Assembly (NCBI GenBank): GCA_038049695.1 | Contig: CP142460.1 | Location: 40,656,501 to 40,720,500, forward strand | DNA from: Cinnamomum chago | Taxonomy: Eukaryota > Streptophyta > Magnoliopsida > Laurales > Lauraceae | DNA length: 64,000 nt | Direction: 5' to 3' | Shown here: positions 1-64,000 of the stretch, in pieces | Numbering within the stretch: position 1 is the stretch's first letter | Layout: each line of letters opens with the position of its first letter | Position numbers and translations under genes: made by a program | Notes under the pieces: model-generated | The model's input: only the letters and a program-made list of their open reading frames with translations | Told to the model about the DNA's origin: nothing | The model's database searches: none

Positions 1-183
1 GTTGACAAGGTTCCCAAGGTTATTTTTGACTGAAATTTTTGCGTTTCAAAGTCCTATTAATGTACTTTAAATCTGCTATTTTTCGGACCGAAACATTCAC
101 GTTTACCTGGTTTTTAAATCGCGCACTTTTATAACACAGTTGGGTCAATTCTGCTGAAACTGTGCGGGATTTTTCACTATTCA
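1..183. other. Flank of the first solo LTR, unassigned
   Basis: No coding signal or recognised repeat. The last five bases (ATTCA, 179-183) are repeated at 4062-4066, so this stretch and the DNA from 4067 onward were contiguous before the LTR between them inserted. Confidence 0.5.
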
Positions 184-678
184 TGTGAGAACCAGACCCC
201 TAATTTCCTGGATTAGTGTTGTTTTATTTATGGATTAGTTTCTTTAAGTGGGATTAGTGTTTGTTTGGTTGAGTTTGTGAGCTAGAATGGTTTTTCTCTA
301 GTTTTGGGAAATTTTGAGTGCCTTTGTAATCGTGGGACCCTTTGGGGGTTCTTTTAGTGACTTTGCGCGTGATTGGGAGATTATTCAAAATTTATGATAA
401 TTCTTGTTTTAGCCTCATTTGACTTAATTTGTTAATCTCTACAACTTTCATGTTCACTCCGTACCCATTCGAAGCTCCGAAAATCAGTTTTTCCAGTCCT
501 GGGGGCAAAAATTGGTCTTTTCACATTGAATCTAGATCCAAATTTCAAGATCCCAGAACCATGCCAAAATTATACTTTTTGAAAACTAGATTTTATGAGA
601 AGCATTTTTCTCTTCTTCGTTGATCTCATCCGAGGCCCACAAATTGATGTTTTACCCTTGACAAGTTTTAAATGTGGT

Positions 679-705
679 GGGGCCCACACCCACCCATTAT
701 AAAAG
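679..705 (+). promoter_or_regulatory. LTR core promoter: GGGCCCAC element and TATA box
   Basis: GGGGCCCACA (679-688) lies a few bases upstream of TATAAAAG (698-705). The same arrangement, a GGGYCCCAC-like box just before a TATA-like box, recurs in related LTRs near 12065-12091, on the minus strand near 26475-26505, and on the minus strand near 61215-61245. Conservation across copies supports a U3 promoter. Use as a promoter is inferred. Confidence 0.45.
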
Positions 706-1716
706 ATGACTCTCCCCTCTTCTCCCTCATTTGTTACAGCCCAAAAGGGGAGCTCTGCAACTGAGCTTCCCCTCCCTTTTCTTCTTGTTTTCTCCTCCCC
801 ATTCATTTGGAAACCCAACCATGCCATCTTCTTCCCCATCTCTCTAGCTTCCCATGGATGCTATTTTTGTACAAAACCAAGGTGGGCAGCCCCTATTTCA
901 AGCTTCTTCTTGTTGATTGATGACCCTAGAGGTAAAGACTCCTTCCCATTTTCCTTTTATGTGCAATGAGACATCCCCTTAAGTTCTATTTCCTAGTTTG
1001 GTTTGAGCCCATTCCTTGTCTTTCTTGATTTGCCATTTTGGGGTTCTTAATGGGTTTGTTTTTGGGGGTTTTTGGTTATGCTTGTAGGTGTTTCTTGAGA
1101 ATGTTTGGAGAGCTTGATTGGCTAATTGGAACCCAAGGCAAGTGGATGAATGGATGATTTGAATGTCATCAAGTTTTATGAGAAAATCCTAAATTTTATT
1201 ACTTGTTCTTGGTAATTTGATATATGTTTTCACATATGCTTCTTGCCACATTTCTATTGATTTCGAAAATGCATATTAATGGGTTTTTCTCTCTTGTTAA
1301 ATCTCTTGGAAATGTATGCATTTCATTTGGTCAAAGTTTGTTCATATGGTTTTATAAGGAATGGGGTTGGTTTTGCCATTCATATTTATGTTTATTAGCT
1401 TGCATTGATTTGAAATAGATGCTCATTTAAAGAGTTTTGCTAAATCATCTATTGTTATGGAAATGTGATCAATAGTGTTTATTTTATCTCTTGATTATGG
1501 TTCAAATGAACCTTTGTGTATGTTGGGGACACTTCTCTTTGTTTGGTGTTGAATGTGAAGAAGAAGGTGTTTAGATTCAATGTTCATTGGAGTTTTGATG
1601 AGGGTTTTTAAGTGATTGTTGAAGAAATTTAATGGTTGTTATTGGGAGGCAAGGAGGCCTTTTTTGTTGCAAGAGGAATGTCTTGGAGAAGGAGAGAAAA
1701 AGAGAAGGACCCAGCC

Positions 1717-1975
1717 CACTGCAGAATAGAACCTGGGTTCTGTTCCGCAGTGTACGTGGTCGACCCCACGGGGGCTCGGTCGACCGGCGACACAGGGTCA
1801 GGCTCCCTAGGAGCCTGACCAAAACACTATTGACCATTTCAGATACAACTCCCGGTCGACCGGCCATGGGCTCGGTCGACCGGGCACACAGGGACCAGGT
1901 TGACCTGACTTTCTCAGGTCGACCGGGGCTGCTGTGTCCGGGGTTGACCGGGCCTTGACCAGGTCGACCGGGCCA
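1717..1975. repeat. GGTCGACC hairpin cassette in Tekay LTR
   Basis: GC-rich island in an AT-rich LTR. It contains six exact GGTCGACC octamers. A near-perfect hairpin spans 1717-1752 (17-bp arms, 2 mismatches, 2-nt loop). A perfect 11-bp hairpin with a 3-nt loop spans 1796-1820 (arms GGTCAGGCTCC and GGAGCCTGACC). The island is open in several frames on both strands only because the palindromes read as repeats of Arg-Ser-Thr-Gly or Val-Asp-Arg-Pro; I do not regard it as protein-coding. Confidence 0.75.
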
Positions 1976-4066
1976 ACTGAGAGATCCTTGCTGGAAGGGA
2001 TTTTACCCTGTTTTTGGATGGGCTTAGGTGGGACTTTGGCTACCCTTTTTGGACCCATTAGACTATATGTGAGGATGTCTTGAGCCGACGTTCTTCACTG
2101 TTAGTTCGGTTGCATCGAAATCCAATCTGATTCAATCTTGAATGGTATGGGACAACGCGATATCCTCCTTATATCTACACGTGAAGTCTATTTCCTTGGG
2201 TATCGCGAATTCTATCCCTTTCGGTGACTGAGTATGTTGTTCGATGCTTCAGGATTAACATCATACTTAGGATGGACTGTTTATAGTTTTGATTTTTAAT
2301 CGTACCGTCTAGTACAATCTATAAGCTCACTTTAAAGTTTTGAAAATCGTAAAGTGCATAAGGAGCCCGGAATGTCTTCAAACTCAAGGAGTACCAAGTC
2401 ATTATTATAATCGACATACGAGACCCCTATTCACCTTAAATAAATCTTGAAACCAATATTTTACCCGAAACTGTAATAGTTCATTGTATCCCCTCATTTC
2501 CAAGATTTACATTACACGACTTGTTTTCCCGAAAGCATTGAAGTTACACTAGTAACAGTTACTTGTCCCGAAATGTGTTGCACCACATGAAATGGAAATT
2601 ATTCATTGAACATACTTGCCCCGCATGTTCATTTACTTGCACTTGATTTACTTGTTCATGTCTCGATTTGTTAATTGACCTATGAGTCGACATCACTAAA
2701 CTTGGATAAACTTGTCGGTTTGATCCACCGACTTGGAGATCCCCCCTCCCGTCCCGCCAGCTGCAGTTTGGATCCAGATGCCTGGTTTATTACCGTGGTC
2801 CCGTCCCGATACCCGGTTCGCTACCGTGGTCCCGCCCCGTATATTTATATTGTATATATATTTTTTCATTGAATCTCCTCACCTTATGTGACTGAGACCA
2901 ACGTCCCGTTATACTCTTGTCACTTTGGTGATAGAGGATTTAGCTTTGTGTGATTGCCATCTTGCTAGTTCCCGATTCCTTAGATACCCTACATGTTTTA
3001 TATTGCTTATTTATTTTCTGGTAAATGATTCATTTCTTTTATGAAAGCTATTATTTAAACAGGTGTTAAGATTTCCAAGGTAGATTCAGTTATTGTTATA
3101 TTGTTTCCCGTTCATTGTACACACACATGTTTTAAAATGAATGCCCGATTTGTTAAATATCCGTGCTTTTACATATGTTTCAAATGGACATTTGTTTTGC
3201 CATATTTCTATGGTTACACATGCTTTAAATGAATACTCGGTTTGTCGAATATTCATGATTTTACATATGTTTCAAATGAACGTTTGTTTTGCCAGACCTC
3301 TATATTTACACATGTTTTAAATGAACACTCGATTGTCAAATATCTATGCTTTTATAGATGATGTAAATGAACATATGTTTTGTTAGATCTCCATGTTTAA
3401 CTCATGCTTTAAACGAATACATGTTTTGTCAGAGATCCACGATTTCCCACCCGTTTAATTATATGCAGCATTTGATCAAATAGCATGATTTATCATATGT
3501 TTTATTCTTCAGTATATTTATTATCTTTTCATCCACCTGCCAGACCGTCGTTTCTGACCCACTACTTTTGGTACTCAGGTCCAGACTTCTTCGTCCCGAG
3601 ATGAGTGCTTTTGTTGGCTGTGGAGCCATGTTTTGCAGGTTGTTTTGTCGGCTATGTCATGTAGACATTGAGCTTGACATCGGAGTTGCATCGCATATGG
3701 GTAGTGGTTATTAACTTGTTATTGTATGGCTTTTATTAGCCTTTTCTTGGGACTCTTAATTAATGTACATTGATAATTGTAACCTGAACATATATGGGAA
3801 TGTAATATCCTGTTACTGTCAGCTCTGTATTTCGTTGTGATGGTTTACTCCAGTCAGATATGGTTCTCAATATAATAGCTATATGCTAGAGGTTGAGTGC
3901 ATCGCGGAATCCGATGGCCACGGACTCCGGGTCGCAATGCCACTAAAGCTTCCACAAAATATTCAGAATGTGTTGTCTTCATACACGCGGATCTTGGGAG
4001 AAAAATATAATTATCCTTAATCACATTCGCGCCCCCGAGGTCCTGATTTGGGGGCGTAACAATTCA

Positions 4067-4739
4067 CATACTAGGTCCGAATTTAGTCTTTCTAATCAGT
4101 TGATAATCTTGTGATCTCAGCAACAAAAACTTTGTTCTAATGCAATTTCTAAATATGAAGTATGTATAAAGACACTTTCCAACCATATATTATGCAAGTA
4201 ACAAAAATAGTAAGTTTCTGCTAGACATAGAAAGATGTAAGTTGGGTTTTTTTTTTATCTAAAATTTGTAAATAGAAAAAATAATCAGAATATTAACTTA
4301 AAATAAAAATAAAAGGGTGGAAAAATAAAAAATCGGAAAAGATGTACCAAAAATCTAGAAACTAGACGATCCTACAAGTATTGACAATGCGATAATGATG
4401 TCCTTTCTTCTAGAGTAGGAAAAATTTATGCAAGTGATTACTTGTTGTCTCTCGACTTTTGATCCTTTTATTTTATTTTAAAAAACCTAGATCTAATCAT
4501 TTGAAATAATTGGCTCCAATCAAAACACATAAAAGAACCAGAATGAGAAAATTAACACATTTACATAGAGAACACGCAAAATCAATCCAAGTAGTATCTT
4601 TATTCCTTGATCTTGAAGTACAAAAAATTAAGATTCTTCCAAAAAATTAAGATTCTTCTCTCTTCATGACTCTCTCAACATGATCTCTCAATCTATGTCT
4701 TAAGAATTAGAATGGAGAAGAAGAAGAAGAAGAAGAGAC
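4067..4739. other. AT-rich spacer
   Basis: Very AT-rich with no coding potential or recognised element. It resumes the target sequence of the first solo LTR and ends in a short GAA microsatellite (about 4713-4735) at the edge of the MITE. Confidence 0.4.
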
Positions 4740-4742
4740 TTA

Positions 4743-5267
4743 GGGCATGTTTGTGTAACACTTTTCCGTGGAAAAGTTTACGGTTTTCCGCGGAAAACCC
4801 ATTTTTCCGGCGTTTGGTGCGGAACAATTCCGCGGAAATGTTTTCCTGCCTCGTCAGCATTTTCCTTGATAATTGTGGAAATGGGTTTCCTATGGGAGGG
4901 TATGGGAAATGGTTTTCCGCGGAAAACTTCTCCATCTTTTCCTCACTTTTGTCCATTTCAACCCAAAAACCCTATAACTCTTTCATTTTTTTATATAAAT
5001 TATTATTTAATGTTAAATAAATAATATACATGTTATGTTATTTTTTTCAAAAAATTATATCACCAAATAAGAAATTTTGATTTTCTATAAGGAATCCACA
5101 GCCGCACCAAACAACATCTGCACCAATTCAATGAGGAAACTCTTTTTGCACCAAACATGGATTTCTAAATTCTACGGAAATTATTTTCCGAGGTTTTCAT
5201 TTCTATGGAAAATGCTGACGTGGCAATTTCCTCTTTCCGCGGAAAGGGTGTGTACACAAACGTGCCC
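4743..5267. mobile_element. MITE, PIF/Harbinger (Tourist)-like
   Basis: 525-bp element flanked by the trinucleotide TTA on both sides (4740-4742 and 5268-5270). Its termini are imperfect inverted repeats: GGGCATGTTTGTGTAACAC at the left, and the reverse complement GGGCACGTTTGTGTACACA at the right. A 3-bp TTA/TAA duplication and GGGC termini fit the Tourist class. Inside, the palindrome TTCCGCGGAA recurs near 4785, 4830, 4916 and 5235, so the whole element can fold on itself. It encodes no protein and would depend on a transposase elsewhere. An hAT-type MITE is less likely because no 8-bp duplication is seen. Confidence 0.7.
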
Positions 5268-5270
5268 TTA

Positions 5271-6359
5271 GAGAGAAAGGGTGGATGGGAGTGGAGAGGG
5301 AGAGAAAACTTCCAAGATTTTCAACTACCAGGCCCTTGGACGTCCAGGCCCTTTGGCTGAATCCTTTTTATAATTTTTCATGTTCCTTTGTTTGGTAACA
5401 CTCCTTTTCGATCTTGACTTGAACTCCAAGCAATCCTCCTACCTTGGCAACTTTAATTGATTTCTTGCTAATGATAAAATCTTGTGGTCCAATTCTTTCC
5501 ATCTTTGGATTCCTCAAAAGATCTTTAAGATTGCACATGAGAAGGATTCCAAAAAAAAAATCAGATTGTGTGCCAAATTTGTGCTCCCATATGTGGGACA
5601 TCCAAGGCTTGTGGACCCCACTAGTGGACGTCCAACACAACTTGGGTTTCTCCTCTTGTTTCTTGCTTCTTGATTTTACTTCCTTCTTAATCTTTATCTC
5701 CTTCTTGGATTAGATTTCTTCTTCCACAAGTTTGACTCTTCTAAGCTTCTTTTGATCTTCTTTCCATTCTTGATCAAATCACTTTCTTGAATGTGAATCA
5801 CAATTTTTTTGCAACACATAGAAAGAATAATTTCTCAAAATCTTGGAAACTTGCATGCTAACAAAGTGGGGCTCCTCCTTGGGCGTGTAGTGTGGTCCCT
5901 ACTCAATTTCTTTTCAATGCGGGTCCCATTTCTTGTTTTCTCCTACAAATAGAAAGAGATAAATTTAACATTAATTATATGTAAGAAAATAATTATGAAC
6001 CATGTATGAGACCCTACATGCCTAGTGATGCACCTAAATGACCAACTTTCCAAAAATAGCACATGGTGCCAAAAATAGCAAGATATGCATTGATGAAACC
6101 AAAACCCTAATTTTGGGTTGATAAATGAGGTGAGAAAAACTTAATTTCACAAATATTGTGCACTTCAATGAACTTTGACCATGTTTCCAAAAATAACCTC
6201 AAATGCATGTAATCATGAAATTAAGTACAATTTTATGCAATTAAACGTAATTAGGTCCACAAATGCTAATGAAATGATGACCTAATGACCTAGTTTTGTT
6301 GACTTATCAGTGATGCCATATAATACTATACACATATAATATCTAAAAGTAACTAGGGT
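5271..6359. other. Unassigned spacer
   Basis: No convincing gene. A 90-codon minus-strand frame at 5368-5640 has no recognisable domain. GGACGTCC palindromes sit at about 5338 and 5624; the same octamer occurs downstream of the TATA-like box in the copia LTRs near 32176, 46974 and 54165. It may be the decayed remains of an LTR element, but I cannot name one. Confidence 0.3.
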
Positions 6360-6590
6360 GGAAGCAATTGAAAATATCAAAGGGAAAGAAGGTTTCTCAA
6401 TTAATTTTATAAAAGATTCTCTTAGAATTATTTCGTCTTCGGTTACCTATGTCAATCTTAAGCTTCAACAAATGGACGTCAAAACAATACTTTCTAATAG
6501 ATGATTGGACTGAAGGTTTTGAATCAAAAGGTGATAAAAGTCAAGAAATCAAATAACACTTTTCGAGATAAAAATCTAACATGAACTTGT
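6360..6590 (+). mobile_element. Relic of copia reverse transcriptase
   Basis: A short plus-strand stretch translates to a segment containing DSLRI and LKLQQMDVKT, the conserved RT-core motif of plant Ty1/copia polyproteins. It is an old, broken fragment with no LTR or neighbouring domain in the same orientation, so the lineage cannot be given. Confidence 0.5.
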
Positions 6591-6620
6591 TTAAACGTTT
6601 TGAATATAAGTCCATAAAAA

Positions 6621-6889
6621 TGAAAGGATTTTATGATCCGAACACACAAAGAAGCATTATATTGATAGTATATTTATAGTACACTTTTGAAGATCTGTAA
6701 GACCCTATGATCCTACATAACAGGAATGTGTACAGAGAGATCCTACAAATTAGGGATTTTACATGACTGAAATTGATATAAGGAGATCATCCAACCAAAG
6801 AAGAGAGATGTAGGATATCATTATCTATCGTCATTGGAAGTTTCATAAGTTAAGTGGGCCATAGTCATTGTGTGATGGGTTGGCTAATA
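6621..6889 (-). repeat. 3' LTR of the Ale-like copia element
   Basis: About 270 bp. On the minus strand it begins after a purine tract (CTTGCGGGGGA) and ends in CCTTTCA. It holds a plausible polyadenylation-rich region. Its outer end abuts an A-rich run, so a target duplication cannot be confirmed. Confidence 0.45.
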
Positions 6890-7560
6890 GTCCCCCGCAA
6901 GCTGAACGACCGATCAGTGAGGTAAAGCTTGTTCTTTAACAATGTAAGTCTTGTTGTGCTTAGTCCTTTCGTAAAAATGTTTGCCAATTGATCCATTGAA
7001 CTGACATAGCGGACTTGAATGTCACCTCGAAGAACTCTCTCTAATAAAATGATAATCAACATCGATGTGCTTGGTGCGAGCATGATAAACTGGATTAGAC
7101 GCCAAGGCAATAATGTTAATGTTATCACAATAAATTATGGGAGGAATTTTAAGGCAAATTCCTAAATCTTTGATCAACATGCGGATCAAAAATAGTTCTG
7201 CAGCAGTAAGTGCTAGTGTTCGGTACTCAGATTCTGTACTTGACCTGGAAACCGTCGGTTGCTTTTTGGCATTCCATGATATGAGATTAGGTCCAATGAA
7301 TATGGAATAGCCAGAGGTGGATCGTCTATCATTTGGGTCTCCATCCCAATCTACATCAGAATATACAGTGAGTGCAAATGTGCCTTTACGAAAGTGTAAT
7401 CCATGTGTAATTGTCCCCTTGAGGAATAAAGAATTCTTTTAATCGCCACCCAATCAGTTGAACGCGGATTATGCATAAAATGACAAAACCAGGTTTACCG
7501 CAAAGGTGATGTCTGGCCTAGTCAATGTTGTTGACACATTAAAAATCCATCTGCCTGTAC
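6621..7560 (-). mobile_element. 3' end of an Ale-like Ty1/copia element
   Basis: Minus strand. A short LTR (about 6621-6889) follows the end of a copia polyprotein. Recognisable translated blocks include LTRPDITFAVN (near 7510-7550), DPNDRRSTSGYSIF, VSRSSTESEYR (RNase H) and RGDIQVRYVSSMDQLANIF (6865-7128). These are the standard C-terminal copia blocks, and the short LTR and wording suit the Ale/Retrofit group. The element is an old, broken fossil. The upstream RT part continues at 10185-10395, beyond a 2.6-kb insertion. Confidence 0.7.
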
Positions 7561-7603
7561 ATAACCTACTTCAAGGAAAAATACTCATTTTTTCATAAGA
7601 AAA

Positions 7604-8563
7604 TGATGACTTTGAGATTTGGCCGGCCACAGCAAGGGAATTCCCTAACGGCTGCTATCTATAAGGTCTATTGGCTGTGGCAATCTCTAGCACACCGGTC
7701 ACTCAAAACAATGAAGCAGCTGCTAGTCTCCAGACAAGAAATGCCACTGGACGTCATGTACACTGGCCGCTGCGTTTCTTCTCTCTCGGCTACCTGACGC
7801 CCATGATCTCCCACGAACTGGCCAGTTTCTTCTTCTCATGGCCGTTGAACCTACAAAAGGGGACATGTAATGTCTCCCATTGAAGACAGTTTTGAAACCA
7901 CCTCCACTCCTCCATGATTTCCAGCAGTTACGGCTCCTCAAGGGCTATAAAAGGAAGGGAGAGCGTCAAACCCCACCCACCGCGATCCAACGCAAAAAGG
8001 CCTAAAAATTCTACCATTTTTAAAACTCTCTCCTCCTTCATTAAAAAAAGGTGAGAATCAAGTGGTAGTGGAGGCTTCTCCTTGGACTTGGGTGACAACT
8101 TCCGAAAGGTAGCCTTTGTTCCTCTCACCATGGAGGAAGGACAGAGATTGTCTATGCCGTTTTGAAGCAGACCTCTCTGATTAATCATTTTTCCTAAATA
8201 ATGGTGATGAACTACAAAGACTGATAGAAGAAGCTAAATTGCAGGCTTCTCCAATTCTATCTCCCGCAAACTCTTGAAGATAGCAGACTCCGTTCCTCTC
8301 CCTTCAATGTGTATTTCCATTGTTTTGATCTCCTAAGCCTGACGAGGGGGTTGTATAAAAAACTGTAAACAACCTGCACTCAGAAGGTAAAGCAATGAAG
8401 AACCCATGTAAACAAAAGTGGAGATGACTCCTCTTGTGCGAGCAAACATACGCGCGAGTTGTCTTCACATCTTTCTGTAACGTTCAAATGATGAAATAAA
8501 AGAAGTTTCTACATCAGAGCCTTTGTTTTACCCTTTCATCCCTTTTCTCTTTTGGGCGAAACA
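7604..8563 (+). repeat. Gypsy-type LTR inside the interrupted copia element
   Basis: Inferred LTR of about 960 bp, right end best supported. It ends GGGCGAAACA and is followed five bases later by TTGGCTCCGTCTGTGAGAA, close to the primer-binding sequence TTGGCGCCGTCTGTGGG used by many plant gypsy elements. A TATA box (7946-7953) and a late AATAAA-like signal near 8495 fit U3-R-U5 order. The left boundary is a guess. No second LTR is in the window. Confidence 0.5.
7946..7953 (+). promoter_or_regulatory. TATA box of the gypsy-type LTR
   Basis: TATAAAAG in a locally GC-richer context, about 340 bp into the inferred LTR, upstream of the polyadenylation-like signal and primer-binding site. Confidence 0.4.
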
Positions 8564-8567
8564 GAAG

Positions 8568-8588
8568 ATTGGCTCCGTCTGTGAGAAT
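8568..8588 (+). other. Primer-binding site-like sequence
   Basis: Starts TTGGCTCCGTCTGTGAG. It differs slightly from the gypsy primer-binding consensus TTGGCGCCGTCTGTGGG and sits immediately after the LTR end, which sets the orientation of this element as plus. Confidence 0.5.
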
Positions 8589-9759
8589 CATTACACGCTA
8601 TCAGTAATGCTTTGTTGATCGAAATACTTGAGAAGAGCTTGAAGAGAGTCCCTCAGTTGCTGCTGTTCTAAACAAAAGAAAGAAAACAAGCAAAGAGTTC
8701 CTCAGTTGCTGCTGTTCTAAAAGATAGAGAGAGAGAGGAGAGAAGAATAGATTAGAGGAAAAAGCTGACAGAGACGAATTGGAGAAGATGCACGGCGCCC
8801 AAAGGCCAATGCAGAAAGAACACGACAACGATAGAAATTAGTGTCGACCGATCATTCTTGCTCCACTGCACACATTTGTCAGGCAGCCAATGCAGATGGG
8901 ACACGACGACCATAAAACTATGGAGTCAGCCGTCCATCCACGCCCTGCTGTGTGTCCAGCAACTGTTATGATCGATAGCCTGTTATGACCGGCCAATGTC
9001 TATAAAGTTATTACATCATAAAGTGGCCACAACGATTGACTAAGTCATGCAGCTGGTGGATTGTACACTTAAGACATCAAATGCTATACGACCATGAGGT
9101 GCAAAGCTAGCACGGTAAGCTTGGAGTGCTTGACACTCAACGGCCAATGCCAGTAGCCTTCATCGGCCATCACCAGCAGCCTTCATCGGCTAGTCTATAG
9201 AAAAAGTGGCCGTTGGACTTTTTTTACATTTTTCTTCTCTTGGACGTTCCGTCATGAAATTCTAAGCCTTTATGCTAATTGAATGCTCATTGTACAGAAC
9301 CCAAGACTCTCCTAAATAGTACCAAATGGAGAATTGAAAAATGGTGACATGAATTAAATATGTCACAAATAATATGGCCATTAAAACTCTTCCTTATGAA
9401 GTTGTCTCTAATTATAAGTCCATATTGTTCATTCTAAAAAGTCATTTTCCTTAGGTTGGTAGTGAGCATTTACTGCCCTACTTATGGCCTACGAAACTTG
9501 ACGAGATCCTAATTAATCAGTTCATTGGTGTATGTCGATCAAAAGCCAAATACTCACCATGAATATGATTGGATTACAAATAATTTTCTCACCCTTTTTA
9601 GGGGCTATGTTTATTGTACTGGAGTGTTGCTCGTTTATCGATAGCACGTACATGAAAGCATAGAAGTAGAAGATGAAATAGATTGATATAGGATTGAGCA
9701 AACAAATATGCTCTACTATCACTCATTCATTGTTGGCCTTTTTTGCTTATGTTGCAGAT
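8589..9759. other. Leader of the gypsy-type element, then AT-rich sequence
   Basis: Non-coding. A segment with CCTCAGTTGCTGCTGTTCTAAA occurs twice (about 8651 and 8700). A related phrase, GCCAATGCAG followed by a CACGAC motif, occurs near 8808 and 8888. CTTCATCGGC repeats near 9155-9195. From about 9230 to 9700 I see only AT-rich sequence without features. Confidence 0.35.
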
Positions 9760-10170
9760 TAGTCATGAAATCTCTTGTTATCACTTTCGATGAGACCAAG
9801 GAACGCTTGTATAATGTTTCCATCCAAGAAAGCAAGACTCCTAGGGGCCAGAAAAAAGCCCGTACTGAAAATGAACTCCCAGTTCGAGTATCCGTCTTCC
9901 AATGGATGACTTTTGTGGCTCCCACTGTTAAAGCCTCTCCAATATTGGTGAAACCCTCGAAAAAGGCCACGCTATGCAGGCCATGAGTGTCAAAATACGC
10001 CCAGAATCCTTTTGGTGTTCATCTCAAAGAACACCAAAACTTGGAAAGGACTACTCCAGCTCGTCTTCGTATCGCTAAAGAAGCAAAAGGGACGAGGAGG
10101 GTGCAAGACGTGGAGAGAACCCCAACAAATAGCAAAGTCAAAACCTACAAAGGTAAAGATTTGCGCCAAA
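9760..10170 (+). mobile_element. Fragment resembling a gypsy polyprotein linker
   Basis: Plus-strand frames contain KSLVITFDETKERLYNVS and VRVSVFQWM, then ARLRIAKEAKGTRRVQDVE. Plant gypsy polyproteins of some lineages contain SVFxRL-type spacer blocks between gag and protease, and this looks like a decayed version. It fits the orientation of the LTR at 7604-8563. The assignment is weak; no catalytic domain is visible. Confidence 0.3.
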
Positions 10171-10184
10171 TGTGACATATTGAA

Positions 10185-10395
10185 GATCTCTAACAACAAC
10201 ACGGTATTCTTGAGCCTTAGAAAGCGGATCACCATCATACCGAGATAGTTTCGACCCAGTTTACACGAGTGACTTAAGGGGTTTGGCATCATGCTTATTA
10301 GTGTGATGAAGTAGATCAAACACATACTTAGTTTGGGTGAGATACATATGTGAGGGACATCTTTTGACCTCAATACCAAGAAAGTAGTGTAATTG
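10185..10395 (-). mobile_element. Copia RT fragment, other half of the split Ale-like element
   Basis: Minus-strand translation gives FLGIEVKRCPSHMYLTQ, then KYVFDLLHHTNKHDAKPL and EYRVVVRDLQY. These are the copia RT C-terminal blocks that normally precede LTRPDI by a few residues. The LTRPDI block is found at about 7540 on the same strand, so the element was split by insertion between these points. The outer end is cut by the LTR that begins at 10397. Confidence 0.7.
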
Positions 10396-10396
10396 T

Positions 10397-11578
10397 TGTG
10401 AGGCCCCACCCCTTATGGGCCCTTATTTTGATTTGAATATTATAACTACAGTATATGTTATCTAATTATGCTAATTAGCAGGGATTAGTAAGGGTAGGTA
10501 GGTATTTTCCTAGGCTCTTAGCCTATTTTCTAGGAATTAACTTCTTTTTGTACTTTATAGGTTCTATAGGGTGTCTATTGTAGTTGTAGGAGTTTCTTAG
10601 TTAGTTAGAAGCCCTAGCTAGTAATTAGAACTAATAGGAGGTGTTTCCACATGAGAATATTCCAAATGACCTAAATACCCACGTACTATCCTCTTTTTCT
10701 ACTAAACTAGGGAGGACCCTTTGGTAATTAGCCACCTAACACAAACTATATAACTAACCCATCCCACCCCAAACGAGCTCCATCCTCTCACTCTCATTTC
10801 CCTCTCTTTCTCTCTCTAGAAACCCTAGATCTAGACTCCTAGCTATAAGAGGAAGGAGATCATCTACAAGTTTCAGCTATCATCTCACCTAAGGAGCTCT
10901 TCTATCTTATAATCTTTCATCTCTCTTCAATTCAAGGTAACCTTCTTCTTCTAGTTCAATTTCCCTAGAAATCTTTCTTTCTCTGTCTAGATTTCCTTCC
11001 TTATTGCAATTCTCTTATGGTTTTGGGATTAGGATCTATAGATCTACTTAGATCTAGTTTTTGGGTTGGTTTGAGTGATTGGAAGACCCTAGAAGCTTGG
11101 ATTTCTATTTGGAAATTGAATCTCTCTATTTTCTCCTATTTTCATTGCTTTGGATTAGAGGCAAGTACAATATACTTATTTAGCATAGAAAGCATGTTTT
11201 CCTTCATATGATTATGTAATTTCAATTCAATTGATGTTTGATTGCTTAGATTTACCTTTTGAGCTTGTTTTCATGGTTTTTGACCATTGATGGATGTGAT
11301 CCTCTCATTTGGAAGATCAATGGCCCAATTGTGAATGGTTTTGATGAGGATCGAAGTGTTTTGATGTTTGTTGATGTTTCCATGATGGATGGACGATATT
11401 GGAGGTAGTTTTGATGAAAATTGTGTTGCATGTAGGAAGTTCCAGATTTATGAAATGTTTGATCCGTAGTGTACCCGGTCGACTGGCCCTGCTGGGTGTC
11501 GATAAGGTATAAAGTTACTTTAGGAAAATAACCAGGAGTTGAATTTCCCCTCAATCCCAGAAATCCAGTGTACCCGGT
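10397..11578 (+). mobile_element. Tekay-like LTR, left part
   Basis: Begins TGTGAGGCCCCACCCC, close to the TGTAAGACCCCGACCC start of the neighbouring LTR. It runs through a TATA-containing region near 10750 and enters a cassette with GTGTACCCGGTCGAC (near 11472) and GTGTACCCGGT (near 11568). The cassette resumes at 19258 with GTTGACATC, GTGTACCAGATCGAC and GTGTACTCAGTCAAC. I infer that 10397-11578 and 19258-19711 are one LTR split by the 11579-19257 block. Confidence 0.55.
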
Positions 11579-12763
11579 TGTAAGACCCCGACCCGAGTGA
11601 ACCCGATTAGTACTAATTAAGTTGCGTGTTAGTGCTAAGCTTGATTAGTGATTTTGGCTAAGTTGAGTTTGGATTAGCTTTTGATATAGTTTTGGGGAGT
11701 TTTGGTTGTCTTGTGATTAGTGGGACCCTTTGGGGTTTTCCTTTTTATGGCATGGCATGTGCTCGAGGTTTTATCGGAGATTTTTACATTCGTGGTTTTA
11801 ATCCCGTTTTATTGGTATTGTTACTCCATTCAACTTTCATGTTGATCCCGTGTCCATTTGAGATCCCGAAACCCGATTTCATAGCCTTGAGGGCAAAACA
11901 GTCATTGCACACAAAATCTGTACCCAAAACTTGATATCCCCGAAACCCGCAAAACATATACTTTTTGGAAACTAGATATTTCGACGATCACTTTTCTCTT
12001 CTTCGTCGAATTCATTAGAAGCCCTGGAAGCCATGATTTCAACCCAATTAGATTGTTAGTGGTGGAGCCCACTCCCCACTTGTTTATAAGGAGACCCTTC
12101 CCCTTCCATTGCCTTTTTCCAGCACAAGAGAGAAAACCTAGGGTTTTGTGAGCAACTCTTTCTTCTTCTTGCTTCTTCATCCTCAATCCACCCCCAAGCT
12201 TGCACTAATAGGAGAGTTGAGGTCATCTTCTTCTTCACCTCCTTGAGAGCTTCCTCTTGATAGTTTTGTGGAGAAAACCATTCATCACAAGACTTTCTTT
12301 GAGCTTGCCATTGCCATTAGAACACCTTACAAGTAAGTATTCCCCTTCATCTTTTAGATTTGTGTTCCTCTAACCCTAGGGAAGCTTCACCTTCATTATT
12401 GTAAGGTTTCCTTGTTATTTCATTGTTTGACCATTTTAGGGTTTGTTTGTTTGGGGTTTTGCTCATAGTTTGGATTCCTTGCTTGGAAGAGTAGTAGAGC
12501 TTGATTGCATTGTTAGAAGACCCAAGGCAAGTGGATGAATGATTTTTCCTAAGCTTTCATTGACTTTGGATATCTTTCCATTAATGCACATTTATTGCTT
12601 TGTTTTGAAATGAATGCTCATGATAGAGGATTAATGGCACATTTATGGTCATGAAGTTGTGTTGGTTTATAGCCTTAAATTTCTTCTTCTTTTGTTTCGA
12701 ATATATATATTGTGAAATGGTTTCCTTCTCTTCTTCTCTTTGCTTGTATGGAATGTAATAGGG
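11579..12763 (+). mobile_element. Tekay LTR, 5' part
   Basis: Starts TGTAAGACCCCGACCCGAG, the same terminus as the LTR start at 61731 on the minus strand. It is clearly homologous to both 61731-60900 (minus) and 200-1170 (plus): the CAACTTTCATGTTGATCCC block near 11830, the TCGTCGAATTCATTAGAAG block near 12003, a TATA-like box near 12084, and the CCAAGGCAAGTGGATGAATG block near 12522. It is partial; the copia-type element takes over at 12764. Confidence 0.7.
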
Positions 12764-14261
12764 GTCTATAATACACTTGATGGAGATTCAATTTAGCTCA
12801 TTACATTTGCCTCTAAAATAGGCGGATATGAAAATGAAAATCTAACTCACACAAACACTCAATGAATGCAAAGATGTATGCTCATGATGTGTGTGTGTGA
12901 TGTCCTCAATCATTTTGAAAATGAAAGCTCATAAATGTATGCCTAAGGCTTTTGAAAGTTTTAGCTCATAAAACATTTATGATTGAGGAAAGGATGCAAG
13001 TCACATATTAAAAATAACTTGTAAAAGATATACATTTGTATCCAAAATAAGTTGTGAAATTCTAAACACAAAACATGTGATGCATAGGGATGACAATCAA
13101 ATCAACAATGTAGCTCATAAAACATAAAAATAGATTTGATTGAAAATAGGGGACAAATCATATGTAATTAAAAATACAACTTGAAAATGATATACCTATC
13201 AAAGCAAAACAAGTTGTGAAACTTTAAAACAAAACTACATATGATTTGTGAAGTTGTTGAATCCAAAACATAAGATAGTTTTGAAAGAGATTTTCTTATG
13301 ATGAAAATCAACAACCAAAGATTCAACCAAGTATAGGAATCATGTTACATATAATTTCAAAGATTCTTTCATTAACATGATCTACTTAGATTTACCAATT
13401 AAAGTACTACTTGGATTGAATCAATGGTGATACATCCAAAACAATAAATCAATTCAAAACATAAACATGTTAAGGACACAACAAAACATAGTTTATCATG
13501 CTTGAAAACATTTACTAATAATAAAGCAAAGCATGACAACATATGGTTAAGGAAAGTAAAACTTACTTAGAGATTTAACTTCATTAATCCAAGCTTTAAC
13601 TTTCCTAATGATCCCCTTCATCCCTTAGTTCATTCCCCTTTCATTGGCCTCAAAACCTCTCAAGGAGGGCCTTAAAAATGCTAACTTTTGACAAAGGAAT
13701 GAACTAGTATTTATAGCCAAAATGTGCCCAACGGCTCTTCCCTGGTCGACCTGGCCTTCACAACGGTAAAAAAACAGACCGTTTGTAAAAGGGCTAACGT
13801 CTCTTTACCCGGTCGACCTGCATGGGCTCGGTCGACCGGCCGACCCGGTCGACCGAGCCCATGCAGGTCGACCTGGCCTGGGACCAAAAATCCCTAAAAA
13901 TGCATATTTTGCATATTTCAAAGTATATTTATGAGGGAACTCTTGGGCCACTAAATCAAGCTTGGAAAACATGTTTTAAATCAAACTAAGATGTTTAAAA
14001 ACATGAAACACAAAAAGCCTAAAATGATTTAAAAGATATAAAACATAGGCTTGCTTGATTTCTAAAACTCCTTTTTCAAAAACAAATGCATCCAAGATTA
14101 AAAACAAAACATGCATAAATCAAAACTTTTACAAATCTTGAAAACAATGCATGTATAAATCAAGATTTCAAGTTTTTCTAAATCAATGCATATGTGTGTA
14201 AATCAAATGATGCTAGAATGATAATGCATCCATCAAATTGCAATACACAAAATTCCTAACA
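12764..14261 (-). repeat. 3' LTR (partial) of the non-autonomous copia-type element
   Basis: Nearly identical to 17750-19257. It carries its own copy of the GGTCGACC cassette (13740-13880) and a TATA-like TATAAATA on the minus strand near 13715. Confidence 0.8.
13811..13873. repeat. 29-bp inverted repeat built on GGTCGACC
   Basis: Perfect 29-bp arms (13811-13839 and 13845-13873) around a 5-nt spacer. Each arm begins or ends with GGTCGACC and contains CATGGGCTCGG. A further GGTCGACC lies at about 13742. The copy in the other LTR (18799-18869) keeps the arms but has a different, longer spacer. Confidence 0.85.
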
Positions 14262-17200
14262 ATCTCCCCCTTTGCAATTTGATGGTAACTCACTCACCAC
14301 TGAATATACACACTAAGTCTTCAGCTCCCCCTTAGCTGGACAAGTCTTGAAATCTCTTGGATGCTACTTCTCTTAGCTTGGGCTCTTGGTCTCTTTCTTC
14401 ATTCTTCTTGATGCTTGGAGCTTGATCATTCTTCAAGCTTTCTTTTCTTCTTTCCTTCTTTAGCCAAGCATCTTCTTTAGCTCCCAAGCTTTCTTCTTTC
14501 ACCTCTCCCCCTTTGACCATGCCTCTCTCTCCCTTTGGCAAGATATGCATTCTCCCCCCCCCCCTGTAGAAGATCATACAATATCTCCCCTTAGGAAGCT
14601 TGGACATTCTCTTCCCTTTTAGAGAACTTGAATACTCTCTCCCCCTTTGACATTAAATTGCAAAGGTACCTACACACATGAAATAAGGAAAATACCTTTT
14701 TGTAGCACCTGTTAGCAAAAGAAATCGAAAATGAAATTCATAACAGGATATCATGTATGGAAGAAGTCTCTAAGGGTTCAAAGGCAATCCAAGGGTCAAT
14801 TTGATCAAAACTAATACTTCCTATGAAGGTTTACACTCCCCCTCAATCCATTCTCTCCTTTTGTCAAACTTTTGACAAAGATATAACTATTTGGTTCAAG
14901 AAGAAGATGGTTTAACCAATTGAGGGTCAACTTCAAGGAAAGAATTAGACACATAACTATAGAGCACAATATGATCAAATTACCAAAATAAAGCAAGGTC
15001 AAGGAGAAAAGCGATCATGGATACCAATTGAAAAAACAAAGAATACCAATTGAGATTCAAGGATAATTCTATTAAAACAATCACTCTAAAATGGACTTAT
15101 AAAGAAATAACTATTAAGATAAATCCAAAATAGAGCTATCCATGATATTATGGGGTTTACTAAACATAGCATCAAATAATTTAACTAAGAAAAACATATG
15201 CTATGAAAGTTTTGAAATCATTTCATTCAATCCAAAAATATGACTATTAATGCGCAAGATGAGTGAAATGAAATTCAAACATGAAGCCAACCTCAACTAA
15301 TAACCAACCAATATTATGAACACATAAACATGGTGGTCATGAGATATACCTATATGAGCAAGAGAGGTGGCAAACATGAAAATTATGATGCTAATGAAAT
15401 GTGACATGGAACAAAAATATATGACTATGAAGTCCAATCCAATGTCAATGGTCTATCACAATCCAAAGAAATGACATCAAATCAATCGAGAATTATACCA
15501 ATTGAAACCAATTGAATTTGACGACATGATAAATAGCAAGGATGTGACAAACACAAAATTCCATCAAGCATCATAAATGGATATTCATCACTTTTAAAGA
15601 TATAACTAATGAGCATAGTGATGAACAAGGTAAATTGCAATGCACAAGGATATTACTTTGTAATGCATGCAATTTCCAAAGTGTCAAAATCATATGAATT
15701 CAACATCTAAGATATCTATCAAACATATAGAAATATGAGGAATGGATTTCAAAGAGTTTCATATGATCAAGATCACTACTATGATGTTGAAACATGTACA
15801 AGGATGACATCACTTAGAGAATATACATGAATCAACATCATAACCATCCAAAAAGAAATGACTAGAAGGTATAGAGGATGGATTTGAGTTCTAGTATGGT
15901 TTCTACAAATATAACTAAGATCACAACCATACATAGAACGATTTGACATTTGCATAGAGAGGATCAATCAACACTCAAGATCTAACTCATCATATCATCA
16001 ATAAAGAATATAGCTAAGCAAGCACAAGAAGGTATGGAGTTAGAGGGTCATCATGGATCGCATAAAGATGAAGATGGATCACATATATGGATATACCTAT
16101 TAAGAACAATGGATTAATTCCAATTCATCTAAAATGATCCATTAACCTATCATGCAATATCTCCACTCTTAGCAAATGTACTAAGCTTACAATGCAATGG
16201 AAAAAGGATATGAGGTTTATACCAAATGAACTTAGCACATTAAATCACATATGTACTTAAAAAGCTCAAATACAAGATTTTACTATAAAGCACATAAACA
16301 ATCATCAATTTGCATTAATGAAAATATATATACCAAGTTAGGCACAAACATGCAAATCAATGACACCATATCCAACCAAGCAATGTAAGACATCAAAATC
16401 AATTTGCATAAAAAGAATGTAACTAAATGAGCAAAGATGCAAATTGTTTGTAAAAATTATTTCCTTCCAAATGATATAATCATAATTAAGCACAAGGAAA
16501 TAAATTCAAGGAAAATGCTTCTATAAATACAACCAATAAAGCTTAGAACATTTTCCAAAGTTTTTTCAAATCACTTCAATATTTACAATTCCAACAAAGA
16601 ATCATTTATAGAATTATGAGCAAGTGATTTTGAAAAACAAGAAGTGTACTATTGTAAATTTTCAATATGTATTTAAAAAAAAAAGACAATAGACACTCAC
16701 ATATTTTCCATACCAAGAGATATAACTTGAAAAATCAATGGAAGACTTAAATTGCTTGAAATCATTTGATTTACAAAAAAGATCTAACTATGACATTCAT
16801 CAAATGATTTTCCAACATCAATTGATCATGAAAGATCTAGCTATGAAAGCTTTTGTAATAACAATCAATTGATCATGAATAGATATGCACTACAAGAGAT
16901 ATAACTATATGAACAAAATGCAAATCCATCATGAAAATATTGCAATCAAAGGATTTTGAAAACCATGAGATATAACTTAAAAGTTCATGAAGACAAAATC
17001 AAATGATCACAAAGAAACATTGCATTTTAAAAGATGTGACTATAAAGAAACAAAATGCAAATGTAACATGACCAACAATTAGATATAACTAAAAAGAATA
17101 GGTTGGTCTAGAGAGTATCAAGGCCTTAAGGCTAGTCTAATAGTCTTCCTTTGAAGATTTACCTAAGGTCTTGATAAGGATGTCCTTGAGAGTTCACTTG

Positions 17201-17400
17201 AGGACTCACCAACTCTTGGGGATATAACTTGAAAAAGTCTTAGAGTGGTTCAATGATACTTTGGGGAAATTTCATTTTCAATCATAGTGAAAATCATCAC
17301 AAAGATATGCAATAAATCACAACACTAGGGTTCTAATCTAGCAAGGATCAACTCCGGGTTGTTAAGCCCTAAAATGGAGTAACCTCTCTCTGATACCAAT
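14262..17400 (-). other. Internal region of the non-autonomous copia-type element
   Basis: A/T-rich and devoid of credible reading frames. Two structures stand out. Near the 3' LTR (14262-14650), five purine-rich tracts of the AAAGGGGGAGA type are seen on the minus strand. From about 14880 to 17230, the motif AGTTATATC or a close variant recurs over 20 times on the minus strand at irregular spacing of about 50-150 nt (for example 14880, 15599, 16730, 16903, 16970, 17085 and 17222). It appears to be a degenerate array rather than a decayed polyprotein. Confidence 0.6.
17388..17400 (-). other. Primer-binding site (initiator Met tRNA type)
   Basis: Minus strand ATTGGTATCAGAG directly after the LTR end. 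This matches the TGGTATCAGAGC primer site typical of plant copia elements and fixes the element's orientation. Confidence 0.75.
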
Positions 17401-19257
17401 TGAAAGTCCGAGGATCCAAACCCTAGAGGGGGGGGGGGGGGGTGAATAGGGTGAGCTTCAACTATGACCAATTTTAACTTCTTTAAAATAAACTAGTCAC
17501 AAGTGATGATTATCAAACAAAATGCGGAAGCTTAATAAAAACAATCACCACAAAGCATACATCATCACACAAGGATTTATAGTGGTTCGGCCTCAATGCC
17601 TACATCCACTACCGGCTTGTGATCCAACACCCCACCGGATTTCCACTATTTATGCTTTTCAATATGCTAAGCAATAACCTCTACATTATGCTTTTCTTAG
17701 GCTAAGCAATAACCTCTCCAACCAATGGTTGGTTATCTCTCTAATTAGTGTCTATAATACACTTGATGGAGATTCAATTTAGCTCATTACATTTGCCTCT
17801 AAAATAGGCGGATATGAAAATGAAAATCTAACTCACACAAACACTCAATGAATGCAAAGATGTATGCTCATGATGTGTGTGTGTGTGATGTCCTCAATCA
17901 TTTTGAAAATGAAAGCTCATAAATGTATGCCTAAGGCTTTTGAAAGTTTTAGCTCATAAAACATTTATGATTGAGGAAAGGATGCAAGTCACATATTAAA
18001 AATAACTTGTAAAAGATATACATTTGTATCCAAAACAAGTTGTGAAATTCTAAGCACAAAACATGTGATGCATAGGGATGACAATCAAATCAACAATGTA
18101 GCTCATAAAACATAAAAATAGATTTGATTGAAAATAGGGGACAAATCATATGTAATTAAAAATACAACTTGAAAATGATATACCTATCAAAGCAAAGCAA
18201 GTTGGGAAACTTTAAAACAAAACTACATATGATTTGTGAAGTTGTTGAATCCAAAACATAAGATAGTTTTGAAAGAGATTTTCTTATGATGAAAATCAAC
18301 AACCAAAGATTCAACCAAGTATAGGAATCATGTTACATATAATTTCAAAGATTCTTTCATTAACATGATCTACTTAGATTTACCAATTAAAGTACTACTT
18401 GGATTGAATCAATGGTGATGCATCCAAAACAATAAATCAATTCAAAACATAGACATGTTAGGGACACAACAAAACATAGTTTATCATGCTTGAAAACATT
18501 TACTAATAATAAAGCAAAGCATGACAACATATGGTTAAGGAAAGTAAAACTTACTTAGAGATTTAACTTCATTAATCCAAGCTTTAGCTTTCCTAATGAT
18601 CCCCTTCATCCCTTAGTTCATTCCCCTTTCATTGGCCTCAAAACCTCTCAAGGAGGGCCTTAAAAATGCTAACTTTTGACAAAGGAATGAACTAGTATTT
18701 ATAGCCAAAATGTGCCCAACGGCTCTTCCCCGGTCGACCTGGCCTTCACAACTGTAAAAAAACAGACTGTTTGTAAAAGGGCTAACGGCTCTTTACCCGG
18801 TCGACCTGCATGGGCTCGGTCGACCGGGTCCCCTGTTGGGCCGGTCGACCGAACCCATGCAGGTCGACCTGGCCTGGTAGCAAAAATCCCTAAAAATGCA
18901 TATTTTTCATATTTCAAAGTATATTTATGAGGGAACTCTTGGGCCACTAAATCAAGCTTGGAAAACATGTTTTAAATCAAACTAAGATGTTTAAAAACAT
19001 GAAACACAAAAAGCCTAAAATGATTTAAAAGATATAAAACATAGGCTTGCTTGATTTCTAAAACTCCTTTTTCAAAAACAAATGCATCCAAGATTAAAAA
19101 CAAAACATGCATAAATCAAAACTTTTACAAATATTAAAAACAATGCATGTATAAATAAAGATTTCAAGTATTTCTAAATCAATGCATATGTGTGTAAATC
19201 AAATGATGCTAAAATGATAATGCATCCATCAAATTGCAATACACAAAATTCCTAACA
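17401..19257 (-). repeat. 5' LTR of the non-autonomous copia-type element
   Basis: 1.86 kb, TG...CA termini. It contains a 15-base G run on the plus strand (about 17428-17442) close to its inner end, and a GGTCGACC cassette at 18730-18870. A TATA-like TATAAATA is on the minus strand near 18700. Confidence 0.8.
18799..18869. repeat. 29-bp inverted repeat built on GGTCGACC, second copy
   Basis: Arms 18799-18827 and 18841-18869, one mismatch, 13-nt spacer. It is homologous to 13811-13873 in the other LTR, but the spacer differs in both length and sequence. Confidence 0.8.
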
Positions 19258-19711
19258 GTTGACATCTAGGCTAAGAGGTCGACCAGACACACTATGGAAT
19301 TTCCAAAACAGAGTGCTACCCCTCAAGTGGTTGTCCTAGCTAGATTTCATGTGTACCAGATCGACATCCTGGCCATGATGTCGACCGGATATACTGCAGT
19401 GGATGTTGACCTGGGAGTCACCATCCTGACTTTTCTAGTGTACTCAGTCAACTAGCCCTTGGGGATGTCAACTGGATACACTGTAGACTGAGGTATTCCA
19501 GTTTTGCAGTTTCTGAGATTTTGATATGGAATGGGGCCTGTTGACTATCCAAATGAACTTCTATTGATGTGCCAAGCATGAGTCAATGCTCAACCTTGAC
19601 TCATGGGGCCCACTAAAGTAGGGTCTCGTGTATCGATTAGAATTCGATTCAATCCTTAAATGTTATTAAAGAAGCCCGTAACTTCTGGAGCACCAAATAC
19701 AATATCCTTGG
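19258..19711 (+). mobile_element. Tekay-like LTR, continuation
   Basis: Resumes the GTGTACC-GTCGAC cassette interrupted at 11578. It includes GGTCGACC near 19278, and a hairpin TGAGTCAA...TTGACTCA near 19580-19605. The minus-strand LTR that starts at 19712 has a similar hairpin at the matching place (near 21486-21515), so the two are probably the same family in opposite orientation. Confidence 0.5.
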
Positions 19712-21807
19712 TATAACGCCCCAAAATCCGGGCAACTCGAGTCTCAGGGCGCTACAAGAAAATACCCAAGAGAAGTGAAAAATCCAATAATATAATCAAG
19801 TATGAATCTCATATGAGCAAGTAAATGGACAAAGCCCTATAATTTTATTTCACTTTAAGGGATTACAAGGTACTTTGTAATTAAACTAACTACAATCCTA
19901 GGCCAACATGGCTAGCTACAAGAAAAGAAAAGAATAGAGATCTATGTGATAGATGCCTCTCGATGCACCAACTGCATCACTCTCCAAACCCTGCGACAAC
20001 GGATCAACCGCCATGCAAACCACTAATAAAAGAAAGTGGAAGAGAAGATACCTAAAAACACCAAGAATTGGGCCAGGCTAGATGAGCTAGGCAAATAGGC
20101 ATGTTTAGATGGCAATACGTTATATTAATAGATAGGGAAGAAGACCATACTTGATCCCAGCTGAACCTACGTGATTAGTATCTCGATAATAATATAGAAT
20201 ATCAGAGTGCAACAGAAAATGGTGTGGAGTGTAGTGCATGAACGATAATCGAAGCCATCATCGTCAAGACATCATATAAATCATACAAGCACATCAGAGT
20301 CACCAGTAACAGAAGTAACCTACGGAAGTAACCTTACCATATCCGTAACCATCGTATCAAGATCCAACTATATAAACGTTGGAAGTTAAAAGCACTAAGC
20401 AACGACATCCATAATACATAATATTCATACACCCAATATACATACATAGGAGCACACAAAGGTACGTCCACAGTTGAAGTACAAGGGACATGGGGGGTCA
20501 AAGCTAGCCCATCGTTGTCTTCCCAACCACTATCCATGGACATCAACCATGGGGGTCCTAGCCACCCATCGCTTCTGTCTCATCGAATAGGAATGTACAA
20601 GAGTCCATCAATATCCATAGCCACAGCCAAGTCCCAGCCATTGGTCTTACATACTATCTCAACCAACAATATCCATAACCACGGGGAAGTCCCAGCCATT
20701 TGTCTTACGTGCTAGATCAACATCAATATCCATCCACAATATCCATCCACACACCCAGTCCAAGTGTCGGCAATCTCAGTACCCCTCCCACACGGTACCT
20801 ACTGTGTCATCCAACAATATCTTAATATCAATGTCCATGCCAGTATCATATGCCTCAACAGCCCAATCGTACATCCATAAATCCTACAAACCACTAGGTG
20901 GGGGTACTCCGAACTGGATAGCCTTATTATCCTTAATATGAGATGATAATAGTCAAGGGTACGAGGCATGAAGTTCGGGTATAGCTAATCCATCCTTGTG
21001 ATTCCCAACAGTTAATAATGCAAACCCTTGTAAACTCCGCTTCTCTATACGCTTGATTAGTATTATCTCATTATACAGTCCGTCTATTAGTATCTATCGT
21101 TAAGTTCCCATTATTATAGGTCAGGACTTCAAGTGCAATGTCCCGACATTTCATCCAATACGGACCGTGATCATGGATCAGAGCCTAAGAGCAATGTCCT
21201 AATTTATAATACCTCTCGATGCCTACATCCAAGGTTCGGACCTACCGGCCAGCCTTAGTGTCCATTCTCATCAACTTAAGTACCACATGTCACAAATCCA
21301 CCGATGATCGATGCCCCTCTCTTCAGGTCTAGGGTCTCGCTTCACCTAAGATAGTGATCACGGAGTCCCAAATGCTTATTATGTATCCTTGGTGCTCCTG
21401 TAGGTGTTTAGCATCATAGGACATCCATAACCATTGAATCGGGTTCCATTTCACAACCGAATACCCTACTTAGGCGGCTACATGGGTCAAGGATAAGCCT
21501 GACCCTTGACTCATGTCTAGCGTATCCCAAACAGTCCAAATAGAAGGTCAACAGAGCCCACACATGATAAGATCATAAAAGGACACTTAATATGGAAAAA
21601 CATTATTTACAGTGTACCGGCTCGACATCATGAGTCCACAGGTCTACCTGGGGTACTCTGTGGAAGTGGACAACTAACTAGGAGTCAGAAAACATAGTCT
21701 GCAATGTCCTTGGTCGACCAGGTGAACTAGGGACATTTTCCCATTAATCTGGCAAGTAAGGGATTCCTTAGTATGGCTGGTTGACCGGGTACACTGGGTT
21801 CTATACC
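19712..21807 (-). mobile_element. Tekay-like LTR, 3' part
   Basis: Minus strand. The LTR 3' terminus is at 19712 (plus strand TATAACGCCCCAAAATCC, near the GGGGCGT-ACA type terminus of this group). It extends to a cassette at 21605-21807 with GGTCGACC (near 21712) and GGTTGACCGGGTACAC, where it meets another LTR terminus at 21808. The other end is not present, so it is partial. Confidence 0.55.
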
Positions 21808-24296
21808 TGTCGCGACCCCGGACCGGACCCGCGGGACTGATCCGGGATCGGGACATTGATCTTTGGTGATGATGATAATAATGTAATGAATGGTTAACAT
21901 TGGAGTGTGTCAACAAGGTGCACACACTTATTTAATTTCCCATAGGTGTCCGCGGTGAGGATATCACAACCATATATGAACATTTATTTTAAGTGCGGTA
22001 GCGTGTAGCAAATCAAATATTCAAACCATCTCTAGTCATAAAGACAATATCACAAGTATAAACACTGTATCAGAATGAGCAATGATCATTAGCATGTTTC
22101 CCAAAAGTAAGTTAAAGTTTATGCAAAAGATCATTTAATTACATTTCCCAAAAATAGAGGCCAACAAAGGCCAATACATCTAAAACAATAACCCAAAAGA
22201 ATGTTTAAACAGTTTCCCAAAATGTTACGTCTCTCATAGCAACCAAATGTCTAAATGACATCATCAGCATGCCACTCAACTAAGTGTTGCGGTTCACCGA
22301 CCGCCTCCTCCAGCTCCTCCTCAAGGTTACCGGCAACGGGACCTGAGTACCAAAGAAATGGGTCAGACACGACAGTCTGGCAAGAGGGTGAAAAGGTATA
22401 ACAATAAAACATAATAAATACATTTACCTTTAAAAGCATTTAAACCTGTTCGATCAATAACTTTCATAAAAGAAACAAATCATTTACTAAAAACATAAAT
22501 GTAGTATAAAACATGTACGGGTATCCAAGAAAATCGGGAAACAAGCAAGATTGCAACCACACAAAGCTAAGTCCTCTATCACCGAAGTGACAGAGCAAGT
22601 CAAGGCATTGACCTCAGTCACCGTAGTGAGGAGGTGCAACGAAATATACATATACATATAATATACTATACATGACCATGGTAGCGAGCCGGGCATCGGG
22701 AACCACAGTAGCAATCTGCGGCATCGGGACAAGACCACGGTAATAACCGGGTAGCGGGATCCAAACTGCAGCTGGCGGGACAAGAGGGGGATCTCCAAAT
22801 CAGTGGATCAGATTGACAAGGTTATCCAAGCTTAGTTGTGCCGACTCCTAGGTCAAATAACAAATCGGGACATGTGTAAATAAATCAAGTTCAAGTAAAT
22901 AAATAGGCGGGGAAAGAGTGCTCAAAGGCATAACTGTCATTTCATGTCGGGTTATACATTTCGGGACAAGTAACTGTTACTAGTGTAACTTCAATGCTTT
23001 TGGGAAAACAATTCATGTAATGTAAATCTCGGGAATAAGGAAATATAGTGGGCTATTGCAATTTCGGGCAAAGTATCAGTTTCAAGATTTATTTAAGGTG
23101 AATAGGGATCTCGTATGTCGATTGTAATAATGACTTGGTAGTCCTTGAGTTTGAAGACATTCCGGGCTCCTTATACACTTTAGGACTTTCAAAACTTTAA
23201 ATGAGCTTATAGATAGTACCAGATGGTACGATTTAAAATCAAAACTATAGACAATCCAATCCTAAGTACAATGTTAATCCTGAAGCATCGTACAACCTAC
23301 TCAGTCATCGAAAGGGAATAGGATTCGCGACACCCAAAGAAACAGACTTCGTGCATAGATATAAAGGGGTATCCCATTGTCCCGTACCGTTCAAGATAGA
23401 ATTAGATTGGATTCCGATGCAACCGGAATAACCGTGAAGAACGTCGGCTCAAAACATCCTCACATATAGTCAAATGAGTCCAAAAAGGGTAGCCAAAGTC
23501 CCACCTAAGTCCATCAAAAATATGGTAAAATTCCCTTCCAGGAAAGAATTCTCAGTTGGCCCGGTCGACCTGGTCAAGGCCCGGTTGACCCCATACACAG
23601 CGAGCACGATTGACCCTAGGAGGTCAGGTCGACCTGTTTCTGTGTGCCCGGTCGACCGGCAGTTGTAACTGAAAATGGTCAATAGTGTTTTTGGTCAGGT
23701 TCCAGAGAACCTGACCCTGTGTCGCCGGTCGACCGAGCCCCCGAGCCGGTCGACCGCATGCACTGCAGAATAGAACCGAGGTTTTGTTCTGCAGTGAAAT
23801 GGGTCCTTTCTCTTTTTTCCTCCTTTCAACACTTATACAACCAACACAAGAGATATAATGAAAGCTATAAACCAATGTTTTCAAGACATTAAATGAGCTA
23901 GCAAGATTCATTATGAGCAATTATTTCAACAATGCAAGTCAATAAAAAAACATGAGTAAAATCACTAATATTTCATCAAATCATTTTTTAGCTCAAAACA
24001 TCTAATCATCCACTTGCCTTTGGTCTCTAATCAAGCAAATCCAAGTCTCTAATCACCTTTCAAGCTTAAAATCCAAGCTACAAGCAAAAACCCCCAAAAC
24101 AAACCCTAAAATGGGTCAAACCATGAATGAAGAAGATAGAATTCACAATAATGAAAATGGAGCTTCTCAAGGATTAGAAGAATACAAATCTAGAAGATGG
24201 AAATGATTGCTTACTTGGATGACCTTCAAATGGGAAGATTTAGCTCAAAGGGAGCCTCAAAGTTGGTGGATTTCTCTACAAATGGTATCAAAAGGA
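21808..24296 (-). mobile_element. Tekay LTR, 3' part, left of a nested copia LTR
   Basis: Minus strand. Terminus at 21808 (minus strand ends GGGGTCGCGACA). Homology with the solo LTR at 184-4061 is clear around 22330-22390 (the GGTACTCAGGTCC and CAGAC-GTCGT block), 22680-22860, 22970-23460 and 24000-24100. The LTR continues beyond the nested copia LTR at 26312. The last few hundred bases at the 3' terminus (21808-22250) are unlike the 184-4061 copy, so this is a distinct subfamily. Confidence 0.7.
23560..23797. repeat. GGTCGACC hairpin cassette in Tekay LTR
   Basis: Five exact GGTCGACC octamers. A perfect 10-bp hairpin near 23691-23714 (arms GGTCAGGTTC and GAACCTGACC) is the counterpart of the one at 1796-1820. 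A second hairpin near 23761-23797 (ACTGCAGAATAGAACC pairing with GGTTTTGTTCTGCAGT) is the counterpart of 1717-1752. Confidence 0.75.
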
Positions 24297-26311
24297 TGTT
24301 GGGTTTTGTGTATGCCCTAAAGCCCACTGACAGCTTCCACATCTCTGTTACTGGATATTTACTGGTTATTTATTAGAATTATTGTTTTTCTCTTACTGCA
24401 TGTATATATGTATGTTTGTGTAAGGTCCATTGTTTCTAGTAAATGACTTGGGTGTGTAGTGGTTACACATAGACAGGTCTGAGTCGTGGACACTTGAAAC
24501 AATAAACTGGTTCATAACTGAGAGATGGAGTTGGGCACTTCATCTTGGTATAAGTTATAGTGAGATACTCTCCTGTATTCAGGGTGACTTACCTTAGTCA
24601 CGGGAGGCTTTTCCAGATTTATCTCATTAGTGCATGTGTCATGCATTGAACAGGACCACTTGTAGGTGTGATCTCTAAAATAGTACTATCACTGAGAGAG
24701 ATCAAGTCACCTTATGCTACTGAGTGACGAGTGCTCTTAATCTTGAGCATATGTGGATGAACTGACAAAGTCGAGTTCTTGTACTTTAATTCACTATGGG
24801 TGATATCCTGTTCATGGGTCAACAGCTCTGTGTTTTGGGTACTCGAGCTTGATTAGTTAGGACGTACATATGAAATAAAGAATCTATGCCATCTTGTGAT
24901 GGAGTGATCGTCCTATTAGAAATATCCGATTAATCATCAAAATCTAAGATCTTAGTATATGGATATTCCATATGGATATTGAACTTGTGGGTCGCTCCCT
25001 GGACCAAGAGAATGATATCTGCATGATGATTAAGTCAAGGATATGAAGTTCTGAGGTTGAGATATAATCAAGAAGGTTGATAGTACATCGAATAACCTGA
25101 CTTGATTATGGATGTTACATAGAGGGGTATTTCGGTCATTTCACTTAGTAGGTCGAAGACGAATGTCATTTCTTGACGAGCTTATTTCATATTTAATATT
25201 TGTCCCTGGAGTGCAACCATAACTCTTTAATGGAATGAGTTAGGGTTAAAATGATCTTAATGTTGCTATGGGATTAACATGGACATTTTGGTCATTTTGG
25301 GAGCCAAGGGCAAATATGTCTTTTGGTCCCTCTTCTAGCCATTTTCCTATATTGGCATGGTTTCCTAATTTAATTAGATGAAATGAGGTTGAATTATTTT
25401 TTGTGGAAAAATAATTTTTAGTTTAAATTCAAATAGGCCTTTGATGGCATACATGAATTTAACTCTAGCTTAATTATTAACTTGTGGGCCATGGTGCGTT
25501 TATCTATCTTGTGGGCCAGCCATAAAGGGAGCCCCTTGTGTGAGGTTTCCAACTTTAACTAGGTATCTTTACTTGGAAGGTTGAATTCCTTATTGGGTAA
25601 GAATTCCTATGATTAAAGTTTACTAAATTTTAGTATCTACAATTAGAAGGTGTTGCACCCCAAAAGTAGCTGATTGCTAACTTCATGGGATGGTCCTACC
25701 TTTTAGAGAGATCTAAACCATCTTTATAGATCTCTCCTCTTGGTGTGCAACACATGCATGGAAAAGAAACCCTAGGCGTGCAAGACTAGGAGGCTGCCCA
25801 AAAGAGATCAGAGATACACGCCCATTGCCTTCTTCTTCTTCATTCTTTGAGGAGAGAAAAACGCCCATGGTTGTCTTCTTGTTCATTCATTGAAGAGAGG
25901 AAATTAGGTTTGGGTTTGTTTTCCACAAAGTATAGTTCAGAAAACCCCTCAAGGAATCCATATTCTGATCCCACAATCAAAGCCAATCAGATTGGGTTGT
26001 GGAATAGAAGAGAAGATCAAAAGAAAAGTTGTTGCAGAAATTCCTGCAACCTGTATAGCTGATTGCAGGCTTGTGATCAGTCCTTTGCAAGTTCAGTTTC
26101 AGAGATTTGAAGACTTCATATCATCAAGGTATCAGTCCTCACTCATCTCCTTTTATTGTACACATGTTGATCATGATTTCATGGAGTTTATATGCGTATT
26201 TCATGGCTGATACACGCTGCCAGATCAGATCTGTTTTAGTCGATTGAAAAACATATCAGCCATGGACTTCCCCTGTCATGTGAGTTCAGATCCAATACGC
26301 ATGAACTTTCA
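24297..26311. mobile_element. Copia-type solo LTR
   Basis: A 2,015-bp block starting TGTTGGGTTTTG and ending GAACTTTCA, flanked by the 5-bp duplication AAGGA (24292-24296 and 26312-26316). It lies inside a Tekay LTR that resumes at once on the far side. There is no internal region, so it is a solo LTR. TGTTGGG termini and 2-kb length suit a Ty1/copia LTR, but no coding part is in the window to confirm it. Both ends look whole. Confidence 0.75.
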
Positions 26312-26590
26312 AAGGAAGCTTGCAAGGTGGGGAAGAAGAAGGTGACCGCCATTTCTTGATTGATGCAAGTTTGGTGTGGATTGGGGATGGAGAGTGCAAG
26401 AAGAAGAAGAGAAAAGGGAAAAAGAAACCCTAGGCTGAAGTGTTGTGCTGGAAAAGGGAAATGGAAGATGGGTTCTCCTTATATAAGCAATGAGAATGGG
26501 TCCCCCCACTTAGGAAACTCTTTGGGCTGAAATCATGTCTTTCGGGATCTCGAATGAATTCGACGAAGAAGGAAGAAATGTCCTCTATAA
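26312..26590 (-). mobile_element. Tekay LTR, continuation right of the nested solo LTR
   Basis: Minus strand. Homologous to 61070-61330: an AGAAACCCTAG-containing leader, a TATATAAG-like box near 26480, TGGGCTGAAATCATG near 26525, and CGAATGAATTCGACGAAGAAG near 26552. It stops before the LTR's 5' terminus. Confidence 0.65.
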
Positions 26591-26829
26591 AAAGTAATTC
26601 TTATACCATTTGCAAAGGAGGCTATCAAAATTTTTTTTTGAAAAAGAGAGAAGTAAAAGGGAGAGAAAAAGTGAGAGTAGCCACCATAGAGGAAGCTTTA
26701 GATCTAGAAGAAAGGAGAAGAGGAGCCTTCTGGTTTCCAAGATCAGCAATGGAGAAGGTTTCCAAAAGCCATGGACTTGCGCAAAAGCTTCATTCTAGGA
26801 CTTGAAGAATACAACCCAAACCGGTATTT
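26591..26829. other. Unassigned junction
   Basis: Purine-rich plus-strand sequence between the Tekay LTR and the Tat LTR. A short open frame (26554-26805) has no recognisable domain. The left edge of the Tat LTR may lie here. Confidence 0.3.
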
Positions 26830-27089
26830 CTAGATTTAGTTCTCTTCAATTAATATTCAGCATCATCAATGCTTAGAAACATGCTTAGGACCATGCATAC
26901 ATTGTAGATTTGCATTAATAGTAGTGCTTTTCAATAGATCTAATATTTAGTAGTCATTCATCATTAGTAATATGCTTAGGATCATCTATAGGTTGTAGAT
27001 TTGCCTCATTTTCACCATCTTGAACTCGTGATCAGGATAGATTTACATTCATATCATTTTATTAGGAAAAATCCGAATTTGAGGAAGAA

Positions 27090-27990
27090 AGAGTGCAACA
27101 GCACAGGTGCGCCCAAGTCCCTGTATAGGGTTTTAACCCTGATTTTCATATCGCGTGCACTTCCTTTCTCAGATCCGAATTCATTCTCATACATATTGAT
27201 ATCGGGACCTTCGGATCTGTAACTTTGTGTTTGAAATCACTCAAAAAGCGTTGGAAAAAGGGAGTGAAAGAGGAAAAAAGTGCAGTAGAGCACTTGGGCA
27301 CAACTATAGGTGCGCCCAAGTCCCTGCATGGGATTTTGACCCCGATTTTCATATCGCGTATATTTCATTCCTTAGATTTGAATTCATTCTCATACATATT
27401 GATATCGTGACCTTCGGATCTGTAACTTTGTGTTCCAAATCACGCGAAAAGCATTGAGAAAAGAAACAAAAAAGGAAGAAAAGTGCAGGAAAGCACTTGG
27501 GCGCCCTTTCAGGTGCGCCCAAGTCCAAACTCAGGGTTTCAACTCCGATTTCCCTTTTTTGCCTGCATTCTGGTTCTTAGATCCGAGTCTATCTTCATAA
27601 AAATTGATATTAAAGCCTTCGGATTTGTGGAAAGAGGACTATATGCATCGTTAAAAAGGAAGGAAAAGAAAGGAAGAAAGAATACAGGTACTTGGGCGCC
27701 ACTGTGAGTGCGCCCAAGTCTCTGCAAAGGGACTTGTCCCTCGAATCTTAGCCCTCACATCACCGTTTTCAAACCCGGAAGTTCTGATATCATTGATTCA
27801 TATTAGGATTCTGCATTTAGTCTCTAATTGTTAGAAATTGTGTTAGAAATTGCATTGGAATATCGCTGAAAATTGCAAGTGCATCACAACCCGTAGAAGA
27901 GACACACAATGGCGCCCAAGTAGTGAGGAGACACTTAGGCGCCCCTGTGTGTGTGCCCAAGTCCCCAATTCGTCTTCCGGCCCGCATTTT
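27090..27990. repeat. Tandem ~200-bp units with CTTGGGCGC hairpins
   Basis: Four to five tandem, diverged units of about 190-210 bp. Each contains a hairpin of the type ACTTGGGCGC ... GCGCCCAAGT (about 27292-27321, 27496-27526, 27690-27720, 27910-27962), followed by a conserved stretch that includes GATTTTCATATCGCG and CATATTGATATCG. The hairpin loops vary while the arms are kept. Confidence 0.75.
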
Positions 27991-28719
27991 CCACATCTTG
28001 CATTTCATTTAAATTGTTGTTGAATCTCTGTGATGATTATAACTGATTATTGAATTTCTAGACTTCGAATTATTGAATCATCACACTTTAAGTTAGGTTA
28101 CATTAATATTGCATAAAACACCAAAAAAAATCATAAAATCATAAAACTCTTCCCTTCTTATCTTACTCTTTAGTAATTAGAGAAGAGAACCAAAAATAAA
28201 ATAAAATAAAAGAACTAGAAAAATCTATAAAAATAATAGATATTAGGTAGATAATCCTAGGTTATTCCATTCGTGCCTAAGCGAGTTAATCAATCCTAAT
28301 AAAATACTTTAACTAAAACCCCTAATTAAAAACTTTAAGCAATCCCTAATCAACAAAACTATAATCAAAACCCTAATTAATAAACCTTAATCACTCAAAG
28401 ATCCAATTAAAATCTCAATTAATAAATTTAAACAACAAACCTTTAATTCAAGCCTTAATTTACAAAGTCAAATTAATAAAATCATAACCTGAACTTCAAA
28501 CTCAAATCAAACTTTAATTCAAACCTTAACCAACACAATTATAATTGACAACCCCCACCTAAATTCAAACTTTAAGACCCTAGTCAACATCTAATTAAAA
28601 CAATAGACAATTCACATCTAAAGAATAAAGGCATCCCTCAATCAAGGAACAAATTGGAATACCCGAATCCGGCTTAGCAACACTCTAGAATTGGACGAAC
28701 TCGAAATCACCCAAGTCAC

Positions 28720-29480
28720 TCCAGAAACCTGGGCGCACACACTAGTGCACCCGACTCCCTGTTCCAATCCCGAAGTGCGTTTCGGTTACGTTTCAACTCT
28801 CGAACACAAACCACTGCCACATTTAAGGTTTATAGGCTCAAGACCAACTTGAAATATAGATTTATTAACATAGAACATCTGAAAAATCCAAGTTTAAGTG
28901 AACGAACCCCGGAAAGCACTAAAACCCAAGCACCAGACACTTGGGCGCAACCACAAGTCCGCCCAAGTCCATCTCCATTCCCTGAGACCACCGAATCCCT
29001 ATTCACTTCCAACCTTGACCTTAATCAACATCTCAGAATCCTTACCGAACCAACAACAGTCCAAAAACTAAAGATTTAATCAACTTAAACCCATCCGGAA
29101 CCTCGAACCAAAGTCGGACGGTCGAAGAACATCAAAACACCATCTGGGTGCCACCGCTGGTGCACCCAAGTGCACATAGACACCTAGGCGGACACACAGG
29201 TGCGCCCAAGTTTCCTGTCTGGCCCAAGTTGTAAACCTTGGTTGTATTTCTAATTTCGGACTCAAGATTATAAAAATAAACCAACCCAAAACCTAAAACA
29301 ACATCAAAATAGAGACTTGCATCAAATAGAAACCCTACGAACTCCGAAGATCAAGTCGATTCATCACCACCAGCCAAGCCACACGAGACCTGGCACTTGG
29401 GCACCACTATCTGTGCACCCAAGTCACCAGAGTGACCTAGGCGCAACCACATGTGCACCCAAGTCCTCTGTCACCCCCGT
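28720..29480. repeat. Further CTTGGGCGC hairpins in the Tat LTR
   Basis: Six more hairpins with the same arms near 28727, 28940, 29140, 29190, 29393 and 29435. The unit sequences are more diverged than in the left block, and some arms read CTTGGGCAC or CTAGGCGC. Confidence 0.65.
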
Positions 29481-30108
29481 TTCGCTGATTTCGATATCTT
29501 TCCATCATTTGGAGTAAAACCCGAAACTCCAGAACCTTAAACAACCTAAACAGAATCGTAATATATTTAAAAACAACTTAATCATAATCTTAAAGCATCC
29601 CTAAATCATTCTTAATCAACTTTCAATCTAAAACAAACCAAATCGATTAAGACCATACTCAACAAACTGCTTAGGCGCAGGAATTATTGAAGTTAGGGTA
29701 TTTGCACCCTAAGATTATATCAGGTTTCTCTATTAGATAGATTAGAGCATTAGGCTTCGTTCCATCACTTTTCCTGTTCTGTTAGGGGACCGGGAGAGTT
29801 GATGTGGGCGGTCTAGGACCTTAGGTTAGGGTCAATCCGATGATCAGTAAAAAAAGCACTAATCATGTAAATCCAAGTAAAATCCCCTAGTTAGGCCCTT
29901 CTAGCCCAATATAAAAAATCCATAAAAACTATAAAACCAACAAAATAAACCCAAAAAGATTTTTCTTTTATTTCTTTCTCCACCTCAGGTGCCAGATATT
30001 TAATTGAACTTAATGATAAAAGGGAATAAAGAACTGATTTCTAAAATTGAATAAATGAGAATAATAAGATGAGATGAGTGATTTCACACACTTTGCATAT
30101 TTTTATTT

Positions 30109-30206
30109 CGGCCCATCGGCCACCCTCCAAATCAATTTCGGCCCATCGGCTATCTAAAACAAACACCGGCCCATCGGCCGCCTTCAATCAATTACGGCCC
30201 ATCGAC
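30109..30206. repeat. CGGCCCATCGGC short repeat array
   Basis: Four copies of CGGCCCATCGRC at about 30109, 30139, 30167 and 30194, spaced roughly 28 bp apart, near the 3' end of the Tat LTR. Confidence 0.7.
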
Positions 30207-30371
30207 CTTTCACTTTTATCACTCGTGTATCACACACGAAAAACACAGAAATCATAAGTCAAAGTCTCATTTGCATCATCATTTTGATTTGAAAAAACAG
30301 CGTTTAAACCCTGTTTTGCCAAGGGATTAGAAGTGGGTACTCGAGAACGGGGCCGATCCTCTTCTTAAATA

Positions 30372-30989
30372 TTTGGCACCTCCCCCCTTTTAATTTCTTT
30401 ATTTTAATTATTTTCTTTTACTTTGATACACTATGATTTTGCTATGTGTGGATTAACCTTTTTTGGACTTTGACTCATAACCCTGAATTGACCCAATATT
30501 AAAGAGACCCAAAGAGACCCAAATTAATGTGACAGGAAAACCGTCGTGTGTTGCCAGTAGCACATTAGACGAGAGGAAGAACCCACCCATTTATTTTCTC
30601 CCATTCTTCTTCGGCTTTTGTCGAAGAACGGTGTTACGGCCGTTACCGTAGCTGGCGATCGTGATCCGTCGATTTTGGAGGTAGTCGGAATCCTCATTTT
30701 CGATGTAAAATTTAAATAGCACATATAGATGAATGGCGATTTCCCTCCCCGAGGGGATCAAGATTCACATCCGACAGCCTGGTGATCGTGATGGGGCTGC
30801 TTTTGTTTTCCTGTCACTTGTTTGGGTCTTTCTGGAAGTTTATTCTAAGACACGAACATCCAATCAATAATCAGATGTTCGTGTCCCATTCAGTTTAGGG
30901 TTATTATGAACCTAGTCCAAAATTAAACCTGAGGTTCCAATGGACCGTCCACTAAGCTTTCCCCATTACATCATATAAGAAACAAACTT
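30372..30989 (+). other. Primer site and leader of the Tat element
   Basis: TTTGGCACCTCC at about 30372 resembles the TGGCRACTCC primer sites seen in Tat-clade elements. The rest is untranslated leader; it continues after the nested solo LTR at 32668. No credible gene. Confidence 0.4.
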
Positions 30990-30994
30990 GCATC

Positions 30995-32667
30995 TATTAG
31001 ATTGTGTGGTCTCAATGCATCAGTTGATGTAATAAATTGATTAATTTTTTTATTTATCAATAAAATCATGCTTTCCTTTCATGAGATGAATGGTGTTTAT
31101 TACTTAATGCACATGACCAATACATATGATATAATGGTTCATGAGATGAACCGGGTCCCATTAGTATATTAGATGTGATATATGTATATGGATGAGATCC
31201 ACATACGTGAGACGTGTGTCACAAATCTTATACTTAAAATATCTTCACAACCAGTGATGAGACTGGGCATCTCATCTGATAAGGTTGCAGCACTTTGATC
31301 ACTATGAGATAGTGTGATTTGTCTTGATCATTAGAATGAAAGATTCTGAATCACAGTGCTGGTACATTGGATGTATTGGAGAACCATGAGAAGCACCTTA
31401 TGAAATACTGTCCCGATTTAGGGACTGCTCTCATAATTCCCTAGCAATAGGCTCTCAATCCTGAGACATTGATGAACTCAAGTTTCTATCTATTCATTTG
31501 CTTTGAGTCACCAATGAGTGAGGCCAACACCTCGGTGTCTTGGGTACGTGGTAGTAGGACTGTGGGAACATACAATGATTAAGATGGAATCTATCTACAT
31601 TATCCCCTTGTGCCAATTAATGGATTTATCATTAGTAAGTGCGCACCCATCTCGATTAAGAGTTAATTGGATGGTACTGATGATCACTATGATTAATTGG
31701 GGCTTAAGGATGATAAGATGTGGACTTAAGTTTGGATGAGATAGATTTATTCCAATTGATCCCTGGATATTGATATAGGGGTCTACTTGTGGTACTGTGG
31801 AAGTTTAGGGTATTCATTGTAATTTATTCCTAAGACTGGAGTGCAATTGCATTTATATAGTGGTGTTATTTGCAATTAACTATGGGCCCGGATTGCACAT
31901 GAGATGTGGGGTCATGTGTCCCAGTTGGAGCCAGCTTTCTAAGGAATCCCTAGTGGTCCCCACGCTAGCCCAAGTATTAAAAAGATTCCATTCTTACTTA
32001 AACTCTAATAGGAAGGAATTAGAAACTTACTATTTCTATTTGAAGTGGGTCTTCTAATAGTGGTAATAGTAGCATGAGAAGTTACTAATTTGTATGGAAG
32101 TGAGACTTCTTATGCAATTAGTAAGAGAAGTAAGAAAAGGAGGTTGCATGAGGACTATATAAAGGGAAACACCCCATTGGACGTCCAACACACACAACCC
32201 ACGCCCAAGAGCCTCTAGTGCAAGTGTTACACAACTCTTCTTCTCCTCTTCTCTCTTCTAGTTACCTTCTAGTTCCTTAGAGTTTCTAGTAGGGTTTTCT
32301 CTTGGAGATCCCACACATCTTCTTGAGAAAAGAAATCTGATAGAGGGTCATAGCATGGAAGACAACAAGGTCTTGGAGATCTCTAATTGCTTTAAGAAGA
32401 GTTCTTGTTCTAGTTGATTGTCTTCTCCTCGATTAGAGCACTACCGAGCTCCAAATGTACAATCTGCTTCTCCTCTTGTGGTAGATTATTTTGTTGCATG
32501 TAGTTGCTGATTTCTATCTTCTGGATAGGTTATATTACTGTACATGATTGATGAGAAGGAGGGATTGCATCCTAGATTGGGTTATAGCCTTCTGGATAGT
32601 TGATCCCTGAGTCAAGTGGGTCAAAAAGTTTTGAAAACCTATCCACGAGGCCCACCTACTTCCAACA
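30995..32667 (+). mobile_element. Copia solo LTR nested in the Tat leader
   Basis: 1,673 bp, start TATTAGATTGTGTGGTCTC and end CTTCCAACA, flanked by the perfect 5-bp duplication GCATC (30990-30994 and 32668-32672). It is a diverged relative of the LTRs at 45701-47466 and 52942-54650: shared blocks include TGATGTAATAAATTGATTAA, TTTCATGAGATGAATGGTG and GCAGCACTTTGATCACTATG. A TATATAAAG box near 32157 and a GGACGTCC palindrome follow one another near its right third. It is a solo LTR, older than the full-length relative. Confidence 0.85.
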
Positions 32668-32807
32668 GCATCAACACTCACTACCGAACAACATAAAACG
32701 TGATTTTCTCATCCCCTATTTCTTTCTATTCTCATCTAAATATTTCTTCACGAATGGAGGGTTACACGTTCGAAATGTCCGGCCTTTAACCCCTCTCACC
32801 CCCACTA

Positions 32808-35504
32808 ATGCTCCACACCACTAGCGGGTCATTCCAAGTCCCACAAAATATAGAATCCTCTAAGGTATTAGATGGATCCTTAGCCGCTTCAAGTCATGAC
32901 CCACAACAGATAAGACGGTCCCTCTTCGAAGGAGGCTCAATCCCGGTTAATACCGTTACAATGGGAAGGAATCATTCTAACACATCTACCCCATCTCATT
33001 CATCAGGGAAGAACCAATTCTCTTCGCATTCAGGAGTAACCTACACGGACCTAGTTAGTCACACTAGCCAGGTTATAAGATATAGGGTTCACGATAATAT
33101 CTCATCAAGGGATCACTCTCTCCACGCAAGTGATCCTGTGGTTTCGCAGGTTATACCCTACTCTTCCCTAATTAGTCAGATGGAGCCAATCACTTCTTCT
33201 ATCCCACAGTATGGGATGCCCGCTGATGCACCTATCACTACACCAGTTAGGGTCATTGCACCATCACAAACTCTCGCAATAAACGAGAATCTGTATCATC
33301 AAGCGAGTCATGGTTTAGTAAACCTTGGACAATTGATGACGACCAACACCTCGCACCGAAACCCTTTAATTCATATAGGAACGTCAGAAGTCTATCAACA
33401 GTGTGAAGTGGCTCGACCTCATTTCCAGATGATGACCCCTCCACCAATCAATCAAACTAATTACAACCCTGTAAACGGCCAGTAATGATGTATTATATCC
33501 CCAACCAATTCAATATGAGAGGACCCCTCCTATTTACCAAAATTAGGCTGCCCCAATCTACCAAGTGCCTAACTCAGATTAGGGTCCCCCGACATAGAAC
33601 ATACAGGTTATCAATCCCTTAGGCGTTAGACATTCTTATCAAACATACCAGGGAGATGAGCCACGCTATCCGCAAGCATATCGACCGCCCACCTCGAGCC
33701 CGATGGTTGACCAGTATAGAGGACAATCGGTTGCTTATGGAGGAAATCAATTGAACCAAAACTATCATCCTATTCAGCAACCATAACCCCAGGACCAGTT
33801 CCAGAAGCCAATTTACGCTCCTGTTCCACTAGAATCACAAGGAGCATACCAACCACAGACAATTCAATACCTAGATCCTTTAGCATTTAAAGAATTGTAG
33901 AAAAATGTAGAGGAGCTCAAAAATGAAATTAAGAAGAAGTCCTCAAGCTCAACTGGAAAAAAGCTAGGTTTCTATAATTTTACCAAAGAGGAAGAAAAGG
34001 AGAAGTCACCTTTCCCTGTTAGGGCTCCTAAATTCATACCTTACGATGGGACAACTGACCCTCAACACCATCTAGTCTCATTCTGCAACAAATGTCGTGC
34101 CATCGCTGACAATGACTCCATGCTTATAAACTATTTTCAAGAATCATTAATCGGGAATGCATTGACTTGGTATACGTCTGTACCTTCCCCCGAAATTAAT
34201 ACCTTCGAAGATGTAGTGGAAAAATTTCTAACACGATACCAGCACCTGACTAAAAACAAACCTCTCTGGCATGACTTAGCAAACCTCAAACAAAAGAACA
34301 ACGAGGATTATGAGGAATTCGCGGTGAGATGGCAAAATCAATTTGTACGATTGGACTACAATATGCAAGAAGAAGAACAAGTGAGAATGGCTATATCAAA
34401 TATGAAAGATCCAATGAGAGCTTTAATGACAATCGGGGAGGTTGTTAGTTGGAGTGGTCTATACCGTAGATTGTCCAGGATAAACAAAACTTGGACAAAG
34501 GAGTGTTAAACCCCATCATCGACCGTAAAAAGAACACGCGTAGAGCAGGCACAACTACCTAACTAGAAAGTCGCGTGACCCCTGAGGTGAGCTCGAATCA
34601 AGAAGAAGTTTACCGACCATACCAAGAACATAACAACGTTCGCTTTAACGAACACCAAAATCAGGGGCAAAATAACAATTCCAACTTCCAGGGCGGTAAC
34701 CCGAATTATCAAAGGAACAACCAGAATTATCAACTGAACAACCAGAACTTTCGGAATCCTTCGAGAAACAATCAAGGTTATGACCAACCACCAAGGAACC
34801 AAGGACCCCCGGTAAATCAAAGCCAGAACTCTGATCACATACAACCAGTTCCGAATTCAACAGTTCCGCCATAGAATCATAACACAAATCCTCAACCCAA
34901 CTACCGAACCGTTCCCTTCAATTACAATAGAGACAACAATGGCAACCAAAATAACATGAACAATGGGAATAGAAGAAGATTCATACCCAAAAGGGGAAAC
35001 TACCCATCCTTACCCCAACCTTGGACTGCTGTCTTTTGGTCCCTTTTAAGCTAAAACGCTCTTCAACTCCCCCCGGAACGACCACAGGCATGGTCAGAAC
35101 ACCTAGATAAAACCAAATTCTGTGCCTACCAAAGGATGCCAGGGCATGACCTCACCCAATGTTACATGGTTAGAGACCTAATTTACGATCTCAATGACAA
35201 AGGTAGGATCGATTGGAGCAATATTAATTCGATAAACACGACCGACCCGCGGAATACCCCTCCTAATCGAAACACGACTACCAATCCAGCACAAAATGTC
35301 CCGAACATGCAGATTTATACAAACCCCCTACCTCAACATGGGCCGTCAACCTCTGGACAAACCTCACAAACTCAATTGATAAACATAGCCATGATAGAGC
35401 ACCAATGTGTTCATGCCCCAGCCCAAGGAAGCATAAACCATAGCCAACCATGCCACGATGAGTTCTTTGAGGAAGAAGACTATCGAAGATACATAGTGCC
35501 ATGA
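32808..35504 (+). CDS. gag: Tat element gag region (fossil)
   Basis: Plus-strand frames at 32808-33485, 34120-34509 and 35136-35504 carry gag. The first is a Ser/Pro/Gln-rich N-terminal stretch of 225 codons without a known domain. The retrotransposon-gag core reads NYFQESLIGNALTWYTSVP and VRWQNQFVRLDYNMQ (about 34120-34400). An Asn/Gln-rich segment follows (34575-34870), then a Tat-style zinc-binding block FCAYQRMPGHDLTQCY (about 35118-35165). Gag would form the virus-like particle and bind the RNA. The region is broken into several frames, consistent with an inactive old copy. Confidence 0.7.
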
Positions 35505-35540
35505 GATGGGAAAACCAAATTCAAAATCTTCAATTCCAGA

Positions 35541-36470
35541 ATGGGCGAGATAGTTGATTCTCCTAACCTTTACAAAGTGAATTTCAATGAGCCAAATGAC
35601 CAAAAACCACCGATCCTTATGAATTCCCAATTGGATCCTCCCCCGGGTGCAAACGCTTCTCAAGCCCACCTCCGATCTGGACGGATCCGTCCTCCCCGGT
35701 TACCTCCTCACCAGGTTACCCAAGATCTAGCCTCACAGAACCCAAACGGTCAGGTTGAGGAGATAATTGATGACAGAGCTTATACTTCGATAGAAATTGG
35801 AATCGAGTATGATCTCTTAGGGCACCTTACAAAGATCCCAGCTAAGGTATCTATCCTCGACTTGATTAAAACCTCACCAAAGCATCAACAACAATTACTT
35901 GAGGCTATTACGCGTTTGCAAGTCCCCGTGGGCATAACTCCCGAAGAGTTGAGAACTACCATTGTGGCTTTAGCCCCAGGAGCTCCTTTCCCTGCCGTCA
36001 CATTTACTGAGGAAGAGCTGAAAGAAATACCATCTGGGGCGAGGACGTCTCCCCTACATTTAATGGTCAAGATAGCAGGAAAGGAAATATCAGGAGCACT
36101 AATAGAAACCGGCGCATCATTGAACATATGCCCATTGAAAAGATACAAAGCTTTAGGGCTCACGACAAAAGACCTGACTCCAGCACCCATGGTGGTGACC
36201 GGTTACGATGGAAATAAGAAAACAGTATGTGGAAAAATCATGTTATTAGTGGAAATAGGTCCGATCTCGATGCCAAAAGAATTTTATATCATGGATATCC
36301 CCGCCACTTTCAACTTAATCCTAGGACGCCGATGGTTGAATCATATGAATGTCGTCATGTCAAGTTGGCATCAATGTGTTAAATTCCCCTATTTAGGCAA
36401 GATCGGGAAAACAATGAGGGATCCACCTGTGATTGAACCAGAAGAACTTCAAATACTCCCGACCTTGTAG
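35541..36470 (+). CDS. Tat element protease segment (fossil)
   Basis: A 309-codon frame. The aspartic-protease-like part lies at roughly residues 170-290, with LHLMVKIAGKEISGALIE leading into the active-site region, then VVTGYDGNKKTVCGKI and FNLILGRRWLNHM, the usual closing block of plant gypsy proteases. The N-terminal part is a hydrophilic linker typical of Tat polyproteins. The enzyme would cut the polyprotein during particle maturation. Assigned by motif order between gag and RT. Confidence 0.65.
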   Translation: MGEIVDSPNLYKVNFNEPNDQKPPILMNSQLDPPPGANASQAHLRSGRIRPPRLPPHQVTQDLASQNPNGQVEEIIDDRAYTSIEIGIEYDLLGHLTKIPAKVSILDLIKTSPKHQQQLLEAITRLQVPVGITPEELRTTIVALAPGAPFPAVTFTEEELKEIPSGARTSPLHLMVKIAGKEISGALIETGASLNICPLKRYKALGLTTKDLTPAPMVVTGYDGNKKTVCGKIMLLVEIGPISMPKEFYIMDIPATFNLILGRRWLNHMNVVMSSWHQCVKFPYLGKIGKTMRDPPVIEPEELQILPTL

Positions 36471-36629
36471 CCTGCTCCTATGATGCCAGAGGTCAAGATT
36501 CACGGATACAGAGTTGACCCTTTCATCTCCTTAATGGATATGGACCCCATGCAAAATATATTTCCTGAATTATCCCCTTTGCAAAGTCCAACAACGGACA
36601 ACGAGAGTCAAGCTTGAGGATGGACTCTG

Positions 36630-36980
36630 ATGAGGAAGATGGGATATCAACCCAGATTTGGACTTGGAAAGGATGGAGAAGGTATTATTGACCCTTACAT
36701 ACCAGACCTTAGAGTGAGAGCAGAAGGATTAGGGTACGATACACACAATGATATGAGAAATAAACTAGAGGATTGGACTTTAGATGAACACTTCGTGAGA
36801 CACGATAAAATTCTAAATCCCGACACATCACTGACTAGAGAGGAACACTACAATTTGGATCCAAATGATAAAGGTAAGGCCGTTTTAGTAGAAGATTGGG
36901 AAGACTCCACTCATCCAAAAGTGAGATCTACGAGGAAATCTTTGGCACTTGGAGATAACTCCATTCACCAAAGGAAGTGA
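36630..36980 (+). CDS. G-patch segment of the Tat polyprotein (fossil)
   Basis: Reads MRKMGYQPRFGLGKDGEGI near the start, the Gly-rich G-patch signature (Gly at regular spacing, aromatic residue after MGY). G-patch motifs bind nucleic acid and are known between protease and RT in Tat-clade and some retroviral polyproteins. The following 80 codons are an acidic linker without a known fold. Confidence 0.6.
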   Translation: MRKMGYQPRFGLGKDGEGIIDPYIPDLRVRAEGLGYDTHNDMRNKLEDWTLDEHFVRHDKILNPDTSLTREEHYNLDPNDKGKAVLVEDWEDSTHPKVRSTRKSLALGDNSIHQRK

Positions 36981-37407
36981 ACAATGCAGAACACACTATT
37001 GACCCGAGGTCCCAATTCCCATCATGCAACATGTTGATTGTGAGTTAACCAACTCATTTATCCAAAAAAAAGGCCAATTGCCGAGCTCCAAGAAAGCCGT
37101 GAGACATGGGAAATTCAAGACCCTACTCAAGAAGAAGTGGTGTACTGGCCCATTGCCTGGCGCCATTGGCGAGAAGACCCCTCTCAAAGAGACCATGAAA
37201 TTTGGGAAGCCGATGACCAAAATGATCACGAAGTGGTATACCAACCAACTGCCTGGCCATGCCAGCTGGGAGGATCCTCCTCGGTAGATAGCCCATCTTT
37301 AACCCCACCTGTACCATATCATCCCAAAACTCCAAAAAAAAATTAAAAATAGAAAACCCAAAAAATTAGGAACCGTAGGAGTAGAAAACTTTATTCATCA
37401 TCAAAAT

Positions 37408-38396
37408 ATGGGTGATCTGAGGCGATGGAAGTTACCCCCGGTAGAACAGTCCAAACTAGAGGAGATTATGATCAACATTGATAAGTTAGGCTGTGAATCT
37501 CTGCCTGTCATTCCAGAACCCGAGCCTTCGGCACAACATGCAAACATCAATGGTGGAATGGGTGTTTATGAATTAGTGGATGTCGAAGAAGGAGATGACG
37601 AAGTTTATGAGGAATCTAGGGGAATAGTCAAGAAGTTTGATGAAGAGACACAAGCAGCTGCCGAAAAGACAAAGGAGATAAACCTAGGGACAGAGGAAAG
37701 ACCCAAACAGGTCCAAATCAGCGCGTGCCTAGAACCCGATGAGGAGAGTAAGATACTTGAAGTCCTAAGAGAATGTTAGGACGTGTTCGCATCGGATTAT
37801 AAGGATATGCCCAGACTTGCACACAATCTGGTGGAGCACCGGATCCCACTAGAAGAAAATGTTAAGCCTGTCAAGCAAAAATTAAGAAAGATGCTCCCCG
37901 ATGTTGCCCTTAAAGTAAAAGAAGAGGTTGACAAACTCCACCAAGCTAAATTCATTGAGTCGTATTATTCCCTCAATGGATAGCCAACATAGTCCCAGTA
38001 AAGAAGAAAGATGGACGCGTCCGAGTTTGTATTGATTTCAGAAATCTGAATAAGGCATCTCCCAAAGATGATTTCCCTTTGCCTCACATCGACGTGCTTA
38101 TTGATAATACTGCGGGGCACGCTATGCTATCATTCTTGGATGGTTACTCAGGGTACAATCAAATCAAGCTGTCAACAGAGGATCAAGAGAAAACATCATT
38201 CACAACACCCTGGGGGACCTATTGCTACCTTATGATGCCTTTCGGGTTAAAGAATGTCGGTGCCACTTATCAGAGCGCCATGATGGCGATATTCCATGAC
38301 ATGATACACGATTATATGGAAGTTTACGTAGATGACATTCTAATCAAATCCAAAACCCGTGAAGATCATGTCACGGCTCTCAGAAAGGTCCTTTAA
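37408..38396 (+). CDS. Tat element reverse transcriptase (fossil)
   Basis: Frames at 37408-37779, 37783-37983 and 38079-38396 cover the acidic linker and RT fingers/palm. Recognisable blocks: YKDMPRLAHNLVEHRIPL, RVCVIDF-like region near 38018-38060, FLDGYSGYNQIKLSTEDQEK, FGLKNVGATYQSAM, and the catalytic YVDDILIKSK. This is the Ty3/gypsy RT order. Broken across more than one frame. Confidence 0.8.
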
Positions 38397-38420
38397 CGAT
38401 CTAGAGACACCCAACTGAAA

Positions 38421-39944
38421 ATGAATCCGAAGAAATGCGTTTTTGGAGTATCCTCCGACAAACTCTTGGGTTTTATGGTAAGTAATCGGGGGATCGAGGT
38501 TGATCCGTCTAAGGTAAAGGCCATCCTTGAAATGCCGCCCCCGAAGAATCTCAAAGAATTGAGAGGCCTCATAGGGCGATTACAGTTCATCAGGAGATTC
38601 ATATTACAACATTCCCACAGATGCGAACCATTCCACAAATTGCTAAAAGGAGGTGTAAAATACCACTGGGATGACGACTGCCAAAAGGCATTTGAAGATC
38701 TGAAGAAATATCTGTTGAGTCCTCCCGCCCTGCAACTCCCAATAAAAAACAAGTGTCTCATCCTATACGTGTCAGCGACAGAATCTGCGATAGGTGTGGT
38801 CCTGGGTCAACATGATGAGACCGGCCGAAAGGAGAACGCTATTTATTACCTGAGCAAATCGCTATTACCCTATGAATGGAAATACTCTCCAATGGAAAGA
38901 ACCTGCTTAGCCCTGGTTTGGGCGGCCCAGAAATTGAGACACTACTTTCTAGCCCATCAAGTTAAACTCCTAGCGAGGATGGATCCCTTAAAGTATATTT
39001 CCGAGAAACCTATCACTTCAGGAAGAGTTTCCCGATGGCAAATGCTCTTGGCCGAATTTGACATAACCTATATTACACAAAAGTTCATAAAAGGACAAGC
39101 GATCACTAACCATCTAGCACACCTCCCTCTGCCTCAATACGAGCCATTCAAAACCGGTTTCCCCGATGAGGACATTTTATTTACAAACATTGAGGAAGTT
39201 AAGAATGATGATTTATGGACAATGTATTTCGATGGGGCTTTGAACCAAAATGGAAAAGGAGTCGGGATAGTATTGTTATCCTCGGAAGGAGTTGCCATAC
39301 TGAAAGCCTACAAGATTGGGTTTCCAACAACCAATAACATGATGGAATACGATGCTTTACTAGCAGGACTGAGAGAAGCCCAGACTCTAGGTATCGAGAA
39401 ACTGAGAGTCTTCGGTGATTCCAAGGCTGTTATTTCCCAAATAGCCAGAGAATGGAAGGTCAATGCCCCCAAACTTGCACATTACCATGGAAAAGCAAAA
39501 GAATTAATGTCTGATTTCAAAAATATTTCCTTCCGCTACATTCCTCGAGCCTTGAATCGATTGGCCGACTCGTTAGCAATCCTAGCTTCGATCATAGAGA
39601 TACCTGACAACAAAGATTCTGAAGGCTTCATAATTAAAAGGCTAGCTTCTCCGTCCGTCAAACCGATAGATTTATCCAAAGGGAACCCTGCCGAAGTTCT
39701 GCCAAAAATTCTGAAGGAAAAGAGTAAGAAAGCCAAGGCCAAAGAGTCTGATCACAAGGAGAACACCAAGCCCGAAGGAGTCCTAGCCGGCATACAACAT
39801 GATGATGACCTGGTAGATGATCACCCATGGTACTTCGATATCTGGAATTACTTACACGATGGCTACATCCCTGGATATGCCACCCGATCGGATAAAAGAG
39901 CGTTGAAAGAATTGGTTCAGAGATATGTCATAGTCGCGGGGTAA
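38421..39944 (+). CDS. RT thumb, RNase H and archaeal-type RNase H of the Tat element (fossil)
   Basis: A 507-codon open segment. First the RT thumb/connection (LRGLIGRLQFIRRFILQHS), then the gypsy RNase H (LYVSATESAIGVVLGQHD, YSPMERTCLALVWA, near 38760-39060). Next comes a second RNase H domain with YFDGALNQNGKGVGIVL, NNMMEYDALLAGLREA and VFGDSKAVISQ (about 39215-39600). The second RNase H is of the archaeal/plant type and is the diagnostic acquisition of the Tat clade. This is one of the best-preserved stretches of the element. Confidence 0.85.
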   Translation: MNPKKCVFGVSSDKLLGFMVSNRGIEVDPSKVKAILEMPPPKNLKELRGLIGRLQFIRRFILQHSHRCEPFHKLLKGGVKYHWDDDCQKAFEDLKKYLLSPPALQLPIKNKCLILYVSATESAIGVVLGQHDETGRKENAIYYLSKSLLPYEWKYSPMERTCLALVWAAQKLRHYFLAHQVKLLARMDPLKYISEKPITSGRVSRWQMLLAEFDITYITQKFIKGQAITNHLAHLPLPQYEPFKTGFPDEDILFTNIEEVKNDDLWTMYFDGALNQNGKGVGIVLLSSEGVAILKAYKIGFPTTNNMMEYDALLAGLREAQTLGIEKLRVFGDSKAVISQIAREWKVNAPKLAHYHGKAKELMSDFKNISFRYIPRALNRLADSLAILASIIEIPDNKDSEGFIIKRLASPSVKPIDLSKGNPAEVLPKILKEKSKKAKAKESDHKENTKPEGVLAGIQHDDDLVDDHPWYFDIWNYLHDGYIPGYATRSDKRALKELVQRYVIVAG

Positions 39945-41090
39945 TTGTATTGCAGATCATTCAGTGGAATTCTCCTACGATGTGTGACCACAAAAGAAGG
40001 GCAAGAGATAATTAAAGAAGCACATTCAGGAGAGTGTGGAGGACATGTTAATGGCCAGATGTTGGCTAAGAAGATCATCCGTTTAGGTTATTACTGGCCA
40101 TCCCTAGAGTCGGATTTAGTCCATTATGTTAGGAGATGTAAAGAATGTCAGTTGCATGTCGACCTAATACATACCCCCGCATCATCCCTTCACCCTACCA
40201 TAGCTCCATGGCCTTGCTCGACATGGGCCTTTGATATCATAGGACCCTTGGCCCCTATACTAGAAAACACACAAAATAAGGCATTCATATTGACTGCCAC
40301 AGAATATTACACTAAATGGCCAGAAGTAGAGGCATATGTTAATATTAAGGCTACCTCTATAGTTAAATTCATTAAAAAGAATATAATAGCCAGGTTTGGC
40401 ATCCCTAAGGTATTCATAACAGATAATGGCCCCCAATTTATATCTCAACAAATGAATGAGTTGTGCACAAAATATGATATAGAACTGGATCATTCAACCC
40501 CATACTATCCCCAAGCCAATGGTCAAGCCGAAGCAACCAACAAGACCTTGTTGAAGATCATCAAGAAGACTGTGCAAACAACCAAAGGTAATGATTGGCC
40601 AGACCGTTTGGTTGAAGCGTTGTGGGCATACCGGACTTCTATAAGAACTCCTACAGGAGAAACCCCATACTCTTTGACCTACGGGACGGAAGCAGTCCTT
40701 CCCCTCGAGGACCTTCACCCGTCACTGCGCGTCCAGTTAAATGAAGATATAACAGAAGACCAGAGGAGAGAATCACTACTACTTCAGCTAGACCTACTTG
40801 ATGAGAAAAGAATGAAGGCAGCAGAACATGCACAAGTATATCGGAAGCGGATCGCCAGAGCCTATGACAAACATGTCAGAGAACGAAGATTCAAAGTTGG
40901 TGATTTTGTGCTAAAGCGCATCACTCCATCCCAGCTTCCGCATCCAAGAGGTAAGTTACGACCCAATTGGGAAGGCCCATATGTAATTAAAGAAGTATAT
41001 TCTGAAAATGCATACAGACTAGTAAATGCAGAAGGGGAAGAGCTCCCCGATCCATGGAATGCTATGTACCTGAAAAGGTACATAGTTTGA
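39945..41090 (+). CDS. Tat element integrase (fossil)
   Basis: A 381-codon open segment. The N-terminal zinc-binding HHCC block is recognisable (HSGECGGHVNGQ ... CKECQ). The catalytic core has WAFDIIGPL, FITDNGPQF and YYPQANGQAEATNKTLLK, giving the D, D and E of the DDE triad. The C-terminal part has a GPY/F-like module (GKLRPNWEGPYVIKEV). There is no chromodomain, as expected for Tat. It would insert the element's cDNA into chromosomes. Confidence 0.85.
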   Translation: MYCRSFSGILLRCVTTKEGQEIIKEAHSGECGGHVNGQMLAKKIIRLGYYWPSLESDLVHYVRRCKECQLHVDLIHTPASSLHPTIAPWPCSTWAFDIIGPLAPILENTQNKAFILTATEYYTKWPEVEAYVNIKATSIVKFIKKNIIARFGIPKVFITDNGPQFISQQMNELCTKYDIELDHSTPYYPQANGQAEATNKTLLKIIKKTVQTTKGNDWPDRLVEALWAYRTSIRTPTGETPYSLTYGTEAVLPLEDLHPSLRVQLNEDITEDQRRESLLLQLDLLDEKRMKAAEHAQVYRKRIARAYDKHVRERRFKVGDFVLKRITPSQLPHPRGKLRPNWEGPYVIKEVYSENAYRLVNAEGEELPDPWNAMYLKRYIV

Positions 41091-43116
41091 CCCTTCTCTA
41101 CTTATTGCGGAGTATGACCCTCCTTGTTCCTTAGCGTAGTTGTAGAAATCCCGTAGGAGGACTTAAGAGATGCACACTAATCAAACAAGGAATTCAAACA
41201 CACACTGGCACCTAAAAATACACAAAATGGTGAGTCTACCCTACACAAATTTTGCACGGTTAAAGCCACCCAATGTGAAGGTTTGAAGGTGAAATCGCCC
41301 GTGTCATGAAAGCTTTTTTATTCCCCAAAAAAACAAAAGAGGAAAAAGAGTTTGTTTAGTTAGGAGTCTTTCAAAAAAATTTGTGACTAGTTTGGGTTCG
41401 TAGCCTCTTTAACCTGAGCCAGTAAGCCCGTAGGGGTATTTAAAAATCTAGTGCCCTAAAGCCACCTGGTTTGGGAGTCATTGGCTGAATGCTCGTTACA
41501 TGGGTTGATTAGAAAGCTTAAGGAACCCAGGCATTGCATAGTCACATGTCAAAAAAAAAATTCTATTAGAATTAGGCTAGCTGGAGTGACATGGGTACTC
41601 ATTAGGTGAACTAAGCAGAAGGTGATCGAAAACCATAACACTAAGGTAGCACGGCGATTCACCACCCCACACATGAACACTACTAACGAATGAGCCCCGG
41701 AGGTAGTCAGGTGCTCTCCAAAGTTCAGCAGAAAAGACTAAGCAGCTACAAAAAGGGGCCCATGAGGGCTCGACCTCCAAAGGAAAGTTAGGGAGGATCA
41801 CATTACCACCAGAGTGAAAATCATGGATCGAGAAGCTAATCTATCTTCACATTCTCGCCCACGGCCAAAATGAACACTAGTCTTATGCTGGGGCCTTTTT
41901 TTATATATATACATATGAATATATTTTTATCTCACACGGCTTCCCAATCTGGGCCCACATCGCATACACAACTGCCACGAGCACTCACTAGCCCACACAC
42001 AAACACCTCATGCATGCTTTTACTACTAATCACTTTTGGTTGGATGCAGGGAAGACATATCCCCTAAGGTATGAATTAAATCTTGTTATTCTCAAAGCTT
42101 GAGTGCCGAAATGGCCCCCCGACATTTTTACCGAGAAAGAAAATATTACCTTAGCCAAACTATGCGGGGGGCCTAAAATATTAAACTAACAAGTTTGTTT
42201 CGAGACCTTGCAGGGAACCCAACCCCGATCACATCCGAAACATCCCACAAGCTGGGGCATTTTTATTTTACATGCATTATTTTGCGCACAACTCCTCATG
42301 ATTTGAAAAGGAATACAATGATGGTAATTAAATCTGAGAGATATAAATTATATCTGTTACGATACTTTATGATGAATTTAATTATAGATGCCTACTGTTC
42401 ATACCTTTTTCTATGATATCACATTTTATGCTATTTAAAGAATACAGTTATCTTGAACCTCTGTCTTTACAATTATAGCTAACAATGTGAATGCCTTAAA
42501 ACATAGAACTGCTTAGGCCACAAGCATCACACACCCAGGCACTCCCCATTGTTTGAGAACCTTAAGTCTATGTTACATCTCTAGTATGAAATTGTAGTCA
42601 TTCGGTCTATTATATAGGTTTCATTCTGGCTATCTCTGATTACTAATGGTCTTCCGTACGAGATCAATGCTAGAGCACAAATTTTGAGATATTCTAGAAA
42701 TTTTTTTGCAGCATTTCCCCTTGTTTTGGATCCCGGAAAATCTCCGGATACAAAAAACCTGTTACTTGTGAAGAAAAACACTTCATATATTCTCTGACAC
42801 CTCCAAAAACAAAAACTCCTCATTAATCAACCACATTCCCATAGCACTTCTAAGGCATTAAACATACTATCTCAACTACACATACATGGTATATACACAC
42901 ACATCATACATCTCAGATCAGATACATACGAACCCATCCCATGAGCCAAGTACAACATGAAACAACATAAATACATGGCCAGCACATATGAATACAATAT
43001 AGAACAGGGATACACAAGGGATGGATCCCCCAGGAGATCAATCGAAGAATGATAACCCTACGAAGCAGCTCCATTATGACGAGCCGACGAAGCGAATGAG
43101 GACGGACCAGGGGTAC
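41091..43116. other. Post-integrase spacer of the Tat element
   Basis: No credible gene on either strand. This kind of long non-coding region between integrase and antisense genes is typical of Tat/Ogre elements. The phrases GCCGAAATGGCCCCC near 42107 and ACAAGCTGGGGCATTTTT near 42248 lie in a GC-richer part. No sharp repeat is seen. Confidence 0.45.
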
Positions 43117-45695
43117 GCTAAGAAGGAGCCCGCATCGAGTCCGAAAACGCATAAATTCTTTCTTTCGCCCTTTGGCGATACCGATCGAGGCGCCTTCGCA
43201 GATCAGCAACCACCTCCTTGTGACATCGCGCCATGCGATCCATGCGCTCAGCATACTGATCATGGATAAGAGCCCTCTCCTCACTCAAGCTGAGGCGTGA
43301 AGGAACAGAAGCAACGATAGCACCGCTCTACAGGACAACATTTTAAAGAAACATTACATTCAACAAACCTTGCGGCAACAAACATGAAACTTAAAAGGGA
43401 GAAAAGACCCTCACTTGCACAGAGGCCTCATAGCTCATGAGCTTGGCACGTAGCTTGTTAACCTGCAAATCACAAGATTACAAACCACATCAACGATGGG
43501 CGAAGAATCAAGATTGAAACTTCACATGAGCAAGGCTCATACTGTGCCTCTGAAGCATCTCTCTCCGCAAGCGCCTTGTTGCGCTCGCTACAAGCCTCGG
43601 CCTAAAAGACCACAAGGACAAACGGTGGAGGATCGGTCGTTATACAAAAGGACAATACAATAAAAATCTGAGCCTCACTAACCTGCAGTCAGTCCATCTC
43701 AGCTCGCAATGTCTGAAGCTCGCCCTCCAATCTAATCCTCATAGCCTCGGATACAACCAAATCCCTATCCCTCTACACAAGCAATCAAATGTCATAAATC
43801 TTAATTCGCGATGAAGATTGAGTTAATAACCTTCTACCTCATAGGTATCCGCCAGTGCATCAATGATGGCGTCGCGCAGCCGCAATTCCTCTCGTAGATC
43901 CCTCTGAACAAAGTAAAGAGAGTCAGTGAGTTTAAAGCATTAGTTTTAAAATAAACGAGGGATCATGATTCCTATGCCTCCTTAGCCACAAAGGACGCAT
44001 GTAGTCCCATCGTCATGGCCTCTTGAGGTCACAAAGTATACGATGCAGTAAGTGAGTACTCTAACACACAACACCAAAGGATAGTACCCCCAATCCCCAT
44101 GCTACAAATTGAACAGGTATTACCTTCTCTCTCACCAACTCGGATAGTCGGAGTACCTCCTCCTGAAGGGCTAACTCAACATCAGACACCACTCTCGTAG
44201 AGGTCCCCTGCCACAAGGCACAATGAGAACAATTGGAAAGGGAGGATAAAAAACAATATGGTTCATGAACCTAGTGAAATTTACCTCACCTGAAGTATCG
44301 CCTAATGGACGAGTCTCTTCACACCCCATCCCGGCTGGGGAAGTCGTCTGAAACAGGAAAACAACATGTTGGATCAAGTCGAGGATAAGGGACAATATCA
44401 AGTTAGATAAGTAGAAAAGAATTAAATGATTACCCGAAGTGACATCAACGTCTCCATCGCCTCAGCACAATTTCGGATAGAATAGGAAGATCCGCCGGAA
44501 TATGACTCAGGCAATATGTATCGGTGCGTGATGTCCCTCCAACGCCACTCATAATCACCCAATGCCTCTTCATCTGTACTAAAAGTAGGCGCTTGTCCCC
44601 CTCTATCCCAATCATCAATTTCAAGCTGGTGCGGATGGGAGTGACCAAATATCGCTTCACCCCATCCCCTATATGAGTGAGTCATGGCAGGCTCAGGAGG
44701 TAGGACGACCTGATGACTACCAAACTGGCGAGCAACCTGACTCATGACAAGCCTAGAAACAATCTGAGGGGTGTGAAGCCGTATATCTCTAGCAAATAAA
44801 TGCATCCCCTCTCGCACTGCCACCAACTCATCATCAGGACTGCCCTAGTGAGGACACCAAATGATCTGGAAAAAAAAAAGGGAGCATAACCCCGAAGGAT
44901 GTCAACCATTAGTAACCTGAAATAGGAAGGTGGCCGATTCTGGCCTAATTCCAATACAGGCTGACAAACTAAAAGGAAAAGGGAGAGAGAGAAAGAATGA
45001 CTTACCTCCCGGTCCATCAACTCGTTCAAAATGAAGTGGTAGCCCTACTCACCGGGTCTCATCCTCAAATCTTTAGTTCTTTTTGCTAGCTCTGTAGGTC
45101 GGATGTCAGCAAAACCCCGTACAGTAGCATTCGGATACCACTACGCCGCCCGAGGAACAAGGCTCAACCGCACTAGCGAGCGCTCGGGGCTACCCTGGAA
45201 GATATGCTCCCACACCCACACCTGTTTTAGAACAGTTAAATCATTAGTAAGGCAGAATGTTTAAAACAGAAGATTAACAAATATGGGAAACTGATTTACC
45301 TAAAGAATTGGGACAAAGCCCCGGAGACTCCTGTGGCCCATCTGGACCCGACATCTATCATCTAGGCTATGAAAGAGAAAGGCAAGAGCTGCCGCACCCC
45401 ATGCATAATCACCTACCTGGCTCAAATCATCTACAAACCTGAGTAGGGAGCCAGAAACTTTGTTGCCCGTGGCATTCGCAAATAAACATTTCCCAAAGAA
45501 ATAGAGGAGGAATGCACGAAGGCTCTCATCCTCGCCACGCCTAGCCGACAATAACCGAGGACGCCTCAAGCAACATCAGGTCGGGTCCCCTTTTTCCCTA
45601 CCAAATTGAATAAGATCTACAGTCAATAATACTCATCCATTTACGGAAAGCAATAATGAGGTCATGGCTTACTACTCATCCGTCACATAGAAGGT
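43117..45695 (-). pseudogene. Antisense plant-mobile-domain gene, 3' part
   Basis: Minus strand, exon-like blocks separated by short introns. 45300-45569 reads LLRFVDDLSQVGDYAWGAAA and LAFLFHSLDD, matching the second half of the plant mobile domain (PMD, once called aminotransferase-like). The next blocks, near 45180-45230 and 44436-44826, contain WVWEHIFQGSPERS and HSYRGWGEAIFGHS. A series of short exons (about 43410-44340) encodes charged, heptad-like segments (DVELALQEEVLRLSELVREK, DLREELRLRDAIIDALAD). The last block ends near 43117 with EERALIHDQYAERMDRMARC. The C-terminus is thus a long coiled coil. PMD proteins occur as host genes (MAIN/MAIL) and inside transposons. Here it sits in a Tat element tail and is interrupted by a copia insertion. 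Confidence 0.65.
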
Positions 45696-45700
45696 CTCAC

Positions 45701-47466
45701 TGTTAGTTTTATGGTCTCAATACCAAGGGTATATGATGTAATAAATTGATTAATTTCTTTATTTATCAATACAATCATGTTTTCCTTTCATGAGATGAAT
45801 GGTGTTTAATCATATACTTGCACATAACCAATACGAATGACATAATGGTTCATGAGATGAACCGGAGTCCACAAGTATACTGATGTAATACATGTGTATG
45901 GATGAGATCCACATACATGAGATATGTATTGCAAATCTTATACTTAAATATCTTCACAACCAGTGATAACATTGGACATCTCATCTGACAAGGTTGCAGC
46001 ACTTTGATCACTATGAGATAGTGTGATTTGTCTCGATCATCGGAATGTAAGATTCTGGATCATGGTGCTGGTACATTGGATGTATTGAAGGACCATGAGA
46101 AGCACCTTATACACATTGTCTTTACTTTAAGCTCTGCTCTCATAATTCCCTACCAATAGGCTCATAATCCAGAGACATTAATGAACTCAAGTTTCTATCT
46201 ATGCATTTGCTTTGAGTCACCAATGAGTGAGGCCAATTGTAGGTCAACACCTCGGTGATTTGGGTACGTGGTAGTAGAGCTGTGGGAACATTCAATAGTC
46301 AAGATGGAATCTATCTTTAATATCCCCTTGTGTCAATTAATGGATTTATCATTGGTAAGTGCGCACCCATTCCAATTAAGAGTTAATTGGATCGGTACCA
46401 AATGATCATTATAATTAATTGGGGCTCAAGGATAATAAGATATGGATCTATTTTGGTAGACAGGTCCAATTGATCCATGGATATAGATGGAGGGGCCTAC
46501 TTGTGGTATTGAGAGAGTTTAGGGTCTTCATTGTAATATATTCCTAAGACTGGAGTGCAGTTGCGTTTATATAGTGGAGTTATTTGCAATTAACTGTGGG
46601 CCCGGATTGTACATGAGATGTGAGGTCGCGTGTCCAAGTTGGAGCCAGCTTTCTGAGGAATCCCTAGTGGTCCCCACGCTAGCCCAAGTTATTAGAAAGA
46701 TACTAATTCTACTTGAACTCTAATATGAAGGTTACTATTTCTATTTGAAGTGAGACTTCTAATAGTGGTAATGGTAAGTTACTAATTATTAATGGAAGTA
46801 GGACTTCTATTTTAATTAGAAAGGAGAAAGCTACTAATAGTTGTGGAAGTAAGACTTCTATGGCAACTAGCAAGGGAGAAGGTTACTATTTTGTAATGGG
46901 AGTTAAACTTCTATTTCAAATAGGAAAAGAGGTGGAATGGAGGACTACAAATAGGGGAGATATCCCCTCTTGGACGTCCATAATAGAGAGAGCATCACCA
47001 GCCCCTTTGTGCAAGAGTTGCACAACTTCTCTTCCTCTTTTAAGTTCTCTTCTCTTTCTCCTCTAGTTCCTTAGAGTTACTAGTTGGTTTTTCTCTTGGA
47101 GATTCCACCATCTTCTTGAGAAAAGAGATCTAATACGGGTCATAGCGTGGAAGATCAAAGGGTGTTGGAGATTCTGATTTGATTAAGTGAAGGTGTTCAT
47201 CATCAAATAAAGAATTCAAATTCTCCATTAAAGCACTACTGAGCTCCAAAGGTATAATCTACATCCTTGTGTTTTTGTAGATTTCGTGGTTGCATATTTA
47301 GGTGTTGTTTTCTATCTTCTAGATAGGTTATGTTGCTGTACATGATTTATGAGTTTGAGGGATTGCATCCTTGATTGGGTTTATTGCCTTCTAGATAGTT
47401 GATTCCGGCATTTGGTGGATCAAAAGTTTTTAAAACCTATCTGAATGGCCCACCTATTTTCCAAGA
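45701..47466 (+). repeat. 5' LTR of the full-length copia element
   Basis: Begins TGTTAGTTTTATGGTCTC and is followed by the primer site. A TATA-like stretch (CTACAAATAGGGG near 46945) precedes a GGACGTCC palindrome near 46974, both seen at the same place in the other copies. Confidence 0.9.
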
Positions 47467-49203
47467 ATTGGTATCAGAGACATACCTCATCTCTAATCAT
47501 GTTAGATCAGTAAGCTTGTTTTAATCTTTGCATGAGATGTGAAGAGGATAGAGCAAGGGCTATGTAAGGATCAGTTTTTGATGAATTTGCTTAGTTTAAT
47601 AGTAAATTCATGTTTGGATAGTCACAAAAGGGTTTAATAATGATGGAAGGATGGTAGAAAGCCATTGGAACACTTTAGAAGTAATTTGGTGAAGAATGGA
47701 CAAGAAACAGAAAACCCCAAGTTGCAGGTTTTCGTCAGTCCGGTCGACCTAGCCCCGTGCTCGGTCGACCGGGTGACTTGCAGGTCGGTTGACCGAGCCC
47801 TCTGGCCGGTCAACCGAGGACACTGCACAGCAGGTTGCAGAAACTGGATTTTTCAGTTTCGGGTCTTCTCTTACATCCTATTTTTCCAGTATTATTTGGC
47901 AGCCTATTTTTATGATTTCTATGGTTGTATGAGATACTAACTTGCAGATGATCTTGTCCTCTCCATATGGCCCATAAGTCTTTTACTTTCTTTTTATGGT
48001 TATTGGTTTATTTGAGGCCAAGTGTAAAGGGCATCATGGTTTTCTTTGTTTCCCGTGAAAGGGCAAGGCATGATGAATTTCCCTATAGCCCTTTTATTTC
48101 CATGTTTAGATTACCATGTAAGTCTCATAATCGAGGCATAGGAATTTATGTAATTTTTCTAAATTTGTAAATTCTGGCGATGTCTGAGACGAAGAAGGAA
48201 AGCGATGTTGGACTCTTAATCAAAGAGCTTGAAGATTTACCAAAAGAGTTTTGGAGTTGCCCAAAGAGTTTGAGGAATTCCAAAGTTTTGGAAAGTCTAG
48301 AAGTCCAAGAAGTCTACTCCGCTAGGGCCATGTGGAGGAGAGGACTAGTTTCTAATTTTAGCACTTTCTATTTATGGATGCATGCTTAATTTAGAATATT
48401 TCCAAATCTGATCCAAACATAGCAAGTTACTAAAATTGGTCAAATCAAATTAATTTTTGGAAAGAGTTCTAATTAGTGTTGATGACCCATGAGATGGACA
48501 CATTGGCAACACTAATTTAAGAAACTGGACTTTCCTTAAAATAACTTGACTTGGAACCAATCATTGGCCATATCATGAGATGATTTGATATGTATATATG
48601 TGGGCCCATGTACCTTAAGATAAATCCCCAATTCTAAAATATTAAGTGAGAGCGGGGCATTTATATTTAGAAATCCCCATGGTTTTCCACCATAGGTCCA
48701 TTGTAAGGAAAGTATTAGCTTCGCGCCATCTTGAGAATGGCCGTTCCCCACGGAGGGCTTTTACTTGTCTGGTTACTAGATATGAATCTCCTATGGATAG
48801 TGTTGGTGAGACGGGGCGGGGGCCCACTCCCCAAGGAGGAGCTGCTCGCAACGGTTGTCATGCAATGCTAGTTGGTGGGTCACACTTAACTAAAATAATG
48901 ATGTAGTATCCCCAAGGATTTGCCTCATTTGTTTTAGAAACCGAAGCTAATCGGGAGTAATTCATTATTTGTTATGAGATACCCAGCTAATAATGAATGA
49001 AGGGGATCATGGATAGTTAGTCTTAATCCTAATTTTGACCAACTTTGATCCGCACCAATCTAGGTGGTATTCGCACTCCCCAAGGAGGCATACCCTGGAG
49101 ATTGGGATTCCGATGTATTCTGAATTTAGTGGTTATGAGGATTCCCATGTAAATTTGGTAGAATACTAAGCCCTAATGTCATTTAAATTCATTAATTGAA
49201 TGT
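47467..49203 (+). other. Primer site and leader of the copia element
   Basis: TTGGTATCAGAGA at about 47468-47480 is the Met-tRNA-type primer site. The leader of about 1.7 kb has no recognised gene; a 69-codon frame at 48180-48389 is unassigned. A GC-rich cassette at 47736-47825 contains two exact GGTCGACC octamers and two GGTTGACCGA/GGTCAACCGA variants, the same motif found in the Tekay and copia LTRs to the left. Confidence 0.6.
47736..47825. repeat. GGTCGACC cassette in the copia leader
   Basis: GGTCGACC at about 47741 and 47761, plus GGTTGACCGAG and GGTCAACCGAG. It can fold into one or two GC-rich hairpins and is embedded in AT-rich sequence. Confidence 0.7.
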
Positions 49204-50505
49204 ATGGTTATGTGCTACAGTATTTCCAACATGAGTTCAAATACTTTCAATCCACTTGCGACCTTCCTCAACCAGAATAAGTTGATGGAATCCAACTTTA
49301 TAGACTGGAAAAGGACCCTGGATATTATCCTGACAGCTTCAGGATGCAAATATGTCCTTACCATACCCTCCCTTCCTGAGCCTGAGCTTCATGCACCTCA
49401 GTATGAAAAGGACCTTTACACCGAATGGACAAAAGACAATGAGGTAGCCAGATGTTTTATACAGGCATCCATGTCTAGTGTTTTACAACACCAACATCAA
49501 TCCTATAAGTCAGCATACGATATTATATCGAACTTAAAGGAGATGTTTGCGGACCAGGTTAGACCTTATAGGCAAGCTGCTATGAAGGTGCTGATAAACA
49601 CTAAGATGGCTGAGGGAACCCCAGTACAAAAACATTTGTTGAAAATGAGTCTCGCACTAGATGAGTTAGATGTACTGGGTGTTACAATTGATAAAGAATC
49701 GCAGATCGACATGATCCTTTAGTCACTAACGGATTCTTTCAATCATTTCGGGAACAATTATAATAAATTGGAAATGACCATAGCTGAGTTGTCTCGCCAG
49801 CTGGTAATGACTGAGGAAATCATGAAGAAAGAGCAAAATTCCCTCATGACAGAAAAGTCATTTGCTAGGACCAAGCCGAAAGGCCAAGGCCGAGATAGCA
49901 AGAAGAAATCAGTCATCAAGGGTCCTAAGGTGGAGAATGGTTCTACTTGTAGTATGGCCAAGGCTAAGGGTACGGGAATAAAAGGAAAGTGTTTCCATTG
50001 TGGTAAGACAGGACATTGGAAAAGGATTTGTCCAGAATATCTGTCTAAGAAGAAGACCTCAAGTATGATTGAGTCACTTATTTTTGAAGTTAGTTTTGTA
50101 ACTGGTACTTCAGAATCTTGGTGTATGGACTCCAGGGCAACTGATCACATATGTAATTCGTTGCAGGGGTTCAGGGAAACCAGGAGGTTCAGTGACGGAG
50201 AAATCATTGTCAACCTAGGATCTGATGCTAAGGCAGAGGCTGTTTCAGTGGGAGTTATTACATTATGTTTTTCAAATGATAAATTGGTTTTGTCAGACAC
50301 GTTATATGTACCGTCTTTACAGCGAAATTCAATTTTAGTTTCTAGTATGGTGAATAAGAGTTATTCTATTACTCTTGGTACTAAAATTGTCATAGAGAGA
50401 TACGGTACTTTCATGTATTCTGACAAGGTAATCAATGAAATTTATTTGTTAATCCCACAATGTATGAGATACATGATACTGAAACAACTAATAGACCATC
50501 ATTAA
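49204..50505 (+). CDS. gag: Copia gag and protease start (fossil)
   Basis: Frames 49204-49722 and 49768-50505. The N-terminal gag reads FNPLATFLNQNKLMESNF and WKRTLDIILTASGCKYVL, typical of plant copia gag. A CCHC zinc knuckle CFHCGKTGHWKRIC follows (about 49990-50030). The protease region begins at ESWCMDS (about 50115). The segment is broken but most blocks are readable. Confidence 0.75.
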
Positions 50506-51153
50506 AGAGGAAATCACCTTCATCTGATCCAACAAATTTTTGGCACTTGAGGCTAGGTCACATAAACCGAAACAGGATTGACAGGCTAGTGAAAGATGGT
50601 ATCTTGCCTTCATTGGTTGTAGAACCAATGCCTATCTGTGAGTCCTATCTGGAAGGTAAAATGACCAAAAAGGCCCTTTTCATCAAAGGGCAATAGGGCC
50701 AAAGATTTATTGGAATTAGTGTATACTAATGTGTGCGGACCCATTAATGTCAGGGCCAGAGGAGGATATCTCTTCGCTAATTTTATGGGATACTTATCAG
50801 AAAATGGGATTTTATCCCAGTTGTCTGCTCCTGGTATGCCTCAACAGAATGAAGCAGCAGAAAGAAGGAACCAGACTCTTTTAGATATAATCAGGTCTAT
50901 ATTGAGTTTCTCAGGATTACCTATGTCCTTTTAGGGATACGCCTTGGATACTGCGATGTACATACTAAACCTCGTACCATCTAAGTCTGTACCTAAGACT
51001 ACCCGGGAGTTATGGTCTGGGCGAAAGCCTAGTCTACAACATTTACACATTTGGGGTTGTCCGGCACACGTGCTGAAGGTAAAGACGGGTAAGTTGGAAA
51101 TGAAGTCGGAAGTATGCATGTTTGTAGGATATCCTAAAGGAACTAAAGGTTAG
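50506..51153 (+). CDS. Copia integrase region (fossil)
   Basis: The GAG-pre-integrase block FWHLRLGHINRNRIDRLVKD lies at about 50535-50595. The integrase C-terminal half reads SAPGMPQQNEAAERRNQTLL (near 50825) and LWSGRKPSLQHLHIWGCPAH (near 51012). The region is shorter than a typical copia integrase and broken. Confidence 0.7.
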
Positions 51154-51180
51154 TTATTCTATAATCGCAGAGAGCAGAAA

Positions 51181-52529
51181 GTGCTGGTAAGCACCAATGC
51201 GGTTTTTCTGGAGGAAGATTATATGATGAACCGAAAATCTTTAGAAAAGGTGATCTTGGAAGAGATTCAAGAACAATCAATTCCAAATCCAAGTATGACC
51301 GAACTTGAGGAAGAATCGCCCCTACTAGACCCAGTAGTTACACCAGTGCCTCGTCGTAGTGGGAGAATAATCAGGCCCCCTGATAGGTTCTCGTTCTTGG
51401 GAGAGTCTTACAAGGCAATCCCGGGAGAACTGGAACAGGATCCCTGTAACTATGATGAGGCAATTAATGACATAGATTTGGGACATTGGCAAGATGCTAT
51501 GAAAGTTGAGATGGAGTCTATGTACTCTAATCAGGTCCGGACACTTGTGGACTTGCCTGCCAATATCAAACCTATTGGGTGCAAGTGGGTCTACAAGAGA
51601 AAGAGAGGACCAGATGGAAGAGTTGAGACCTTTAAGGTCAGGCTTGTTTCGAAAGGATATACTCAGAAAGAAGATATTGATTATGAGGAAACCTTCTTGC
51701 CGGTAGCCATGCTCAAGTCCATCCGGATACTCTTATCCATAGTGGCTCATCTCGATTACAAGATTAGGCAAATGGATGTCAAAACGGCTTTTCTGAGTAG
51801 CCATCTTGACGAAGACATCTATATGATGCAGCCAGAAGGTTTTATAGCTAAACAACCAAGAGCAAAGAGTTTGCAACATGCAGATGTCCATTTATGGACT
51901 GAAGCAGGCATCCCGAACCTAGAACATTCGTTTTGACTAAGCAATCAAGTCAGTTGATTTTTGTCAAAATCCGAATGAGTCATGAGTGTACATGAAAAGT
52001 GAAGGAGGCAAGATAATTTTTCTAGTCGACGACATCCTTCTCCTAGAGAGTGGTATATGGATGTTGTCAACAGTAAAAGGTTTAGTTGGCTAAGACTTTT
52101 GATATGAAGGACTTGGGAGAAGCCAGCCACATCCTAGGGATCAAACTCCATTGAGACCGGATAAATAGGATGATAGGCTTATCCCAATATGCGTACATAG
52201 ATAAGGTGCTTGTACGGTTTGCTATGCAAGACTCCAAGAAGGGTATTACACCTTTCAGGCATGGAGTGCACCTTTCCAAGGATCAGTGTCCCAAGACACC
52301 TGAGGAAAAGGAGCAGATGAGGTCGATACCATACGCTTCGGGTGTTGATAGCCTCATGTATGCTATGCTATATACTATACCGGATATCTGTCATGCATTG
52401 GGCTTAGTCAGCAGATATCAGTCGAACCCAGGTCTTAACCATTGGACTACTGTAAGATGTGTTCTCAAATCCTTGAGAAGGACTAAATATCACATGTTGA
52501 TTTACGACAGTAATGAGTCGGTTTCATAG
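51181..52529 (+). CDS. Copia reverse transcriptase (fossil)
   Basis: Frames 51181-51936 and 52170-52529. Blocks: PRRSGRIIRPPDRF upstream of RT, then WQDAMKVEMESMYSNQV, CKWVYKRKRGPDGRVETFK, YDYEETF-like core and IRQMDVKTAFLSSHLDEDIY. The C-terminal part has DSLMYAMLYTIPDICHALGL. Order and motifs are those of Ty1/copia. Broken. Confidence 0.75.
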
Positions 52530-52559
52530 ATACTGACTTCCAGTTAAATAAGGATTCCA

Positions 52560-52941
52560 AGAAATCAACTTTTGGGTATGTGTTTATGCTGTAGCTGCTT
52601 GAGAAAAAACTAAAGAAGCAGATTGGCTCAAAAGATTCCTTATGGAACTTGGAGTGGTACCTTTGGCATGACAACCACTCACAGTTTACTGTAACAGCAG
52701 TGGGGCAGTCGCTCAGTCCAAGGAACCCAGGAGCCATAAAAACCAAAAGCACGTACAGAGGAAGTATCACTTGGTCAGAGAGATTGTGCAGAGAGGTGAC
52801 ATTGCTATCACCAAGATAGCCTCTGTGGACAATCTGGCAGATCCTTTTACTAAGCCTTTGACCACCAAAGTCTTTGAGCAGCATGTAGACGGGATGGGCA
52901 TGAGATGCAATCCTGATTGGCATTGAGCCCAAGTGGAAGAT
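52560..52941 (+). CDS. Copia RNase H end and purine tract (fossil)
   Basis: Translation shows HVQRKYHLVREIVQRGDIAI and ASVDNLADPFTKPLTTKVFE, the standard copia RNase H C-terminus. The purine-rich stretch AAGTGGAAGAT (about 52931-52941) sits directly before the 3' LTR and would serve as the plus-strand primer. Confidence 0.75.
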
Positions 52942-54650
52942 TGTTAGTTTTATGGTCTCAATACCAAGGGTATATGATGTAATAAATTGATTAATTTCTT
53001 TATTTATCAATACAATCATGTTTTCTTTTCATGAGATGAATGGTGTTTAATCATATACTTGCACATAACCAATACGAATGACATAATGGTTCATGAGATG
53101 AACCAGAGTCCACAAGTATACTGATGTAATACATGTGTATGGATGAGATCCACATACATGAGATATGTATTGCAAATCTTATACTTAAATATCTTCACAA
53201 CCAGTGATGACATCGGACATCTCATCTGACAAGGTTGCAGCACTTTGATCATTATGAGATAGTGTGATTTGTCTCGATCATCGGAATGTAAGATTCTGGA
53301 TCATGGTGCTGGTACATTGGATGTATTGAAGGACCATGAGAAGCACCTTATACACACTGTCTTTACTTTAACTCAAGTTTCTATCTATGCATTTGCTTTG
53401 AGTCACCAATGAGTGAGGCCAATTGTAGGTCAACACCTCGGTGATTTGGGTACGTGGTAGTAGAGCTGTGGGAACATTCAATAGTCAAGATGGAATCTAT
53501 CTTTAATATCCCCTTGTGTCAATTAATGGATTTATCATTGGTAAGTGCGCACCCATTCCAATTAAGAGTTAATTGGATCGGTACCAAATGATCATTATAA
53601 TTAATTGGGGCTCAAGGATAATAAGATATGGATCTATTTTGGTAGACAGGTCCAATTGATCCATGGATATAGATGGAGGGGTCTACTTGTGGTACTGAGG
53701 AAGTTTAGGGTCTTCATTGTAATATATTCCTAAGACTGGAGTGCAGTTGCGTTTACATAGTGGAGTTATTTGCAATTAACTGTGGGCCCGGATTGTACAT
53801 GAGATGTGAGGTCGCGTGTCCAAGTTGGAGCCAGCTTTCTGAGGAATCCCTAGTGGTCTCCATGCTAGCCCAAGTTATTAGAGAGATACTAATTCTACTT
53901 GAACTCTAATATGAAGGTTACTATTTCTATTTGAAGTGAGACTTCTAATAGTGGTAATGGTAAGTTACTAATTATTAATGGAAGTAGGACTTCTATTTTA
54001 ATTAGAAAGGAGAAAGCTACTAATTGTTGTGGAAGTAAAACTTCTATGACAACTAGCAAGGGAGAGGGTTACTATTTTGTAATGGGAGTTAAACTTCTAT
54101 TTCAAATAGGAAAAGTGGTGGAATGGAGACTACAAATAGGGGAGATATCCGTTCTTGGACGTCCATAATAGAGAGAGCATCACCAGCCCCTTTGTGCAAG
54201 AGTTGCATAACTTCTCTTCCTCTTTTAAGTTCTCTTCTCTTTCTCCTCTAGTTCCTTAGAGTTACTAGTTGGTTTTTCTCTTGGAGATTCCACCATCTTC
54301 TTGAGAAAAGAGATCTAATACGAGTCATAGCGTGGAAGATCAAAGGGTGTTGGAGATTCTGATTTGATTAAGTGAAGGTGTTCATCATCAAAGAAAGAAT
54401 TCAAATTCTCCATTAGAGCACTACTGAGCTCCAAAGGTATAATCTACATCCTTGTATGTTGTGGATTTCGTGGTTGCATGTTTAGGTGTTGTTTTCTATC
54501 TTCTAGATAGGTTATGTTGTTATACATGATTTATGAGTTTGAGGGATTGCATCTTGGATTGGGTTTATTGCTTTCTAGATAGTTGATCCCTGCATTAAGT
54601 GGTTTAAAAGTTTTTGAAACCTATCTGAATGGCCCACCTATTTTCCAACA
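52942..54650 (+). repeat. 3' LTR of the full-length copia element
   Basis: TGTTAG...CCAACA, about 97-98% like the 5' LTR by eye, followed by the target duplication CTCAC. Confidence 0.9.
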
Positions 54651-54655
54651 CTCAC

Positions 54656-55958
54656 AAGGGATCCCCACTCTCTTCCGACGATAGTACCCATCGACGGGTA
54701 CCTTTCTACACTCATACCCTACAAATGGAAAAGGCGAGATTATAAACATTAGCTGCCAAAATAACGAGGGGTAAGAATAAACTTAAGAATTTAACTAGAG
54801 GAGGGGCAACATCATCACCGCCCTCATCGTCTCCGGCCACCACTCTGTTGCCACTCCTCTCATCTCCGCTACCCCCGTCGTCCATCGAGTCATGACTATC
54901 ATCAGACGCAAATAGCTCATCCAGAGGCGCTATATACTCCTCATCATCAGAGTTGCTAACCGCGCCTTCGCTCTCATCCATTCTGATATCCAGACGAGTA
55001 GCATCCGCCATGCCCGTCCTTGCCCGCTCAGTAGGAGTCGGGGCAGGTCCGCTATCTCCACCCCTAATCGGTGAACCTCCGGCAGCTGCCATCTGCACCT
55101 CATGACCAGCAAAGAACTCTATCTGATCACGAGTCCAACCTAGATCGCATAAGAAACGATGATAAGTGAGTGAGAAAATGAATCAAAGATTCCAAGAACA
55201 AAGGAAGAATACTCACTGTCCAGAATCTTCGCCCTCGCGGGGCCATAAGCCTCCCATAGCCACTCGATGTCAATCTGGCTGGAGACAAGATAAGGCCGTG
55301 CGCCAAACAAACGTTGAAGCAAGGGCTGAATGAGTTCTGGATTAGCGTCAACCGCACCAGTCGAAATCGGCAAACCGCTCACCCTCAAACCCCAACATCT
55401 CGTTATGTCCTCAAGGGTGATGGTCATCTCGCCGGTCGGGAAATGGAAAGAATGAGTCTCGTCCCTCCATCTCTCCGAAAGTGCGCTAATCAGACAATAG
55501 TCGACTCGGAAAGCTTTAATGGACATGAAATCTCTGAAACCCATGGCTCGGAGACGATCCTTTAGAGTGTCTAGTAACTCCGTCCACCACTCTTTCACTT
55601 TGAGCCACCCCACCCTCGTCCGAGCAAGAGTACAAGCTGAAATTGAGAGAAACATCATGATTGTTAGCCCAAAGATTTAAAGATGAGTAATGGTGAGACG
55701 CAATACAGAAAATACTAGGTGTCATTACCTTACCCGCTCTTATCTCGTCGGCAAGGTGGGGATCTTCTTTAGTTCGTTGCTTCTTGCACCTCTTTCCGGG
55801 TCGGGCAGTGTTCTACCCCACCTCAGGCTCCCCAATAAGTCCAACTCTGGGGTCCTCCCCGAGCCTATCTAAGGGAACGCTCCCACAATCTCCCGACAGA
55901 CCCTCTACTGACTCAACCGACGTCGAGGTCCTCTTACTAGCAAGCCTCGTCTTAGCCA
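54656..55958 (-). pseudogene. Antisense plant-mobile-domain gene, 5' part
   Basis: Minus strand. The likely first coding exon starts at 55958 (MAKTRLASKRTSTSVESVEG). An intron with GT...AG ends (about 55640-55732) leads to the PMD exon (about 55217-55638). That exon reads FMSIKAFRVDYCLISALSER, then ETHSFHFPTGEMTITLEDIT and RCWGLRVSGLPI, a textbook PMD N-terminal half. A further exon (about 54800-55140) is strongly acidic (SNSDDEEYIAPLDELFASDD), perhaps a disordered linker. The copia element inserted just downstream, at 54656, and the gene continues at 45695. PMD proteins are linked to silencing and meristem maintenance as host genes, but transposon-borne copies have no established role. Confidence 0.7.
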
Positions 55959-56869
55959 TTCTGCACATTCCGAAAAAGAGAGAGAGAGCATATATAAGAA
56001 ACCATGGATTTAGAAATACATGAACAAAAGGGGAAGTTTTAACTTTGAAGATGTCACATAGAAGATTGTGCAAAACAACCAAGATGAATCTAGAAAAGAC
56101 ATCAAATTGGAAAACACTGGCCAAACCAATCCTGAAGTGAATCAATCAAATAACAAGAGTGAAACCAATAATAGTAAAAACTATAATAATAATGATAATG
56201 AGAACAAGTAAAGTAAACCCCATCTGAGCTGAAACAGCCCCCCTGATTTTTGTCCATTGTCCCATCACGACCTGATCATCACACCCCTCCATTATCAAAT
56301 TTACTCTTCTATAAAAACAAACAAACAAACCAAAAGAGAGGAGGAGTAAAAGGACAGAAGGTTTTTCAACACAGTTACAGATATGAAAGCCAACATAAAA
56401 TACATCATTGTTTTATCAGAAACAAGACTAAATAAGCACTCCACGAATTTAGGCAAATCCCTGAATAACAATAACAGAAAAATAATGCATAAAAAAAATG
56501 TGCCCAAGCCGCCCCCTGTAATGGCCAAGATCTATATTAGGATTCCAAAATCATGTTCACCACGTTCTCATTTAAAGCCAATGGAAAAGTCCAATAAACT
56601 CAACAATCTTCCCTATACCCGTTAATTTCCATGGGTGACACCAAACTTCACTCCTCACCATCTCATCAATCCCAACTAGTGACAAGTAAATGCCCATTTT
56701 CTACCCAAACTGATTTTTCCAAAGGATTCCCATTGTGCAACCTTTCAAATTTGAATCATGAGGGTTGGGATTGCCAGCCTCACAATAGAGACAACTCCAC
56801 TCTTTTTTCCCTCATCAAAATCCACCATTCTCCTAGCTGCCTTCGACCAAGACCAGGTTCAACGCCCCA

Positions 56870-57420
56870 TCTCAGCAACATTCCAAAATGGCAGCAACAT
56901 GCATAAAAAAAAGAGGGAAGAAAAGAAAGAAAGAGGACCAGGGGCGGGACCCACACACCTGGACGCTACTAGACCCACACTGCTTCTTCTCCTTCTGCTG
57001 CCCTCACTCGTTCTTCACCTACAAATAACAACAGCAGGTCCACAAAAAAAAAGGGGGAGAGAAAGGAGAGAAAAAATAGAGAATAGAAATAGAGATGAAT
57101 GAAACACATACCTGGCCTCCTCTCTCCTCCCTTTCCTTTCTCCTTCCTCCTCTCTGTTTTCTTTTATCTTCCTCCACTCATTCTTCACCTGAAATGGCAG
57201 CAGCAGGATTTAAAAAAAAAGAAGAAAAAAGCGAAGAGAGAATGGAAGCAGGGGAAGGGACAGATCCACCTACCTGGGCACCAGCGAAGCTGCGCTACAC
57301 CTCCTCCTTTCTTCTTTATCCACTCCGCTCCTCACTCTCCTCTGTCTCCACCTGAACTCACACCCAAGAGAAAGAAGAACAAAAGAAAAGAAAGGGAGGG
57401 AAACAAAGAATAAAAAAAAA
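56870..57420. repeat. Diverged tandem repeats of about 150-170 bp
   Basis: Three to four units share a CACCTGG/TACCTGG block, a CT-rich run, a TTCTTCACCT or CTCCACCTGAA block, a GCAGCAGGA or CAGCAGGT block and an A/G-rich run (for example near 56955-57085, 57110-57245 and 57265-57420). They are diverged and imperfect. Confidence 0.5.
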
Positions 57421-57487
57421 GAGCGGAAAAGGACCAAGCAACAGTGCCCTAAAACAAGCCCAAGATAGGCGCAGGATGGCCCAGCCC

Positions 57488-57569
57488 CATCACGTGGTGG
57501 GGTCCCTCTCTAAGAGGGGCCCACCTAAAGCACAACCATGTGTCCCTTATATATATATATATATATATA
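57488..57569 (-). promoter_or_regulatory. Possible antisense promoter: TA run and G-box
   Basis: A (TA)n run at about 57544-57569 could act as a TATA region for leftward transcription. A palindromic CACGTG (G-box core) lies at about 57492. On the minus strand the order (TA run first, G-box after) is the reverse of a usual plant promoter, so this is only suggestive. Confidence 0.2.
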
Positions 57570-58197
57570 ACAGAGAGAGGAGGATTAATTAAGAAGCTTA
57601 AGCATCCCCCATAATCATGAACTCCACTATAATAAAAAATCCATAACAGTAGTTGACCATCATCCATTCATCATGCATCAATAACTCATGATCAAATCTC
57701 ATAACTCATCATTAATAATATCACAATAATGAGATATCGCCACTATCATTAAACATTAAACATCACCACATAACGAAAATAAAATGACCGAATAAAAGAG
57801 GAGAAAGGAATTATAAAATATAAATTGACTTTTATTAAATTTTCATAAGAGTCACTTAACAATGAATAGAATAATAAATTAAACCAACTAGCCTCGACAT
57901 CGACTAAAAACGAAGAGAGGTATTCACTTTTGCCTCCGAACCCTATTCGCCTCCGAACCCTGTTCGAGGCCTATTATTGGTCCTAATGACCCAATCTCTC
58001 AATCAAAACTTAGCCTAAAATAAGGACCCCTAGTGAGTCATCTAGAAAGGGTGAGTCATCCCCTTGAAGACTGGGAAGTGAGCCATCCGCGCCTCCATTC
58101 CTACGACGTGAGCATCGAGCCGCCCTCATATTTCTTTGAAATTATTTAGAGGATCTCGAAGAGCATCGCAAATCTCTCGGGTCTGTCGGGAGTCATC

Positions 58198-58833
58198 CTA
58201 AAGAGATGTATACACTGGGTGAATGAGCGCCGAAAGCGTAGTGTTCTGCATCTCGAAGTATTTTCTATAACGCCTTGGAATGCACGCCTCAGCTTCGTGG
58301 GGGCAAGACATGGTCATGGGCTCCAACTGATCCATTCGTCTTTGCAGTGTATTAAAATCATCAATTGGAGCCCTTTCACTAGCAGTCTTGGTGGCTTCCC
58401 AAACCTCAAGCATTGCCCTGAGGTCTATCAAACTCCATAAGAGGGACTGGAGCACCTCGCTAACAAAACCTGGTAAGTCCTCCGAAAGCCTAGTGTAACC
58501 ACGCAATCTACCGAGAGCGGTCCTCCCGACAAGGCATAAGTTTCCATATAGCCTGCAAATTCTTTTGTATTTCATAACTAACAGATCATACGCCCTGCGC
58601 TTGACCTCAGCGAGACGTTGATCCATTATCTCCTCAAATTCGAACACGCAATCATAAGCGGCGGGCATGGATGACTCATGCTCAAGATAAAATTCTGCTC
58701 GTTCCTCAGAGTCGTAATAGCCTATCCTCTCAGTTTCAGGAGACCAATATTTGTCTCTTGTCACATAAGGTTTGCAAGCGCCAGGGCCCGCACCACCATC
58801 GATAGTAAATGAAAAGACCGGGAAACCAGCCAT
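58198..58833 (-). CDS. Antisense 211-codon protein of unknown function in the Tat tail
   Basis: Minus-strand frame starting MAGFPVFSFTIDGGAGPG; the ATG lies 15 bases after a good 3' splice site (TTTGTTTGCAG, about 58850), so an upstream non-coding exon is likely. The composition is protein-like: mostly helical, Glu/Arg/Leu-rich, with EERAEFYLEHESSMPAAYDC, LAEVKRRAYDLLVMKYKRIC and RRMDQLEPMTMSCPHEAEAC. There is no signal peptide or membrane segment, and I recognise no catalytic motif. Extra antisense frames downstream of integrase are known in Tat-clade elements; this may be one of them, next to the PMD gene. Alternatively it is part of a longer transcript with the PMD gene. Function unknown. 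Confidence 0.5.
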   Translation of the reverse strand: MAGFPVFSFTIDGGAGPGACKPYVTRDKYWSPETERIGYYDSEERAEFYLEHESSMPAAYDCVFEFEEIMDQRLAEVKRRAYDLLVMKYKRICRLYGNLCLVGRTALGRLRGYTRLSEDLPGFVSEVLQSLLWSLIDLRAMLEVWEATKTASERAPIDDFNTLQRRMDQLEPMTMSCPHEAEACIPRRYRKYFEMQNTTLSALIHPVYTSL

Positions 58834-59183
58834 TGAGCGAAATCAAACCTGCAAACAAATACACCCAGCCTTAGAGACTCTCCACATGAATGATGGTATA
58901 TCAGGGATTTCATCCCATGTGGGTTCGGTTTAGCCCAAAATTATTCATCATGACCCCTGAAATTCGTGAGGCAAATTCCCCGAGGGCACCGTCAGGTCAC
59001 TTTAAGGTCCTTAGGAAACCAAAAACATGATTTCTTTGCTCAAACAAGTCTTAATCATGCAATACAACATCTTCACGACAAACAAAAAAACATTAAAAAT
59101 TACAAAAGAGAAATCTAAGAGACATGAGGAATAAATCAGAAACCTATTGGTGTCGAGATCAAATAATGAAACTCCAATCTTAG
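58834..59183. other. End of the Tat tail
   Basis: AT-rich sequence with the probable splice acceptor for the antisense frame at its left edge. Nothing else recognised; no 3' LTR of the Tat element is visible before the copia scrap. Confidence 0.4.
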
Positions 59184-59594
59184 TGTTAGTTTTGATGGTC
59201 TCAATACCAAGTATATGATGTAATAAATTGATTCATTTCTTTATTTATCAATACAATCATGCTTTCCTTTCATGAGATGAATGGTGTTTAATTATATACT
59301 TGCACATAACCAATACGAATGACATAATGGTTCATGAGATGAACCGGAGTCCACAAGTATACTAGATGTAATACATGTGCATGGATGAGATCCACATACA
59401 GGAGATATGTAATGCAAATCTTATACTTAAATATCTTCACAACCAGTGATGACATCGGACATCTCATCTGACAAGGTTGCAGCACTTTGATCACTATGAG
59501 ATAGTGTAATTTGTCTCGATCATCGGAATGTAAGATTCTGGATCATGGTGCTGGTACATTGGATGTATTCAATACATTGGATGTATTGAAGGAC
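59184..59594 (+). mobile_element. Copia LTR fragment
   Basis: Starts TGTTAGTTTTGATGGTCTC and follows the first 400 bases of the LTRs at 45701 and 52942, including the TTTCATGAGATGAATGGTG block. A direct duplication of the ACATTGGATGTATT phrase lies near 59555-59590. It then switches abruptly to Tekay LTR sequence. A partial LTR. Confidence 0.75.
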
Positions 59595-61731
59595 CAACAG
59601 GGTTATCCAAGTTTAGTGGTGCCGACTCATAGGTCAAATGACAAGATCAAAACATGTATGAAATACATCAAGTGCAAGTACATAAATAAACGGGACGGGG
59701 GTGCTCAAAGGCACAATTGTCATATCAATCGGGGCATGCTTATCTGGATTAGTAAAATGCCACAATTTCAATTTCAATATTTTCGGGAATGCATAAGTAA
59801 TTCGGGAATAATGAAATACAAATGAACTTTCGAAATCTCAAGACAAGTATCGAGGTTCAAGATTTGTTTAAGGTGAATAGGGGTCCCGTATGTAGATTTA
59901 ATAACAACTTGATCCTCTTTGAGTTTGGGGACATTCCGGGCTCCTTATAAACCTTAGGATTCTCAAAACTTCAAATAAAATCTTCATGAAGTAGTTTCTT
60001 TTTCAAATGGCCTCAAACATTGCCTAGTAAATCTCCCTGACATGGAGGGGTTCTCAATGAGTATTCCCAAAACGTTTAGACAATTCATCACTGTCCCAAA
60101 CATAAACCCTTGACTGACAGAGCACATCGCTCGAGCAAACCGGAGAGTTCGCTCGAGCGATGTGGTCTCTGGAGTGGTCTTCTAAGAAGGTTTGTTCGAG
60201 CGAAATTGAGGTCGCTCAAGCGAACTCATCCAGCATCAGGTTGGCTCGAGCGAAAGTTCAGTTCGCTCAAACTTACCACTCTCTAGAACGAGTTCTGGGA
60301 GGGTTCACTCGAGCGACAAAGGGGTCCGCTCGAGCGAACTGTCCACTGGAATGACACGAACCCTTTTCTGGACACTTCGCTCAAGCGAACTTTCCAGAAA
60401 CTGATTCCGGGACAATTCTTCTCCTCTCTCTCTTCCTTTAAACACCAAATGAGGAGTTCCAAAACTCTATCCAAATCAACATCAAATCTCCTACAACATC
60501 CATTCCATCTTCCTCCAACAATATCACATCCAAATACAAAGAAAGAAGGGAAGGAAACCGCCACACACAAGAGCACATTTGAGATAAAACAAAAGAAAAT
60601 TGAATGCCATGAACCAATACATTTCTATGACAATAAATGCACTATCACGGCTCTTTATGAGCATTCATTTCAAGTCAAAGCAATAAATAAGCATGTATGG
60701 GAAAACAATAAAATCAACCACATTTCTTATAAAACCATTGAAAACTCATAAAAATCAAATCATCCACTTGCCTTAGGTCCAGGCTAATCAATAACAAGCT
60801 CTAACACTCCTCCAAGCCAAGAATCCAAGCTATGAACCAAAATCCCCAAAAACAAGCCCTAAATGGGTCAAAAATAAGAAATATAAAGGGAAACCTTACA
60901 ATAATGAAAATGGAACCTCTTCAAGGTCAAAGAAACACAAATCTAGGAGATGGGGAGGATTGCTTACTTGTAGGTTCTCCAAATGGGCAAGGAGAGCTTA
61001 AAGAGTATCTTGAAATGGAGGGTCTTCTCTAAAAATAGTATCAATGGAGAGCCATGGTGGTGAGGAAGAAGATGATGGTCTCAACCTCTCAATTTGTGCA
61101 AGATTGGTGGTGGATTTGGTGGGGTAAGAGCAAGAGAAGAAGGAAAAGGGAAAGGGAAAAGGAAACCCTAGTTAATGGTTTGAGCTAGAAAAAGGAAAGG
61201 GAAAGAGAGAGTTCTCTTTTTATAGAAAAGTGGAGTTGGGTCCCACCACAAGAATTCTTCATGGGCTAAAATCATGTTTATCGGGGCTTCGAACGAATTC
61301 GACGAAAAAGAGAAAAGTGATCGTCGAAATATCTAGTTTCCAAAAAGTATATGTTTCGCGGGTTTTGGGAATATCAAATTTTGGGTATGGATTTAGTGCA
61401 CAATGACTGTTTTTCCCTCAATGCTAGGAAAGTCGGGTTTTGAGGTTTCGAACGGGCACGGGATCAACATAAAAGTTGTAGGGACTAATGAGATAAATAA
61501 GACGGGATTAAAATAATAAACACAAGAACCTCAGATAAATCCCCAAGTACATGCAAAGTTATAAAAGGAGCCCCCAAAGGGCCCCACTAGTCACAAAGGC
61601 ACTCAAAATTCCCCAAAGCTATATCAAAAATCTATTCTATTCCCTACTTAACCAAAATCCACTAATCACACTTAGAACTAAAACGCGACTTAATTAACAC
61701 TAATCGATGACACTTGGGACGGGGTCTTACA
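59595..61731 (-). mobile_element. 3' LTR (partial) of a Tekay chromovirus
   Basis: Minus strand. The LTR begins TGTAAGACCCCGTCCC at 61731, right after the purine tract AAAGGGTAGAGGA. It shows the CGAACGAATTCGACGAAAAAG block near 61290, a TATA-like box near 61216 (TATAAAAAG on the minus strand) and the CCACTTGCCTTAGGTC block near 60765. It runs to a point matching about 2720 of the solo LTR at 184-4061, where the copia scrap takes over. It belongs to the polyprotein at 61732-64000. Confidence 0.75.
60123..60398. repeat. CGCTCGAGCG hairpin cassette in Tekay LTR
   Basis: Four hairpins built on TCGCTCGAGCGA. The clearest has perfect 14-bp arms (60123-60136 and 60151-60164). The others lie near 60194-60224, 60303-60340 and 60369-60398 (13-bp arms with 2 mismatches, 4-nt loop). 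It sits in the part of the LTR where the related copies at 1717-1975 and 23560-23797 carry GGTCGACC hairpins. Confidence 0.75.
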
Positions 61732-61744
61732 TCCTCTACCCTTT

Positions 61745-62100
61745 AGGGCATTTGGTCCTCCAAATGAAATATACGACTTAGCTCAGGTAGAAGCTATGGA
61801 TACTTTTTCTGCACTTGATCTCGTAGTTCCACGTTGCCTCTTTCGATCCATGATTCTCCCAAAGTACTTTCACCCATTGAATAGTTCGTGTCCTCAACTC
61901 TTGTTCCTTCGTATCAATGATCTGAATGGGCTTCTTAATATATGTAGCATCCTCTCGATTCTCTAAAGGTTCATGTCAGAGTACATGCAAAGGATCGGGG
62001 ACGTACTTCTTCAGCATAGACACGTGAAAGATGTTATGTACGCCAGATAGCTCGGGTGGTAAGGCTAATCTATATGCCACGTCACCGATCTTGTTCACAA
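61745..62100 (-). CDS. Chromodomain-type C-terminus of the chromovirus (fossil)
   Basis: Minus-strand translation shows VAYRLALPPELSGVHNIFHV and SMLKKYVPDPLHVL, then IKKPIQIIDTKEQELRTRTI and QWVKVLWENHGSKEATW. This is the conserved Tekay/Del integrase tail with its chromodomain, thought to steer insertion to heterochromatin. Confidence 0.7.
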
Positions 62101-62104
62101 TATC

Positions 62105-62983
62105 TTACGGTCCAATGCATCTCCATGATAGCTTGCCCTTCTGTCCATACCTTATTGTTCCTCTCGTCGGTGACACTTTCAAGAAAACCTTATCTCCTTC
62201 TTTGAACTGTAAATCCCTTCGGTGAGAATCTACATAGCTCTTCTGTCTACTCCGGGTTACTTTCAGACGTTCTTGGATTAGCTTGACTTTGTCACTGGTC
62301 TCACTCACTATGGTTGGTCCATGAAAACTGTGAATTCCGACCTCTTCCCAACACACGGGTGTCCTACACCTTCTGCCATACAAAGCCTTAAAAAGCGTCA
62401 TCTCAATGCTCGAGTGGTAACTATTGTTGTAAGCAAACTCACACAACGGTAGAGTCTCATCCCATTGAGTCTTGAAATCCAATACACAAGCATGAAGCAT
62501 ATCCTCAAGAGTCTAGATAGTTCGAGGCCTCTGATGTTCTGCCTTAATCAACTGACAAGCCATGCAACGGGAGACGAACGCTGCAATCTCTCTCTTCATG
62601 TTATTTCACCAAAATCTACCCTTCAAATTCTGATACATTTTCATACTGCCTGGATGTATTGAATACTTCGTACTGTGAGCCTCGGTCATAATGTCATTCC
62701 TAAAATCTTCAATATTGGGTACACACAGACAGTCACGGTAGTACAAAACTCCATCAACAATACGAAAGTCGGGACGTTCTGCTATGTGCTCTGAAGTCTT
62801 GGCCAACTCTGAATCTTGTAACTGACTATCATTGATCTTCTGAATGAAAGAAGGCTCTGACACTGACATGTTAGCTAACAAAACACCCTTCCTTAATGGT
62901 TGTAGATCTATACTCAACTCTTCAAATTGCTCAAAAATACAAGTGCCACTTAGATTTGCCAAGCCTACTGATTTTCTGCTCAA
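62105..62983 (-). CDS. Chromovirus integrase (fossil)
   Basis: The segment 62606-62983 leads into the zinc-binding N-terminus (AHSTKYSIHPGSMKMYQNLK). The segment 62105-62500 holds the later core and C-terminal domain: EFAYNNSYHSSIEMTLFKAL, YGRRCRTPVCWEEVG, then the GPY/F-type module FKEGDKVFLKVSPTRGTIRY. Broken, and shorter than a typical chromovirus integrase. Confidence 0.75.
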
Positions 62984-63074
62984 GGCATCGGCAACTACAT
63001 TAGCCTTCCCTGGTGGTACTTGATTGGAAAATCATAATCTTTGATATATTCCATCCATCTTCTCTGTCTCATGT

Positions 63075-63809
63075 TCAGTTCATTCTGAGAAAACAATACT
63101 GCAAGCTGCGGTGGTCGGAGTGGACTTCGAACTTCTCTCCATAGAGGTAATGTCTCCACATTTTCAACGCAAAGACAACCGTTGCTAATTCAAGATCGTG
63201 GGTGGCATAATTCTTCTCGTGATCTTTCAACTGCCGAGATCCATATGCAACAACTTTTCCCTCTTGCATCAACGCACAACCAAGTCCAACATTCGAAGCA
63301 TCGGTAAAAATGGTGAAACCGCCGCTTCCAGATGGTAAAGTAAGGACTGGTGTTGTAGTCAATCTCTTCTTCAGCTCTTGGAAACTATCCTCACATTGAT
63401 CTGTCCACACATATGGCACATTCTTCCTTGTCAACTTCGTCAAAGGTGACGCAATCGATGAAAATCCCTGCACAAACCTCCGGTAAAATCCTGCCAATCC
63501 TAGAAAACTTCTGATTTCTGTCACATTCTTCGATCTTTCCCACTTCAATACTGCTTCAATCTTGGACGGATCTACTGATAATCCTTCTTTGGAGATGATG
63601 TGCCCCAAAAATGCTACTTGTTCCAACCAAAATTCACACTTATTGAGCTTCACATACAGTTGATTCTCTCTTAGAAGTTGCAGTGCTATCCTCAAGTGCT
63701 CTTCATGCTCTTCATTGGTCTTAGAGTACACCAAAATGTCATCTATGAATACTAGCATAAACTGATCTAGATACTGTACAAATATATTGTTCATCAATGC
63801 CATGAACAC
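63075..63809 (-). CDS. Chromovirus RT (C-terminal half) and RNase H (fossil)
   Basis: A 244-codon segment. The RT catalytic block is [16 protein letters not shown], followed by [19 protein letters not shown], then the thumb/connection block [13 protein letters not shown]. RNase H follows with [38 protein letters not shown] and [12 protein letters not shown], which include the conserved acidic residues. It would copy element RNA into DNA in the cytoplasmic particle. Confidence 0.85.
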
Positions 63810-64000
63810 TGCCGGTGATTGGTCAACCCAAATGGCATCACAAGGAACTCATAGTGGCCATATCTTGTCCAGATAGCTGTCTTCAACACATCCGATTCTT
63901 TGACTCTCAGCTAATGCTAACCGGATCTCAAATCAATCTTTGAAAAATATGAAGCACCTTGTAACTGATCAAATAGTTCATCTATTCTTGGCAATGGATA

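Follow-up and report, generated by a model that had tools for sequence, protein, structure and literature searches.

A Sirevirus-type palindrome in paired arrays in copia and gypsy LTR retrotransposons of Cinnamomum chago

The elements and their palindromes

The window, i.e. the whole stretch of 64,000 nucleotides of Cinnamomum chago DNA that was analysed, holds several LTR retrotransposon sequences in which the palindromic octamer GGTCGACC recurs as a repeated motif (RM). The features needed below are as follows:

184-3105, plus strand: E1, LTR-derived, Ty3/gypsy chromovirus type (start placed by homology, 3' end not fixed)
1758-1969, plus strand: RM cluster in E1, four pairs (1758/1778, 1854/1874, 1898/1917, 1942/1962)
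12756-14261, minus strand: element A 3' LTR, Sirevirus-type (3' end cut short; RM cluster 13744-13873)
14262-17400, minus strand: element A internal region
17401-19257, minus strand: element A 5' LTR (RM cluster 18732-18869)
19277-19284, plus strand: single octamer, region D
21712-21719, plus strand: single octamer, region D (decayed site at 21779)
22400-26581, minus strand: E5, LTR-derived, family of E1 (81% over 1457 bp; ends not fixed)
23563-23755, minus strand: RM cluster in E5, pairs 23563/23583, 23627/23650, 23727/23748
45701-54648, plus strand: copia element B with gag, Pol_BBD and RVT_2 (LTRs 45701-47464 and 52942-54648)
47742-47815, plus strand: RM cluster in element B leader, pairs 47742/47763 and 47787/47808 (second pair decayed)
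59573-61731, minus strand: 3' LTR sequence of a Ty3/gypsy chromovirus-type element
60126-60389, minus strand: alternative palindrome array, nine TTCGCTCGAGCGAA-like copies (at most 4 mismatches)
61781-64000, minus strand: Ty3/gypsy pol fragments (RT, RNase H; weak integrase and SH3_Tf2-1 matches), directly upstream of LTR 59573-61731

E1 has its homologue in the LTR lying downstream of the gypsy pol of 61781-64000. At a further locus, L031, two E1-type LTR copies stand 8.0 kb from each other, and the sequence between them matches gag, RVP_2, RT_RNaseH, Integrase_H2C2 and SH3_Tf2-1 above cut-off, with RT recovered by tblastn and Chromo reaching 17.9 bits for a cut-off of 25.1; a 43-aa piece from the window in which a chromodomain was looked for contained none. 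In LTR 59573-61731, the slot occupied by GGTCGACC in E1 and E5 is taken by the TTCGCTCGAGCGAA-like array, eight of whose nine copies have at most 3 mismatches (one other such copy lies in the window); between the flanking matches this slot measures 864 bp in E1 and 643 bp in LTR 59573-61731. The TTCGCTCGAGCGAA-like palindrome is also paired genome-wide and is present in Sirevirus-type loci. Both E1 and LTR 59573-61731 have a TATA-like box at homologous positions, some 510 bp from the start of the LTR and ahead of the array (in E1, the box lies at 515 and the array starts at 1575), and TATA-like words likewise precede the array in E5. Two of the four groups probably carry the array downstream of the promoter, a position in which RNA structure could act. 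Between E1, whose sites 1898 and 1942 read GGTTGACC, and E5, identity is 38/40 at ungapped octamer positions (one of six octamers falls in a gap) vs 506/575 outside them, and CpG loss is alike, with 7/11 kept vs 14/22; this octamer conservation is too slight to show constraint.

Element A carries the PPT and LTR junctions of a Sirevirus: AGGGGGAG stands exactly 10 bp before the 3' LTR, with four more copies within 582 bp, the attachment is AT/TG, and the 5' junction at 17388 reads CA/ATTGG/TATCAGAGA, differing in its last base from the Sirevirus CA/ATTGG/TATCAGAGC. Each LTR has five exact octamers and the internal region none. Octamers in the 3' LTR begin about 389-519 bp inside, followed by TATA at 547 and 555, with 28 bp from the end of the last octamer to the start of the TATA box. 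The copia-type clusters of the preliminary description both belong to this one element, one to each LTR. In its internal region, the one open frame scanned had no Pfam match, tblastn gave no match to the copia and gypsy pieces of the window, and no pol was found.

Region D (19258-22399) resembles Tat-like LTRs. Locus L030 combines a gypsy gag (PF03732) with an LTR/PBS-like junction that has 12 octamers upstream, and its PBS is of the TGGCGCC type, which we take to point to Tat. Of two other loci, L029, considered as an RVT_2 element with RMs, has its clusters in a chromovirus-type LTR and a Tat-like LTR near the copia sequence, not inside it, and L032 had neither a gypsy pol match nor an octamer and lends no support. 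Element B, a non-Sirevirus copia, has no AGGGGGAG in its internal region. Array position is not uniform among these groups, being in the LTR in the gypsy groups and element A and in the leader in copia B.

Enrichment and paired spacing

Exact GGTCGACC occurs 25 times in the window, compared with a mean of 0.21 and a maximum of 2 in 100 dinucleotide shuffles. The preliminary description had the number (about 25) and the approximate places right; it was mistaken in expecting about one octamer in a random 64 kb (the shuffles give 0.2) and in assigning all copies to clusters, since those at 19277 and 21712 are isolated. It had also asked for a genome-wide count and had named a background level outside these copies as the outcome that would speak against it. 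Across the whole genome (1.06 Gb), GGTCGACC is instead enriched, with 97,078 copies vs 12,208 of the reversed word CCAGCTGG, an excess that is probably understated because the control word lacks a CpG. Likewise, sampling 10 kb at each of 18 fixed positions gave 17 copies vs 0.46 expected from dinucleotides.

When CpG-decayed forms (GGTYRACC) are included, the window holds 33 sites, 28 of them inside five clusters, and 26 of these 28 form 13 adjacent pairs whose members lie 19-23 bp apart. The same arrangement prevails genome-wide, where 33,022 pairs of exact GGTCGACC are spaced at 19-23 bp (6,604 per bp; reversed control 19), as against 7,492 at 29-58 bp (250 per bp; control 29). It recurs with other palindromes: the CTCGAG-type word forms 12,415 pairs at like spacing (control 3), all 50 of the matches listed falling at 19-22 bp when 13-28 bp was permitted, and GGTTAACC forms 1,381 pairs (control 25), with 43 of the 50 matches listed at 20 or 22 bp. 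A spacing of 19-23 bp is about two helical turns. The pairs themselves often recur at 76-100 bp. Dyad symmetry extends mildly beyond single sites, by a mean of 1.25 bp vs 0.79 in the 55 sites that are non-redundant out of 76, and 9 of 2000 shuffles did as well; over ten flank positions it is not significant (198/550, null mean 191, 544/2000 shuffles). Heterotypic palindrome pairs numbered 0 and 1, with controls of 1 and 1, an absence that would likewise follow if each LTR kept to a single type of motif or if the palindromes paired as hairpins.

Sharing between families

Three kinds of LTR (Sirevirus-type, chromovirus-type, Tat-like) carry the palindrome, as does the leader of a copia element that is not a Sirevirus; this distribution bears out the earlier proposal that Ty1/copia and Ty3/gypsy elements have this type of cluster in common. 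How might unrelated elements have come to share it? The longest words common to two groups measure 23 bp (Sirevirus-type/Tat-like), 20 bp (Sirevirus-type/chromovirus-type) and 19 bp (chromovirus-type/Tat-like), compared with maxima of 16, 18 and 17 bp, respectively, in 40 trials with scrambled flanks, a null that is lenient in not keeping the base preferences beside the octamer. These words in the three main groups favour an exchange of modules, and to that extent the transfer between elements suggested in the preliminary description gains support. Its counter-scenario, in which all clusters derive from one duplicated segment, fails for whole LTRs, although short modules may have a common origin.

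In between-group BLAST comparisons, which left out L015, L028 and L038, two matches were discarded: a 391-bp copia B LTR fragment, without exact octamers, was the neighbour of a gypsy LTR inside the cut segment rather than sequence common to the LTRs, and 40 bp linking the copia B leader to L021 ran over decayed sites, again without exact octamers.

Pure convergence, with the octamer evolving separately in each lineage as the target of a conserved and abundant plant factor and no transfer taking place, seems unlikely. Distantly related monocots and eudicots do have near-identical Sirevirus motifs (CGGTCGACCG in Vitis, CGGTCTGACCG in Osr10 and CGGTCAGACCG in Osr8; Bousios et al., PMC2829016), and the words that the element B leader shares with other groups are only 15-16 bp long, which in one of the three comparisons does not exceed the longest word from scrambled flanks. 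Against convergence stand the 19-23-bp words of the three main groups, which exceed the scrambled-flank maxima, and the spacers, whose likeness between clusters (0.426) is near that within clusters (0.441) and compares with 0.346 after letter-shuffling.

What do the arrays do?

The reading that we prefer, and to which we would give about an even chance, is that the clusters are exchangeable cis-regulatory arrays of LTR retrotransposons, bound by a dimeric protein. Their unit would be two dyad-symmetric sites with the core GGTCGACC, 19-23 bp apart from centre to centre; a homodimeric host protein may sit on each palindrome, which would place two dimers on the same side of the helix, separated by two turns. 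The array could then serve as an enhancer or anti-silencing platform, and its modules may have moved between lineages through template switching or recombination, being retained because donor and recipient rely on the same cell factor. The varying position of the array relative to the promoter counts against this reading. LOB-domain factors, which are associated with CGG-type palindromes, would be candidate binders. The WRKY W-box (TTGACC) was considered and rejected, as it matches the decayed GGTTGACC and neither the commoner GGTCGACC nor GGTTAACC.

A less probable but serious rival is that RNA or cruciform hairpins keep the palindromes, either as stable stems of transcripts or DNA (packaging, dimerisation) or as a seat of small-RNA silencing. 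The predicted folds of five segments are strong (z -5.0 to -10.3), yet palindrome arrays fold well against dinucleotide shuffles by construction and the scores were given little weight accordingly. Element A has 32-bp arms that are 97% and 94% complementary, and where pairs of pairs stand inverted, as they do in element A and E1, long stems are predicted. The array is probably transcribed in chromovirus-type LTRs and copia B, near the 5' end, and small-RNA hotspots are described on Sirevirus palindromes (PMC5311732, PMC10760457). Spacers resemble their own reverse complement (0.493; mean 0.414 and maximum 0.463 in 200 letter-shuffles), and of five inward offsets there is one at which pairing surpasses re-pairing (28/48 vs 20.3); at the spacer ends of 48 distinct pairs, however, it stays at chance (42 vs 41.2 after re-pairing, P 0.46), and inverted spacer similarity within clusters (0.432) is no higher than direct similarity (0.441). 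Moreover, the spacing is fixed at 19-23 bp though many loop sizes could fold, for which a DNA-bound protein is the better fit, and a role as silencing target would give no advantage to sharing. For the hairpin emphasis of the preliminary description, the predicted folds and self-complementary spacers speak in favour, spacer-end pairing and fixed spacing against.

The array might instead be an anti-silencing platform recognised by an element-encoded trans-acting protein, VANC-like in the manner of VANDAL elements, which are DNA transposons, with other families acquiring the motif and riding along. This reading, which we also judge unlikely, draws on the occurrence of VANC6 motifs in AT9TSD1, an element unrelated to VANDAL (PMC5735166), and agrees with the finding that two motif types can replace each other. 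The other palindrome, as GCTCGAGC, lies within about 3.5 kb of a Transposase_32 (PF20167) gene in 7 of 8 fetched loci (the best 8 of 150 by score), compared with 16 of 221 overlapping windows from 18 non-targeted loci, those 16 coming from three loci. GGTCGACC, on the other hand, is not enriched there (1/8 loci vs 22/221 windows), and the linkage to PF20167 needs no functional tie, since RMs are placed upstream of the env-like gene in Sireviruses (PMC2829016). The PF20167 protein of L027 had no match among solved structures at E values up to 1. Least probable of all is a small duplicating or inserting sequence without function: the 76-100-bp periodicity shows local duplication, but the related LTR slot holds a different palindrome array rather than an empty site, and paired spacing recurs for three palindromes.

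Beyond exchangeable protein-bound arrays as such, it is conceivable, though less likely than not, that unrelated LTR superfamilies within one genome draw on common paired palindromic docking modules (at least GGTCGACC and CGCTCGAGCG, and perhaps GGTTAACC), that a swap of modules changes the trans-acting factor, encoded by host or element, which turns the element on or relieves its silencing, and that regulatory guilds may thus cut across phylogeny. So far, Sirevirus palindromes have passed for an oddity of a single copia genus. If modules do pass between copia and gypsy and are swapped in place, plant LTR retrotransposons would have a control code in common, and a single motif, paired at 33,000 places with a constant spacing and with natural swaps for comparison, would offer a handle on the activation and silencing of a large part of the genome.

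Comparison with known systems

The arrays resemble VANC/VANDAL motifs in that a short motif is densely repeated in tandem in non-coding DNA and turns over rapidly, and also in that related elements differ in motif while one unrelated element has a common motif (PMC5735166). The VANDAL motif differs in being non-palindromic and in a single orientation, with a TE-encoded binder that has been demonstrated (PMC5735166), whereas here a binder is proposed. In maize, Sirevirus LTR palindromes form cis-region clusters that are small-RNA hotspots of high variability (Bousios et al. 2016, as cited in PMC5311732 and PMC10760457), and in structured Helitron regions no motif is more abundant than this palindrome (PMC10760457). 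Clustering in the LTR is common to both cases; the maize sequence (CACCGGAC..GTCCGGTG) is a different one, and the available text of those two papers makes no mention of sharing with gypsy elements.

The closest counterpart is the palindromic RM of Sirevirus LTRs, published in 2010 (Bousios et al., PMC2829016) and defined by a CGG-CCG palindrome signature and at least eight copies per element. Its core in the Vitis Sirevirus is CGGTCGACCG, and the preliminary description's view that the motif had no standard description does not stand. The signature is found here, with CGGTCGACCG in 11 of the 25 window octamers and a C before or a G after in 18 of the 25. As in that work, the motif is palindromic, CG-rich, multicopy and borne by the LTR shortly upstream of the TATA box (here in element A); in the chromovirus-type LTRs, unlike there, the TATA-like box comes before the array. 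The 19-23-bp pair spacing goes unmentioned in the portions of PMC2829016 that were available, and the literature searched, from which subscription papers were largely missing, yielded no account of such motifs in gypsy LTRs. RMs were reported as Sirevirus-specific and missing from classic retrotransposons, in a Ty1/copia data set (PMC2829016); here they extend to two Ty3/gypsy groups and a copia without the Sirevirus PPT.

Abundance and pairing of the palindrome

The palindrome clusters of the preliminary description proved real and strong. The window holds 25 exact copies of GGTCGACC, the core octamer of the palindromic repeated motif (RM), whereas 100 dinucleotide shuffles averaged 0.21 and peaked at two. 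The genome-wide count proposed in that description (1.06 Gb in 14 contigs, two of them short, of 0.7 and 0.15 Mb) reached 97,078, compared with 12,208 occurrences of the same word reversed. At 18 loci chosen at fixed positions, blind to the motif (180 kb in total, of which 7.5 kb is N), 17 octamers were found where 0.46 were expected, and no other CpG-containing 8-mer was as strongly in excess. On contig C1, 92 of the first 100 places fall in groups of at least two (gaps of up to 600 bp allowed; 32 groups, of which 8 are singletons).

With the CpG-decayed form GGTYRACC included, the window has 33 sites, 28 of them within five clusters, and 26 of these 28 make up 13 pairs 19-23 bp apart, two helical turns being about 21 bp. 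Genome-wide, exact pairs separated by 7-20 bases number 35,855 (reversed-pattern control, 20), those separated by 11-15 bases, i.e. 19-23 bp start to start, 33,022 (control, 19) and those separated by 21-50 bases 7,492 (control, 29). Successive distances of up to 150 bp on C1 (n=64) fall at 19-23 bp in 32 cases, and the rest cluster at 76-78, 85-87 and 97-100 bp. Pairs with one CpG lost in one partner number 1,432 (control, 2) for the one decayed form tried.

Host elements and position of the arrays

Two copia-type elements of the window carry the motif:
12756-19257, minus strand, element A, Sirevirus-type, LTRs 97.6% identical over 1,516 aligned bp
45701-54648, copia element B, non-Sirevirus, with copia gag, Pol_BBD and RVT_2 domains

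Element A has AGGGGGAG exactly 10 bp ahead of its 3' LTR and four further copies within 582 bp, an AT/TG attachment and the junction CA/ATTGG/TATCAGAGA; PPT, attachment and junction are the published Sirevirus signatures, save for a different last junction base. The label ‘Sirevirus-type’ is drawn from these non-coding signatures because neither a domain scan of one open frame nor tblastn found a coding domain in the element. Counted from the LTR start, its octamers begin at 389-519 bp, and a TATA box begins 28 bp past the end of the last one. Copia element B has no AGGGGGAG in its internal region and bears two palindrome pairs in its leader, about 260 bp past the PBS. The sequence at 31007-32667 of the window, which is 74-86% like the LTR of this element and lies directly ahead of gypsy gag-pol pieces at 32790-41090 that include an extra RNase H domain, is probably a solo LTR. 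Just past element B, the open frame at 55140-55676 (minus strand) encodes a plant mobile domain (PF10536).

The Ty3/gypsy hosts are of two kinds. The chromovirus-type LTR sequences E1 (plus strand) and E5 (minus strand) are 81% alike and homologous to the LTR directly after gypsy RT, RNase H and integrase pieces at 61781-64000 (minus strand). Searching the genome with the cluster of E1 returned 4,012 candidates; among the 40 scored, two lie 8.0 kb apart on C2 in the same orientation. The DNA between them (L031) passes the cut-off for gag, RVP_2 protease, RNase H, integrase and SH3_Tf2-1 and has a Chromo match that falls short of it; compared with the gypsy pol of the window, its RT is 73% identical and its integrase pieces reach 90-93%. 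No pol was found in a second fetch of this kind (L032). Gypsy RT matches also recur at steps of about 8.0-8.2 kb, three or four in a row in the same orientation, from C9:45789984, C10:39372803, C6:47871955 and C1:66231734 onward, which suggests tandem arrays of a chromovirus-type element. The other kind, represented by locus L030, combines a gypsy gag (PF03732), an LTR/PBS-like junction and a TATATAAA box; 12 octamers precede the box by about 1.0-1.5 kb, and two other TATA-like words lie further upstream. Its LTR has relatives in L021, L001 and a segment of L029, and we presume the group to be Tat-like from its PBS, which hints at that lineage. L029 also has a Formin FH2 domain fragment (2945-3442, minus strand) near retrotransposon sequence, either a captured gene piece or a host exon.

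E1 and a related LTR (59573-61731) have a TATA-like box at homologous positions about 510 bp from the LTR start, which in E1 is roughly 1 kb ahead of the array; TATA-like words likewise precede the array of E5. With this order, the array of chromovirus-type LTRs may be transcribed, and that in the leader of copia element B must be. A simple enhancer upstream of the promoter thus becomes less convincing, and RNA structure stays a contender.

Sharing between lineages and other palindromes

Do these lineages share more than the octamer? BLAST between Sirevirus-type, chromovirus-type and Tat-like segments returned only octamer-containing stretches of about 32-83 bp, two exceptions apart: a 40-bp match over decayed sites between the copia element B leader and L021, and a 391-bp copia element B LTR fragment without an exact octamer, rejected as a neighbour of a gypsy LTR inside the cut segment. 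The longest common octamer-containing words measure 23 bp for Sirevirus-type/Tat-like, 20 bp for Sirevirus-type/chromovirus-type and 19 bp for chromovirus-type/Tat-like (maxima in 40 flank scrambles: 16, 18 and 17), and 16, 15 and 15 bp for the copia element B leader against the three groups (scrambled maxima 15, 14 and 17). Since the scramble is lenient, losing base preferences beside the octamer, and the segments were hand-picked, this word sharing supports module exchange between lineages without proving it. Spacers, the bases between paired octamers, are about as alike between clusters (0.426) as within them (0.441), against 0.346 after letter shuffling.

The palindrome itself can change. 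LTR 59573-61731 aligns with E1 at 1341-1466 and 2331-2719, on either side of the RM region and not between, and the same holds against E5; its slot contains nine TTCGCTCGAGCGAA-like copies at up to four mismatches, eight of which have at most three, against one such copy elsewhere in the window. Genome-wide, CGCTCGAG-N7..22-CTCGAGCG pairs number 12,415 (control, 3), with a spacing of 19-22 bp in 50/50 among those listed. CTCGAG sites lie about 130-395 bp past the Sirevirus PPT/LTR junction in L038, L039 and L040, and L038 has four GGTCGACC upstream of a Transposase_32 (PF20167) domain; both palindromes are therefore present in gypsy and Sirevirus-type sequence. In these three loci Transposase_32 stands at the expected place of the Sirevirus env-like gene, followed by two or three AGGGGGAG and the 3' LTR, and could be either this gene or some different cargo.

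Deamination of both CpG cytosines turns GGTCGACC into GGTTAACC, of which the genome has 1,381 pairs (control, 25). A palindrome-cluster scan of 26 loci (291 kb, some picked for GGTCGACC) gave 19 clusters, namely 13 of GGTCGACC, two of GGTTAACC and one each of GCTCGAGC, TCCGCGGA, CAGATCTG and GGAATTCC, and none in five Markov simulations. Four TCCGCGGA palindromes cluster at 4787-5236 of the window; the CAGATCTG/AGATCT cluster of L020 (6021-6418) and the GGAATTCC/GAATTC cluster of L025 (187-445), whose sites are partly spaced at 24-27 bp, are possibly further modules. At C1:1536981-1537205, paired GGTTAACC within about 220 bp of paired GGTCGACC could form a mixed or converting array.

Proposed protein sites or hairpins

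We infer a function for the arrays from sequence. Most likely, the palindromes would be sites of a putative dimeric DNA-binding protein: the dyad core is short and mildly extended, the spacing holds near two helical turns across variable spacers, and different palindromes keep to one spacing. The dyad extension of the octamer is 1.25 vs 0.79 bp (9/2000 shuffles), and a wider flank dyad test was not significant (198/550 cells complementary, 544/2000 shuffles). Evidence is split on whether the palindromes might instead be kept as hairpins or RNA structure. Folding predicts strong structure for all five segments examined (z -5.0 to -10.3), element A has a 32-bp inverted repeat that is 97% complementary, and 44 spacers resemble their own reverse complement at 0.493 (letter-shuffled mean 0.414, maximum 0.463), an excess that may owe something to the flank preference of the sites; yet the spacer ends of 48 distinct pairs are no more complementary than after re-pairing (42 vs 41.2), although one of five offsets was higher (28 vs 20.3). 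E1 vs E5 revealed no clear extra constraint on octamers. Heterotypic pairs are lacking (0 in forward and 1 in reverse order; controls, 1 and 1), which fits either reading. A bolder option is that the factor might be encoded by an element: GCTCGAGC occurs near 7/8 PF20167 loci vs 16/221 overlapping windows of the 18 non-targeted loci, whereas GGTCGACC occurs near just 1/8 vs 22/221 windows.

Relation to known systems

The preliminary description knew of no standard account of the motif, but one exists for a single copia genus: in PMC2829016 (Bousios et al. 2010), RM-type motifs are described in 13 Sireviruses, with CGGTCGACCG given for a Vitis element, and are declared Sirevirus-specific, classic retrotransposons being without them. 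The motif described here differs in occurring also in Ty3/gypsy elements. As far as the literature was searched, this crossing, the two-turn pairing and the palindrome change in one LTR slot are new. PMC5311732 and PMC10760457, citing a 2016 follow-up of Bousios, present the Sirevirus palindromes as small-RNA hotspots, and the latter places the maize palindrome in Helitrons too. A working precedent for motif arrays of shifting specificity, and for the sharing of a motif by an unrelated element, is the VANC system (PMC5735166).
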